Assembly: GCF_036373705.1 (NCBI RefSeq)
Contig: NC_089853.1
Location: 29,843,568 to 29,907,567 of the forward strand
DNA length: 64,000 nt
DNA from: Amia ocellicauda
Lineage: Eukaryota; Chordata; Actinopteri; Amiiformes; Amiidae
Direction of reading: 5' to 3'
Each line of letters starts with the position of its first letter. The first letter of the stretch is position 1. Positions 1 to 64,000 of this stretch are shown in pieces. The position numbers were made by a program, and so were the translations under genes. Under the pieces are notes generated by a model. It was not told the DNA's origin. It saw only the letters and a program-made list of their open reading frames with translations, and made no database searches.

Positions 1-178
1 CGCTGAAAACGTTCGAGAGCAGGGGGGGATGCTGACGGTACAAACTTACGAGAGCAGGGGGAGTGGGGGGGTTCTGATGGTTAAAACTTATGAGAGCAAG
101 GAGGGGGGGGGTTCTGACTGGGGTATTTTGCCAGAGACCCCCTAGCACCCTCTTGCAGACCCCAGTTTGGGAACCTCT
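1..178. mobile_element. Terminal part of a hAT-type DNA transposon, cut by the window edge
   Basis: Read on the minus strand from 178, the sequence begins CAGAGGTTCCCAAACTGGGG, the terminal inverted-repeat type I associate with hAT elements. Inside it (1-120) lie about three imperfect G-rich tandem units, each with a GAGAGCA-G(n) core. The other end and the target duplication are outside the window, so autonomy cannot be judged. Assignment is from the terminal motif only. Confidence 0.5.
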
Positions 179-2336
179 GCTTTAAGGAACACATTTACAA
201 TACAGAACTGGCATTACATTGATGCTTGACTAGTGTTACATGTAGAGGGATTTAAACTGAGCCCTAATAGTGCTAGTTTGGGCACTATGAATGCTGATCA
301 ATGGGCCTGGATGGGAGAGAACACCTTTGTGCTGACCTGTGCATTGATCGGTTATTGCTGCTGTGCAATAACCTTAGTCAGCTCCCAGCAGCCAAGTACA
401 AACCGCCATGAATCACAGTGTAGATATATATTTTATATAAAGAAATACTACTTTCTTTCATTCTCTAAGGTTGACATGTTGTGGTACTTTTGCAATTCAT
501 TTCAATGATTAGGATAGTGCCGGTAACAAGAACCTGATTTCTCTCTCAAACTACTGAGACTAGGTTAATCAGATTTTCCTTATGGTGACATGAGATAATG
601 TGACCCACTGAAGAGCATACTGGGCAATGCCTACATCCTTCACAATGTTGACTATGATTTATTTATATTTGCAATCTAAAACAACCAGGTTTCATTTGCA
701 CACCTGGACAAACTTTAAGTCTGGCACTGTGTAATAGTCTTCCACGATTTGTGCACATTTTCTTCTTATTTATTTATTTATGACATCTGTACTACAGTAT
801 ACACAACAATGTCAAACACTTAGGATACCATATTTCTCAAATTAAATGAGATCTGAAATCCTGACTCTACTTTCAATTTATTCACCGTGTAATTCTGACT
901 TGTGTAGATGGGTAGATCTGAGCCAGAATCACACAGAATTAACCAGTAAGGAAGGAAACATGAACAACTCTTGTACTGTAATAAATGGTGTTATGTACAT
1001 GGCTTAGGTCTTGATGTCATTGAATGATGATCTAGTTGGACCTCAGCAAACCTTAGCAAATTAACACAGTTAAGACATAAAAAAGACATATGGCAACATT
1101 AAATAACAGACTGGGCTGGGTCTGCAGTTGTCCCCCACAGGCTCAATGTGGGGTAAGAGGGAGCGTGTTCTTCGGGGGACAGCTGGTGAGAATTAATGAC
1201 TGCTGAAAAGCACCATGGGAAGAACCACTCACTGGGGGGGTATATAGAGTGAGGGGGAGGGGGAGAGTGGGGGTGGGGGGGTGTTAGGGGGGTTAAACAC
1301 TTTTGTTGGAAATGTATTCTGAGACGTGCTGCACACAATCACACAAACTGGAAAAGGCTCTAGAGAAACAAGGGATAATCAGTTTGCGCCTGACAGGCAC
1401 AAGCACATATTATCCAGCATGCCTTGCTTTCTCTATTTGAAATGGGTGTGCATACATGTCCAGCACATGCAGATGACTACAGAGCAGGGGAGCATCATCT
1501 ATTTAAATGAGTGGTCATTTAAGACACCAATCAACAGTAGGGGCCTTCCTCTGTTGAAGAGCATCTATAATTTGCGATCGTTTTCAAAACCACACAAATG
1601 GTGACTTTGGTGGCTTTTCGTAAATATCCTCTGCAACCAGCTGAAAGGCTGTAGGGCTTAAACTTGAAATCCCATTGCTACCGGTGTTCCGTAAGTGGAG
1701 AGTATCCTACTAATGTCATAAGCTTTTATTGTCAAAAGCTGAAGGCCATACAGTGCTGTGCTCTGTCTGGGGTGGCATGAAGGGCAAAATAATTTGTGTC
1801 GTGCTGTACTGGATTGGATGGTTTCCGTTTCAATTTGTAGCGAGAAATGTACAAAACAGAAAAAGCACAGCAGCAGCAATAAAACCTGTTTGCTGAGCAC
1901 ACAAACAGAGCCGATGACAAAGAGGAGGCAGCTGCGGGCTGCGCCCCAGCATCGGTGCAGCTGTCCAGCAGTGCAGCAGAGGCAGACTGATGGAGTGGGG
2001 CTTCAGCGAAGTGGCTCTCTCGCGCCTATGAGATCACCGCAGCCAAGCTACAGAGCCTGTCAGCTATTTAAATGTGACCTAGAGATGTGAAGAGCCTCTA
2101 AATATTCAACCGTCACTGATACTAGGGTATTGCAGCAGTGAGGGGGAGAGGCTGCAGGGAGGGGGAACTCTCCGTGATTAATTTAGCTGGCTCCCCGGGG
2201 ACAGATAATGATAAGCACATTTGATTCATGCTGCAAATACAGTGAAAAGGATTTCAAGCCAGCCAATCCATAAATATAAAATTGGCAGCCTGCATTAAGA
2301 AACCTCTGAATACGGTTCCTGATGCTAAGTGTACAA

Positions 2337-2376
2337 CACACACACACGCACACGCACACACACACACACTCACACA
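2337..2376. repeat. (CA)n microsatellite
   Basis: About 20 CA units with a few CG interruptions. The short reading frames that cross it are low-complexity artefacts. Confidence 0.9.
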
Positions 2377-2999
2377 GAAAGCAATGTAATTACGTAGAGG
2401 GAGCTCACCAGTGCAACCAGACCCACAGCTTCTGGTTTGTTTGTTTTTTCTTTCACGGATTGAAGCAAATTGATCTCCTGTCTGTTCATGATGGGTTCCA
2501 ACACTTTCCACACTTATTGGGCTAGTTGAAGGGAAACTTACACCAGTAACCTCAATGTGGTTACAAGTAGTTGATTACATTATAGTTGAACAACAACAAT
2601 AACTACTACTACAACTACCAAACATAACAGGAAGCCCACCATAAGCTGAATGTATGCATAATGTAAGAATAAAAGTAAAGTAAATGCAAGATATATAATC
2701 AAGAGAGAGAGAAGGAGAGGGATGGAGAGAGAGGAATGCAGCATTTAAGCCCGCATTGATTAGCAGATGCTGGTTCGATTCCAAAACAGACAGGCCGAGC
2801 GAGATCACAGGCAGAATTTGGAACAACCGTGGAAAGTTTAGGAAAACATATACGAAGGTAATGGAAACATATCCAGGAGGGATTGACTCTCAGCAAATAG
2901 TGGGAGTGACCTAGATCCGCCTGTACACTCACTGGCTAGGTGTGCCTACATGCTAGGTATCTCCAGCATGCTTTCTGCCTGGCAAGGTCAATAGTACAG

Positions 3000-3232
3000 A
3001 AATCGCATAGCCTCGCCCCTCCTACGCCAGGCCCAGAAAGCCAGATCAAACACAGGCCAACTCTGTGAGGTAGCTGCAGGAGAAACTGGCCACATCCTGA
3101 TGTAATTTACAACTGGCCCCTTCTGGCTGTGTAACCTGCTTGCCGTGACATCATCCTTTGAGGCAAAGGCACACCCGGCTGCTACTGCACTCCTCGAGAC
3201 ACCGGCTGAGGACTGTGCTCTTACCATTGAGC
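3000..3232 (-). mobile_element. Possible tRNA-derived SINE
   Basis: Reading the minus strand from 3232, TGGCTCAATGGTAAGAGCAC resembles a Pol III A box, as in the head of tRNA-derived SINEs. A B box is not clear, no target duplication was found and the 3' limit is a guess. The call is tentative. Confidence 0.3.
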
Positions 3233-6200
3233 CAGCAATGCCACATAGCCAAACATATTATTGTATTGTATTCATGTATTTACAGGAGGCGTCCACACCC
3301 CGCTCAATAGACTAGATTCAGAGTATGAACAGACACAGTTTTGAAAAACAAAAGAGTAGTTTCTCTTTTTTCTCTATCAGGTCACTCAAAGGGGAAACCT
3401 GCTGCTGCCATTCAGTGTCAATTTGCATATGGAAAATGCGATATAAAAAAGCACTGAGGAGTAATGCAAAACTGAATAGGATCTGAAAACGCAGCGCTAA
3501 ATTTCCCCAAGACTGACCTCTGTTGTGTAAGTAATTGTTTCCTTCTAATGTTGACATCCTAACACCACAAAGCACTCCAAGATGGCATTTCTTCTCCAAA
3601 TTGTGGTACAGGGAGAACATTTTAGGTCTCCAACCAACCACACAAAACCAGTGATGCTTTGGTTTCTTATTAGTGCAAAGAACACATAAGAAAGACACTC
3701 CATGCTTCCTTAGTACCAAAAACAGAGTGTGTGAGAAATATATCTTGAATGAGAGGTCCACCACTGACTAACAATTTTGACTAAATGCTAACTGAGGGAC
3801 AGATCAAATTACAGACACCTTACTTAGGAAAATGTGGGGAAAAAGAACATTGTATTTAAAGCTCTTGAAGCTTAAGGGTCTGGATTGGCAGGACCATGGA
3901 AATAAGCTTTTTCTCAATGGAAACAAAAAGGGAAGGTTGAAAACACTGGCAAAGGTTGGCCCCTCATTTCCAATTGTTTCAGTCAGATCTGTTCAGTCTG
4001 GAGAGCATGAATGTTCAGGGTAAAGAAAGTGTATATGTAGTATTTGTCTGAGCAGCAAAGCAGAGAAGTCCCCCGAGACTGAGCAATCCAGGGACCACCC
4101 CAGCAGCTTCTGAGAATGCAGATACAGTTGTATAGCAATAGAATTTAATTGATTCTGATTAGCACTTTACCCTTGCTTGTTTCTCAAAATGAACTTGAAA
4201 CACGACAATTCCCAGCGTATCACTGGAAGCGAACCAAACGAAAAGCAAGCGAGTACCCTTGAGCTCAGTGAATAGTCCTTAAACTGCGGTAGAAAGAAAG
4301 CCAGCTCATTCCACACAGCTTTAAACAGAACGCTCAAAACTGCAGCTTTGTTCCTGTTGTCACATTCACAAGCAATTCACGCTGAAGCCTACAGAGCACA
4401 ACAATGCTTCCTTCAGATCAATAGCCACCTGCAGCATTATACTTTACGGCCCTATTACTGTGGACAGTGTTCGGGATGCGAGCACAACACATTTTGTAAT
4501 TCTGAAGGTGTGTCGTGGCCAGATTCTTTTTAAACAAACTCACACTATAAAGTGTAAAAGCCTGAAACCCTTTTAAAGCACTTTTTGGTTGCGGTGTCAA
4601 CAAAGACAATCACCGACCCATGGGCAAAATTGAGTAGACTCTATAATAAGAGCTGTGAATCCCACTCACCATTACTTATCCCTTATACCAACGCACAAGT
4701 AATCCAGCCCCTTAATAGACCACAGGTACAGAGATAAAAGCTGGTTATCATCTGAAGCAATATTCAAATAGACTTTTGATCCCTGCCAAATTCTTCCAAC
4801 CGCAGGCATCAATCTGGAGCCCAGGGGATCGGAAGATTGCCATGCCCCAGGCATTCCATCTCAATAGCAGGCAGGGCAATGACTATACAGTAAACAATTA
4901 ATATTTCTATTAGAAATGTCATGCTGCCTTGGGGTAGAGAGTTGCAGAATGCATTAAATTAGTTTTAAGTGTGGTACAGAACTGGAAGTGGATTGATGAG
5001 GCTGATTACTATTAACTTACATGATTATAGTCCTGAATTTTACAAATGTCTGTTCCCGACTGTTGAATGCTGCCATATGCATGCGTGAAGTTTCACAGTT
5101 CATGTTCCTGTCAGTTATCATAGATGCAATTCCAGTCTTGAACACACAGATTGCATATGTTCATCCAATATCTGCTATCCCATTATTGTTCAGACAACAC
5201 AATGGTCTGTTATGCGGCTGAGGGATGTTAATAAACATTCACAGCCCATTCAAACACACAGCCATGATTCTTATAGAGAATGATGGGCTGCCTCCGTGTA
5301 TAACACAACTACATCACAGCCTGTGCATGTCCCAATCGTTCTGACATCATCCTCTGCCTGGCAAAGTGTTAATCCATTCCCTTCACACAGTAGCTCTAGT
5401 GACCTGGTCTACCACTACCAAACCTGTCATAAACAGTGAGCACAGAATTTAGATAATTTTTTTGGGTGATGAAGTGCTACTGTTCACTGGAATTGTTTCT
5501 AATTGTCTAATTGCTAGGAATCTGGGGGATTATTTAAATCCATGCAACTGTGCGCAAATTTTAATCACAGCCTCTTCAATGCTTACCCCCCCCCTTTAAA
5601 TAACACTAAGAATCAGAGGCACACAAGGCTGCTCTAGTATAATCTTTCGCACAAACACCCCCACAATTTCAATGTCATTCTCTGAAAATCACACATTTAT
5701 CATGTAAAGGTTATTATTTAATGTGAAGAAATTATATGAAATGAATACAGTTTACACACCCTGCAAGCTAAATAGATTTTTGTATAGTTTGTGACATGCT
5801 GCAGTGATACCAGGAGTCAAACAGCTTCTCAATTGCTGGTCAGTACTGCCTGATACTGGAGATCAGTCTCACAAGAAGTTCATGGATTTGTAAGCAATGC
5901 AATTTATATTGATCTGCATGTAAAAGGTCCTGCAGTATCCGAGAGCATTGCGAAGTACAGGGAGGCAAATTAATTTTGTAAATGAAAAAGAAAAAAAGAA
6001 AAAACACTGGCACGATAGCTCTTCCAGGAATTAAACTGCTGCTTTCACATTGCATTACAGTGATTGTACATCATTGTGAGGTTTAACACCTTCACAAGCA
6101 TACATGGTACAAAAATACTCACTCAAGAATACGTTTCTTAATTTACACTAAAGACTGCCCATCACTGACATTGTCTTACAGCGTGTCTTGCATGCTGTGC

Positions 6201-7617
6201 TGTTCATTATGCAAAAAACAAACGCCATCATACCAAATGTTCCATTCCAACTTCCCAAACAAAACAATTATTCTTATTACAATGGCACACTGGAATGCCT
6301 GTTGCATAGTAAACAGGCCAGAGTAACAATTTAGTCCCTGTACTACTCTGCTGGTTCAGCCTCCTATTAACAGCCTGTGATAATGAAGCAGTTTGAGAGA
6401 TCAAATTCTAAACAGGCATAACACAATAGGCCATCAGAGGCTTGCTGGAGCACAGCACAGGCATGCTAACAGGATGGAGACTGAATCATAATTTCCCACT
6501 ATTAGTTTACACCTCTGCACAAACACAGTGTGCATTAAGATACTAATCAATTGAACGGTTTCAACACAGCTGTTAGCTGAAGGGTTTCAAATGGCCATAT
6601 GTATTATCAGAGTACTATTATCACAGAATCTTACTTGCAGCTACATTAAGCAGGTCTTAAATCGCAGCTATACCCAATCACAGACACTCTGTGCCAGTTT
6701 TCAAATCAAAAATCAGTACATCATTCACACAACCTCTAAACAATACAATCACCACGTTTTGCATCGTTTGTTCACTGGCTCTCACCATATTTATATATAT
6801 GTGTGTGTGTGTTATTATAGCGTGGGTCCTTTCAAAAACAAAACTAAACGAAAATAATTTCACAATGTATTCGAATATTAGCTAAGAATTTGTATTACAG
6901 CTAGACTACAATCAACACAGCACAATCAGAGGAGTTACTTTCTGCAACAAAGCCCGAACTGCGTGCACCAGTCAATGGGCTGTACTGCTGTGCAAGGCTG
7001 ACCGGAACCGTCCAACACTGCCTGCCTGCCTGCACTGTCCCTACACACGCACAGCTGCCTCGCACAGGGTCGGTTTGCTCCCCTGCTAAAATAATAATGT
7101 GACAAAAGCCATGGGGGCGATGCTAATCACTTGCACCAACGTGTCTGTCACTGTCTATCTCCCAGAGCACGGCCGCTTGGGAACTAGCCCATCACGTCAA
7201 AAGTTACGCTGATGCCCTGATCCGATGCCTTGTTACATATGCGCTGATGACTGCACTAAGACGCAGGCGAGGGAGACCTGTCCAAGAGCCGAGCTGTCAG
7301 CTCTCCTGCCTGTGCGCACTGCTATCAGCAGACACCCCTCTGCTTAGCCTACTCTCGGTCTCCCAAAGCCGCATACAGGAGGATCGCTGTTTCTTTCTTG
7401 TCACTGCTGTAAGCCGCACACGCTCATAATGAATGGCTGTGTGATGCCAGGATTTGTCAATGACCCATTGATGCGGGCAGGAAAGCGGGCTGCAGGTGCC
7501 AGTGCTGTGGACGGATCATCCCCACAGCAGCACGTTTGTCATTGCAATTTCACGAACAAAGGTTGCCTATCCGTGTGCAGCAGCGGCCGTGGTGGCTGCA
7601 GCCGGAGCCCTGGCCAA

Positions 7618-7660
7618 AGTAGTAGTAGCAGTAGTAGTAGTAGAAGTGGTAGTAGTAGCA
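7618..7660. repeat. (AGT)n triplet repeat beside the frmd5 exon 1 splice donor
   Basis: Interrupted AGT repeat (ACT on the coding strand of frmd5), beginning about 17 nt into intron 1. It makes long apparent Ser/Thr/Val reading frames in several frames that are not protein coding. Confidence 0.85.
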
Positions 7661-7677
7661 TCGGTGTTTAGACTGAC

Positions 7678-7779
7678 CTGAATCGTGCAGGTATATTCCG
7701 TATCATCCAGCAGCCTAACGGTACAATTGTATTCTCTTTCCAGATTCCTGATGCTGCCGCTCATCAACCGGCTCAACAT
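7678..7779 (-). CDS. frmd5: FRMD5 first coding exon (FERM domain protein, N-terminus)
   Basis: Thirty-four codons from ATG at 7779 to a splice donor (CAG|gtcagt) at 7678/7677. The peptide starts MLSRLMSGS and continues with [19 protein letters not shown], which I recognise as the start of FRMD5; human FRMD5 differs by only a few residues here. FRMD5 is a FERM-domain membrane-cytoskeleton linker reported at cell-cell junctions, and this exon supplies the first strands of FERM lobe F1. The frame stays open upstream for 25 codons with another ATG at 7854, but the family's conserved start is at 7779. The paralogue FRMD3 has a different N-terminus. The donor is phase 0. The remaining exons lie left of the window. 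The exon sits in a CpG-rich stretch, as expected for a first exon. Confidence 0.85.
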
Positions 7780-8270
7780 CTTCTTGCACAATTGCGCGAC
7801 TGCGTCTGGGACCAGAACAAGAAACTGAGCACCACATAGAAGAAGTAATGTCACATGAACCAGCTCCCCCGGTCGCCCAGCTCAGCGGCAGCACACGCGT
7901 TTGCAGCCAGGACGCAAGCTGTGAGCATCGTCAACCCGCAGATGTGACCACGCTGCTGCTCGGCGCTGTGTGCCACCATGAAATGAACTGTGCAAGCCGA
8001 CCCGAGCGCAACGCCACGCCGGAGAGCGATGCCAGGCTGCCGCGGACCCTTCACCATTCACCGCTCGCTTCTTGAGACGGGGGCGGGCCGAGGAGCTGGG
8101 AGTGACGTGGCGGCGAACCAACAGGAGAGTCGGGTGGGTTAAACGACGGCGCAGAGGAGCAATCGGGGATTAGAATATCTCCACTTCGGGTCCCATTGCA
8201 GCCAATCGGAGGATGGGTGGGCGGGCTCTCGTCGCTGTTGTAGTCTAAGCCCTGTGAGGAAATTGACAGT
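7780..8270 (-). promoter_or_regulatory. CpG-rich 5' region of frmd5
   Basis: GC- and CpG-rich DNA immediately upstream of the frmd5 start codon, with several GC-box-like runs (for example gggcgggccgagg near 8082). No TATA box is obvious. It probably holds the 5' UTR and core promoter. The transcription start site cannot be fixed by eye. Confidence 0.5.
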
Positions 8271-9995
8271 GAAATGCGGCATCGTTTCGTGCCTGTGCCA
8301 CACTGGGATTAAGATGACGCTTTGGATGTGTCGGGAGAGATGCACAGCCTGTTGTTATTGTGCACGGCTTCCCTCGTCCATCATCCCTCCTGCTGTTTAT
8401 ATAAAAAAAAAAGCAATACACATAAATCGCCATGCACTGGGAATTGCATTTTTGCAGATCTGGGCGCTGTCACAGATGCGATGAAGCTGGGGGTTGCATG
8501 GCAGGGGGGCACGGTTTCAGCGAAATGGCATTAGCAGCAAGTGTCACACGTCTGATTCCGTCATGATTTGAAATGCCAGTGTTGTATACCGACTGATACA
8601 AGGAGAGGGCGTTGTAGATCACCGAGACGTGCGCTGGGGAAATCAGGACACAACTGCAAAAAGTTGCAGACGCACACATGTACAGCCATGCATTCCGTCC
8701 CCATGCAGTTTTGTGAACAGGCCACGTCTTGGTTTATTTTCTATATCATGGAAGGAAAAGCTTTCTGCATCTGCACACTGTGACATTGGCCTTTTCCTTT
8801 TGTTTTGTGTTAATCGTATAACCTGTTGAGTGTATTGTGAGTGGAAATGAACTGTATACCCTCAGCCACTGCCTCCTGGGCGGATTTGTTACAGAGAAAG
8901 GAGTTTGAGTTGTGTATTAACATAGGAAATAGCAATACACAAAAACAAACTAGGGATCGTGACTAAGGATAATAGTAATATAATATCACACACCACAACA
9001 TTTGCATTACGTATTATATCGCAGGATACATTTGAGCACTGTGTATTTGGGAATATGTAACCATTTATGACACATACACTGTGATTGTGCTGCTGTCACA
9101 ATGTTGAAGTTCATGCATTTTCTTGCCAGATCGGCGGTTCGTTATACTCAAGGGTAAGAATATATTTGAAGACTAACGTGCGTATTTGTACAGATTTAAG
9201 AAAACTGATCGGAAAATGTGTGCAATTGTAAAATTATGTCATTATTATTTTGACTGTAAGTGCTCACCGATTATTCCTAGATCCTAGATCATCTGTAAGA
9301 ATATCCCCAGGGTTACACCAGTGTATTCAGTGTGCTTATGCATTCATTGTGTAGTGACTTGTCTTGACCACAAGAGGGAGCAGCATATTCTCTAGTTGCC
9401 AATCTGCACCATACATGGGTATTGTTGCTTAATATATATGCATATAAATTAATTAAATCCACGTTGTTTAGCATGATTTATGTTATTTCTGTATTAAAGC
9501 TGGCCAGGTGTATATAGTATATAGAACAAGAATTCTATTCAAAACAGCTGACTTTCCTACAAAAACAAACCAGCCACAAATGTATACAAGCTAAAGAGGA
9601 CAAACAAGGAACAACTGAAGCCAATTAAACCAAGGACAGACGGGAAAGTACCTGAGATTTGAAATGAAGGAAATGTTGGCTGCACGCATATATATAGACG
9701 TACATACATACAACTTTGAAAATAAAGCAAGTTAAAACTATTTATAACACAGAGGGATAAGGCTTGTGGAGTCGCAAAGCACAGTTTAACACATTACTTA
9801 TTAAGAGGTCAGGTATCTCTACTGGGATTAATATTGTATTTAAAAATGAGGACAATCTCTTAAATAAATACCTCCAAGTTTGATTATCCTAATAGTGGAG
9901 GGACATAAAGAAAATCCTCCCACATTAAGTTGTATTGTATTGTACTGATGCTGACATCCAATGAGCTCCTCAAAATCATAGTGATATTTTTTTTT

Positions 9996-9996
<1 letters not shown>

Positions 9997-10077
<81 letters not shown>
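9997..10077. repeat. Compound (ACT)n(AAT)n microsatellite
   Basis: About 12 ACT units run directly into about 15 AAT units, preceded by an oligo-T tract. Confidence 0.95.
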
Positions 10078-10800
10078 CCGTCCGTCCCTAGGCTCGCAGT
10101 GTGTCTCTAGATGAATGGGCATCATTAGAGACTGCGCACTCAGACCTCAGTCAGGTGTTAACTGGGTCAGTGCGAGCAAGGACTTGCAATTTAGAGCAAA
10201 CTATGTGTAAATTATTCCACTGATCCGCAGCGCATAGCAATGTTCACACTGGGGTATTGGTTGGCAGTAAAGATATATGCCACCCCGTCGGATATGTTTG
10301 AGAGTAAGGTGACCAGCTGGTCCGTAATCGCAGGAGACTTTGAGATAATACCAGATTTTAAATTGTCCCCAAATATCAACAAATGGAAGATTAAATGAGC
10401 ATTAACGCTTTCTTCAATTAATAGTGTGCTTTAATTACCAATGCAATCATATAGCCCTGAGTGACTTACAATCCAATAAGTATTGCGCTGTTGTTTCTTG
10501 TGAAGTGAATAGATTGTTATTTCAAATTAATAAAACAGTAGATTTCAGATACTGTTTATATTGAATTAGTATTTTACATTACAAATAAAACCATTTAAAA
10601 TGTTAATACTTATGATTAAAAAAAAAACTTTTTAAATCCTAAAGTGTTTAAACCAAAATGCAAAAAACTCAATAAACAAGTGCTTCAAATTAATCAAAAC
10701 AATTAAATTCGTGATAAAATGGTAAACTGCCAAACCATCAAAATGTAACAAAAACAGTCAAATGCATTGATAATTAACGGATACTGCATCAGGTAAAAAT

Positions 10801-10801
<1 letters not shown>

Positions 10802-10834
<33 letters not shown>
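10802..10834. repeat. (AAT)n microsatellite
   Basis: Eleven AAT units in AT-rich sequence. Confidence 0.9.
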
Positions 10835-10836
<2 letters not shown>

Positions 10837-11239
10837 CAGAATCAAAACAATCTGATGTATTCAAAAGAACAATAACGGCCAATGCATTTGACAAATAATA
10901 ATAATAAAAAAACATCAAAACATTCAAAAGCAACCTAAACAAAAATATACAATATGCTTTCTATTTTTACAAAATCATCAGGCCTAACAAAATCTTGCTC
11001 AAGCCCAGGGATGGCCAAAGTCTGCTTTGTATACTTTGCTAATTGCCAAAGGGTGCCAATGATAAATTAGGGATATAAACGTTTATACAGTTTATATATA
11101 GTTGTTATTAAGTTATTAAGCAAACATGCCAACAAACAAAAAAAACGCAAACCAGAAAAATGTATAAACTATGGACAGAGGCAACCGTCCCACCCAGCCT
11201 CCCCTCACCTTGAACATAACATTACCATCTCCTTCGTGA

Positions 11240-11690
11240 AGTGCAGATCTGCGCAGCTCCACCAATAGGAGCGGAGGATTCTGCAGCTGTGCGCACCACA
11301 GTGAGTGTGACGGTTTAACATTACTGCACTCTACGAATACGAGCGCCTCCACGCAATGCGCGCTCATGAATATTTATAAGCGTCGACAAGCGCGTAACCC
11401 CACGCGCAGCCGCAGACTCTGTTTTTCACCGGATTAAAAGCGCCGACCACTCAGCACGCGCCCCCTCCCTCCTGCCCCCGGGGGGGAGGAACGGTCATCA
11501 ATGGCCGCGCAGCCGCAGTGCAGCCGCGGGCCCGCTTCGCGCTCAGGAGGGGGCGCTACGGCTCCTCATCGGGGTCAGCGAGACCAGTCACTTTAGAAAC
11601 GCATTTCTCCAGTCACGGACTATAGAAATGATCCCTGAAAGTATAGTCTTACCGGTGGAGTGCGCGGCGCGCCGGGCCCACTTCCAGACA
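11240..11690. promoter_or_regulatory. Orphan CpG-rich patch
   Basis: Strongly CpG- and GC-rich stretch, including a perfect GGCGCGCC, C/G runs around 11461-11490 and many CGC triplets. It stands out from AT-rich flanks on both sides. No coding exon with a recognisable product could be read on either strand. It could be a promoter for an unannotated transcript or a distal promoter of frmd5. Confidence 0.45.
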
Positions 11691-12132
11691 TATACTCATC
11701 ATCAAGGGCTGTGCTAAAGTACGTGTGCTATACAAGATGGTAACATATTCTGCTAAGTTTATACGTGCTTCATACTCGCACATAGATATTTATATTATTT
11801 CGTACGAGAGGAAAAAATAAATGCGTTGCTTGGTTATATGTTTACCCAGAATACCACGCGATTACAATTTGCCTAATATATGCGAACTGGCAGGAGAGCA
11901 CCAATCGGACGCGCAGGTGTGAAAAACACGACAATAACGGTGGGATGAAACGTTATGTTATATTAAACACCAAGGGAGGAAAATGCAACAAAATGTGATC
12001 ACGAGTACAAAATGAATCTAATCTGTTATCGCTTCAGCAGTTGGCTTAAAGTCTTAAAACATTATGCAAGGCAGTTTTCGTTTTCGTTTCGGTTTACTTA
12101 TATATGTTGTGTATAACGTGTGTAAATGCGGT

Positions 12133-12137
12133 AAAAA
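12133..12137 (-). terminator. Candidate Pol III terminator for tRNA-His
   Basis: Five consecutive T on the minus strand, the first such run after the tRNA 3' end. Somewhat far (about 33 nt) but within a normal trailer length. Confidence 0.45.
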
Positions 12138-12170
12138 CGGGACCCATTGCCGTGACATTGTGACACACAA

Positions 12171-12242
12171 TGCCGTGACTCGGATTCGAACCGAGGTTGC
12201 TGCGGCCACAACGCAGAGTACTAACCACTATACGATCACGGC
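12171..12242 (-). tRNA. tRNA-His (anticodon GUG)
   Basis: On the minus strand a complete 72-nt cloverleaf can be read. The acceptor stem GCCGTGA pairs with TCACGGC and the discriminator is A. The D-arm/A box is TAGTGGTTAGTAC, the anticodon loop TTGTGGC contains GTG, and the T-arm/B box is GGTTCGAATCC. The sequence looks identical to the canonical vertebrate nuclear tRNA-His as I remember it. G-1 and CCA are added after transcription, as usual. There is no intron. A run of five T (12137-12133) lies about 33 nt downstream and could serve as the Pol III terminator. Confidence 0.97.
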
Positions 12243-13437
12243 GAGCTACATGAGCGCTGGCAGCCCCTCACAGAGCTCTTTATTACAGTTGCCCATTGCT
12301 CCTAGTGCCTTAGCATGTATACCTTCTATAATGAGAAGTCATTATGCGAAACATTAATTAAGTAATACAGTCGATATTATACAGAAACAAGTGGATGGAC
12401 ACAGTTATCACGGTCTGTACGGAGCTGCTAGTACTATTACCAGGTCAGCACAAAACTGCACTCATTTATAAATACATCAATAAATACAGAATATCACATT
12501 TGATTAACAAAAGTCTCCAGTTTTGTGTAGTACATCTGTTCTGCACAATGAAATCAGATGAAAATGTTGAGTGAGTGCGAATACACATAAGTGATGTAAA
12601 TGTCAATAGGTTATCGTCAAATATCCCCCCCCCCCCAACACACACAAAAACACCACACAGGAAAAACAAGCTTTTAAGGTTAACTTAGTAACTTTTATTT
12701 GTTTCCAGAAACAATCACTTGTCAACAAACCCTTGAATACAGAGTAGATACTGAACTGTATTTCTATGTAGTCTTATTTGATCAAAGGAAAGATACAGAT
12801 AACATATTAACAATAATAAAAAAAATAGGAACAAAAATAAGAGAATTGCACCAGAAATATATAAATATCACCCACAAAACAAATGTACTAATGAGAACTG
12901 GTTATCCTAGGCGTTTTGGTTAGTAATATAATCACCTCTATCATTCCTCACAACATTGTGACACCCTAGCATTTGCAACACATGAATATGAATATACACA
13001 AATGAAGATATAAAGGAGTCCAAAGCAACCACCGTTAAGTACAGCTCATGTCTGAAAACGCATTAAAATGATGAACTGCATTATTATATTTTTTTATGCT
13101 TGATTTCAGACATAGTTATTTAAGGGTTCTGAAAAGCAACATTACTCCTGGAATACTTTGCATGCATAAAATAAATCAAAGTACAGAAATGTATTAGTTT
13201 AAGCCCTCTGAAAAATGAGGATGTAAAGTTAACTCAAATACATACCGTTGTACAATGAAATCTATTCAATTATTAAATTGTCAAAACATTAATGAAACAG
13301 ATTAAACAGAAAAGTTTGTCTGCCAAATTATAATAAATATATTCAACAAGCTAAACTGATTTTAATAGGAGCATTATAGTGTATGTCATGTATTCATATC
13401 TGAAAACATAAACACTAAAGTAATAACCAAATGCAAA
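12243..13437. other. Intergenic DNA between tRNA-His and the paracaspase 3' end
   Basis: AT-rich with a C12 run at 12625-12636. I see no supported gene. The short open frame at 12699-12923 resembles nothing I know and is probably chance. Confidence 0.5.
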
Positions 13438-13443
13438 TTTATT
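13438..13443 (-). promoter_or_regulatory. Candidate polyadenylation signal of the paracaspase gene
   Basis: AATAAA on the minus strand, about 610 nt after the stop codon at 14055. A second AATAAA at 12694-12699 is an alternative. Transcript ends would decide. Confidence 0.35.
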
Positions 13444-14054
13444 TACATTAACAATTGTATTTTTCCTTCAGGACAAACTTGAATGGAATCCAAAGCGGAG
13501 TACATCCATACCATAAAAAATGTCACATATTGACTACTCATATGAAAGTATATTTCAGTATACTTTCTAAACTATACAAGTTTGTATATATTGATTCGTA
13601 ACACTTTCCGAGCACTGTTAATCTGTTGGATGTATACTATTGAGGGGAAAACTTGAAAAATGTGTATTGCATTTAGCACTCATAAAACCTATTGAGTTTG
13701 TGAAGCAACTAATTATAAATACCATCAAAGCAGACCATTTAACCAGTGACGAAAATCTGAAACATGACAGATAGATCAGTTACAGCATTTCATTTTCGAA
13801 CATACTGTTTGAAAAGCCATGTACATATGTAGTAGTAGAAGTGATGCAGATTTCCTTGGCTACACTTCCAACAATAGTTTAACAGTTTTTAGATTTTTTT
13901 TAATCTCCCAAGACGTCGAACGCTACGATATCCACAAGAAACACTGTGAGCGATGCTTCGGTGCCATTTCCCAGTGTCATGAGCGGACCAGTCCCAAGGG
14001 TGCCCCAGGGGAATGGCGAGTGTACCCAGATATGTGCTGGGGAAAGTGTTAAAA

Positions 14055-14447
14055 TCACAAGGTGCATTTGCTCTTCTGTCCCAGAGTCGGGTGTCCACAG
14101 TGTAAAAATTCGTTCTCGTCATTCTCCTCCGGCTCGTTGCTCTTCGCCAAGTGCCGTTTGGAGACAAGGTCCCTGGCGTTCTCCGCTTTGCGAGTGGAGG
14201 GGCGGCAGGGCTGGCCCAGGGGCTGCCGGGAGGGTGCTCTGCAGGGCTGCTTGTGCTCCACGCTCAGGAAAGTGGCGGCGGCGGCTGCCCTGCCCTCTCG
14301 CCCCGCAGGGCCCTCTGCCTGCCTCTGCCGGTGCAGTTCACATCTGGCCACCAAAGGCTTTCCAATGACCTCCTGCACACTTTCCACGATGCGTCGCATT
14401 TTTTCAGGGTGCGTATAATGCAAATCCACCTTGATCACCAGAGGCGT
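14055..14447 (-). CDS. malt1-like: Paracaspase last coding exon (residues 542-671)
   Basis: Acceptor ttttcgtag at 14448. It begins TPLVIKVDLHYTHPEK and includes EVIGKPLVARCELHR, matching the end of the human MALT1 Ig3 region (VNVGKPLIAKLDMHR). The tail beyond is Ala/Arg/Pro-rich and unlike human MALT1, ending at TGA 14055-14057. Residues 647-652, PEENDE, fit the TRAF6-binding consensus PxExx(acidic/aromatic). Open frames on the plus strand here are shadows. Confidence 0.85.
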   Translation of the reverse strand, partial: TPLVIKVDLHYTHPEKMRRIVESVQEVIGKPLVARCELHRQRQAEGPAGREGRAAAAATFLSVEHKQPCRAPSRQPLGQPCRPSTRKAENARDLVSKRHLAKSNEPEENDENEFLHCGHPTLGQKSKCTL

Positions 14448-17400
14448 CTACGAAAACACAGACATGCACACATACAAAGATGATTAGTAAACCACTATTA
14501 TTTATATTCTTTATAGTGTTACCTAAACCATCTCAGGCCAATGCAGCATAATAATAACTATTTTCAAATGCTAACCCTTCACAAGTCTAAAAAGGCTTTA
14601 AATTTACATCTCAACATAATACAACACATTGGGGTGTGACGTCAAATAGATTAATGGGAGATTATGATCATCTCTTGTAATACATCAATATCTGATTCAC
14701 TGTAATTTCACCACTAAGAAAGTAAATGTACTTCTCTAAAGCAACGTACTATAGTTAACTGGCTCACTAATGGTGAAATACCTTTAGTTTCTGGAGGCCG
14801 CATAGTCTTAAACTGCAGTCTGGTTTATCAGGACCGCTCATAAGCAAGGAATCCACTGCATCCGACCTGCTTGCACTGTTTGAGAAGACATCGTCCATTG
14901 CCTGCACAGGGAGGACGGGTGAAAATGCAGTTTAGTACCAATGGCAATGGTGATTACATGGCTTTAGCGAAGAACGAGGACTTAAAATAAACATTAGGGT
15001 TGTTGCAGTTCGTCTCAATCACCTAGAATAGTGCAAGTCAGGTAACGTTCAAACTATGTACAAAAACAATGTTATTGTGACTTGGAGGACCATGGTTGAT
15101 CATACATTTTTTTGAAAAAGAAAATGAGATATAAGACTGTGTACTCTATTTATTGAAACTAATATTTACACTCACCTAAAGGATTATTAGGAACACCATA
15201 CTAATACTGTGTTTGACCCCCTTTCGCCTTCAGAACTGCCTTAATTCTACGTGGCATTGATTCAACAAGGTGCTGAAAGCATTCTTTAGAAATGTTGGCC
15301 CATATTGATAGGATAGCATCTTGCAGTTGATGGAGATTTGTGGGATGCACATCCAGGGCACGAAGCTCCCGTTCCACCACATCCCAAAGATGCTCTATTG
15401 GGTTGAGATCTGGTGACTGTGGGGGCCAGTTTAGTACAGTGAACTCATTGTCATGTTCAAGAAACCAATTTGAAATGATTCAACCTTTGTGACATGGTGC
15501 ATTATCCTGCTGGAAGTAGCCATCAGAGGATGGGTACATGGTGGTCATAAAGGGATGGACATGGTCAGAAACAATGCTCAGGTAGGCCGTGGCATTTAAA
15601 CGATGCCCAATTGGCACTAAGGGGCCTAAAGTGTGCCAAGAAAACATCCCCCACACCATTACACCACCACCACCAGCCTGCACAGTGGTAACAAGGCATG
15701 ATGGATCCATGTTCTCATTCTGTTTACGCCAAATTCTGACTCAACAGAAATCGAGACTCATCAGACCAGGCAACATTTTTCCAGTCTCCAACTGTCCAAT
15801 TTTGGTGAGCTTGTGCAAATTGTAGCCTCTTTTTCCTATTTGTAGTGGAGATGAGTGGTACCCGGTGGGGTCTTCTGCTGTTGTAGCCCATCCGCCTCAA
15901 GGTTGTACGTGTTGTGGCTTCACAAATGATTTGCTGCATACCTCGGTTGTAACGAGTGGTTATTTCAGTCAAAGTTGCTCTTCTATCAGCTTGAATCAGT
16001 CGGCCCATTCTCCTCTGACCTCTAGCATCAACAAGGCATTTTCGCCCACAGGACTGCCGCATACTGGATGTTTTTCCCTTTTCACACCATTCTTTGTAAA
16101 CCCTAGAAATGGTTGTGCGTGAAAATCCCAGTAACTGAGCAGATGAAATACTCAGACTGGCCCGTCTGGTACCAACAACCATGCCACGCTCAAAATTGCT
16201 TAAATCACCTTTCTTTCCCATTCAGACATTCAGTTTGGAGTTCAGGAGATTGTCTTGACCAGGACCACACCCCTAAATGCATTGAAGCAACTGCCATGTG
16301 ATTGGTTGGTTAGATAATTGCATTAATGAGAAATTGAACAGGTGTTCCTAATAATCCTTTAGGTGAGTGTAATTTGAACTGTTTTCTACATGTGCATCAT
16401 AATTTATAACCTCTAGAGGTCGCCATGTTACAAGCTAAAAATAGGAATGTACAGGCAGGACTGAAACTGACAATGTTTTCATCAGTGGGCACCTGCAAAT
16501 ATTACTTGCCAGAATGAATACTTGCTGAAGTGGTGGTTTCAAAATCCCTTGGCCTTGTGCCATGTCTTTTTCATGCCTGTTTTAACTGTTGCGTACTTGT
16601 AGCTGTAATCCAATTTTATTGATTTAAGTTGATATTTTTTCACAGAAATAAATTAGTGTAAAATTATATTTTCTGAATCTAGAATGAAGAGACAACACTG
16701 CATATCTAAAAAAAAAAAAAAATTGTTCAAGCTTCTGTAAATGTATTAAATTCACCCAACCTCAAAGCAGGAGCTTTCCTCACATTCTACAACTTAGAGT
16801 TTAGGTTATATTACGAGAACTTAAGATATTTTTTAGGAACAATTTTGAGCAGAATCCAATCTATGTGACCAACTTAAAGTAAAGCAATTGTAAACAGTGG
16901 TCAGAAATGATGAGCGTGTGTTACAGAGGAGCAGAAGCACAAAGCCAAACAACAGGGGGCTTACCCATACGAGACGGGACAAATTTCACTGTCATTTCTG
17001 AAATGGAACGACGTTTCAAGCGGAACTAACATGAACAAAAATGTAGCTAACCACTTTGGCCCATGGGAGGCTTAAATGAGTGGTTAAGGGAGGCTTAAGA
17101 TACCGTTCAGTAAAAAGCTGCAGAGGAAGTGTGTGTGTGTGTTTTGGGCGGGGGGGGAATACAGTCATCTGGATGTTCCTTTAACCATTGCACCTCTGGA
17201 ACTGGTGGGCGAATACAGACGCTGTGGTTTAATGGATTGTCTCTCATAGCATGTGGCTCTCTTAGCCTTGAAAGTTGATTAAGTTGTAGGTGTTCAGAAG
17301 CTGTGTCATGCTGACTCCTTTGTGCTTTTTAGATATTTTTTCCTCTCCTTTTAGCAACTCACAGAGTCCACAGCAACTCTCCACATGGGCTTTGTATGAG

Positions 17401-20400
17401 CAACAACACATCCCTTCAACGGACCCTCTTATTCACAATGAAAACGAAATTCAGACTGGAAGACTGGAGGGCAAATGCTTTTATTAGATCCCCCCCCTGC
17501 CCTCACCCAGGTCTTCCATAAAAATCTATCGATAGCCCCCTTCAGGACGTCCCCAGCAAAGTGCACTCACCGGAATGCTACGCAGATTGACACTGCAGTC
17601 CATGGCTGTGGGGGGGGTTCTCTTCACCGTGGCGTACATGATCATGACATTGGAGAACAAGGCAAAAAAGCTCAGCTCAACCTCAACCCCGCAGGCGAAG
17701 CTCAACAAGCGTCTCTCCGGCAGCTCTGTAAAAACCATTCAGACACAAGGTCACGTCAAATAGCTGATATACAATGCACAAGCAATCATCGACAGGGTGG
17801 TTTTCCCCCTCTGTGAGGGAATTTTCTTTCCCTGGACAAAAGCACCAAGTTTGAAAGATGTTGCCATTTACATTGAACACAAAATGCTCATTGCGGACTG
17901 AGCCATTACAACTGAATACAAAACTGTCATTCGCGAGTTTGCATTATTGCAAGTGAAAAGCTACATTTTATTTGTGCACTTTCATTTTAATTGTTGTCAT
18001 GTTCTCTACAGAAACTCAGGGAGGTTTGAGAACACAGTGGCTGGTGCAGTGTTTCTCGTCTTCATTAAAACCCAAGTCTGCAATCTATATGAATTACCTC
18101 TCTCCCCCATGTATTTACAGAGCTGTCAGGTGGCTACCAAGTTCTATTTCTAACAGTGGAAAAAAGTAAAACAGAAAATACAAAAAGAGGAAGCTAGCTT
18201 TGAGATAGAAAAAACGAAAGCGAATGAAGATCCTAATTTCATGTCTGAATAGAAGCCAAATGCAAAGAGAGGGACACATACCATTACATTAAAATATTGA
18301 AGTCAATTGCAAATTCTATATGGAAAACTTGTTATTTGTAGTACCATTTCAAATATTTGCAAGAAGACTAATGGGCCTATAGTTCTTCAGATCTTTGTCT
18401 CCTTTCTTGTGAAGGAGGATGACAGTTGTGTTGTTCCATTTATCTGGGATTTGTTTAACTCTTAAGAGTTTGTGAAAAGGATTGCAAGAATTTTCTCTAG
18501 TTCTTCTCCAGCTTCGTTTAGGATCTATACTATGATTCCACCATCTTCAAAATGTTCCACTATCTTCTTTATGGCATAGCCTACCTCTTCTGCAACCACC
18601 TCCTTCACTTGTGTTTATTTACTCCTATCACCAATACCATATAGTTTAATGTTGAATTCTTCCACTCTCTGGATAATCGGATCTCTGGTTTTGATTATTG
18701 TACCATCACTATTTGTCAGGGCAATACAATTATATATATTACAACAATATACTATACATCTACGCACATATCTATCCACACATGATCACTGACAAAACTA
18801 TCTCAACTATCTAACTAACTCAAATACAATGCTATGAATACATATTACGTTGTGCCTAGGTTGTAAATCAAAATAAAATCTACACCCTCCTTTCTGTATG
18901 CAAACTATACTGTAAGTCATTTAGATTGTAATAAAAATCCACTAAAAAGACACTGACGCAAAAAGGGCAATTCCAAAGCTGACGACCCTGGCGTTCCAGA
19001 GAAAGTGTCTGGGCCGATAAATACACATAACACCTGAAGGGACTCTTTGTTTCAGATGCTGCAGAAGAATGGAGAGGGAGAGAGGGGATATAGGGAGAAA
19101 AGAGGGACTGAATGGTAGGAGGGAACAGCTTGGTGAAGAGAGCAATGAGTAAAGCACCAGGCTTTGAAACTGACTGACGTAATGACATGGCCTCACCGTT
19201 GGCCTGTCTCCAATACAGGTTTCTGAGCTGCAGCTCCACTGTGTGTCCTGTATTGCAGAAGTCGTCGGTCAGCGCCCGGGGGTCCTTTAGTGTGTGCTTG
19301 ATCTCCATCACCTGCCTCCCAGTGATGAGTGGGTCTCTCCCTAGATCTGCAAATGTGAAGAAATGTCAGGCAAGTTCAAATGTAGTGCACAAGCAGAGTC
19401 ATTTGGAGAGTGGAATCTGGTTCATTTCTGTGCCTCCTCCCATGCAATCTCAAAACTGTATGTGGTTATATATTAAGAAAAACCACAATGTGCATGGTAG
19501 TCTTATCAGTGAAACAGTCACAGTCAAACTACATAAACAATACAGACTTTATTATATTGCCGTTTAGTTAAATTACTAATAAAAAGATTATCTATATTAA
19601 AAGGTAACCAATGTCTTCCTGCTTAAGCCTTACAGTTGCACTGGATTTTCTGTGTCAAGGATGTTGTTTACGACTTCCATCATACATAAATGTTTATGAG
19701 TTTCATGTCTTTCTCTTTTATCATCAAACCAAATGTGAGCAGAAAAACAAATGCAACATGCAGAAAATGCTTTTATGATAGCCTTTCACATTTCTGGGAT
19801 AATAGGCATGAAAGAAAGACAAACCCTGAGGACTATTTCCGGACTGGTTTCCATAACAATAAATCTATCAAACACAAAATGGGAAGTGACCCTCCAGTTA
19901 AAGAAACATGAAGGAGGAGTTTCAGGGCCAGATTAAATCAAAACTTTGACCCACCCGCTAATAGCAAACTAAAAACCTGTACATCATAGCGGTTACATTT
20001 CTGATTAGGAGAAAGTGGCATCTGACTAAAAATGCAGCTGTAACTGAGTACATTTCTGTAGTTTTCTATTAGCGGGTGGGTCAAAGTTTTGATTTAATCC
20101 CAGCCTCAGACTCTGCAGCATATAGGACATTAAACTGAACCATATCAGTGTTTTACAAATGAAATGGGAACACAATCAGTTCAAGGGGTGTTTTCCATAT
20201 TATTTTCAATTAATAAAATAGGACACAATTTCAAATACTAGTTTTTCGATTGCATGCTTCAAAGCTCAACACCAATGAATGAGACCAACAGGGGTTTTAA
20301 TGTTTATATAATCCTTAATTTGCTCCCCTCCTATTTCAGTAGTTAAATATCAATACAGATACAGTACAGTTACAATTCGGGGGAAAGAGGACACGGAAAA

Positions 20401-23400
20401 GCAGCCAAAGTTATAAATAAGCACTGGTGGATTCACCATAGGAAATATGTGTCACAAATATCTCAATTACGATCACCACATTACTGTCTGCATGTCAGTG
20501 GCTGCTTGCCTTACACTAGAGTGTACTCTGAGCTGCACCTGAAGTACTATATATAGGTAGTTAGCAGGTCCATTTGCTAGCATTGTACCAGAAACCTGTG
20601 ATTTTTACTGGGCCTATGTGCTACCCTCTGCCAGGCAGGGCGCTTTGCCTTTTTGAAAGTTCCAGGCTGAAGTTGTGGCGGAGCAGCTGCTGCAAGTCCC
20701 GAGGTCAGGCGCTCTCACATTTCTGCAGCTTGGAAGCCAACACTGGTGTGAATTTCCAGGGAATGAGCTCACCATTTACGCAGCTCGGTACATACAAAGC
20801 CCAGTCGTGTTACCAAGAGACCCGGCAAACAACAAAACAACTCCTGCCCCCAAAAGCCAAGCCAAGAGGTCGAGTCAGCCTTGCGGTTCCACCTTGGGGA
20901 GGCAACAGGGGTGACCGCAGGAATGTCTTGCCAGTCAGGTCATTTGTTTTGATTGTTCGTAAAGCTGTTGCGCATTTTAACATATTTAAAGGCGCCACCC
21001 AAATCAGAAAACAGAGTTATTATCCATAAATTGTATAACCCTGTATCACATAAATCTTATTTTCTTTATATTGTACTGTGTTTATTCTTTATATTGTCTC
21101 TATATTGTACACAGTGATGCCTCTCCAAGTCAAAACAGCGCTGCGCTCATGGGGAATGCGAGTGTTGTTGTTGTAGAGGGTCTGGTGGGGCCTTGCGAAC
21201 TTACCCTCCAGCACCTGATCAAGAACGTGAGTAACTTTCTCCGGCAGCAAGATGTGTTTGTTGAGGTACTTGGTGAAGATGCCGGAGCTCCTCTCTCCAT
21301 CCTGCACCTCATACGCCTCAGCATCTTCACTCCTGGATCAACAAGACACACGGACACGCCACCACACGCTTGGGATGAGCAAAATGTATCAATATTAAAT
21401 AATTTCCCACCATGAATGCTTTGGAAATGAAACAAATAAATATGTTGTTAATGAGGTAAAAGTAAAATCTGTGTAAACAGTTATATTTCTGATTCTGATA
21501 CATTTCAGAAACTGTAAAGAGATATAGATAGACAGAGGTACAGATGGATACTGAAACAGTTCTGTTGTTCTTTCCTTACTTACGTGGCATATCCATATAC
21601 TGTATTGCCCAACGGTGCCAGTGACCTGATCTCAGATGGAACACACCCCTGGTTATACCTTTTGAAAAGAAAATAGGATGTTAACGAGTAATTTTACACA
21701 CACATTATCTAGCCGTAGAATCATGTCTGTTTTGCTTCAGATATACTTCTTGTTATTATATGAAATAACTGGACACAAATGACTAATTTGCACAACCATC
21801 ACCAACATTTTACAGATAGCTTTTTGGTGTGAAACGTGCATTAACAGTGTAATGACTGAGTGTTAGTACTGATATTAAATGGGCACATAAAGAGCAAGAT
21901 GATGTAAAAAAGCAAACAACATTCTATACAATGCTGCAATAGTTTAAGACCATAAAACATTGAAGGCATGTAGGAACTGACCTTAAGCAACTTAACTCAA
22001 GCAGTTATATTATCCCCACTTGTTTGTTTATTTAAACAAGCATGATATGGGTGTCACATAGAAATCAAGCAAGGATAATTAATTTTGCTCCTCAGTAGTA
22101 CTGTCACATACCATTTTCTGCAAGTGTCCAACAAGACCACATTCAGTGCAGTGTGCTTCTCCTGCATGCTCTGCATTACTCTTTGCACACCAAGACAGTT
22201 CTCCCGTCTATAGGGCTGGGGTGCATCAATGGGAACCAAATAGTTTCGTCCTGAACATTCATAACCATGACCTGCATAGTAGAACAAAGCTGCAGGAGCA
22301 TCGGAGTGTCAGAGAGAAAACAAAAACAAAAACAAAATTAATGTCTACATACACACACATACAAAGACATATACATAAATTTTTCCAATGCAGCATTGAG
22401 AATATAAAATACTCCTTAAAATGAAACTGTATCAAGTAATGTAATCATAATGTATCTTTGTTGGAAAGACAACCTTAGAAGACTAATCTTAAATATGTGC
22501 ATTTGCAACACAATTTGTTATATTTGACTATTTATGGATTATCTACACATACAAGGATATCATGTCAAGAAGAATTATAGAAGGTCTGACAGTTCACCCT
22601 GATGACTGATATAAAACAAGAGTTTGTGGTAGATTATTAGATAAGTAAGAATTTCACCCACTGCTTAGAAAGGAGAGGGGGAGCATGTGATCTTAAAAGC
22701 TATAAATAGAGAATGGAAAAACACTTTAATTCTTTTAAAAAGAGGAAACAAGTATGAGGAAATGGAATAAGACATTACTGATAATCCAAATCTGCAGCCA
22801 AGCTGGCAGACTGACTTGACAGGACCTTTTAATATGACTTTACTTTAGATGTGTATCGACAGACTAAATAGAACCTCATTCCCCTTTCTCTTTTCTCTGT
22901 ATTAGCCACAGGGTGATGCAAATATAACCTCCAGACCGGCGCGAGGCTGAATAAATCAGGTTGCCAAAGCTTGAGACATAATGTAAATAAACTGTCAGTA
23001 CAGTTTGTCCCCTTTAAACATTAACACTTAGATTATTTATGGACAATAATTTATGGAAACCCATTCAATCTTGGTAGTATATTGAATTCCTGAAGAAAAT
23101 TAACTTGAAAAAAACAAGAGACTCCACAGTCAAATTGTGTTGACTGGCCAAACAGAGAGTGTATAAACAGAAAGCAACTAGAGAAAACTCTAGAAGCAAG
23201 AAGCATCTTTACTCATATGTCCTGCCAAAGCAATCAGTATGTTGAAAGCTTACAAAAAGCCTGTTGGAAAGGAAGTCGTCAAAATAATGCTGACAGGACT
23301 GGATTATACTGAGCATTCTCATGAATAAAAATAAATAATTGGGAGAATTACATATTTCAACATGACAACAGATTAGTTTCGTATGAATGACAAAACCTAA

Positions 23401-26400
23401 AATATTAAAGCATTATGGTTTTATGATTTATTTTAAATTAGAAACATCTTGCCTAATCTTATCGTTTGGTCTCGTATTGTAAGGAAAATGGGAGGTACAT
23501 TTTCTAGAAAGTGTTAGATATTAAGTGATGGTGAGGTATAGGTAAACCTGTTACAGCCTTGTTCATTACAGTGTGGAATGTTTTAACATGAACATATACA
23601 AGCCATTCTGGTACTAGCAGAAATAGAAAATGAATGACTATTGTTGGTTACTTTAGTTGGGGAAAGGCTATAATTACAGTACACAGTGTGAATGTGTGTG
23701 GCCTGACTGCTGGACACTGGGTGTTCTAGTTTGGAAAGGTGCGCCGAATGCTCACAACGGACAGGGTATTAGAATGAAAGCATATGATAATTTGAGATAC
23801 AGACTCGCCTATATAAATATGGCATGTCCCCATACAGAAAGCAACATGTAGGAGGACCTCGTTTGGACCTTGGCTGCTCCATAGTAGTTTGTAAGGCTGG
23901 TAATAAACTTGTTTTGGACTAGTGACTAGACTCCCTTGCTGTATCCTGGAATCAATACATGTAAAGTTATGTAATTCAATGATTGCATTGAAATATGAAA
24001 AAGTATAGTTTCCATACAGTATATTAAACAATAATCCACTTTCAGAAAAAAATGGACCATGCATGTAGGATAATCAAACATTACTCTGTTAATTCCTGTA
24101 ATACATAAAAAATAAAAATAAAAAAAAAGGGCTTGATCCTTAGTCACCGGATGGGCAAATCAGACCATAGTTACACTCCTAATGACAGCAGATACCGAAC
24201 TAAAAGCAAATGAAAGACAGGAAGCCCAGGTGAAAAGTTTAACAGCAGTGTAAAGGTCAAAACGTTCAATACTTGAAAGGCAGTCATTGTGGCTCTCTGG
24301 GATTGGTGCATATTACATTCCTGTATTACAGTACGGATCAGTAGTTCAGCGTCACAGTCAGTATTAATTTCTTCTCCAGACACAAAGCTAATCCCAGCAG
24401 TTTAACTAGCATCCGTTTACTGAGATTAAGAAACCATGTCTATGCAAAGTTTTCATAACAATGCAGGGATCTTCATTTACAAACAAACCTAGATGATACA
24501 AAACAGACAGGCTGCAGCAGAGTTAAGACTTCATTCATTAGGCTTCATAATAATAGCGTTTGGAAGTTATGTGATTTTACATGACTGTTAAACCTGTTAG
24601 ATCTAGGTGGTGTTTTGGATTGTATTGGAATATACAGCGTTCAGAATACAGCATTTCCATAGATTGTGTGCACACAATACGTAACACAAATTGTGATTTT
24701 ATGTACAGAGGCAGAAACTCAAGCACATTAGAAACAACAAATGCCTGGAATTGTGTGCCCAGATATCTCAATGTTGATGCTTAAGTTGTAGTACTAATTT
24801 GCAGGGGGTGCAATTTGCCACTCTACAGAAAACACTCTCTGTGTCCACCACAACAAACTGGACATGATTGAATAGGTAGCCTATTAACATGTGTTGGATG
24901 TTTTACATCTTCTGGTGGTACTGATAATTAATGGAATAAGGGTAGACATACAAATAAATACTTTTTTTTTTTTTTAGCAGCTCTCAATAGAGGCGTCATG
25001 CTATATAATTACCCCTACGCTTCAGTCATTGCTATACATAGCAAGGCATGCAGCTTCCCCACATTAAAGAACTGAGCTTCTGTATTCTACAACTTATCTG
25101 CCATCTAAATCCAGAGACCAATAAGGCAGGCCAGAAACAAAAGAAAGCCCTTCTCAAGAGCTCCAATGGTTAAGAATAAACCAGCTCATGAAATTGGTGG
25201 TGGTGTCAGAAACTGTACATGAAAGGATTATTTACTATTTTTTATCTGTAAAGAAAATACTTAGTGGAAAAATCATGTTGGTTTTACTTCTTTGTTGTAA
25301 TAGATAGATATCCCCTGGATTTCCCTGCCTTTAATACTTAACTTATCCTTGGGAATGGAATTCAGCGAAACATAATTTTCAAACCATTTTCATGGAAGTA
25401 GTTAAAAACAAATGGACATGATTTAATTATTAAACGTATCTTCCATTAGAAAGTGTTAACAGAATTATTCTTTACCCCAGTACACTATGCTATCTACTCT
25501 ATAATTTCAACTCCAGCAGCAGTTTGAGAACATGATGTCGAACATGTTCGAAGTCACTCTGTATGCCAAGGCTATTGGGAAGTTTAAGGCATCTTGAATA
25601 CTCAAAATGTACAAACTACTCAGGAAGTCTGTGAAGCATCACCATTAATTTCCAAGAACAGGTTTACAAGTTTAACAAAAGTTTAAAAAACCTCTCTGTG
25701 ATTAATTCTCAGTCATTACATTAATAACAAGGACAAATTCTGGGTCAATTTCAGCTTAAAAACCATAGTGTTAGGCCCCACTTGTTTTAGACAAAATTAT
25801 ATGTACAAGGTGAAGCCTTCATTATTCCGAGATCGACCTCATTGGGTCACAAAACTACTGCAATACGAAGAACATTATTTTACGCGTTAAAGCCACAACC
25901 CCAGTTGAGGCCTATGGAAACAAACAGACTGGAAAAAGATGTTAGCTGCTTTATACAGATCTAAATCAAGAGATGTGAAATCCTGCAGAGCCTCTTTCTG
26001 TGGCAGCGACGTCACTGAAAATGTGAGTTTAACCAACGGGAAGTTAAAAAACAGAAATGACCCATCATATGCTGCTTCCATAAGACTGAAGAAAATGTAT
26101 CTGTTTGTCTCACATTTTGAGATCAAACCTTTGGAGTGAAAAGCACCACCAAACCTTGCCTGTTGTGCATCTGTGGATACCCATAATGAAATAAAAAAAA
26201 AATCAGGCAAAATAAAAATAATAAATTAAAAATACTGCAGTACAAAAATAAAAAAATACACTGAACTAAAAGTGCTAAATTCAATTAAATGACATCAATG
26301 GTAAAAATATTTTGTGTACACATTTTTCCAAGCAAACAGACATTTCTTGCATATGCCCAAAATATCTTTAAATATAAAGCAATATGTTTTTATATTATAT

Positions 26401-29400
26401 TGTATTACATTTTGAAATGTACTTCAATATATTTTGAAATATGTTGCTTCCAGCATACATTTTGATGTTCCAATAAAGGGTTCAGAGATTTTTTTACTGC
26501 AATCTTGCGCCTGACACGAAATGTACTTTCACAGCATAGTCTAATGGGGTTGTCCCAACGCCTGAAAATATATTTGTATTTGTGTTCCTCTTCCACATGG
26601 CATACCATGCTATATATTGCTCTTTTTTTGGTGGTGGGTTTTCTACAGTGCACCGTGCACTCACCGTACACTCCTCTGTTCAGGAGCTGTAGAAATGCAT
26701 CAATGGCCGACAACATCTCCTGCTTGGTGAGGTCTAGCAGGGACACCACCCTAAATCCCAGCTGCTGCAGCAGGTTCGCTAGCTCGTGAACATCGATCAT
26801 GGGTGCAATCAGGTTGGGGTGGTTGGAGTAATTCAGATTGCCAATCAGAATGGCCACTTTGTCAGTCGCTGTAAAACAAATGACTCCTTAAGTGAGGAGC
26901 AACACATTTTAACTCCATCTATCTAGACTCTTTACTACTTTTACTGCGTATCACCCTGGTTGTGTGCTAAGCAGTAAATAACTCCCACAGCTGCTTTTAT
27001 ATGAGCCTGCATCAGGTTTTACACCAAATGAATCCAGTGTCTATGCAGTAGGTGTTTTTTCTTTGTTTATTTAACAAAAGGCAGCTTCTGCTTAAAAGTG
27101 TTACTGGTAGACTACAACTGAACAATCTGAACATTTTTTTCTCAGGAGATGGATTACCCAGTAATGAATGCTACAATTAATAATACTACTAGGAAATACC
27201 ATTAAGAATGCATGCATTTAAAAAAAAATAAAAAAAATCCTTTATTTGAAACTAATCAGACTTACCATAATATCTCTTTGCTGTGGCTTTATCAGGAAAC
27301 ACTATGGGGCAGCAGAAAAGAAGAAGAAAGCATGTGTGTGAAAGGATAAAATATAGGTCACAGAGCACAAAACACTTGTTCTTGTAATAAGATTTATAGA
27401 CATCGATTGACCAAATGAGGAGACAAAGGAACAGCAGATAGCAAGTTAAGAGCTGGGGATCAAATCAAGGTCTTATAGTCCGCCCATTTCAACTTTTTCT
27501 TATCTTATTTTTTAGTGTGCCAATTTGTGAATGTTAAACCACACAGGACAAAGAGGAACCTTGAACTGTAAGGTGTTGGTTTCAGTTTTAATTTTCACTG
27601 ATATAAAGTAGATGTCTTAGACTTCTTGATAATGGAAGAATGTGTTTTGTTTTTTATGCTAGGGAAAGTACCATTCCTCCTCTGTAGGACTGGAAAAACC
27701 CATTTAAAGGAATCATGTAGAAAAAGGGGAGGTTTTCTATTTAAGCATCAAGGAAGTTCTGACTTCTTTGGTATGTCACATTAAAAGAAAACAGGTTGGA
27801 AAAATCAATAAATGAATGTTTGATTCACTTGTTCTAATTAGAGTTCTAATTTTCCTTTTAAGCAAAAGGAACAAGTTTCTCCCACTTTAGAAAAGTATTT
27901 CTACCAGAACTGCTTATCTTTTGCTTGCTCGTGCTGGTTTCAGCTAGCTTATGTTTTCACCTGAATGACGCACAGAACGAAAGCAATGTGTTGACTGACT
28001 GGTGCCGGTATATTGCACTTTTGTATTGCTCTTATATGCTGTCGGGCATCTGCTAATAAATAAATAATAATAATATTAATAATATATTGCTCCAACTGTA
28101 TCACAAGGCATTTTTGAATGCGTTTTATCCATGTAAGATATGCAGGATCTTATTACGATATCGACATGGTTGAACAATGCTACATATCGATGACAGAAAT
28201 TCGTCAAGCCTAATGACATTCAAAATAGACTGCTGGTTTTCTGTGCTGCTCTCTGTCCCATAACAATGCTATTAATTTCTTTAGTTACCTATATTAACAT
28301 CAGCTGGCTCGGTCCATGTCTCTTCCAGGACATTTGAAACGGAACAGAGGTATGTTCCATTGTGATCCTTATCTGCATTCTTGATCTAAACAGTGTTACA
28401 GAATTAAACATGAGCCAGGTATGTCACAGAGAGCACACAAACTACAGTTTTCTGGTTTACCCACAAAAACAAATATTGGTTACAGAACAACAGGTGTGAT
28501 TAGCACATTTCTGACCTATAAATACCTATGAATCCAATTTCATCTCATCTTAAAAGTTAAAACATTTTAACTAGTGTTGTCATTTCTTAACTGCCTATCC
28601 ATACTTCCGTGTTGGGTAGGTTTAGCAGCTGAACAAACAACACTGGGACACGGAGATGTCTTCCTGAACTGCACAAAGGACAAGTTTCCGTGGTTGATAA
28701 ATCATCTCCATTTGGCATACAAAGACTTGGGTGGACCACATAAAAGGAACAGAGGGACTACTGCCCCCTTGGTCTAACTGTCCACTTTTAGTCAGTAACT
28801 GTCCAGTAGACTTACCATCAATAATTCTTTAGTCTCCCCCTGAACTGGGATGCCATTCTTATACCACTGATAGTGTGGAGCAGGGATTCCAAAGGCAGTG
28901 CACTGTAGCTTGAGTTCCTCACCATGCTTGACAGTGAGGGAACCAGGGTGCACCACAATCTGTGGCTCTCCAGTCCATGTCACAGGAACCGCTTCAAAAG
29001 CAGGGAGGAAGCAGGACAAACCTTGGGTCAATTCCCATAGTGAAAGTAACCTACTGCAGGTAATGTTTTGCTTGAATATTACATACAATCCACAGTGTGT
29101 AAAAGGGATGGGGGCCAACTGATTTTAAGGTAAGATAACATTTATGAAGACTTTCCTTTACAATTTAACTAGTAGGATGCAACCAGCTGAGTGGAAACTG
29201 TCTACACTATCAAATAAGTAGTTTTGCCGAATGCAAACCATTTGGCACTTTTTCATTTATTGCAGTGGGATATCAATTGAATGGACACTATCATAGTTTT
29301 GAAAAGTAACAAGTAACAACAGTGGTATTTACCTGGTCTTAAAATATCCCAGACTTTGACTTTAACCCATTCACTAAACACACAGTTACTGTACTGATCA

Positions 29401-30394
29401 TTCACCCTGCATATGTAAACTTGGGTTTTCTTGGCAGCAATGACCAAATCTGGCAGATTACCACCAGGAACCTAAAAAACACACACACAAAAAAACACAA
29501 GATACATTAAATGTGTATTTCAGATGGTAAAGAATTAGGAAAAGCCAGTTGAGTGCTTAAGATTGGAAAGACATTTGTAAGGTAATGTACACCAAATACA
29601 ACAGGTACACAATAGCGTCTTGCACAACAACGCACCCTGTCCAATTAACTCTCACTCACAGAAATTGATTATTAGATGAACTGGGCCCCGTGCCTCATAC
29701 CTGGTTTAACTCATTCATGCTAATCAGCCAGAATCAGTTAATCTAAGTCAATTTAATTTAATTTAAAGTCTATCTCCTATGGTAACTTACTCATCTGGAC
29801 TTTAAGCTTGGTTTGAGGAATGGAAACAGCCAGACTTTTGTCAAGTTATGCTGAAAACTAGCCAGCTACCAGGAACAGGGCCCTGAAGAACTACAGATTA
29901 CATGTGACATTTGGTGGTGGAAAACATCTCTTACAAATCCTCAGATAAAATGGTAAAAATTATAAATTGCTAACCTGGAAGATGAAAGATTTAAACACTA
30001 TGCACTGCAGCAACTGATTGCAAAGCTGACTTTCAAAGACACATAAATGTAGTTCTGTGGTATAATATTTTGAAAGTGAGAGGGATGAATGCTGCATTTG
30101 CTCACACACTGCTGGAAAGATGTCAGTTTTTGGCATGCTGTTGAGTCACATTACTTGGGAGGGATGACATGCCAGGGCAATGTGAATAGACAGTACACCA
30201 AAACTATCTGATTGTCTGAGGATTTTCTCCACAATCAGTAGTGCAATAATGACTGCTTTTTTCAGTTACTTTCAAATGCAATTATCTTTTTTGGCTGCAT
30301 AGATTCATATGTCAGGGAAACACGATTATTATTATTATAATTGTTTTTCAAAAAATTAAGAGAAAACGTGTAGTGTAAGTGTATGTGTTTGTTT

Positions 30395-30425
<31 letters not shown>

Positions 30426-33400
30426 TATAGATAGATAGATAGATAGATATGCTAGTGTAACAAATAAAATTATGCTTTTATTAATTTCTTCATAATGTTA
30501 CATATAAGTAAGTAAGGTGTGGAAGACAACACTGATGACAAACCACTTTCATGGAAAACAAAGTTATTTCTTACCTCTTCATTTTCTGACTGGAACCACT
30601 GATATTGTAGGGTGCTGGAGCCTATTGCTCGGCAACTCAGAGTGAGAGTGTAATTCAGTGGGACACTCGCAGACACTGGATGTTGTGTTATTACAATATC
30701 TGAAAGTGAGGTTAGAAAGAACCTGTCAGTTATTATATCTTAAGACCAGCACAGTAAATGTTCAAATGATTGAGTCATACAAGCACAATGTAGGCACAAT
30801 CATTCCAGGACTAACAGAAATCAATTTACTCACCTGTTATCATGATTTGCATTGCTTTTCATTCAAACCAGAGCAGTTACATCACACAAACTCTGGCATG
30901 TAAATACACTTTCAATGCATTTTACTTTGCAGACAGTCATTCATTACTTCATTATACAATCTGATGAAAAAAAAATTGAAAGAAAATAAAAAAAGATCAA
31001 AATACAAATTTACAAATACACAATTTGTCAACATTGAGAAAAACAGCAACAGTAAAAACAGTCTAGGTATTGACAGTTTTGTCAGTTAATAACTTTCCTA
31101 AGCTAAGGAATAAGCTAAAGTAAATGTAATAATGGGCACATGTGCAGGAGGCCTTTCATATATTTATTTAGACAACTAGATGTTAAAAAACGAAAGAGCA
31201 AAGAGTTTAATGTACAAACATGTGGAAAAACAGTTACACACTGTTGCTGCAGCAGCTTAACTAGCAAAGCCTTGTAGTTAACATCTCAGACTTTTGGGGC
31301 TTGTTTGTTAATTTATCATTAAGTGTCAAAGTCTAATCTATTTTTAAGGTGTCTTATCTCATGGACTTTGCTGGAAGTACAGGGGGAGGGCATTTTTTAA
31401 AATCTGGGATGGATCAAAGCGAACAACAGAGGGGCATACAAGTGATCATGACCCTGACCAGAAACACAGGGAGGACATTTTAAGAACAGGGTGAAGCAGC
31501 AACATTGTGCATAAAAACAAATTATCTAGTCACTAGAAGTAATTGGTATAAATTATGTTACTTAAACAGCATTAAACAGCAAGTATTGGCTACAATTTTA
31601 CATTTGAAGAACCTGATGTTCTGCTCTTTAACTTGCAGTACTTTCCAAATCTAAACCCAATGAGGGAAATCCTTGGCTGTGCATTTCCACACAGTAATAC
31701 ATTAAACCACTATTGCATAACCTGACATCAGAAAAACCTGTCTGAACTTGTGCTTTCTATTAGATTTACACCCACTGCCATTGTGTTGCCTCTTCATAAC
31801 TGAAATCACACTGTCTATTCTGTCACAGGAACAACTGCTGAAAGTTAAAGAAGCACTTAAAGCAGTTCAATCTTGACTACAGACAGGAAATGACAGCAGT
31901 TGGCCAGTTTTTTTTTTATCTAGCATGTCTTTCCTGTTGATAATCCCTGTGTCATTCTGAATTCATCTGCTGACTCTGATTTTAATGCTATGAGTAAAAG
32001 TAGGAATCAGAGTGTATTGTAGTTTTTGAAATACATGTTCTTTTGTTATTTCCCTGTTTTTTCAACCATACGGACATTTCTGATGATACATAGCATAATC
32101 AGGGAATATTCATGAAATGTCCAGCCAATTCTTTGTAATTATGTAGGATTCCCAGGGTCTCTGAGTGTCGGCTGTCATTGAACATATATTAGATGTTAAA
32201 ACACAAAGTACAGTCCATATATGTGTGCAAGACCAGCTTGGAGGGTGACTTTACCACTAATTATGCAAATCAGTAAAATACAGTTTCAACGTGTAAACTC
32301 TTTTCATAACCACCCCTGTACTTGCACTGTAACTAAGCTCCACATTTCACACATCAGTGTGATTTTTTTTGGTCAAAACACAAATAGTAGACACCACTTT
32401 GCTTCTTTCCTGCTCCCAAACTTGACCTGCCAAAGCATGCAGGATATTGTGAAGTGAATATCCATGCAGGGAACAACACCCTCTCATGCCTGAATTGTAT
32501 CAGTGTTTATTTTTTCTTCTAATCAAAACATTCAATACATTTATAACAGGAATCAGTGCGAAAGAAAGGGTGTAACAATAATGAATGTCCAAATTTGTAC
32601 CCATCGTTTTCTGAAGTTAACATGTATGACTTTGTTAAAGTTGAAACATGTATCACTGTTAACTCATGATTTTGTGTCTCAAAAGGCTCACTATGGTTCA
32701 AAGTAAATAAAAATAAAAACACACCAAGTGGTACATATTCAGAATTCAGTTATATTATTCTTGTACAGAAGAACACTTCTGATCTGTAGAAAACAAAAAG
32801 TAAAATAATTTCTTCCTCCCCCCCCCACAAAGTATTCGACCCAAGGAACGGAAATCAATAGATCTCTTCCGCAGTACAAAAAGTTGCCTGGAAAACGCAG
32901 TAGGTGGCAGCACTATGAATAAGCCCAATAAGAACTGGAAAACCAGATACGCTACTACAATACATATATAATAATATGAGCATTAATTTAGGAGGCAAGC
33001 AAATCTGGCCTTAAAAAGAACAAACAGAAGGAAAGACTGGATGGGACTTAAATGACTTTGGTATAAGCTACAAATAGAAAATTGCTGTAGATATACTTGA
33101 GAATTATTAGACTCACATCACAGTTATAACTTTATTATTTGGAGCTCTGAATATGAACATATTTTAAAAATGTGGGGGATCCTCTGACAGATACTGCTTG
33201 ACTGTGTGGATTTTTGTCTCATCAAGAAATAGGCACAAATGGGAGCTATAGACTTAGGTCAGATGACCCCTTTTCAATGGTTAAATATACCTCTTCAGAG
33301 ATGGTACATTACGTGAATTAATTCTTACAGCTGTCATTATGATGATGATACTGATAATGTGTATTATTATTAGGCCTATATATTTCCACACATTTAGAAC

Positions 33401-34513
33401 TGATCATATTTAGTTTTGTTTCTGTTTATGGGTTTTTACTTTTTATTATAAAAACGTCATAGTTCACTGCCTATGCACACCTTTCGACAGGGAAGTGCAA
33501 TTCTGGTGTATATTCTGTATAATTTTCAGTTTCACAATCAAAGTCAGATTCTGTGTTATAATTGATCAAAACAAACATCGATGCTGCCAGAATTATATCA
33601 CCTACTAAGTGTAATAAATCAGGTGTTCTTATACATTAGTAAATATGGTATTTATCGTTCCATTCACAAAATACTTTGTAATAGGTTAAACTCGGATTCT
33701 GTGGAGCAGTAAGATTTTATTTCAGGTTGTACAACTTTTTGCATAATAAATTTGCCTGTTTAGGTTTTATTATTTGTGTATACTGTACTAAAACACTAGT
33801 CTGGTTGCCACTAATCCACCCTGCATAGGAGCATTTTTGCTCCTGCTAGCACCCTTCAATAATGAATAATCATTAAACATGAACAACAAATATCACCATA
33901 CACCCATGATTATGTGGTATACCTAAGGAAAACTATATGTAAAAATATTACATTTACAGTTGGATAGCTGGCAAGAAAGCTGTTTTCAATCGTCTCCTAC
34001 TTTTGATTTCCAGGGTCAAAGGATAAATGCCAATTTTCACCATGTTCAAAGTGACCGCTGGCTTAGAAATAGATAAGATTTTATCTGAACACTTGCTTCT
34101 GTCACTTGCAAATGTATTGGATATATACACATATTCCTTATTTAATGAAATTCAGAAAAGATTTACTATCATTTAAAAAACAAATCTTCCAATAATGGAC
34201 ACAGCAATGACAGACACTTTTTGCACCCAGACTACAATTTCACCATGTTGCAGAGACTTTGACATAAACAAAATGCAAGATTTGGACTCTTAGCATTTCA
34301 CAATTATGGAATAAATCTGTTTTATATCTGCTATTTATCCTGGATTACCTTTAAGATAACTGAAGAGATCATGTTCCCTTGCTTACAGCTTTCACTGCCA
34401 CTAAGAACCCATACATTAATGTATGCATTAACCAACAGTAACAACATAGCTTACCTAAATAGTCATAGCTTACCTAAATAGGGAGGTCCTTGACAAAGTG
34501 TAGTATCTTCCAT
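14055..34513 (-). CDS. malt1-like: MALT1-family paracaspase (probable PCASP2/PCASP3-type paralogue), complete
   Basis: Fourteen coding exons join in frame to 2016 nt, 671 residues. Exons: 34474-34513, 30575-30699, 29333-29471, 28816-28991, 28289-28385, 27266-27301, 26665-26868, 22112-22289, 21584-21658, 21205-21332, 19197-19346, 17571-17725, 14782-14901, 14055-14447. All junctions are GT-AG and phase-consistent. Order: Ig1 (about 14-101), Ig2 (about 102-193), caspase-like domain (about 205-400), Ig3-like region (about 401-570), low-complexity tail. Catalytic His280 (AGHGYE) and Cys329 (LLDTCRK) are present; Asp230, Asp327 and Glu365 line the arginine-specific S1 pocket. MALT1 is the Arg-specific protease and scaffold of CARD-BCL10-MALT1 signalling to NF-kB in the cytosol. 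Human MALT1 (824 aa) begins with a death domain, which is not seen here. The ALPK3 neighbour also points to a paralogue; which one is inferred, not shown. Confidence 0.9.
14782..14901 (-). CDS. malt1-like: Paracaspase exon, residues 502-541
   Basis: Forty whole codons between cctgtgcag and AAG|gtattt. The end, LRLCGLQKLK, aligns with human LYTRLSSLQKLKE. The first part (AMDDVFSNSASRSD) is a divergent Ser/Asp-rich linker and lacks a PxE TRAF6 motif. Confidence 0.8.
15169..16369 (-). mobile_element. Tc1-type transposon, decayed copy in a paracaspase intron
   Basis: Perfect terminal inverted repeats starting CACTCACCTAAAGGATTATT at both ends, flanked by TA. The transposase reads on the minus strand from ATG 16221. 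Compared with the copy at 48540-49762 it has lost one codon (SISSAQ for SISQSAQ) and 17 bp just after the first catalytic Asp (DESRFLL), which breaks the frame. It also has a CGA-to-TGA stop at 15480-15482. It lies in the intron between the exons at 14782-14901 and 17571-17725. Confidence 0.95.
15189..16221 (-). pseudogene. Tc1 transposase pseudogene
   Basis: An HTH N-terminal half ([20 protein letters not shown]) is followed by a DDE domain interrupted by a 17-bp frameshifting deletion and an in-frame TGA created by a CpG transition. The DNAPCH and [11 protein letters not shown] motif regions are still readable in separate frames. It cannot make full-length enzyme. Confidence 0.92.
16372..17570 (-). 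other. Paracaspase intron remainder
   Basis: AT-rich intron with an A14 run near 16709 and a short GT tract near 17132. No additional exon recognised. Confidence 0.5.
17571..17725 (-). CDS. malt1-like: Paracaspase exon, residues 450-501 (Ig3)
   Basis: Acceptor ttttacag, donor CCG|gtgagt. Contains ELPERRLLSFACGVEVELSF and FSNVMIMYATV, closely matching human ELPESMCLKFDCGVQIQLGF and FSNVMIIYTSI. This is the core of the Ig3 domain that packs on the protease domain. Confidence 0.9.
17726..19196 (-). other. Paracaspase intron with a LINE relic
   Basis: Holds the reverse-transcriptase fragment described separately. The rest is unremarkable AT-rich sequence. Confidence 0.5.
18345..18722 (-). mobile_element. 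Degenerate non-LTR retrotransposon (reverse transcriptase fragment)
   Basis: On the minus strand one frame reads IPDKWNNTTVILLHKKGDKD followed by LKNYRPISLLA, the conserved RT region of endonuclease-type LINEs. Upstream, SDGTIIKTRDPIIQRVEEFN is the usual linker before the RT. Internal stops and frameshifts show it is dead, and both ends are truncated. Family not determined. Confidence 0.8.
19197..19346 (-). CDS. malt1-like: Paracaspase exon, residues 400-449
   Basis: Acceptor catttgcag, donor AACG|gtgagg. Includes VELQLRNLYWRQAN, where Trp445 corresponds to human Trp580, the residue at the protease-Ig3 interface targeted by allosteric inhibitors. The 116-residue spacing from the catalytic Cys is the same in both proteins. 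Confidence 0.9.
19926..20105. mobile_element. Palindromic MITE, copy 1
   Basis: A 180-bp element whose ends are inverted repeats of about 45 bp (GGCCAGATTAAATCAAAACT at the left, the complement at the right, with GACCCACCCGCTAATAG further in). It is flanked by a 4-bp direct repeat TCAG (19922-19925 and 20106-20109). No coding capacity. Three further copies are at 46472, 50214 and 60793. Confidence 0.88.
20110..21204 (-). other. Paracaspase intron remainder
   Basis: No exon or recognisable repeat found. The 151-codon plus-strand frame at 20574-21029 has no recognisable similarity and lies in an intron of the opposite-strand gene. Confidence 0.45.
21205..21332 (-). CDS. malt1-like: Paracaspase exon, residues 357-399
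   Basis: Acceptor tgatccag, donor GAGG|gtaagt. SEDAEAYEVQDGERSSGIFT matches human GAEAFEIQHSGLANGIFM. Glu365 corresponds to human Glu500 of the S1 pocket. Ends with KVTHVLDQVLE, the last helix of the caspase fold. Confidence 0.92.
21584..21658 (-). CDS. malt1-like: Paracaspase exon, residues 332-356
   Basis: Acceptor ttcaaaag, donor CCAC|gtaagt. Reads YNQGCVPSEIRSLAPLGNTV then YGYAT. The segment after the catalytic Cys differs from human (RNDYDDTIPILDALKVTANI) but ends in the same GYAT strand. Confidence 0.85.
22112..22289 (-). CDS. malt1-like: Paracaspase exon with catalytic His and Cys, residues 273-331
   Basis: Acceptor ctcctgcag, donor AATG|gtatgt. Contains FYYAGHGYE with His280, the loop VPIDAPQPYRRENCLGVQ, and LNVVLLDTCRK with Cys329. 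His-Cys spacing (49) equals human His415-Cys464. This exon alone identifies the family. Confidence 0.97.
22290..26664 (-). other. Large paracaspase intron (4.4 kb)
   Basis: AT-rich and unremarkable, with a T15 run near 24961. No exon, RNA gene or recognisable transposon seen. Confidence 0.5.
26665..26868 (-). CDS. malt1-like: Paracaspase exon, start of the caspase-like domain, residues 205-272
   Basis: Acceptor ttttacag, donor TACG|gtgagt. DKVAILIGNLNYSNHPNLIA matches human DKVALLIGNMNYREHPKLKA, and LGFRVVSLLDLTKQEMLSAI follows. Asp230 (PMIDVHEL) corresponds to human Asp365 of the arginine pocket. Confidence 0.95.
27266..27301 (-). CDS. malt1-like: Paracaspase 36-nt microexon (12 codons), possible cassette
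   Basis: Between ccccatag and TATG|gtaagt. Reads VFPDKATAKRYYG. Both junctions are phase 1, so skipping it keeps the frame. It sits between Ig2 and the protease domain, where human MALT1 has its alternatively spliced short exon 7. Confidence 0.7.
27980..28085 (+). mobile_element. Possible SINE/LINE 3' tail
   Basis: The stretch TGTCGGGCATCTGCTAATAA followed by ATAA/TAAT repeats resembles the common 3' tail of fish SINEs and their partner LINEs. Upstream limit uncertain. Recognised from memory only. Confidence 0.4.
28289..28385 (-). CDS. malt1-like: Paracaspase exon, second half of Ig2, residues 161-192
   Basis: Acceptor tgtttag, donor ATAG|gtaact. IKNADKDHNGTYLCSVSNVL matches the D-x-G-x-Y-x-C signature of an Ig fold and human VDLEHQGTYWCHVYND. 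Confidence 0.9.
28816..28991 (-). CDS. malt1-like: Paracaspase exon, first half of Ig2, residues 102-160
   Basis: Acceptor ttttgaag, donor GATG|gtaagt. Contains EELKLQCTAFGIPAPHYQWY and KNGIPVQGETKELLM, clearly matching human LVLQCVAVGSPIPHYQWFKN. Confidence 0.95.
29333..29471 (-). CDS. malt1-like: Paracaspase exon, second half of Ig1, residues 56-101
   Basis: Acceptor ttttttag, donor CCAG|gtaaat. VYICRVNDQYSNCVFSEWVK matches human FYVCRVNNNFTFEFSQWSQL. Confidence 0.92.
30395..30449. repeat. A-tract, (AT)n and (GATA)n compound microsatellite
   Basis: A15 followed by about ten AT units and five GATA units, inside a paracaspase intron. Confidence 0.92.
30575..30699 (-). CDS. malt1-like: Paracaspase exon, first half of Ig1, residues 14-55
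   Basis: Acceptor cactttcag, donor AGAG|gtaaga. LTLSCRAIGSSTLQYQWFQS matches human KLCCRATGHPFVQYQWFK. Arg37 aligns with human Arg149, the reported MALT1 self-cleavage site. Confidence 0.92.
30700..34473 (-). other. Paracaspase intron 2 (3.8 kb)
   Basis: AT-rich. I searched both strands for a death-domain exon and found none. No other gene seen. Confidence 0.5.
34445..34482. repeat. Tandem duplication of 19 bp covering a splice donor
   Basis: Two near-identical 19-bp units (CATAGCTTACCTAAATAG plus one variable base) at 34445-34463 and 34464-34482. Each includes the minus-strand donor TTTAG|gtaagc. Confidence 0.9.
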
Positions 34514-34630
34514 TGAGTTTCTGCAGTGCAGGAAAACCGTGGTGTAGTTATATGAGCCAGCAGATTTCTTTCCAGTTACTGTATAAAAGTTCACGCTCAA
34601 ACGCAGCTGGAGGTGTTCTGGAAAGCTCTG
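34474..34630 (-). CDS. malt1-like: Paracaspase exon 2 with the probable start codon (coding 34474-34513)
   Basis: Acceptor gtcttttctag at 34631, donor TTTAG|gtaagc. The first in-frame ATG is at 34513, giving MEDTTLCQGPPYLDIV, which runs straight into Ig1. The frame is open through the rest of this exon upstream (QSFPEHLQLRLSVNFYTVTG and on) and across the junction to exon 1, but meets TGA there with no ATG. I therefore treat the upstream part as 5' UTR. The upstream translation does not resemble a death domain. Confidence 0.6.
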
Positions 34631-34799
34631 CTAGAAAAGACAGATAACAAAAGGCATATTCATATTCCCAACCATTTAATAATAGTAGTAGGTGTGACCT
34701 TCTTGCGTTTCCCCCGGTGTGTGAAACCTGCTGAGCTGGGCTCCCAGGTGTAACCAGAACAATTTTCAGTTCTCCTATAAAGGCCTATATATTATAGGC

Positions 34800-34879
34800 C
34801 TACACACACATACACACACACACTCAAACAAATATATTTATATATACACACACACACGTGTATATATAAACACAAATAT

Positions 34880-34919
<40 letters not shown>

Positions 34920-34975
34920 ACACACACACACACATATATATGTACATATACATATACATATACTATACTATGTAG
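34800..34975. repeat. (CA)n/(TA)n low-complexity block
   Basis: Alternating CA and TA dinucleotide runs of mixed length, in the intron between paracaspase exons 1 and 2. Confidence 0.9.
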
Positions 34976-35467
34976 TCTATACTTACGTCAATTACTGGCT
35001 ATATTATAAAGTGTTGAGAATCGGATTCCAGTTATAATCGAAAGAAGTATAGACAACTATTTCCACATACATTTAATAAGTGTGCCTATTCTGACGGGTG
35101 TCTTACATTTTGCATAAGTACATCAAATTGCTATTTGTTTGTGGTAAACGCGCATGACTTCTGTGCTCAGGTGTGAAAGCCTGGCCGCCACTGCCCGGCT
35201 GCGTGGCGCTCACTGACCTGCTCACCGGCTCTCCTTCCTCCCTCACTTTTACTTCTAGAGCAACTGTTACTGTACCATTCTTTGTATAATACTTATAAAA
35301 CTACGAAATCGAATGTAAAATAAATACACAATTAAAACGTAATACTCCGATGTCGATGGCTGTTTTTCGTATGTAGAGAGAGAGAAATCTGAGATAGACT
35401 AACTTCAGTCTTTACTTCAGCGATATTAATTCGTGAACGTGTATCGGTCATCACCATAAAAACTCAC

Positions 35468-35660
35468 CTGCAACACGAAAGAAGACGTTTTAAAAGCAAA
35501 CGTGTACCGTGATCACAAATCAAAACACAAAAGGAGCGCGGATTCACCTGACATTAAAATCCTCCCCCAGCTGTGCATCGCCCCCTTAATCCCAGACAGG
35601 CAGACACAGAGCGGCGTCGCTCATGTTTTGAGTTCACGAAAAAGCCACTTTTCCGGAAGG
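35468..35660 (-). other. Probable non-coding first exon and promoter area of the paracaspase
   Basis: A good donor (TTGCAG|gtgagt) ends an exon at 35468 in a CpG-enriched patch (about 35.15-35.66 kb). Two short upstream frames occur: ATG 35624 to TAA 35586 (12 codons) and ATG 35578 to TGA 35513 (21 codons). The 5' limit is unknown. Confidence 0.45.
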
Positions 35661-37420
35661 CACTCCAGTGTCCCGTACAGTCTAGAATATAAGCGCAAAC
35701 GTGTTATTTACGAGAATATTTATATTTATAAAATCACAGATTACGTTACGTTACCTATTTAAAATGTAAAAAAAACATATACAATATGATTGTCGCCACA
35801 TAGCCACTTACAAAATATATTCGTTTGTCATTCTCCAATTGTGCCTATTTCCATGGGTTAGTTTGAAAGCTCATTCGTTATTTATTTATAACACCTTTAT
35901 CTAATTGAGCCAAGTTTAGATCTGTTTTGTATGGTATACTGCTACTAGCTCAACATATACGATGAATCAAACAGCGCATATGGGCAAAGCGTGATGTATT
36001 AGAAATTGAAATCGAAAATCTACCACATTATACGGTATGGAAATAATGTAACATCCTCTGGTTTGAAGTTCACTGATTCCTATTACACGGGCGGAAACTG
36101 AGCACTCCACACACAAGTCACACACAAGTCACAGCTTCTTCATTTCCTTGTTAAGTTAACCGTACTAGCATGGATTTAACTTGTGGCTGATCTTGTGTGA
36201 TGCAGACATACGCCGCCGGGTTTACTTAAAACCAATGTAAATGTCGACTAACTGGGTACCCTTCACATGCACAAACCATAAACCCAAACACAAACACCGC
36301 TTTGTGTGTTTGTTCATAATTAAAATGTTGCAATTGTCTATTATCTTAAAACATAAAAAACAACCACAACAAAAAACGATTTTACCTCACAAATCTCAAA
36401 ATTAAAAACAGAATCCTATACCTTGTTGCTCTAAGATATTTTATTCACAAATATAGCTTTATATGGAATTAACTCTTGCCTTGTAATTTGTACAATGTTT
36501 CAATAATAACAAATGTATTCTAGTAAACAATATGCATCCTTCCTGAGTGAGACAGACAGATATAGACATAGATATAGTTCTTAAAATAATTATATTCAAC
36601 AAACATTAAGTTACAATGTATCTAGTGAGCCAAACCATCTTCTTATTCTATAGGCAGTCATTTAAAGACTTTCTTTCTAATCCATGTTTTCATGCATACA
36701 TCACTGAAATAATTGTGTAAAGCACCTCCATTCACAAATGTTTTTCTTAAATTAACCATTTTTTTATTTGATCTTTTTGCAAAGTAGAATCATTAAGTGA
36801 GTATCATTTAATAATTTATTTGAAAGACAACTTTTCTGTCTAAAAATTCTGCCAGTTTTTGGATGCTTTACAATTCTAGCACAGGATGCCTTTCTGTCCC
36901 CAAAGCACTTTTATGTTTGGAAAATGAGCCAATGTGACTAGACACCTGCATGTATTGCTCACATTAATGGACTTCCAAGGGTGGTGTCCTAACTCTTGAT
37001 TGACAGGGTCATATGAGAGGGCTGTCCTCATAAAGCATACCAGACATGCTATCCCACCAAAGCAGGCTTAGACAACATCTACATGCAACAAATCCCCTCA
37101 GCGTTTTAAAACACGTGTAAGCGTTTTGCAACAGACAAGCCCCAAGAGAGTGTTCTGACTTGTTGCAAGCTCATTTAGTGCTGTAAACATTTGGAGAGCT
37201 ATCATTTATAACAGAGGTTCTTTCCACTATTTTGCTCTGGGTGCAATGACCGAGTAAAGGCCCTTCAAAGTGACTATCTATAGCATGGTTTCAACTCTCT
37301 ATCTGGGAGTCTTGAAGTGTTGTTTTCCTTGAGTTTTCTCTGCGTTCCCTTGCTGTCGACATGTTCCTGAAGACAAGTTTTGGAAAATGTGATGTGCACT
37401 TGTGCCTATTTGTAGGCCTG
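35661..37420. other. Intergenic DNA between divergent paracaspase and ALPK3
   Basis: AT-rich, no reading frame of note. Regulatory elements for both genes are likely here but cannot be defined by eye. Confidence 0.45.
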
Positions 37421-37430
37421 CTATAAATAG
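37421..37430 (+). promoter_or_regulatory. MEF2/TATA-type box of the ALPK3 promoter
   Basis: CTATAAATAG fits both a TATA box and the MEF2 consensus CTA(A/T)4TAG. E-boxes (CANNTG) lie at about 37398, 37451 and 37464. ALPK3 is a muscle gene, so a MEF2-plus-E-box promoter is plausible. Confidence 0.5.
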
Positions 37431-37454
37431 TGCCCCCGGCAGCGCGTGCTCATG

Positions 37455-38044
37455 TGTGATTGACAAGTGCAGTGCCTCGCGCTGGAGCGGCAGGCTGAAG
37501 TAAAGGACAGAAAGACTGAAATAAATGGTAAGTGTATTGATCATGGGCTTCCACATGCAAATCAAACTCTCGTAGCTTTTAACCCGATACCAACCACCAT
37601 GTACTTTTCAAAGTTCTTGTACAAATAGTGTTCCTCTTGTTAAAAATCTAAAATCTATTGTCTGTTGGGGAACCTATTTTTAACTTGAAAAGCAATGCAA
37701 CTGTACAGGCATTTCGAGGAAAACCAATGGCTTCGATTATTCTCTTACGATCCCCATTGGTTCTGTTGTTTATTCTTCTTAAGACTTTTGGATGATGATG
37801 TCGATTCTCGTTATTGTTATTTTGAGGATTGCGAACTGATATGAGCTTCTGTTTGCTCAATAGGAAAACACATCATAATCTTTCCGCTTCATTTCAGACG
37901 CTGTCCGTATAAAGTGGGCACTAGTGTCAAACCGAACTGGATTTGTCAGAGAACTGACGGAGCGTCAAGAGCTGCAGCTGAAGTTGTGCGTTTGTCTCTT
38001 TGAACCGGAGTGTTTCACGGTGTGGATAACCTGCCACAGTGGAC
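37455..38044 (+). other. alpk3: Predicted ALPK3 5' UTR (two exons)
   Basis: A donor ATG|gtaagt at 37527/37528 and an acceptor ttcatttcag ending at 37897 would join a short leader exon, starting about 25 nt after the TATA-type box, to the exon holding the start codon. Inferred from splice consensus only. Confidence 0.4.
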
Positions 38045-38196
38045 ATGGGTTCCCGCAGGCCAATGACCCGCTCGTTCTCTGGGAACGGAAGGCTGTCCAG
38101 CAGCAGCTCCGGCAGCCAGAATGGGGAAGAGGCACCTGCACCAAGTGCGAGAGCCGACAGCCGCAACTACCTGCTCAACGTGAGGCCTGAAAACAG
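38045..38196 (+). CDS. alpk3: ALPK3 exon 1, residues 1-50
   Basis: Starts [20 protein letters not shown] and ends [12 protein letters not shown] before AACAG|gtagat. Human ALPK3 starts MGSRRAPSRG and has SRSYLLSVRPE, which fixes both the start codon and the frame. Overlapping frames on both strands are shadows. Confidence 0.9.
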
Positions 38197-41100
38197 GTAG
38201 ATCCCCTGATAGCTATTGACGTCAGTGCACATGTTTGTACCACTTCAGCTTATGTCAAAAGTTCAAATGTGCAAACTGTCAGGAATTGTTGTTTATTTTA
38301 TTGGAATTGCAGTTGATATATAAGTTATATAAACTTCTATGTCTTTGTGCTTTCAGTTTTCATAGGCATAGTAACACCCCCACGCCATTCTAAAGAAGAA
38401 TAATCAAAGGTTAATAACACTTGGTATGGATGGCTATAAAATAATGTAACTAAACCTAGCTGCACCGCCCAATGACTGAAAATGAATGTGGAATAACCCC
38501 GAGTGAACGTCTGCAGCAAGCATGGAGATGTTTATGTATTAAATGCATGATTGCACAGATATGTATTTTTAGAGAGAGTACTGCTTTTCTCAACTACATT
38601 TTCGTCCTTTGCATGGCAACTGATTATTTGTTTTAACACAATGAGGCAAATGTGAAAAAAAAGAAAAGAATACCATAAAATGTGAACCCACTTAATAGGT
38701 TATCCTATTCTCCATAATCCCACACTCCCAGTAAATGAGACGCCGTCGCATTCACGTGTTTGAATTAAATATACCTAATGAAATAGCCTAATTCACAACA
38801 TTTAGTTCCAGCAAAAAAAAACAAAAAAAAATCCATTCCCCCCTTATCCAACCCAAGTACCCGAATGCATACTTCATAAATAACGCATGTCTTTTCAATT
38901 TGTCATTTGTCACGTTGGATAAAACCATTTTTGACAATAAAAAACTGTAAACATTAAAACTGCACAATTTTTTAAAGATGATACAATATGTGATATTTGC
39001 ATTTGTTGTGAAATATCCGAAGTGATGTGACTTAAATGTGTGAGGCCCCTAGTACCTCATTACAATACTTTATGCAGGGATGTAAGGATTTTGTCATTCA
39101 AGCTTTGAAAAAAACATTTATTTTTATAATTGTCCCAGTAAGAATAAAATAACATTACAAAATATATATTGTACTATTAGAAACAATGCTGGAGGGATGT
39201 CTTCAATTTTCATATCAATTTACTGTATTTCATAAGCATATCAAAGTCAACAGGACATCCTGTTCATCCTAACATCTATTGCAATATATTTGTTATTATT
39301 TATGTCACCAAGACAAAATTCTAAATGCATTTTCCTTGGAGATGTAGGCTACCTGTATGAAATTATGTATGTAGTAGTATATATTATGACATATATCATG
39401 TTCTGTATTTTGTTCAAGGTGAATTATTCATATGGATCAAAAGTAATCAAAAGAGAATCAAAAACAGCTGTTAAAAAACATATCTGATCTGATACATAGG
39501 AAATTAATGTACTTTTTTATTTGGAAAGTTAATGTGCTACAATACAATACATAAATAAATACAATAAATTACAATTTTCCTTTTAAATTGTGGGGCATAT
39601 TTTGTATTTGATAGTGTTAGCAAGTTATGCACTGTACCCTGATTATATTGAACACTTAAAATACAGCTGTTACTCTATGGAATTCTGTTTGACCCATATG
39701 GTATACATTCATTGAAGTGAAAGCATATTTGTCTCTGCCCGTTGTGTAAGCCTTCTTGAGCTTACTACTTATGTTTGCTTTCTTTCTGCATAGCTACTCA
39801 CGTCACAGGTACTCTTGCTACAACAAGCCATGGAGGTAATCAATACTTTTAAAAAGTTGATTGAAACTAACCTTTTACTGACAATGAACAGTGACCAGTG
39901 GGGCTCTGGCTAATTCTTGGATTACATTTTGCAATTTAGTGCTCAAGAAACGTAAATACATCCCTCTCTCTGTTAACTTTGCTTCTTTTCAGCAGGAAAA
40001 GTCTTCTTGTTGGGTGGTCATAGAAATACAGAAAGCATAACTCTATATAAAAACTATGTCATGAGTTTTGTTAATTTCTGCATTTTATGTGTGTTTTATA
40101 GAGATAGTGTTTATGTGTATTTGTTGCAGTTATTATTATTATACGAGTGTTCAACTTAAAGAATGAATGAAGAGATATACTTCTGTTTTTGTTTTTTAAG
40201 TATCACTGGTATCACAAGTTTTAACTTGTTGTTACAACAACAACAACAATTCCCAACAAAATTTATATTGTTTTTCTAAAACTAGTTCAAAATTCATTAA
40301 GGTTACTTAGCGATTTTCCCTCTACCTTAACATTAATAGTGCATTAACATTCCTTCCCAAATGAATCCCTGTGGTTTAAATACGCATTTATGTGAAAAAT
40401 AGGCAAATATGTAATTTTATTTTGTTTGTTAATTGAATATGGGTTTCACCTGCTAGAGCTGGACTATACAATTATAGATACAAATCTGTTGTTAGGATCT
40501 CACAACATTGACACACTGTTTTATGAGTTAAATGGGGAAGGATCTTCAAAATTACAAGTCACAGGTGTAATAAACAGTGACACCCTTTATTTCAGATTCA
40601 GTAGACATTTTATCAGTGTATTTTGTCAAATGTGAACACTTTCCCTAGATATCCTAGATATTTCCTTAGATAATACTGAAATAAATATATAATGAAAATG
40701 GAGTTGTGTTAAAATTGAAATCACACTGGAAATAAATATTTTGGCTTAACAATCTAAGTTCATTCATCAATTACATCTAATATTTGCCTATGGTTTCTAA
40801 TACAAACCATCCAAATATGCAGGATTGTACATTATCCATGATCAGTTTCTAGCAAGGTATGAATTAAATATGTCAGGCATTTAAAATGAACAAACAAAGA
40901 AACAAAATGGCAGGGTTAGAAAATGTTTAAAAATACCTATATATGTGTAGTACAGATGTTGTGGTACTTTGTACAGCCATATTGAAATGAGCATCCTGAA
41001 GAATGCTGGATTTTTTCCACGTTTCCTTGCTGCTCATTTTAATAAGGAAGAATATGTATGTTATTGTGTTTGTATAAGCTGTCTCAAAATGAGTGAGGTG

Positions 41101-44100
41101 TCCTTCCTATTGAGATCCAATACTTTCACGGCTATTTGTATTGTGTTTGCAGGACCACTTTCTGCAGTGTGATGGCTCATTTAACAGAGGAAACCCAGCC
41201 AACATTTGAGACTACCTTAAAATCCAAGGCTGTATCTCAGGACAGTAATGTTAAGTTCTCCTGTGTTGTTTCAGGTACAGTATCTGACTTTCTAATCCAT
41301 TTTGTTTCACCGCTGGAAACCTTAACATATAAACCATTCTTGCTTGTTATACCATCAGAGAAGTAAATCAACAGAAAAATGTATGCTAAGGAAGGTTGTT
41401 AATTTAGTAATGGCAGAAAACATACTGTTACATTTTTGTCTCAGATTCGGACAAAACTGTTTTAAAAGATACTTTTGAAAGCCAGATTTTTTTAAATCTG
41501 GAAATGACTTATGTTAATGTTGGTGTTAATAAATACATACCATTTTTATAAACATATATTTTTGTAATGTAATTTTGTTCTGTAAAAAAATAATACAAAA
41601 ACATTAATTGCATACTCAACCATATGTCCTCATACTGAAAGTAAATTTCTGCAGAGTTCATTTCATTTATATATATTACATTTATTTATTTGTTTAGATA
41701 GTACTAGTAGCCGGCGTATTTACCATTGTGTTTAATGACACCCAAAGGTTCTTTAAACTTAAATTATACTTTGTTTTACTAAAAACTTAACATCTGGTCA
41801 GTGCTTGTAAAACGTCATTGTTTAGGATATTAATAACCAACTGGTTTATATAATAATACGTGCATACCTGACCTGCATTGCTTAAGAATCTTAACATCTT
41901 AACCATCCTAATGGTTTTATTAAGATATAAATACTTTATTGATATAATAAAGTATTAAAATTTCAGTGGAATGTGTGGTTGTTCAAATTATGAATGAGTA
42001 TAAAATATTGAATATTAAGGAAACACAAAACAAATACAATTTTTGAGTCACAGATTACTTTTGATGGGAAGCAAATCGAAATCAGATAAAAAGCATTCAT
42101 TTGCAGGTACTGCAGTGAATGAAATTAAAGCATCATAGTGGCTGAGGTTTTATGGGAAGCTGTAAAACAACAGAAATAGTTTCATAAGCTTTGATTTGAT
42201 CTGGCAAACATTTAGAAAGCGATGATGCAACACTCTGAAATGACATGCACATTCAATGCATACTGGCTGTGAGACACATTTTTCCTCAGAGATTTCTCTC
42301 CTTCCCAATCCACAGTTTACATTGTGTATAAACCATGTGTATCTTTTGTATTTGTCTGTTCTTTACAACTAAATGTATTTTTTAAATTATTTTTTGAAAC
42401 TTGCAATGGGTTGCATTGAAACTTAACCTTACATAATCATAGCGATTATCATGTTTGAAGTCACAGAGGCACAGAGTCGAATCAGTGGGGGTATTTACAT
42501 GCACAACTGATGCATGATTGTGCTCGTTCCAAAAGTTCATGAAAAAAGTATGCAATTAATTGTCATTGGCCTTATTCGTCCCATAGCAACAAATTCAACA
42601 GTCCTGCAAAATAATTCACAAGACTGTCAAGGAATAACTCAAGACCTCTGGCACGTCCCCTATATAAAGAACACTTTTAATATTTAAATAATGTGTTCAA
42701 AACCATCCCTTCATGTATTTGTTCTAAGGTTTAATTTATAGAATTACGCATATTTGTGATTGAACACATTGGATGAACAGCCTATAAATGGTTACCCAGT
42801 AGGTTAAGACCGATATATGGCTTTTGTGAAAATCATTTGGGTTAATTTATCAGTTAAAAATAAAAAGTTAGAAGTGAAGTACTCACATTGAAGTAATGTT
42901 TTAAAATAGTTTTGATTTAGGACAACACATTTTGTGTCCTTGTTTGTACAATCCATGTTGGTTATTACACAGATGTTTTTAAATTAACTCACAATGTGTT
43001 GTCCTTATTGAAATAACACATTTCTTCTAAGAGTGTAATTTAACAGTACCTTAATTGTGAATCTATGTATTAAGCCCTTTGCACTAATCGTGTCCCTGGC
43101 ATCAATACTGAATGTTTTAGGTATACAGCCAATCAGGATTTATTTTTGCTTGCTTTATCATATAGGGGTTTGGATGTGTCATGTGACTGCACAGCCTAAT
43201 TCTGACGAGTGCTTATATAGCCTAAGAATTGCTGTGCTGTTGTCTTTTGTACTCATACTACTTCTACCTTTACAAGAACAACTAATCATAACAATAATAG
43301 TAATAACATAATTATATTATTATTAATTATTTGTATTATTACTATCTTCTTCATGGCAGCATTCTAGCCTTCTCCTTTGTCATCTTTGTTCAGTGTAACG
43401 CCTCATGTAATCCCCTGTTCATTATTTGAATGATTTATTGCGTAAAATGTCTTTTCAGCACATTTTCAGCGCAGCGCATAAACCCTATAATTATGTTATT
43501 ATCAATGAGGTTGTTTATATTGGGAAGACTAAATCTGTTCCCTAAAATAAACCCCCATGTAACCGGGGAAGCAGAACTTTCGTGACTGCAAATGCACGAA
43601 AGATGTGTTCTTATGCATTTCAGTTTTTGCATGTATTCTGTCTCATTGTCATGGATTCCTTGTTAAGGAAGTGCAAAGGGACACCAATACTATGTAGTGG
43701 TAATGGACAGTGGTAAAATGCCCAGACTCTAACCACCTGAGCCACCCAAACAATTATGTTAATCTAATTATGTTAATGTTACATGGTTAATGTGGAGAGT
43801 TATCCATATAATAATTACATTGTTTATAATACATTTCCACACTATAGTAAGAAAGTAACTAAATTGAATTACTTATTCAAAAGGGGTAAATAAATTAGTT
43901 GATTAGCCATTTCATTAAAGGGTGAACATGTGTAATAAAGTATCTATTACAGTTGGACTATGGATTATTTCCCACACTTTTTTTCTTTATCCAGGTTACC
44001 CTGAGCCTGAACTCACCTGGTATAAAGATGACATGCAGATGGACCGATACTGTGGCCTTCCCAAATATGAAATATTTCGCAGTGGAAAAACTCACACTCT

Positions 44101-47100
44101 GCACATTTACAAGTACGTAATAAAGCTAAGCCTGACAGACTTCAATCCAAGCACTGAAGATTTCCATCTCTTTTTACTAAACTAGGTAGCTAGTGGGGTT
44201 ACATTCTTACTTTGCAACTACAATCTAGTGGTACATGTTAGGATTTATTCCTTTATTCATTTATTCTCTAAAATAACTAGCCCTGCATGGGAAACTCAGT
44301 GCCTCAGCCTTAATTTCCTAAATAATTTTCCATATGGTGCAAGAATGGGTTAATCTGAAATTGCATTAGGAGATTAATAACAAAACATTATAGAACACTT
44401 AACATGAACTTCTTTTGTTTTGTTAAATTAAACTTTTGTGCATATGCAGGTGACAGATGTTCATATTCACTGGCTTTCTTTTCCAGCTGCACTGAAGACG
44501 ATGCAGCCATCTACCAAGCCTCCGCCAGAAACAGCAAAGGCATTGTATCCTGCTCGGGGGTCCTTGAAGTTGGTACCATGAGTGAATACAAAATTCACCA
44601 GAGGTGGTTCCACAAGCTCAAACAGAAGGCAGAGATTAAAAAAAAGGAGCTGGAGGAGAGTCGCAAGAGGGGCAAAGGGAAAGTCAATGTGCAGGAGGGC
44701 ATGGAGGGCATGGAGCAGCTGAGAACAGTGAGTCCCGACAGAGTTCAAAGGAAACGGAGGTCGCCTGGCGAAACCCACACAACATTGCCATCCTCTTTGG
44801 AGGAGAGGGAGGACAAAGTGAAAATGCACATTCAGGATGGCGAGGCCAGGTTGTGGGACGGCACTGTGGATGTAAAGGAGCAGTCAGCTGCCGCTGCAGC
44901 AGATATGCCCAATGGTTTTATGGCGGGTTCCAAAGGAACAAACAACTCAGACTCCCCCAAAGAAAGTGCCTCAGAGAATGGTAACGAGTTCCTGACGTAC
45001 ATCTACGAAACGGTGGAAATAATCACCACCAGGCCTCCCAGCAAAGATTTCCTTGCCAAGAAGAAGAAAAAGATCTCCAACAGAATGGACGGAGTGGAGC
45101 ACAGTGATGATGCAGGGCAGGGGGGTAGCAGTGACAACGATGTGAGTGAAGGAGGAATGAGTGTGGCGCAGTATTTATCGGAGTCCTTGAGGTCGCAGGC
45201 GCCCAAGGATACAGTGAAGTTCTCGCCCTCAGAGGAGTCGATGGATGTGGACACAGAAAGGGCTGAACAGGTTACAAGCAGGAGCAATGCTTCTGAAGTA
45301 TCAGAAGATGCGGAGATGATGATACACAAGGAGCCGGAGCCCACGCTGGCCAGCCCAGTTTATTTTTCTTTGAAGGACATGTACTTTGGAGTCAAGAACG
45401 ACAGTGTAGACGAAGCACTAGGAGTTCCAGAGATTCTGCATCCTGAAACAGGAAAACCTGAGGAAAATGTGCCTGTTGCACCCCTGTTAACAACCTCTGC
45501 CATCTCACTGGAAAACAATCTGAGAGAACCAGAGGACATGACAAAGGTTAATAAATCACCAAGTGGGGAAACAATACTGAGGGAAGTGGACAGCAAACTG
45601 TTGCTTCCCATGGACATTCCTTTAAATGCAAAATCACTGGTGGAAAATGCTATGGAGTCTCAAAACAGTTCTGCTGCTGAAGAAACCTTGAGAGTGGACA
45701 CCTCAAATCAGGGAGTTACCTTTACAAATCCACAGTCCACAGCTCTGGAATTGGAGACGTCACTTAAAACCGAGGTCAGGTCATCTCAAAGTAAGAATGA
45801 ACCAGACAATTTTCAGCTGTCTGCAGAGGAAGACATCAAATTTAAAGAGAAAGTACCGATGCAGGAGCAAGCAGCAACAGCCCTGCCTACTGAGGTAAGA
45901 GCCTTGTACTTGAATTCTGACCTCATGTATGGTTCTCCGCCAGCTCAGTATTGCAGCAGGCACTTGAGTGCTATTTATAAACAGTATAAGTACATTGGTT
46001 TGACAAGACTTGAGTATAACGACAAAAGCCGTGGCTGACACGGTTAACCCTCCCGCTTTCATCCACCCCCCCCATTTGACGATCGGTCAGAAACCCCCTG
46101 TGAACAGTTCCCTTCTAGACTGCCCCTCATGCGTTTCCAGATTCAAGATCATACTAGTTATATTGTCAGGACTGCTGTTGAGTTGAATTCAGGTAATCTC
46201 TTTCCCCTGCAAACTGTGTGTATTATATGTATGTTTCAGGATACATTTTTTCCTCCTAGACGAATAGAAAGTGCTCCAAGAATACCTTCATCTCTAGTCA
46301 CCCCCTGGGGAGGAAAATAGCAAGTTAAAGGGTTTATGTGGTGCAGAAATTATTATTCTAGGATAATAGTGAGAGGAAACATACATTCACAGAGGGGCAG
46401 ACATTGATACTACACTTATTCCTGACTTCTATGTGAATCTGTCTTGAATAGACAGATTTATTCAGACAAAGGGCCGGATTAAATCAAAACTTTGACCCAC
46501 CCAGTAATAGCAAACTACAAACCTGTACATCATAGTGGTTACACTTATGATTAGAAGAAAGTGTCATTTTACTAAAAATGAAGCCGTACAGTTCTGTAGT
46601 TTTCTAATAGCAGGTGGGTCACATTTTTTATTTCATCCGGCCCAAAGTCTTTCCTAACAATGGAAATAGAAATGTCATGTTAAGTTAAGTTCCATAATTA
46701 AAAAACTACGGGAAGCCTTTGGAAACCTTTGTGTTTTTTCTTCCCTGCTTGCTTTTAGTTTTTTCAATATTATGAAAAACTCTTTCTCTGTAACTTAACA
46801 AATAACCGCCTTCTGTTCCAAACACTTGTCTTTAGTGGTTTTGGTTTCTGAAGGAAAAAAGGAAAACCTTGAGCAGTCCATGTTTACTTAAGGAACATAA
46901 GGTGCATCATGGTTTTAAAACAATTTCCATACACATTCAGGCAAAGCAAAGAATCAATTTGCAGTCATTCAGAAATCTGAACCATGGAAAATACAGGCTG
47001 AATATCTGTTATATAGAGTGGTAAAGTGTAGGAGGGCAAGCATGAGGAACTCCCAAGCAGCAAACAATCAAAGGCTGTGTACTAATCTCCTCATTAGATT

Positions 47101-50100
47101 CATTCAGATTCCTGTTACTGCATGAGTGCATGCAGTTACAGAGGAGAAAGCTCATGCTGATCCATTTGATTACTGGATTAAATTCCTCTTTTGGTTTTAA
47201 CCCTAACAGCAGGTGTTAACAATTGTTTGTTTGAAGTTCTGTATCAAAGTAACAACGGTCCACTCTGAACAATGCACTTGCCACATTTAAGTAAAGTTAG
47301 CGGAAGATTTTGATTATTTAGATTCAGCAATTCTGAATCATCCACAACAGACTGACGCCATAGGAGGGGCCATGTGCCATTTCCAACAGAGGTTTTTAAA
47401 GAAGTGAAATGGCTGGTGATACTTGAAAATGCTTCTCATTTTGAGAACAAATAAGAAACGGGAAAAGGAAACAACAGTGTTTGTGACAGTGTCTCAGGTG
47501 TTGTAAGGTCAACACAGTCTCTCTCACAACAGTAAAACAAAGTTCTTTGTGGCTTGTCTATACGGAACAAACATATAGGCTATATTTATTATGTGATAGA
47601 AATGTGTGAGTCATATTTACAATTGTCCCCTTTATGTGAGGCTTAAATATATGGGATATATTGTAAATATTTTAAACATTACTATTTTCTGTTGAAAATA
47701 TATGGTAGAAATTAACCTTATATAACATAATATTTTAACATATAAATATATGATTTAGAGACTAAGATATATCCTACATATATTAAATACTCAAAAGGAA
47801 CCAATTGTGGTACATGAAAAATATAAGGATCATACATTTCTACCCTATATGACAAGTGTTTGTTCTATATGGATGGTTAGGCGTAATTATTACACACAGA
47901 CTGTGTATTCCAGCCTGGATTTGAGATGTAATTGCCCTCACACGATACATCCATGATAAAGAAATTACAACCAATTGAGGAATTATCAAACCTGAAGTAG
48001 GGAAGTAGGTTATTTTTTTTATTATTATTATTTACAGCACAGCAATTATGAAATAATAATAAGTAATATTGATAATAATGGTTCCTGTTTTTTTAATTCC
48101 TTAAAAAAGGTGATTCATGAAAATAGGAACAATGTGACTGTGGAATGATTCGGGAGCTAGACAAGAATGTCAAGAAGGGAGTACTCAGCCTCTTTACATT
48201 CCCCAAATTCTTCACTGATCACTGTGTCTTAAAATAAACCATGTCCTCATGGTGTAATATTTTGCCATACAAAGAACACTTTAGTTCTAAATAATATTGG
48301 AAGGTGAAAGGCAAAAAATTGAATCAATGTAACAGAACACAAATAATTTACCTGTAACTGTTATATTTCCAAAGAAATATAAAAAAATGTCCATATGAAG
48401 GTCATATTCTGTACCATTCCAAACTCATTCACAGTTGATCAACTCTGTAAGTAAAATTGCTGTTTTTCAGTTTAATATTGTGAGCATGCAACTGACAGTG
48501 AAATGTGACACAAAAGGTTATTTAACAGAGAACCATTTACACTCACCTAAAGGATTATTAGGAACACCTGTTCAATTTCTCATTAATGCAATTATCTAAC
48601 CAACCAATCACATGGCAGTTGCTTCAATGCATTTGAGACAGTGTGGTCCTGGTCAAGACAATCTCCTGAACTCCAAACTGAATGTCTGAATGGGAAAGAA
48701 AGGTGATTTAAGCAATTTTGAGCGTGGCATGGTTGTTGGTGCCAGACGGGCCGGTCTGAGTATTTCACAATCTGCTCAGTTACTGGGATTTTCACGCACA
48801 ACCATTTCTAGGGTTTACAAAGAATGGTGTGAAAAGGGAAAAACATCCAGTATGCGGCAGTCCTGTGGGCGAAAATGCCTTGTTGATGCTAGAGGTCAGA
48901 GGAGAATGGGCCGACTGATTCAAGCTGATAGAAGAGCAACTTTGACTGAAATAAGCACTCGTTACAACCGAGGTATGCAGCAAAGCATTTGTGAAGCCAC
49001 AACACGTACAACCTTGAGGCGGATGGGCTACAACAGCAGAAGACCCCACCGGGTACCACTCATCTCCACTACAAATAGGAAAAAGAGGCTACAATTTGCA
49101 CAAGCTCACCAAAATTGGACAGTTGAAGACTGGAAAAATGTTGCCTGGTCTGATGAGTCTCGATTTCTGTTGAGACATTCAGATGGTAGAGTCAGAATTT
49201 GGCGTAAACAGAATGAGAACATGGATCCATCATGCCTTGTTACCACTGTGCAGGCTGTTGGTGGTGGTGTAATGGTGTGGGGGATGTTTTCTTGGCACAC
49301 TTTAGGCCCCTTAGTGCCAATTGGGCATCGTTTAAATGCCACGGCCTACCTGAGCATTGTTTCTGACCATGTCCATCCCTTTATGACCACCATGTACCCA
49401 TCCTCTGATGGCTACTTCCAGCAGGATAATGCACCATGTCACAAAGGTCGAATCATTTCAAATTGGTTTCTTGAACATGACAATGAGTTCACTGTACTAA
49501 ACTGGCCCCCACAGTCACCAGATCTCAACCCAATAGAGCATCTTTGGGATGTGGTGGAACGGGAGCTTCGTGCCCTGGATGTGCATCCCACGAATCTCCA
49601 TCAACTGCAAGATGCTATCCTATCAATATGGGCCAACATATCTAAAGAATGCTTTCAGCACCTTGTTGAATCAATGCCACGTAGAATTAAGGCAGTTCTG
49701 AAGGCGAAAGGGGGTCAAACACAGTATTAGTATGGTGTTCCTAATAATCCTTTAGTTGAGTGTATATTGAGCAGGGTTTATGTCTAGTAGTGGTGTTCCT
49801 TTAACTGCATTAAATACTTGATAGAATAAACTCCAACCTCAAATATTTACACCTAAATATGATTTAGGGCTTAGTCATATTAGACAGCACAGTCAATTTA
49901 TTTAACTGTTATCATCATTTTGTCTAATTGTTAGTCATCTATTTGTCCTGTTATGCTTGGCAAAGAACATTAGATTAATTTAAGAAAGTACTGTAATTCT
50001 GATAACAGACATGTTTTTATGTGTCACATTTATACATATACTAGAGTTAGTTGAATTTGAACAAGCAATGTGACAGTTCAGAATTATTGAATGTAGTAGG

Positions 50101-53100
50101 AATTAATTGATTGATTAAATTAATTTGATACACCAGTCAATGTTTATGAAAGGGAAAATAAGTTGGAGAAGTACACAAGTGTTCCTCTTTTTCCCAGAAA
50201 GTGTTTGGACAAGGGCTGGGATTAAATCAAAACTTTGACCCACCCTCTAACAGAAAACTACACAACTGTACTCAGTTGCGGCTGCATTTTTAGTAAGATG
50301 TCACTTTCTCCTAATCAGTAATGTAACCGCTGTGATGTACAGATTTTTAGTTTGCTATTAGTGGGTGGGTCAAAGTTTTGATTTAATCTGGCCCAAGTTC
50401 TCAAGAAGAAACAGCACACTGTTCTCACAGTGCTATTCTCTGGTTACCTCAGTGAAATTCGTTGTTGTCATTTTCTGTGAAAAACAAACTTTTGGTGACT
50501 GTAACTCATAATGAGTCATCAGCCCTGCCCTTTAAAATAAAGGAAATGCTTTTGTTTCATCAGCCTACAAAGGAGGTGCAAAACTACCACATACTGTAAA
50601 ATTTGCATACAATAACACATTTCAAATCTTTTTCGGTGTTCTAAGAAATCTTGGAAGTTGACAGCATAACAGTATCATTATAGGTACGGGGGGCGAAAAC
50701 AGAAATACTGTTTTGCAATCCCATGAGGATGTATGATGCAATCAAATGAAAGTCATATTTGGTAATCCATAGAACCTGATGCCGCAGTTCAGCACACTGT
50801 GTGTTCCTAGAACACGTAAGAAATGCTGCTGCTATTTTTAAATCATATTGCAGATAACTTGTAGTCATGCGCAGCAAAAGCAGAACACAAGCCATCAAGC
50901 AGCTGATTTAAGAGGGGATACAGCATCCAGTCTCAAGCCCACTGTGTGGTTGTTTTGAAACTGGAGAAATTACATAGCAGTACACAGCTTTGTCTCAACA
51001 TATAAAATGTTCTAAAATGTGTTGTTTTCCAACATCCCAATGTCAAATGTGTAGGCCCTCCGCATATACCCTCAATATAACCCAATGCTGGAGCTCCATC
51101 TGCTTTCTTGACCTAACCGATCTCCAACAAGGAGGTTGCGCCATTAAAAAAACTTCAGGTCCGACAATTGCATGTATCTGTCAGATGCCCTTTTTTTTTC
51201 TCAGCTATAAGTCAAAGTGTAGAGCAGAAGAAACCATATGAAGGAGAAACTGTGTGCATGTATGCCATGTGTTCAGGGAAAACCCCATCATCGAAACCAG
51301 GGGGTGCACTTCTGAAGGAGATCAGTGAGACTTAGCAAACAGCTGGATTCACACCAGCAGGGCCCCAGAAGAGATGAAATCAGTCAATCATAAATATGGC
51401 TTGCTGCTGAGTAGTTAATGTAAGGGGATGAGATGGAAAAAGAGAGTCATGCCGCTATATATAGACCCAACTTCTTGATATCTTTTCCTGTTACCTCTCT
51501 TCTACCTAGTCTGCTGGGACTGGGGGGCAGTTATATCATTGAAAGTAGAGTAGATAATTGATTAAAATATATTTAAGAAAAAAGGGCTTTAAGAAATACT
51601 TGAATAGACATTTAGCAAAACTAATGGGTATGTTTTATTCACATGCTTTATTCTAACCAGTGAATAAACGTTGTTAAATGTGAATTCCTGCTGATTTGTA
51701 AAATAATAACCCTTGAGAGTAATTATGAGTCCCTATCTACTATTATGGTTCAATTCAGTAAAAACAACTTTCATTTTTTAAACATACAGAAATAATATCG
51801 CCACTGTAATAAAATAAATCATATGTGTTTAAAGACAAACAAACAAAAAACCCTTCCCATAATATCCAAATATAGTGTTAGCCATACAGGTAGCCGGTTA
51901 GACAAACACTCTCTTCTGGTGTCAGATGTGCTATACTTATGTGGAATTACATAATCTACATTGTCTCTAGATGTCTCTAGATGCTTGTTCCAGCAACTAC
52001 AGTCATGAAATAAAAAACAAACAAACCCACAGTAGCCTACATTCTCATAGCACTGTCAACAAGCACCTTTAATTATGTAGTATTTAGCTGTTTTACATTT
52101 CATATAGGTTTTAAATGAAACTCTTTCAATAAATCCTTGTTCAGTGACTAAACGTATGCTTTTACTATCTATTTATTTTTTAGTTCATACAAATTTAATT
52201 ATGTATATACACTTGGTTCACAAAGGAGACATTCAATGGTAATGGTAATTGGGCAATGGTAATACAGTACATACCCCTTTGTTTAAAACATGTTCCTCTT
52301 CCTGGTTTGAAATTCCAGGATCTTTTGATAAAGCAGTGGGGATTTCAACCATGTAATGCTTTATTTTGTTTGGCTGAATCATAGAATAACATTCAGTGAC
52401 CATAGAGTTACCCCCCCCCCCCCCATTAATACTCTGTCAATCCAAGCAAGACAGCAACAGGTACTTACACAAGTGTAAGGATGTTGTTTTTTTGTGTTAT
52501 AGCTGCCCTAGAGTTCTTGGAAATTTTGGAAGTCAGGACATCAGGAATTTATACAGTACTGTAATAAGAAACATGGGCCTATTCCTGAACCATATATATG
52601 TGATAGAAATCTAGTTATTTGAGTATATGAACAGTATTTGAGTATTACCAATGTACTGATTTATTTTTAAGGAAAAGGGAAATGCTTTTTCTGAGTCTCA
52701 TGATTCTACATGGCACAGAATGTTAAGGACGAAAAGTATTACAGAAAATCCTACAATTCTGTGAACTGTAATAGATTGTGTAATTCTACAATATTAAAGG
52801 TACAAGCCAAGGCTTGTCTGACAGCCCTGGTTCCTGAAGATAGACTTTGCTAGAGAGCAGATTAAATGCAGCTGATGTAATATGAGGAAAGAGGCCTAGA
52901 CAACGTATCATTCTGATACGGAAGTACAGTTATAATAAAATGCTAACTCATTATGTTTTATAACCTGGAGGTATTTATTTAATTTCAAATTAAGTTTGTT
53001 ACAAAAAGTGAGATTATATAATATTTTTTCTTTGTTTACAAGAAATGATTATTACAGCTGATGTAAATGATTGTGGCATACAGTTTAGTATTACAGTATG

Positions 53101-56100
53101 AATAATATAACAGGAAATAGTTATTCACTAGTTACTTAGTTGTTTTTACAGCATTTATATATAGTCATAAAAGCATGTGTCTGTTTGTTCTTCAAGGCTG
53201 CAGAAGGCCAGATGCAAACAGAAAAGACAGAAGCCCGTGCTGGTAAGAAAATGGTCAACATCTCAACTGAACTTCTAGTACAAGAGCCACAGTTTATTTC
53301 TGGTGAAGAGATGCTAGACAACGTCAAAGCTGAGGCAAACAAATCCCTCATTTTGCACAATAGTGGAGAGTCTACACTTCGTCAATTGACGAAGAACACA
53401 CAGTCCCATTCCATGGGGTCAAACGAGGGCCACACAGAGCCTGTGACTGAACCACACAAACCAAGTCTTGGAAGCACAGTAGATATAGACATCACTTCCA
53501 AATTTCTTAGCATTTCATCTATGGACAATCTAGGCAAACAGTTGCCAACTGACGAAACAGGGGAAATCATGAAAGATGTAGAGAAGGACGGAAATGTGAA
53601 TGTTAGTGTTGTGCAAAGCAGAACAGGGGACATGAAAGCACAGGTCGTGTCCTGTCCCATAAAGGAAGACAATGCCAAGATGGAAGGAGAAGCAGCCGCA
53701 GGAATCAGAGATCAGGAAAATGAAGTCAAGTGCATTGATAAGCAGCCAGTTGAAGAGAAAGAGAGTCTCTCTGTTTCAGGGGTCCCTTTAGTGGCTGTGG
53801 AATTAAATGCTGCCAGTCTTCCTCAGATTGACGATGCAATAAAAGGTGTTGAGATTATAGAAGTCTTGGACTTGCAAATCACAGGTGTTTTGGAATCACC
53901 AACAATTGAAGCAGAAAACACATCAATTACTGAGCTGCCAAGCCTACTGATAGACATCAAACCTGTCTCACAGATTTCCACAATGGAAAGCAAAGTTAAA
54001 GAAATTCCAGAGGTTCCATTGGCCACTTTCCCAAATGAAGATGTCCCTGTCAAGGTCAAGATCCCAGAGCCAAAAGCTAGCATAGAGAGGGCAGAATTAG
54101 TTGAGAAAAAGATAGACAACCTGTTGGGTACAGACGTGGACAGCAGTTGTGTCCCCACCATAGAGTTACCCTCTGAAAATGACAATAGGATTCAAAAGCC
54201 TATCAAAATGGAGTCCACAGGTGAGAATTTAGAGCGCACTTCCATAATCACATCTGCTTTCAAAACAAATAGGCTACCTGCTATTGTGGTTCCTCCAATT
54301 TCTATCACTTACGAGGATAACAATCCAGTAAATGACAAATTCTCACTCTCAGAAGAAGGCCTATCTGTTGTAAAAGAGTCTGAATCTTTAGCCAGTATCC
54401 TCCGGGGTGTCAAGAAGGACCTTGATTCTGGAAAAGATTTTGGTCTGTCCTCTATAGAAAGCAAGAAAGAGAATATCTCACCGCTGAATGACACTGAGAC
54501 ACTCCCATGTACCAAGGAAGGCTCCCATACTGCTGGGGTGAGCACAAAGGATAGCACTACAGATGATTCATTAGGAATCCCTGTGCTTCCGAAAAGTAAC
54601 TCTTTTGAAGCACTGAACCTAAGTATTGCTGTTCCCTCCCCTGAAACAACAGCTCTAGGCACTGGCCCATCATTGCAGATTGGCAAACAGCAAGATGGCC
54701 TGAAATCTTCAATCGAGCCTCCATGTGTCAGGGAACAAGAGAAAGACAAGAAAATTACAGACTCTAACACTGAGTCGGTCTCCCAGCTTGGGAAACACTC
54801 AGAAGTCAAAGCTGAAACCGAAAAAAACTGTCCTCCTACAACAGAGACACCTCTCTTGAGTACTACAGCCCCCCGAAGGTTTGCCACAAAGGGTCCGCCA
54901 AGTCCAGAATCCCTGGGAGTGACTGGCGTTCCCGCAATCCGTGTCGACAGTTTCCTGTTTGAGGATAAGAACGTGGATGAGCACACAGGCAAAGACACTC
55001 CCCCGGCTGTGGCCTCTTGTGAAAGCAGCCCCAGACTGAAGCGCAGAGACAGCCTGACCCTCATCCCCTCTGCCACCCCAGAGGAGCTGGCCTCCGGGGC
55101 CAGACGTAAGATTTTCGTTCCAAAACCCAAACCGGAGGAGCCTGAAGGGTTGGTGGCTTTGGACCCTCAGTCAAAGAAGGAGGAAGTGCCCAAGAGAAGG
55201 AGACTCTCACAAGACCAGGAGGCTCCTCCTGTGTCTCCCGGACAGTCTAGGAGGTCATCCACTCTCTTGCAAGCGCCCAGTGGGCAGCAGACACCTCCTA
55301 CTGAAAGACGCTCCCCAAACCTTAGCAGGAAAAAGTCCTCCCTTGAGGTACCCAAACTATATGAGGAAAGAGTTGACAACACAGAGCCTGAGGTTCAACC
55401 AGAAGAGAAAGTAAAGCAAGACCCCTTCAGAGGTAAGCCTGACTGTCTATTTGAGTGGGCAGTAATAAAATATTTACTGTATGGACAATTACAGTTAGAT
55501 TAGAGACTTGCAATGGTGCTATATATAGAGAATTCACAGTTCTTTATCATTTCAGCCTGTTGTATCTGTGCCTCTGAAAAACTGGTTTAAAACCAAGACC
55601 AACTGTAGTCATACTTTTCTGAGACAGGTTCAAGGTGTTGGTATAAAAGTTGTTAACAATGAAAGAACCAGATTATTGATTGCACACTTGAAAACACAAA
55701 GAAAGTATGAAGAAGAGATGCTTATTTAAATAGAACCTTAGAGAAGAAATTACATGTTTTTTAAATGTTTGTCTAAGAGCTTTTTAAGAAATGGTTTGAA
55801 AATCTTAATAGTGAATTCACTTTATTTTGGTCATGGACTCGATACTGTTGTATTCAATCTTAGAAATCTTTAGCTGGTTAGTTTTTACCTGTACAAAAAA
55901 TCTGTAATTTTCAAAAGGGAATAGTAATGTAAAAACACAAGAAACTTGTAATTGTTACAAAAACATCATAAATAAGTGAAGAATTACACAAAAAGGACAC
56001 AAATGTAAATATCCAATATCTATACACACACACACACACACATACACAGATCAGCCATAACATTATGACCACTGACAGGTGAAGTGAATAACACTGATAA

Positions 56101-56838
56101 TCTCGTTATCATGGTGCCTGTCAGTGGGTGGGATATATTAGGCAGCAAGTGAACATTTTGTTCTCAAAGTTGATGTGTTAGAAGCAGGAAAAACGGGCCA
56201 AATTGTGATGGCTAGACGACTGGGTCAGAGCATCTCCAAAACTGCAGCTCTTGTGGGGTGTTCCCGGTCTGCAGTGGTCAGTACCTATCAAAAGTGGTCC
56301 AAGGAAGGAAAAGCGGTGAACCAGCGACAGGGTCATGGGCGGCCAAGGGTCACTGATGCACGTGGGGAGCGAAGTCTGGCCCGTGTGGTCCGATCCAACA
56401 GACAAGCTACTGTAGCTCAAATTGCTGAAAAAGTTAATGCTGGTTCTGATAGAAAGGTGTCAGAACACACAGTCCATCGCAGTTTGTTGCGTATGGGGCT
56501 GCGTAGCCGCAGACCAGTCAGGGTGCCCATGCTGACCCCTGTCCACTGCCGAAAGCACCTACAATGGGCACGTGAGCATCAGAACTGGACCATGGAGCAA
56601 TGGAAGAAGGTGGCCTGGTCTGATGAATCATGAGCATCTGTGGGATGTGCTGGACAAACAAGTCCGATTCATGGAGGCCCCACCTCGCAACTTACAGGAC
56701 TTAAAGGATCTGCTGCTAACGTCTTGGTGCCAGATATCACAGCACACCTTCAGAGGTCTAGTGGAGTCCGTGCCTCAACGGCTCAGGGCTGTTTTGGGAC
56801 CTACTCAATATTAGGCAGGTCATAATGTTATGGCTGAT

Positions 56839-56882
<44 letters not shown>

Positions 56883-59800
56883 AGAGAGAGAGAAAAAAAA
56901 GAATATCTGTAGTTTTGGGCTCTACCTAATAGCCCAATAGAAAATGTCATAGAATGTAGCATTTTGGTCAGAGGCCATGTTTCATAGTTTGTTTTGGTAT
57001 GTTATATTTAGTTTCCTCCCTGCTGAAGAGTGTACGTCTAGAGACATGGCTCTCAATGGCAATGCTGACAATCACCATTTTTTTACAATGTTTAAAGTGT
57101 CTTAATTAATTTAGTAAAAAGTTATTATTTTGTGCCTGTCCAGAGCTTTGAATCGATGTGTGCCAGCATCTATTTAACTGTTATTCCTCCAACCTAACAT
57201 TTCCCCTTTATCTGGTCACACCTGTCTGATTGCTCTTCCCTGATGTCTCCCTCCACTCAGCTCCTCAGGTCATCCGCAAAATCAGGGCAGAGCCTTTCTC
57301 AGATGCCGGTGGACACTTGAAGCTTTGGTGTCAATTCTTCAATGTGCTCAGTGATTCCACTATAAAGTGGTATAGAGACGAAGTTGAAATTTTGGAAATG
57401 AAAAGAAGGTAAAATCTCCCCTTTCCTTACCCAAGACAATTGAATGAGATGATCTATTATTATTATTATTATCATCATTATTATTATTATTATGTTGTCA
57501 ATGTATTAGAAATAAAAGCACCAGAAAGTAAATACATAGAAAACTTACTATACATTGTGTGCAGAATTAATAGGCAATTATTAATTTTCAAGATGATTTC
57601 AACAGTTGGACCTATTCAATGCCATCAGTGAAGCCAAAACTTTATTTTGCATGTTTATTTTGAATGTTTAAGAAAGTGAGATGTGTCTTTCTCAGGGGGA
57701 AATACAAGAATTTCCTCAATGTGCATAATTATTAGGCAACTAAATTACAAATTATTATTTCTCCACTTACTTTAAAACTTAATAAATTTACAAGTATGTT
57801 TAACAAATAATAAGTATAAAATAACATAAAACTTAACAAATAACAGTTTTGGGCCTTTCATATTGATTCTATGCAATCCCTTCTTTTCAATGACTCTCAT
57901 GAGATTCCCATCCATAGAATTAGTCAGTTTCTTGATTTGTTCATGACCAAGTTTAGCTGAAGCAGCCACCACAGCCTCCCAGGTGTTGTTCAAAGATGTG
58001 TATTGTTTTCCCTCCCTGTAAATCTCATGCTTGAGAAGGGCCCACAAGTTCTCAATTGGGTTTAAATCAGGTGAGCAAGGGGGCCAGGTCATTATTCTGT
58101 CATTTTTGAAGCCTTTTCTAGCTAGCCAAGCAATGGAGTACTTGGACGCATGCGATAGAGTGTTGTCCTGCATAAATATCATGGTCCTCTTCAATGCTAC
58201 TGACTTCTTTTTTTTACTGTTTGATGAACATGTTTTCCAGAAACTGGCAGTAGTTTTGGGAGTTGATTTTCAGGCCATCTGCAACCCAAAAAGGTCCAAC
58301 TAGCTCATCGTTAATGATAGCAGCCCACACCATTACCCCACCCCCACCTTGCTGGAGCTTGACTCAAACTGGTGCCTGTGTCCATTACTGATCCAGGGTC
58401 TGGTCCATCAAGAGTCACTCTCATCTCATCTGTCCATAATTTTTTTGAAAAATCAGTTTAGGTATTTCTTAGCCCATTCTTGACAGGTTATGTTTTTTTA
58501 TTCAGTGGGATCGTGTTTCTGCCTTCCTGACCTTAGCAATGCCCTTGAGCACTTGACACCTTGTACTTCAGCTGATTCCAGGAAGGTTGCAGCTCTGAAA
58601 AATGGTTGCACTGGAGGCTAAAGGGTTCCTGGAGGCTTCATGTTTAATTCTTTGCAAGTCTTTTGCAGTTAATTTGCGCCTTTTCTTCTCAACATGTTTT
58701 ATGCGACCCAATACTCAATAGTTTGGAAATTTCAAATGTTTTGCATCCTTCTGATAGGCATTTACTTTTTTTTCTTTTCAGCATTAGTTAGATCCTTTTT
58801 TCTGCCAATTTTACCTGTGGTGAAAAGCTGCCTAATAATTATGCACACCTGAATATGAGGTATTTATCACTTTAAGCCCCACCCTCTTTCATGAAGCAAT
58901 TATATCACCTGAAAGTGATTGTACCCACTCATTATTTAGGTTGACATGGTTTGGAGTTAGAAAACTGTGCTTGGAAATAATAAATAATCACAATACCGAC
59001 TTGCCTGATAATTATGCACAAACTGTATACAGTAGATATTAGAAATGCTATTATGATATTATATGCCCAGGATAAATATTAGCTTATACAGGGCAGAGAC
59101 GTATTATTATTATGCTTTTTTTTAAGTAGTGACAATCCCACATTGATTTGCAGCATAAACAAAGCCTGTTATTTATTAATGAAGCCCACAGGTGTCACAG
59201 ACAGGTCATAATTAGTACAGTAAATCTACTGGTGGGTTGAAGCAGTGTTAGTTGAAGCTGCTTTATTTCCCCATCAGAATGTTCTTATGCCAGTGTGGTC
59301 ATTAAATCTATATCTGTTCCATAAGGACTGCACTGAATTGCAGTGTCAGCCAAATACTACTGCACAACCATGGCTCTGTAATATAGGGACCTCTTGTGGT
59401 TTAAAGATGAAACATTCTGAGACGTTTGACAGCATCGGGGACATTTCTACATCAAGGCCCTTCAGATTCCAGGGCATTTATAGTCTGTGGAAGAACAATC
59501 AACCACAATGTGTAGTTGATTTATGTGGATCGGACTCCAAGTAAACCTCACGTAAATATATTTTAGTAATTCTCACTATTCAATGGTTGATCACTAACTA
59601 TGGACTCTGTGCTTGAATTTTTTCTGGGAATTTATTTTGCAGCTCAGGAGACGAGAGTCAAGTAGCACTTGCCATTGTTCAGGTGACCAGCAGAGACTGC
59701 GGTGTGTATAGCTGCTCTATAGAGAACGAATACGGGACTGATTCCACAGACGTGTTACTCAGTGCAGAAGGTATGACATACAAACATGTATTACGGATCA

Positions 59801-62800
59801 CTGCAGCATTGAGTACAGCAGTTAAATATCGGTGTGCTGTCTTTATTTTTATACATTTTCATTTAAACTTGTGACTTTTATGTTCCATCTCATTAAATCA
59901 ATTCACACAAAAAATTCCTTCCTGAGTGTGGGTTATTCACATGCTCTTGTGTTCTTTTTCCAGTGCTGTCCGGACTCCTTTTGCGAGAAGATTTAGAAGG
60001 TGAGCTACATCTCCAAATCTCCAAAATTATATACTTGTTTTAAATGACATCATATATTTGGGAACATTTAAAAATAGACTGGACAGGATCCTTGGATCAC
60101 TCAGTTATTAATGGACACCAAACGAGCACGATGGGTCAAATGGCCTCCTCTCGTTTGCAAACTTTCAAACAATGCGGCTAAAAAATGACACCATGTAGAG
60201 TCATAATATCTAGGGATCCATCATTCCCAGGAAGTATAGCCAAAGGAGGTGTTTATACCCTGTTTGCTAAACACTTATATTAGACAATGATCACAAAAGA
60301 GCTGCTAAAATCTCAGTCAGTGTTTATTTCAATTGAAGTGCAGATCTCTTTTCCCTTCTCTGTGTTTCAGTTGGAGAGGAAATTGAGATGACCCCCATGC
60401 TGTTTACTAAGGGTCTGGCAGACTCAGGATACTGGGGAGAGAAGTTCTTCGGGCGGATCATGACACAGGAAGTGCACATTGGGGAAGGGTGCACACATAA
60501 AGCCTGCAGGGTAAAGGTTATCTATGGACTGGATCCCATATTCGAGTCGGGCAGCACCTGCATCATTAAAGTCCGAAACCCCATTGCGTATGGGACCAAG
60601 CAGGAGAACCACCTTGTTGAGAGAAACCTGGAGATCACTAAACAGGTAGGACAGCTGGATACTGAATACGGTACTGGGATATTCTCAGCATTAATTTCAA
60701 CCTTTCACTTTTCAAATAGACTTGTATAGACTATACAAATACAAATTAATGTGGTAAACCTGTAATTCTTAATAATAATTTCTACAGACTAAGGCCTAGA
60801 CCAATCAAACCTTTGAACCACCTGCAGATTGCAAATTACAAAGTTGTAGCCTATTACATTTTGATTTATAAATAGTATAAAGTGGTTTCTAACAATATAA
60901 TAAACTGCAATAGGGTACAGATTTGTACTTTGCAATTCTTGGGTAGGTCAAATTTTGGTTTGGTCTAGCCCTAAATCGCCCAATGTCAGTTTTTCCCGAG
61001 AACAATGTCTTTGCTGTCACTCTATGTTACAAACTGAAGGAATTCTAACACTCTGATCTTTGCATATTGGCAATTGTGTCACAGGGCTTTTATATCAACC
61101 AGGAAATGTTGGTAGCAATGGCTGGTTATTATACTTGCTCCTCCCATCATCATCACGCCCAACATCAAGTTCCAAAATGCAAAAGTGAGCTAAAAGAATT
61201 ATCCATATATTGTGTGTACTATTTTGAGGGTTTACATGTTTTCCACATTGTTTTATTCGTGTATTATTATTGTTCATTACATGAAAGTAATGTGGTTATG
61301 ACTCACTGGCAGCTGTCAAAGAAAACCTGAATTTGGTAATATGTTTGATGTCTGAGGGTATAGAATAACATGCTGTCAAATCTGTCAACTGTGGGGAATT
61401 CCCTGTACATTCTCTGCCAAAGCAATACTGTATAGCCTGTTCTTCTATAGTTGCGCTCCTGAAGAATACAGTGTTATGGAAAAATCACATTGTTTCAATG
61501 GGAGTTAAGCGGTTAGGGGGTAGTGCGTTTTGAAAACACCAACACTGACATTTGTCCTTACAGTTTGTTATATTATTGTTAGTTTGTATGTGTTCTTTTA
61601 TAATATCAGCATTTTAGTTTGATGATATTCGTGAATCGAATAAAAACATGAAAGGGACTTGGGGGTACATGTTAATGTATTAGTTGCTAAGAGATAGATG
61701 CGTATGCAGGCTGAAAAAAGACTGAGGTGCTAGGTGGCATAATAGCGTCTAGTAGTGGCACTGAGGCAGCACCAAGGCAGCTACCCAACCGCTGGCTCCT
61801 ACTGGTGTGATGTCTGCTTCGTCAATTGCATTATTCATATCCAATTCGTACAGGTGTTGTAAAAAATGTTTTATAAAAACATGTGTTATAGCAAAATGCA
61901 CTGTACTGTGTTTTATAGAAAGTTGTTTAAGAGATATTTCTCTGATGTGCCACTAAAAGTGAATTATTAAAACTATCTGAATATATGCAGTACCAAATAG
62001 GTTAAATTAAAGGGGAACTAGTGCAGTCGCAAAAGGAATTGGTTTATATGGAATCAGGAGTAGGAGTATTGAGTGTTTTTGTTTTCTCAGTGATTTTTAT
62101 GTTCCATTCTATCATTTTAGTAACTCTAAAAACTTAAAAATATAACCGTTATCACAATCATGGCTGCTATAAATACCCCCAAAGGAGAGCTCTTTCGTGT
62201 TTCAGGACAATGTAGTGTTGCAATGTCACTTTCACATCCTGAAATGGTAATGGTAGTCCTCTTCTTTGGAGTATTTACACAGTCATGATTGTGATGAAGG
62301 TTGTACTTTAGAGTTTCAGATGTTTCTAAAATGATGGAATGGGACAGAAAAATCACAGACATTTTACTTAAACACTAACCAACTAACACATTAGTACATA
62401 TAAACCAATCATTTTAGGGACTGCACTAGTTTCCCTATAACATGAGGTCAATAATTCTGTCCTAATGACCACCTATTTCAAATTAAAATGGAATATAAAT
62501 TGGTGTTGCTTTCCAATTCCATTGTCTTCAATCTATTTTGGCTGTAATTCCTGTTATCCCTTGATCGTACAGGAATGTAAGATACAGAACACTGCCCGTG
62601 AATACTGCAAAATCTTTGCTGCTGAGACAAGGGTGATTGAAAACTTTGGCCCGGCCCCAGAGTAAGTCTTGCAATCATTTTAAAACCCCAAACTTTAGTC
62701 TGAATCTGCTAGAAAAGAAAAGAAAAATAAATAAATGTAATCAATTTAACTTAACAGCTGCAAACAGATTCATGAATAGCTGTGTCAAAACCTTGAGAGA

Positions 62801-63576
62801 ATAGTAACCATATCTTATATCATATGAAGTCAACAGAGTAATTTTTTGACATTATATTATTTTCATGTATTGACATAAGTGATCAGATTTTATCCAATTT
62901 TTATCTTCACTTTAAAATGTACATTTAGTTGATGTCAATATTTTAAAATAATGAAGACAATACCAAAGGCTTAGCAGTTTTGTATAGCTTGGTTATACTT
63001 GGTTATTACATGTATACAGTGGTTTTCTGACCTGCTGTCTTGCTGGATATTGTTCCAACCGATCTCTCAGGTATTAAATTGTCTTACCTGAACTAATGAT
63101 TTGCTTAAATTGTTTAGTCTACAACAAGTTTGAGAATTTAATATCTCCCCCAGCTGTTTAAATAATAACAAAAAGCTCTGATTAGTTAACAGTTTACGTC
63201 AGTTAATTGGTTCAATTAAGTAATTCAGAGCTTAGCTGGAACAAAAACAAAGAGGACAGTGGGGCCCCGGGGCCAGGGCTGAGAACCACTGGCTTAGTGT
63301 CTCACAAGGAGTTATTGATTTTCAATCCCTTCCTTTCCCCTGCTTTGCCTTTCTACAGGATTATCCCCCTCCACCTGATCTACCGGCCTGCCAACACTAT
63401 TCCCTACGCCACGGTGGAGACAGACCTGGGCAGCTGCTACATGAAGTACTGTATGAGAGACGAGGGGGGGCGTCTGCTCATGAGAAATGTGTCGGAGATT
63501 GAGCAGAAGTGCTGCGCCTTTCAGCACTGGATTCACCAGTGGACAAACGGAAACTTACTAGTAACCATTTTGGAAG
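38045..63576 (+). CDS. alpk3: ALPK3, alpha-protein kinase 3 (3' end outside the window)
   Basis: Twelve coding exons join in frame, 4972 nt, 1657 complete codons. Exons: 38045-38196, 39794-39835, 41153-41274, 43995-44112, 44487-45894, 53197-55432, 57261-57408, 59643-59770, 59964-59999, 60371-60645, 62573-62661, 63359-63576. Order: N-terminal Ig (about 75-160), ALPK3-specific [15 protein letters not shown] (about 165), a long Ser/Glu-rich disordered middle, [12 protein letters not shown] (about 1240), a second Ig (about 1360-1450), then the alpha-kinase domain from about 1465. The match is to human ALPK3, not ALPK2. ALPK3 works in striated muscle, is linked to cardiomyopathy, and is reported to be an M-band scaffold, possibly a pseudokinase. 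The nucleotide-binding Lys (CIIKV, Lys1530) is present; the D-x-Q segment and zinc-binding cysteines lie past the edge. Human ALPK3 is about 1700-1900 aa. Confidence 0.95.
38197..39793 (+). other. ALPK3 intron 1
   Basis: AT-rich, no feature recognised. Confidence 0.6.
39794..39835 (+). CDS. alpk3: ALPK3 exon 2 (42 nt), residues 51-64
   Basis: Between tctgcatag and GGAG|gtaatc. Reads [14 protein letters not shown]. It is phase 2 on both sides and joins exon 1 to exon 3 in frame. Sequence is poorly conserved with human, so support is mainly from splice sites, phase and position. Confidence 0.7.
39836..41152 (+). other. ALPK3 intron 2
   Basis: AT-rich with a short CAA tract near 40240. No gene recognised. 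Confidence 0.6.
41153..41274 (+). CDS. alpk3: ALPK3 exon 3, residues 65-105 (start of Ig1)
   Basis: Acceptor tgtttgcag, donor TCAG|gtacag. [20 protein letters not shown] matches human AQLTEETQPLFETTLKSRSV, followed by the Ig B-strand (VKFSCVVSG). Confidence 0.95.
41275..43994 (+). other. ALPK3 intron 3
   Basis: AT-rich. It contains a possible SINE at about 43655-43757. No exon or RNA gene seen. Confidence 0.55.
43655..43757 (-). mobile_element. Possible tRNA-derived SINE fragment
   Basis: Read from the minus strand, GGGTGGCTCAGGTGGTTAGA has a good A box and looks like the head of a tRNA-derived SINE. No clear B box or tail. Confidence 0.35.
43995..44112 (+). CDS. alpk3: ALPK3 exon 4, residues 106-144 (Ig1)
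   Basis: Acceptor tttatccag, donor ACAA|gtacgt. [20 protein letters not shown] matches human [39 protein letters not shown] follows. Confidence 0.97.
44487..45894 (+). CDS. alpk3: ALPK3 exon 5, residues 145-614
   Basis: Acceptor cttttccag, donor TGAG|gtaaga. Ends Ig1 ([18 protein letters not shown]), then [40 protein letters not shown], a lysine run at about 336-340 that could be nuclear targeting, and YFSLKDMYF, all shared with human ALPK3. The rest is acidic, Ser-rich and weakly conserved. The frame runs on 144 nt past the donor, but this tail does not resemble ALPK3. Confidence 0.95.
46472..46642. mobile_element. Palindromic MITE, copy 2
   Basis: 171 bp with ends GGCCGGATTAAATCAAAACT and its partly decayed complement. 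Flanked by the direct repeat CAAAG (46467-46471 and 46643-46647). Confidence 0.87.
48540..49762 (+). mobile_element. Tc1-type transposon with intact transposase
   Basis: 1223 bp, flanked by TA at 48538-48539 and 49763-49764. Terminal repeats of about 29 bp begin CACTCACCTAAAGGATTATT; the right end carries one mismatch (AGTTGAGTG instead of AGGTGAGTG). It lies in ALPK3 intron 5 in the same direction as the host gene. Confidence 0.96.
48690..49730 (+). CDS. Tc1/mariner transposase, 346 aa, uninterrupted
   Basis: Cut-and-paste DNA transposase of the Tc1 branch. The N-terminal paired-type helix-turn-helix region (about 1-115) includes [20 protein letters not shown] and binds the terminal repeats. 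The DDE catalytic domain has WSDESRF (first Asp), [11 protein letters not shown] (second Asp) and [15 protein letters not shown] (Glu), the DD34E arrangement of Tc1. Length is normal for the family and there is no stop or frameshift. Start is the ATG before [12 protein letters not shown]. The second copy in this window (15169-16369) is broken in the same gene. Antisense frames here are shadows. Confidence 0.97.
   Translation: MGKKGDLSNFERGMVVGARRAGLSISQSAQLLGFSRTTISRVYKEWCEKGKTSSMRQSCGRKCLVDARGQRRMGRLIQADRRATLTEISTRYNRGMQQSICEATTRTTLRRMGYNSRRPHRVPLISTTNRKKRLQFAQAHQNWTVEDWKNVAWSDESRFLLRHSDGRVRIWRKQNENMDPSCLVTTVQAVGGGVMVWGMFSWHTLGPLVPIGHRLNATAYLSIVSDHVHPFMTTMYPSSDGYFQQDNAPCHKGRIISNWFLEHDNEFTVLNWPPQSPDLNPIEHLWDVVERELRALDVHPTNLHQLQDAILSIWANISKECFQHLVESMPRRIKAVLKAKGGQTQY
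50214..50393. mobile_element. Palindromic MITE, copy 3
   Basis: 180 bp, ends GGCTGGGATTAAATCAAAAC and the complement with GTGGGTGGGTCAAAGTTTTG. Flanked by CAAG (50210-50213 and 50394-50397). Confidence 0.88.
53197..55432 (+). CDS. alpk3: ALPK3 exon 6, residues 615-1359
   Basis: Acceptor tgttcttcaag, donor AGAG|gtaagc. A single 2236-nt exon coding a long Ser/Thr/Glu/Lys-rich, probably disordered segment. Recognisable ALPK3 blocks near the end are [32 protein letters not shown] and [16 protein letters not shown], matching human LTVPAIVVDEE, AATPEELALGARRK and GRKASMLEVPR. The 273-codon antisense frame at 54309-55130 is a shadow. Confidence 0.95.
56045..56843 (+). mobile_element. Second Tc1-like family, internally deleted copy
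   Basis: About 800 bp between TA dinucleotides. Terminal repeats of about 25 bp share ATCAGCCATAACATTATGA. The transposase reads on the plus strand: an N-terminal part (152 codons, [20 protein letters not shown] to WSDES) is followed by a C-terminal piece ([14 protein letters not shown] onward). The centre of the DDE domain, including the second Asp, is deleted. Located in ALPK3 intron 6. Confidence 0.93.
56175..56817 (+). pseudogene. Tc1-like transposase remnant with internal deletion
   Basis: HTH region and first catalytic Asp (WSDES, then TGA) are retained; about 100 residues are missing before [10 protein letters not shown]. The sequence is clearly distinct from the transposase at 48690-49730. 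Non-functional. Confidence 0.88.
56844..56892. repeat. (TA)n then (GA)n microsatellite at the transposon edge
   Basis: About 18 TA units abut the right TA target duplication of the preceding element, followed by a short GA run. Confidence 0.92.
57261..57408 (+). CDS. alpk3: ALPK3 exon 7, residues 1360-1408 (start of second Ig)
   Basis: Acceptor ctccactcag, donor GAAG|gtaaaa. [20 protein letters not shown] and [20 protein letters not shown] match human [20 protein letters not shown] and [20 protein letters not shown]. Confidence 0.97.
57455..57493. repeat. (TAT)n microsatellite
   Basis: About 13 TAT units with two ATC interruptions, just inside ALPK3 intron 7. Confidence 0.9.
57553..59025 (-). 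mobile_element. Third Tc1-like element, degenerate, with IR/DR-type ends
   Basis: About 1.47 kb between TA dinucleotides. Outer ends read TTGTGTGCAGAATTAATAGG (left) and the complement of CCTGATAATTATGCACAAAC (right). A second copy of the GTGCATAATTATTAGGCA motif sits about 170-180 bp inside each end (57721-57739 and about 58830-58847). The transposase is on the minus strand; its C-terminal part is still open at 57772-58194 and the rest is broken. Confidence 0.88.
57772..58194 (-). pseudogene. Tc1-like transposase, C-terminal part of a broken gene
   Basis: Contains [20 protein letters not shown] (second catalytic Asp region) and [20 protein letters not shown] (Glu). Upstream transposase sequence to about 58800 is disrupted by stops and frameshifts. 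Confidence 0.85.
59643..59770 (+). CDS. alpk3: ALPK3 exon 8, residues 1409-1451 (second Ig)
   Basis: Acceptor ttattttgcag, donor GAAG|gtatga. [20 protein letters not shown] matches human LAIVQASPVDCGVYRCTIHN, with the Ig D-x-G-x-Y-x-C signature. Confidence 0.97.
59964..59999 (+). CDS. alpk3: ALPK3 exon 9 (36 nt), residues 1452-1463
   Basis: Acceptor tttttccag, donor GAAG|gtgagc. [13 protein letters not shown] aligns with human VLSGFISREEGE. Symmetric phase 1. Confidence 0.92.
60040..60180. mobile_element. Interspersed repeat, family not determined
   Basis: The stretch CACCAAACGAGCACGATGGG followed by GGCCTCCTCTCGTTTG is a sequence I recall as the 3' part of a widespread fish repeat. Limits and class are uncertain. 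Confidence 0.4.
60371..60645 (+). CDS. alpk3: ALPK3 exon 10, residues 1464-1555 (N-lobe of alpha-kinase)
   Basis: Acceptor gtgtttcag, donor ACAG|gtagga. [20 protein letters not shown] is almost identical to human. [20 protein letters not shown] carries Lys1530, the expected nucleotide-binding lysine. The frame stays open past the donor, but that tail is not ALPK3. Confidence 0.97.
60646..62572 (+). other. ALPK3 intron 10
   Basis: Contains MITE copy 4. Otherwise AT-rich without recognisable genes. Confidence 0.55.
60793..60970. mobile_element. Palindromic MITE, copy 4 (most diverged)
   Basis: 178 bp, ends GGCCTAGACCAATCAAACCT and TTTTGGTTTGGTCTAGCC. Flanked by CTAA (60789-60792 and 60971-60974). 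Same architecture as the other copies but with many substitutions. Confidence 0.78.
62573..62661 (+). CDS. alpk3: ALPK3 exon 11, residues 1556-1584
   Basis: Acceptor tgatcgtacag, donor CCAGA|gtaagt. [20 protein letters not shown] matches human [20 protein letters not shown]. Confidence 0.97.
63017..63291. mobile_element. Possible hAT-type non-autonomous element
   Basis: The left end CAGTGGTTTTCTGACC and the right end GGGCTGAGAACCACTG form an imperfect inverted repeat; TTGTTCCAACC and GCTGGAACAAAAA continue the symmetry inward. No convincing 8-bp target duplication was found (CATGTATA against GCTTAGTG). Confidence 0.45.
63359..63576 (+). CDS. alpk3: ALPK3 exon 12, residues 1585-1657 (last exon in window)
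   Basis: Acceptor gcctttctacag, donor GAAG|gtaaga. [20 protein letters not shown] matches human IIPLYLIYRPANNIPYATLE, and [19 protein letters not shown] matches human FQHWLYQWTNGSFLVTDLA. The D-x-Q segment and zinc-binding part come in the next exon, outside the window. Confidence 0.97.
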
Positions 63577-64000
63577 GTAAGAATCAAGAGTCATTGGAAT
63601 ATTGTTTTTAAATGGTATTGTAATAATATATGGTACTGTATATAGCATACAGAATAATTATAACAAGTCCACTAGACTTTTTAAACATCAGAGATAGTTT
63701 CAAACTGATGTCAGACATTTTAGGGGTCAGGTGGGATAAGAATATTAGAAAGGAGCTGCATGTCAGTGCTTCATGGATAGAGCAGTTGGTTGTTCTTTTC
63801 TGCAATTGTATTGTACTATTCAGTGATTCTGTAAAAGTTAAGTAAAACTGCATTGTTTTGGTGTGGTTTAGAAATACCTTGTAATTCACAGTCTAGTGGT
63901 CATGTACAGCATTGAGATTTAACCTGAATTCAAGCAGATCTACACATATCCAATGTTGGCTGCAGTAGAATTGGATTTAAGTGAGATCAAAACCTCCTTT
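63577..64000 (+). other. ALPK3 intron 12 (partial)
   Basis: No feature recognised up to the window edge. Confidence 0.6.

What the first reader, a model, noticed from the sequence alone, without database searches (positions are those of the whole stretch)
14055..63576. A MALT1-family paracaspase sits head-to-head with ALPK3, not ALPK2
Seen: a complete paracaspase gene on the minus strand is divergently adjacent to a gene with clear ALPK3-specific blocks. Known: human MALT1 lies next to ALPK2 on 18q21, while ALPK3 is on 15q25 with no paracaspase beside it; extra paracaspases (PCASP2, PCASP3) have been described in non-mammalian vertebrates. Inference: the ALPK-paracaspase pair was duplicated as a block in the early vertebrate genome duplications. 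This window would then hold the ALPK3-linked paracaspase lost from mammals.
Basis: partly seen in the sequence, partly recalled or inferred. Interest (0 to 1): 0.75.

Follow-up and report, generated by a model that had tools for sequence, protein, structure and literature searches.

The report
Third MALT1-like protease beside ALPK3
This genome carries three relatives of the human immune protease MALT1; the one in this window sits next to the muscle gene ALPK3, keeps its cutting site, but shows no trace of the part that plugs MALT1 into its usual immune signalling complex.

Summary
In detail: a minus-strand type 1 paracaspase (13 exons found, GT-AG throughout, 30699 to 14055) lies head-to-head with ALPK3 (plus strand, ATG 38045). 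C8 carries the real MALT1 (90% identical to human in the protease core), head-to-head with ALPK2. C28 carries a third copy, 12 kb from a RAX-type homeobox. The window copy (C4) lies with ALPK3, an SLC28 gene and a ZNF532/592-family gene; C8 has another ZNF532/592-family gene and a RAX-type gene. 'Complete' is not borne out: no death domain was found, and a genome-wide search with its second exon hits only the other two loci. The TRAF6 site TPEETG and K644 are gone, while catalytic His/Cys and the arginine pocket remain. Best reading: a fast-evolving ALPK3-linked ohnolog of MALT1, probably a protease uncoupled from BCL10/NF-kB. PCASP2 versus PCASP3, and the date of duplication, were not settled. 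Extra paracaspases are known; this linkage and a death-domain-less copy were not found in the papers searched.

The parts
14055..14447 (-). paracaspase last exon: end of Ig3, C-terminal tail, stop
14782..14901 (-). paracaspase exon, Ig3; position of the TRAF6 site TPEETG, here SRSDAVDS
17571..17725 (-). paracaspase exon, Ig3 start
   Evidence: PF18703 match at the same place
19197..19346 (-). paracaspase exon, end of caspase-like domain, W580 equivalent
21205..21332 (-). paracaspase exon, p10, E500 equivalent
21584..21658 (-). paracaspase exon, p10 start
22112..22289 (-). paracaspase exon with catalytic His (AGHGYE) and Cys (LLDTC)
26665..26868 (-). paracaspase exon, start of caspase-like domain, D365 equivalent
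27266..27301 (-). paracaspase mini exon, Ig2-caspase linker
   Evidence: frame and splice sites fit; similarity is short
28289..28385 (-). paracaspase exon, Ig2 second half
28816..28991 (-). paracaspase exon, Ig2 first half
29333..29471 (-). paracaspase exon, Ig1 second half
30575..30699 (-). paracaspase exon, Ig1 first half; begins in phase 1, where exon 3 of the other two modelled paracaspases begins
30700..38044 (.). interval between the two genes: no death-domain exon found on either strand; candidate short first exons at 30852-30835 and 34513-34475; high CpG ratio in the 1-kb bin at 35001 (1.17), moderate in the bins at 37001 and 38001 (0.60, 0.62)
38045..38191 (+). ALPK3 first coding exon, MGSRR...YLLNVRPE
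41151..41276 (+). ALPK3 exon, first Ig
   Evidence: 69% to recalled human ALPK3
43994..44113 (+). ALPK3 exon, first Ig
44488..46038 (+). ALPK3 large exon with the block YKIHQRWF (end not fixed)
53140..55503 (+). ALPK3 large open stretch, [12 protein letters not shown] block (exon ends not fixed)
57251..57406 (+). ALPK3 exon, second Ig
59626..59769 (+). ALPK3 exon, second Ig
60370..60645 (+). ALPK3 exon, start of alpha-kinase domain (Pfam match 0.0043, below its cut-off)
62555..62662 (+). ALPK3 exon, alpha-kinase domain
63360..63578 (+). ALPK3 exon, alpha-kinase domain; a further C-terminal exon lies past the window

Best explanation
The window holds the ALPK3-linked member of a set of three type 1 paracaspases that arose when a chromosome block holding an ALPK2/3 ancestor, a paracaspase and a ZNF532/592 ancestor was duplicated, most likely in the early vertebrate genome doublings. 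MALT1 stayed beside ALPK2, this copy beside ALPK3, and a third beside RAX. Since then this copy has evolved fastest, has lost (or changed beyond recognition) the two death-domain exons, and has lost the Ig3 TRAF6 site, while keeping Ig1, Ig2, the caspase-like domain with catalytic His and Cys and the acidic arginine pocket, and Ig3. Shown: gene structure, linkage, three loci, no death domain found, kept and lost residues. Inferred: duplication in 1R/2R. Inferred function: an arginine-directed protease that cannot be recruited by BCL10 through a death domain and lacks the main TRAF6 docking site, so it would act outside the standard CARD-CC/BCL10/MALT1 to NF-kB route, perhaps switched on by dimerising with itself or with MALT1 through the caspase-like and Ig domains.
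For: 13 exons, no stop, splice sites GT-AG at all 12 introns between them, 657 aa from Ig1. PF18703 matches in the genome: 8, all at three loci (C4, C8, C28). C8 copy: 90.0% identical to human MALT1 in p20 (117 of 130), has the death domain, TPEETG and PIETTD, and is head-to-head with an ALPK2 gene. Introns: of the window's 12, 11 could be compared with C8 and 9 with C28; phase agrees in 11 of 11 and 9 of 9, aligned position exactly in 9 and 7, the rest within 1-3 residues. Neighbours: the ZNF532/592-type query has three loci, C8 29 kb from MALT1, C4 49 kb right of the window, and C20; of 41 homeobox matches to the RAX query, two reach 94% or more, one 12 kb from the C28 paracaspase, one 94 kb from C8 MALT1; all others are 68% or less. 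SLC28 gene next to ALPK3. Literature: ALPK2/ALPK3 placed as 1R/2R products (PMC13143021, passages). Death-domain exon 2 of C8 finds C8 and C28 only, genome-wide. D365, H415, D462, C464, E500, E549, W580 kept; K644 and E653 changed. Rate: window differs at 88 of 508 columns where the other three agree, against 26 (C28), 9 (human), 9 (C8).
Against: No rooted tree: only human MALT1 and the three paralogs of this genome were compared, so the order of duplication is not shown. Only one genome was seen, so death-domain loss may be private to this species. The C28 copy has no ALPK in the 60 kb read, so it joins the set through RAX only. No ZNF532/592-type match was found in about 54 kb on the paracaspase side; the C4 gene lies on the ALPK3 side, so gene order differs between C4 and C8. 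No transcript was available, so the first exon and expression are unknown. The C28 model lacks the Ig2 second-half and linker exons and the C8 model the linker exon, which slightly affects identities. A weak C-terminal match to the human PVETTD region is no better than chance (289 of 2000 shuffles reach it).
Confidence: 0.8

Rival explanations
1. It is simply MALT1 (PCASP1) of this species, which happens to sit beside ALPK3 because ALPK2 or its paracaspase was lost.
For: Same head-to-head arrangement and clear MALT1 family similarity.
Against: A copy 90% identical to human MALT1 in p20 sits head-to-head with ALPK2 on C8.
Confidence: 0.02
2. It is an independent, lineage-specific duplicate that landed beside ALPK3 by chance, not a product of block duplication.
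For: Long branch (1.26 substitutions per site); no outgroup was available to date it; the 1R/2R timing is not tested here.
Against: Chance landing head-to-head beside the ALPK2 ohnolog, with a ZNF532/592-family gene also close and matching intron phases, is unlikely; it is about equally distant from C8 and C28 (43.9% each).
Confidence: 0.08
3. The gene is on its way to being a pseudogene: death domain gone, fast evolution, no function left.
For: No death domain found; 88 unique changes of 508 columns; no convincing first exon.
Against: 13 exons without a stop or broken splice site; catalytic pair and arginine pocket all kept.
Confidence: 0.12
4. The death domain is present but in exons too diverged, or placed elsewhere, to be seen.
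For: The protein evolves fast; the gene needs an upstream start exon that is not identified.
Against: No N in the window; the human MALT1 query finds the death-domain exons of both other paralogs (C8 3.8e-5 and 1.3e-15, C28 1.1e-8) but none here, nor do the paralogs' own death domains; a genome-wide search with exon 2 of C8 finds only those two.
Confidence: 0.15

Closest known systems
MALT1 / PCASP1 (human; PDB chains seen, among them 3uo8, 3k0w, 2g7r)
   Same: Ig1-Ig2-caspase-like-Ig3 order, catalytic His/Cys, arginine-pocket acids, head-to-head with an ALPK2/3-family gene (human arrangement recalled); intron layout as in the C8 MALT1
   Different: 44.0% identity over Ig1-Ig3 (247 of 561); no death domain found; TPEETG and K644 lost; beside ALPK3, not ALPK2
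PCASP2 and PCASP3 of jawed vertebrates (PMC5978004, passages and section 7 read; the 2016 paper that named them is not held)
   Same: An extra type 1 paracaspase outside the MALT1 line; three paralogs in all, as here
   Different: [quoted passage not shown] in this copy neither death domain nor TPEETG was found. Which of the two names applies was not settled.
Third paracaspase of this genome (C28, beside a RAX-type gene)
   Same: Same exon phases where comparable; same family
   Different: Keeps the death domain; slower (branch 0.51 against 1.26); 73.8% to human in p20 against 63.1%
ALPK3 (human, recalled letters)
   Same: Collinear match over 10 pieces from exon 1 to the kinase
   Different: Ordinary ortholog; in human no paracaspase beside it (recalled)

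Membership tests
type 1 paracaspase | caspase-like domain with catalytic His and Cys | tested here: met
   H415 and C464 equivalents kept; Peptidase_C14 1.8e-28
type 1 paracaspase | acidic pocket for arginine (D365, D462, E500; roles recalled) | tested here: met
   all three kept
type 1 paracaspase | two Ig domains before and one after the caspase-like domain | tested here: met
   Ig_3 (two stretches) and MALT1_Ig hits; alignment
type 1 paracaspase | N-terminal death domain | tested here: not met
   genome-wide. So filed as a variant, not a standard member
type 1 paracaspase | arginine-directed protease activity | not testable with these tools
   needs an assay
MALT1 / PCASP1 | closest to human MALT1 and beside ALPK2 | tested here: not met
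   the C8 locus fills that place
MALT1 / PCASP1 | PCASP1-only TRAF6 motifs TDEAVECTE and PVETTD (PMC5978004) | tested here: not met
   linker motif absent; PEENDE near the C-terminus fits the loose pattern but its alignment is chance-level
jawed-vertebrate paracaspase paralog (PCASP1-3) | TRAF6 site TPEETG in Ig3 (PMC5978004) | tested here: not met
   reads SRSDAVDS
PCASP2 or PCASP3 | position in a rooted tree with named PCASP2/PCASP3 | not tested
   no such sequences could be fetched; four-sequence tree is unrooted
ohnolog of MALT1 | shared neighbours between the two blocks | tested here: met
   ALPK2/3, ZNF532/592 family and paracaspase shared by C4 and C8; RAX type and paracaspase by C8 and C28
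ohnolog of MALT1 | duplication dated to 1R/2R, before the jawed-vertebrate split | not tested
   one genome only
ALPK3 | ALPK3-type N-terminal block and alpha-kinase domain | tested here: met
   (human letters recalled)

The most novel reading that the evidence does not exclude
All three vertebrate paracaspases are 1R/2R ohnologs that travelled with ALPK2, ALPK3 and RAX, and the ALPK3-linked one became, throughout a lineage and not only in this species, a death-domain-free, TRAF6-site-free protease that works apart from BCL10 and NF-kB, a natural separation of MALT1's cutting role from its scaffold role.
Probability: 0.4. Interest if true: 0.75.

Novelty: new variant of a known kind. Interest (0 to 1): 0.6.

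Why it matters
PMC5978004 (2018; passages read) says the sequence of events that gave jawed vertebrates their expanded set of paracaspases and partners cannot be determined. The linkage to ALPK2, ALPK3 and RAX gives a sequence-independent way to test it in any genome. A paracaspase that keeps the active site but lacks the BCL10-binding death domain and the common TRAF6 site would be a natural test of what MALT1 protease activity does without its scaffold role, a question of interest because MALT1 is a drug target.

Tried and rejected
Death domain: searched with human MALT1 by tblastn, Smith-Waterman on open stretches of 30.4-64 kb with shuffled queries as control (best 57, shuffled best 51-60), donor-phase scans, three-frame reading by eye, tblastn and an HMM with both paralogs of this genome (best tblastn E 0.12 at an unrelated place, best HMM E 1.7), and genome-wide with exon 2 of C8: none. 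The open stretch 34475-34630 that ends in ...CQGPPYL was tested as a diverged death-domain exon and rejected (450, 643 and 509 of 2000 shuffles reach its scores).

C-terminal TRAF6 motif: rejected as evidence, chance-level. Relatives in viral contigs: 31 pattern matches, none confirmed. Neighbour genes left of the window: none recognised by eye in 14 kb of window plus 40 kb beyond.

The alpha-kinase (PF02816), bombesin (PF02044) and 34400-34800 DNA searches were sent but did not complete, so TRPM6/TRPM7 and GRP/NMB linkage and the repeat nature of that stretch were not tested.

Papers: MALT1 + ALPK3, 0 papers; MALT1 + ALPK2 + synteny, 0; paracaspase + whole genome duplication, 1, on roquin, listing only; PCASP2/PCASP3, 2 papers, 1 relevant; searches on zebrafish malt1-3, ZNF592/ZNF532 paralogs and teleost MALT1 gave nothing I used (listings only). 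The 2016 paper that named PCASP2/3 is not held; what I say of it is recalled.

Full report
What is in the window. Exons of a type 1 paracaspase lie on the minus strand from 30699 to 14055. Thirteen exons join in frame with GT-AG at each of the 12 introns between them and give 657 residues from Ig1 to the stop. Pfam finds MALT1_Ig (1.1e-47), Peptidase_C14 (1.8e-28) and Ig domains. On the plus strand, ALPK3 begins at 38045 and runs past the window; human ALPK3 (letters recalled, not checked in a database) matches collinearly in ten pieces at 34 to 70% identity, besides two weak off-target hits near 8.1 kb, and a further C-terminal exon is just beyond the window. The two genes point away from each other.

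ALPK3 or ALPK2. A recalled ALPK3 block (YKIHQRWF...) hits the window at 2.6e-14 and neither the C8 nor the C28 region; a recalled ALPK2 block (ECSDVMTDY...) hits C8 at 1.5e-9 and neither the window nor C28. To the right of ALPK3 is an SLC28-type nucleoside transporter on the minus strand (PDB best match SLC28A3, 1.7e-50). In human, SLC28A1 is next to ALPK3 (recalled).

The whole genome. The window is G000:C4:29843568-29907567 of a 988-Mb assembly in 385 contigs. A search with the paracaspase-specific Ig family gives eight matches, all at three loci: C4 (window), C8 and C28. I fetched 60 kb around each of the other two.

C8 is MALT1. Its protein is 90.0% identical to human MALT1 in p20 (117 of 130) and 70.0% over Ig1-Ig3 (388 of 554); it has both death-domain exons, TPEETG and PIETTD. 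It is head-to-head with ALPK2, as in human (recalled). A C2H2 zinc-finger gene that I recognise as ZNF532-type (name recalled; Pfam shows C2H2 fingers only) ends 29 kb from its 3' end. A stretch that I read by eye as an acyltransferase of the OACYL/nrf-6 kind lies nearer; Pfam did not confirm it. A RAX-type homeobox is 94 kb away.

C28 is a third paracaspase with a death domain, 73.8% to human in p20. It lies 12 kb from a RAX-type homeobox (homeodomain and OAR motif) and near an AP-1 mu gene. No ALPK was seen in the 60 kb read.

Shared blocks. The ZNF532/592-type query has three loci in the genome: C8 beside MALT1 (the query itself), C4 49 kb to the right of the window (50% identity), and C20. 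Of 41 matches to the RAX query two reach 94% or more, one on C8 and one on C28; the rest are 68% or less. So C4 and C8 share paracaspase, ALPK2/3 and a ZNF532/592-family gene within about 100 kb, and C8 and C28 share paracaspase and RAX type. Gene order is not identical: on C4 the zinc-finger gene is on the ALPK3 side, on C8 on the MALT1 side. Of the window's 12 introns, 11 can be compared with C8 and 9 with C28 (the automatic models missed the linker exon of C8, and the Ig2 second-half and linker exons of C28). Phase agrees in 11 of 11 and 9 of 9; the aligned position is the same in 9 and 7, and within 1-3 residues in the others. A 2026 paper places ALPK2 and ALPK3 as products of 1R/2R from gene order (PMC13143021; passages read). 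The dating itself is inference, since I saw one genome and no outgroup.

What is missing. The human MALT1 query finds the death-domain exons of C8 (3.8e-5 and 1.3e-15) and C28 (1.1e-8) but none in the window. Smith-Waterman over 30.4-64 kb, and a scan and an HMM with the death domains of both paralogs and human, also found nothing. A genome-wide search with death-domain exon 2 of C8 returned two places, C8 itself and C28 (48% identity). The window has no N. The first detectable exon starts in phase 1 where exon 3 of the other two begins, as expected if the two death-domain exons are gone. The true start is unknown.

What is kept and lost within the rest. Equivalents of human D365, H415, D462, C464, E500, E549 and W580 are kept; K644 is N and E653 is A (the roles of these residues are recalled). 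[quoted passage not shown] the C28 copy reads SPQDAG. A PEENDE near the C-terminus fits the loose TRAF6 pattern, but its alignment to human PVETTD is no better than chance (289 of 2000 shuffles).

Tree and rate. On 508 ungapped columns (LG+G4) the window branch is 1.26 substitutions per site, C28 0.51, C8 0.20, human 0.22, internal 0.17; the tree is unrooted and has four sequences only. Where the other three agree, the window differs at 88 columns, C28 at 26, human at 9, C8 at 9. Window is 44.0% to human, 43.9% to C8 and 43.9% to C28. This argues against MALT1 but cannot tell PCASP2 from PCASP3.

How it probably works. With the catalytic pair and arginine pocket kept, an arginine-directed protease is the simplest reading. 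Without a death domain it should not join the BCL10 filament the way MALT1 does, and without TPEETG it should recruit TRAF6 poorly. It may dimerise through the caspase-like domain, alone or with MALT1. This is inference; I know of no assay. Decay into a pseudogene is the main rival on function, set at 0.12.

Known or new. Extra paracaspases in jawed vertebrates are known (PMC5978004; the 2016 source is not held). In the library searched I found no paper that mentions both MALT1 and ALPK3, none with MALT1, ALPK2 and synteny, and only one, on another family, with paracaspase and whole genome duplication (listing). Subscription papers and database annotations were not searched, so the linkage may be visible to anyone browsing an annotated fish genome.

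Noticed in passing
window 11446-11650 minus: A full-length U3 snoRNA gene (Rfam RF00012, 152 bits) in a 1-kb bin with a high CpG ratio (1.08).
   Followed up: no
window 12171-12242 minus: A tRNA-His (GTG) gene 0.5 kb from the U3 gene.
   Followed up: no
window 48690-49730 plus; L022 8230-9267 minus; L010 2532-3569 minus; L014 7160-8197 minus: Open 346-aa Tc1/mariner transposase frames, nearly alike by eye, in the window, in its left flank and twice around MALT1 on C8, which suggests a recently active family. A decayed copy lies at 15201-16221 minus.
   Followed up: partly
window 56142-56814 plus and 57772-58269 minus: Fragments of other Tc1-like transposases inside ALPK3 introns.
   Followed up: no
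window 7001-9000: Stretch with GC 0.50-0.55 and CpG ratio 0.7-0.8, looking like a promoter, but no gene was recognised by eye in the window's first 14 kb or 40 kb beyond.
   Followed up: partly
G000:C22:24421255-24480365: Four strong caspase-domain matches within 60 kb, two with a stop inside: a caspase cluster.
   Followed up: no
L016 9752-9889 minus (C28:14109752-14109889): The third paracaspase reads SPQDAG where MALT1 has the TRAF6 site TPEETG, so the statement that all three jawed-vertebrate paralogs keep it may not hold in this species.
   Followed up: partly
G000:C20:24573765-24574220: A third ZNF532/592-family gene, perhaps ZNF687 (recalled), marking a possible fourth block; no paracaspase match was listed on C20 in the PF18703 search.
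   Followed up: no
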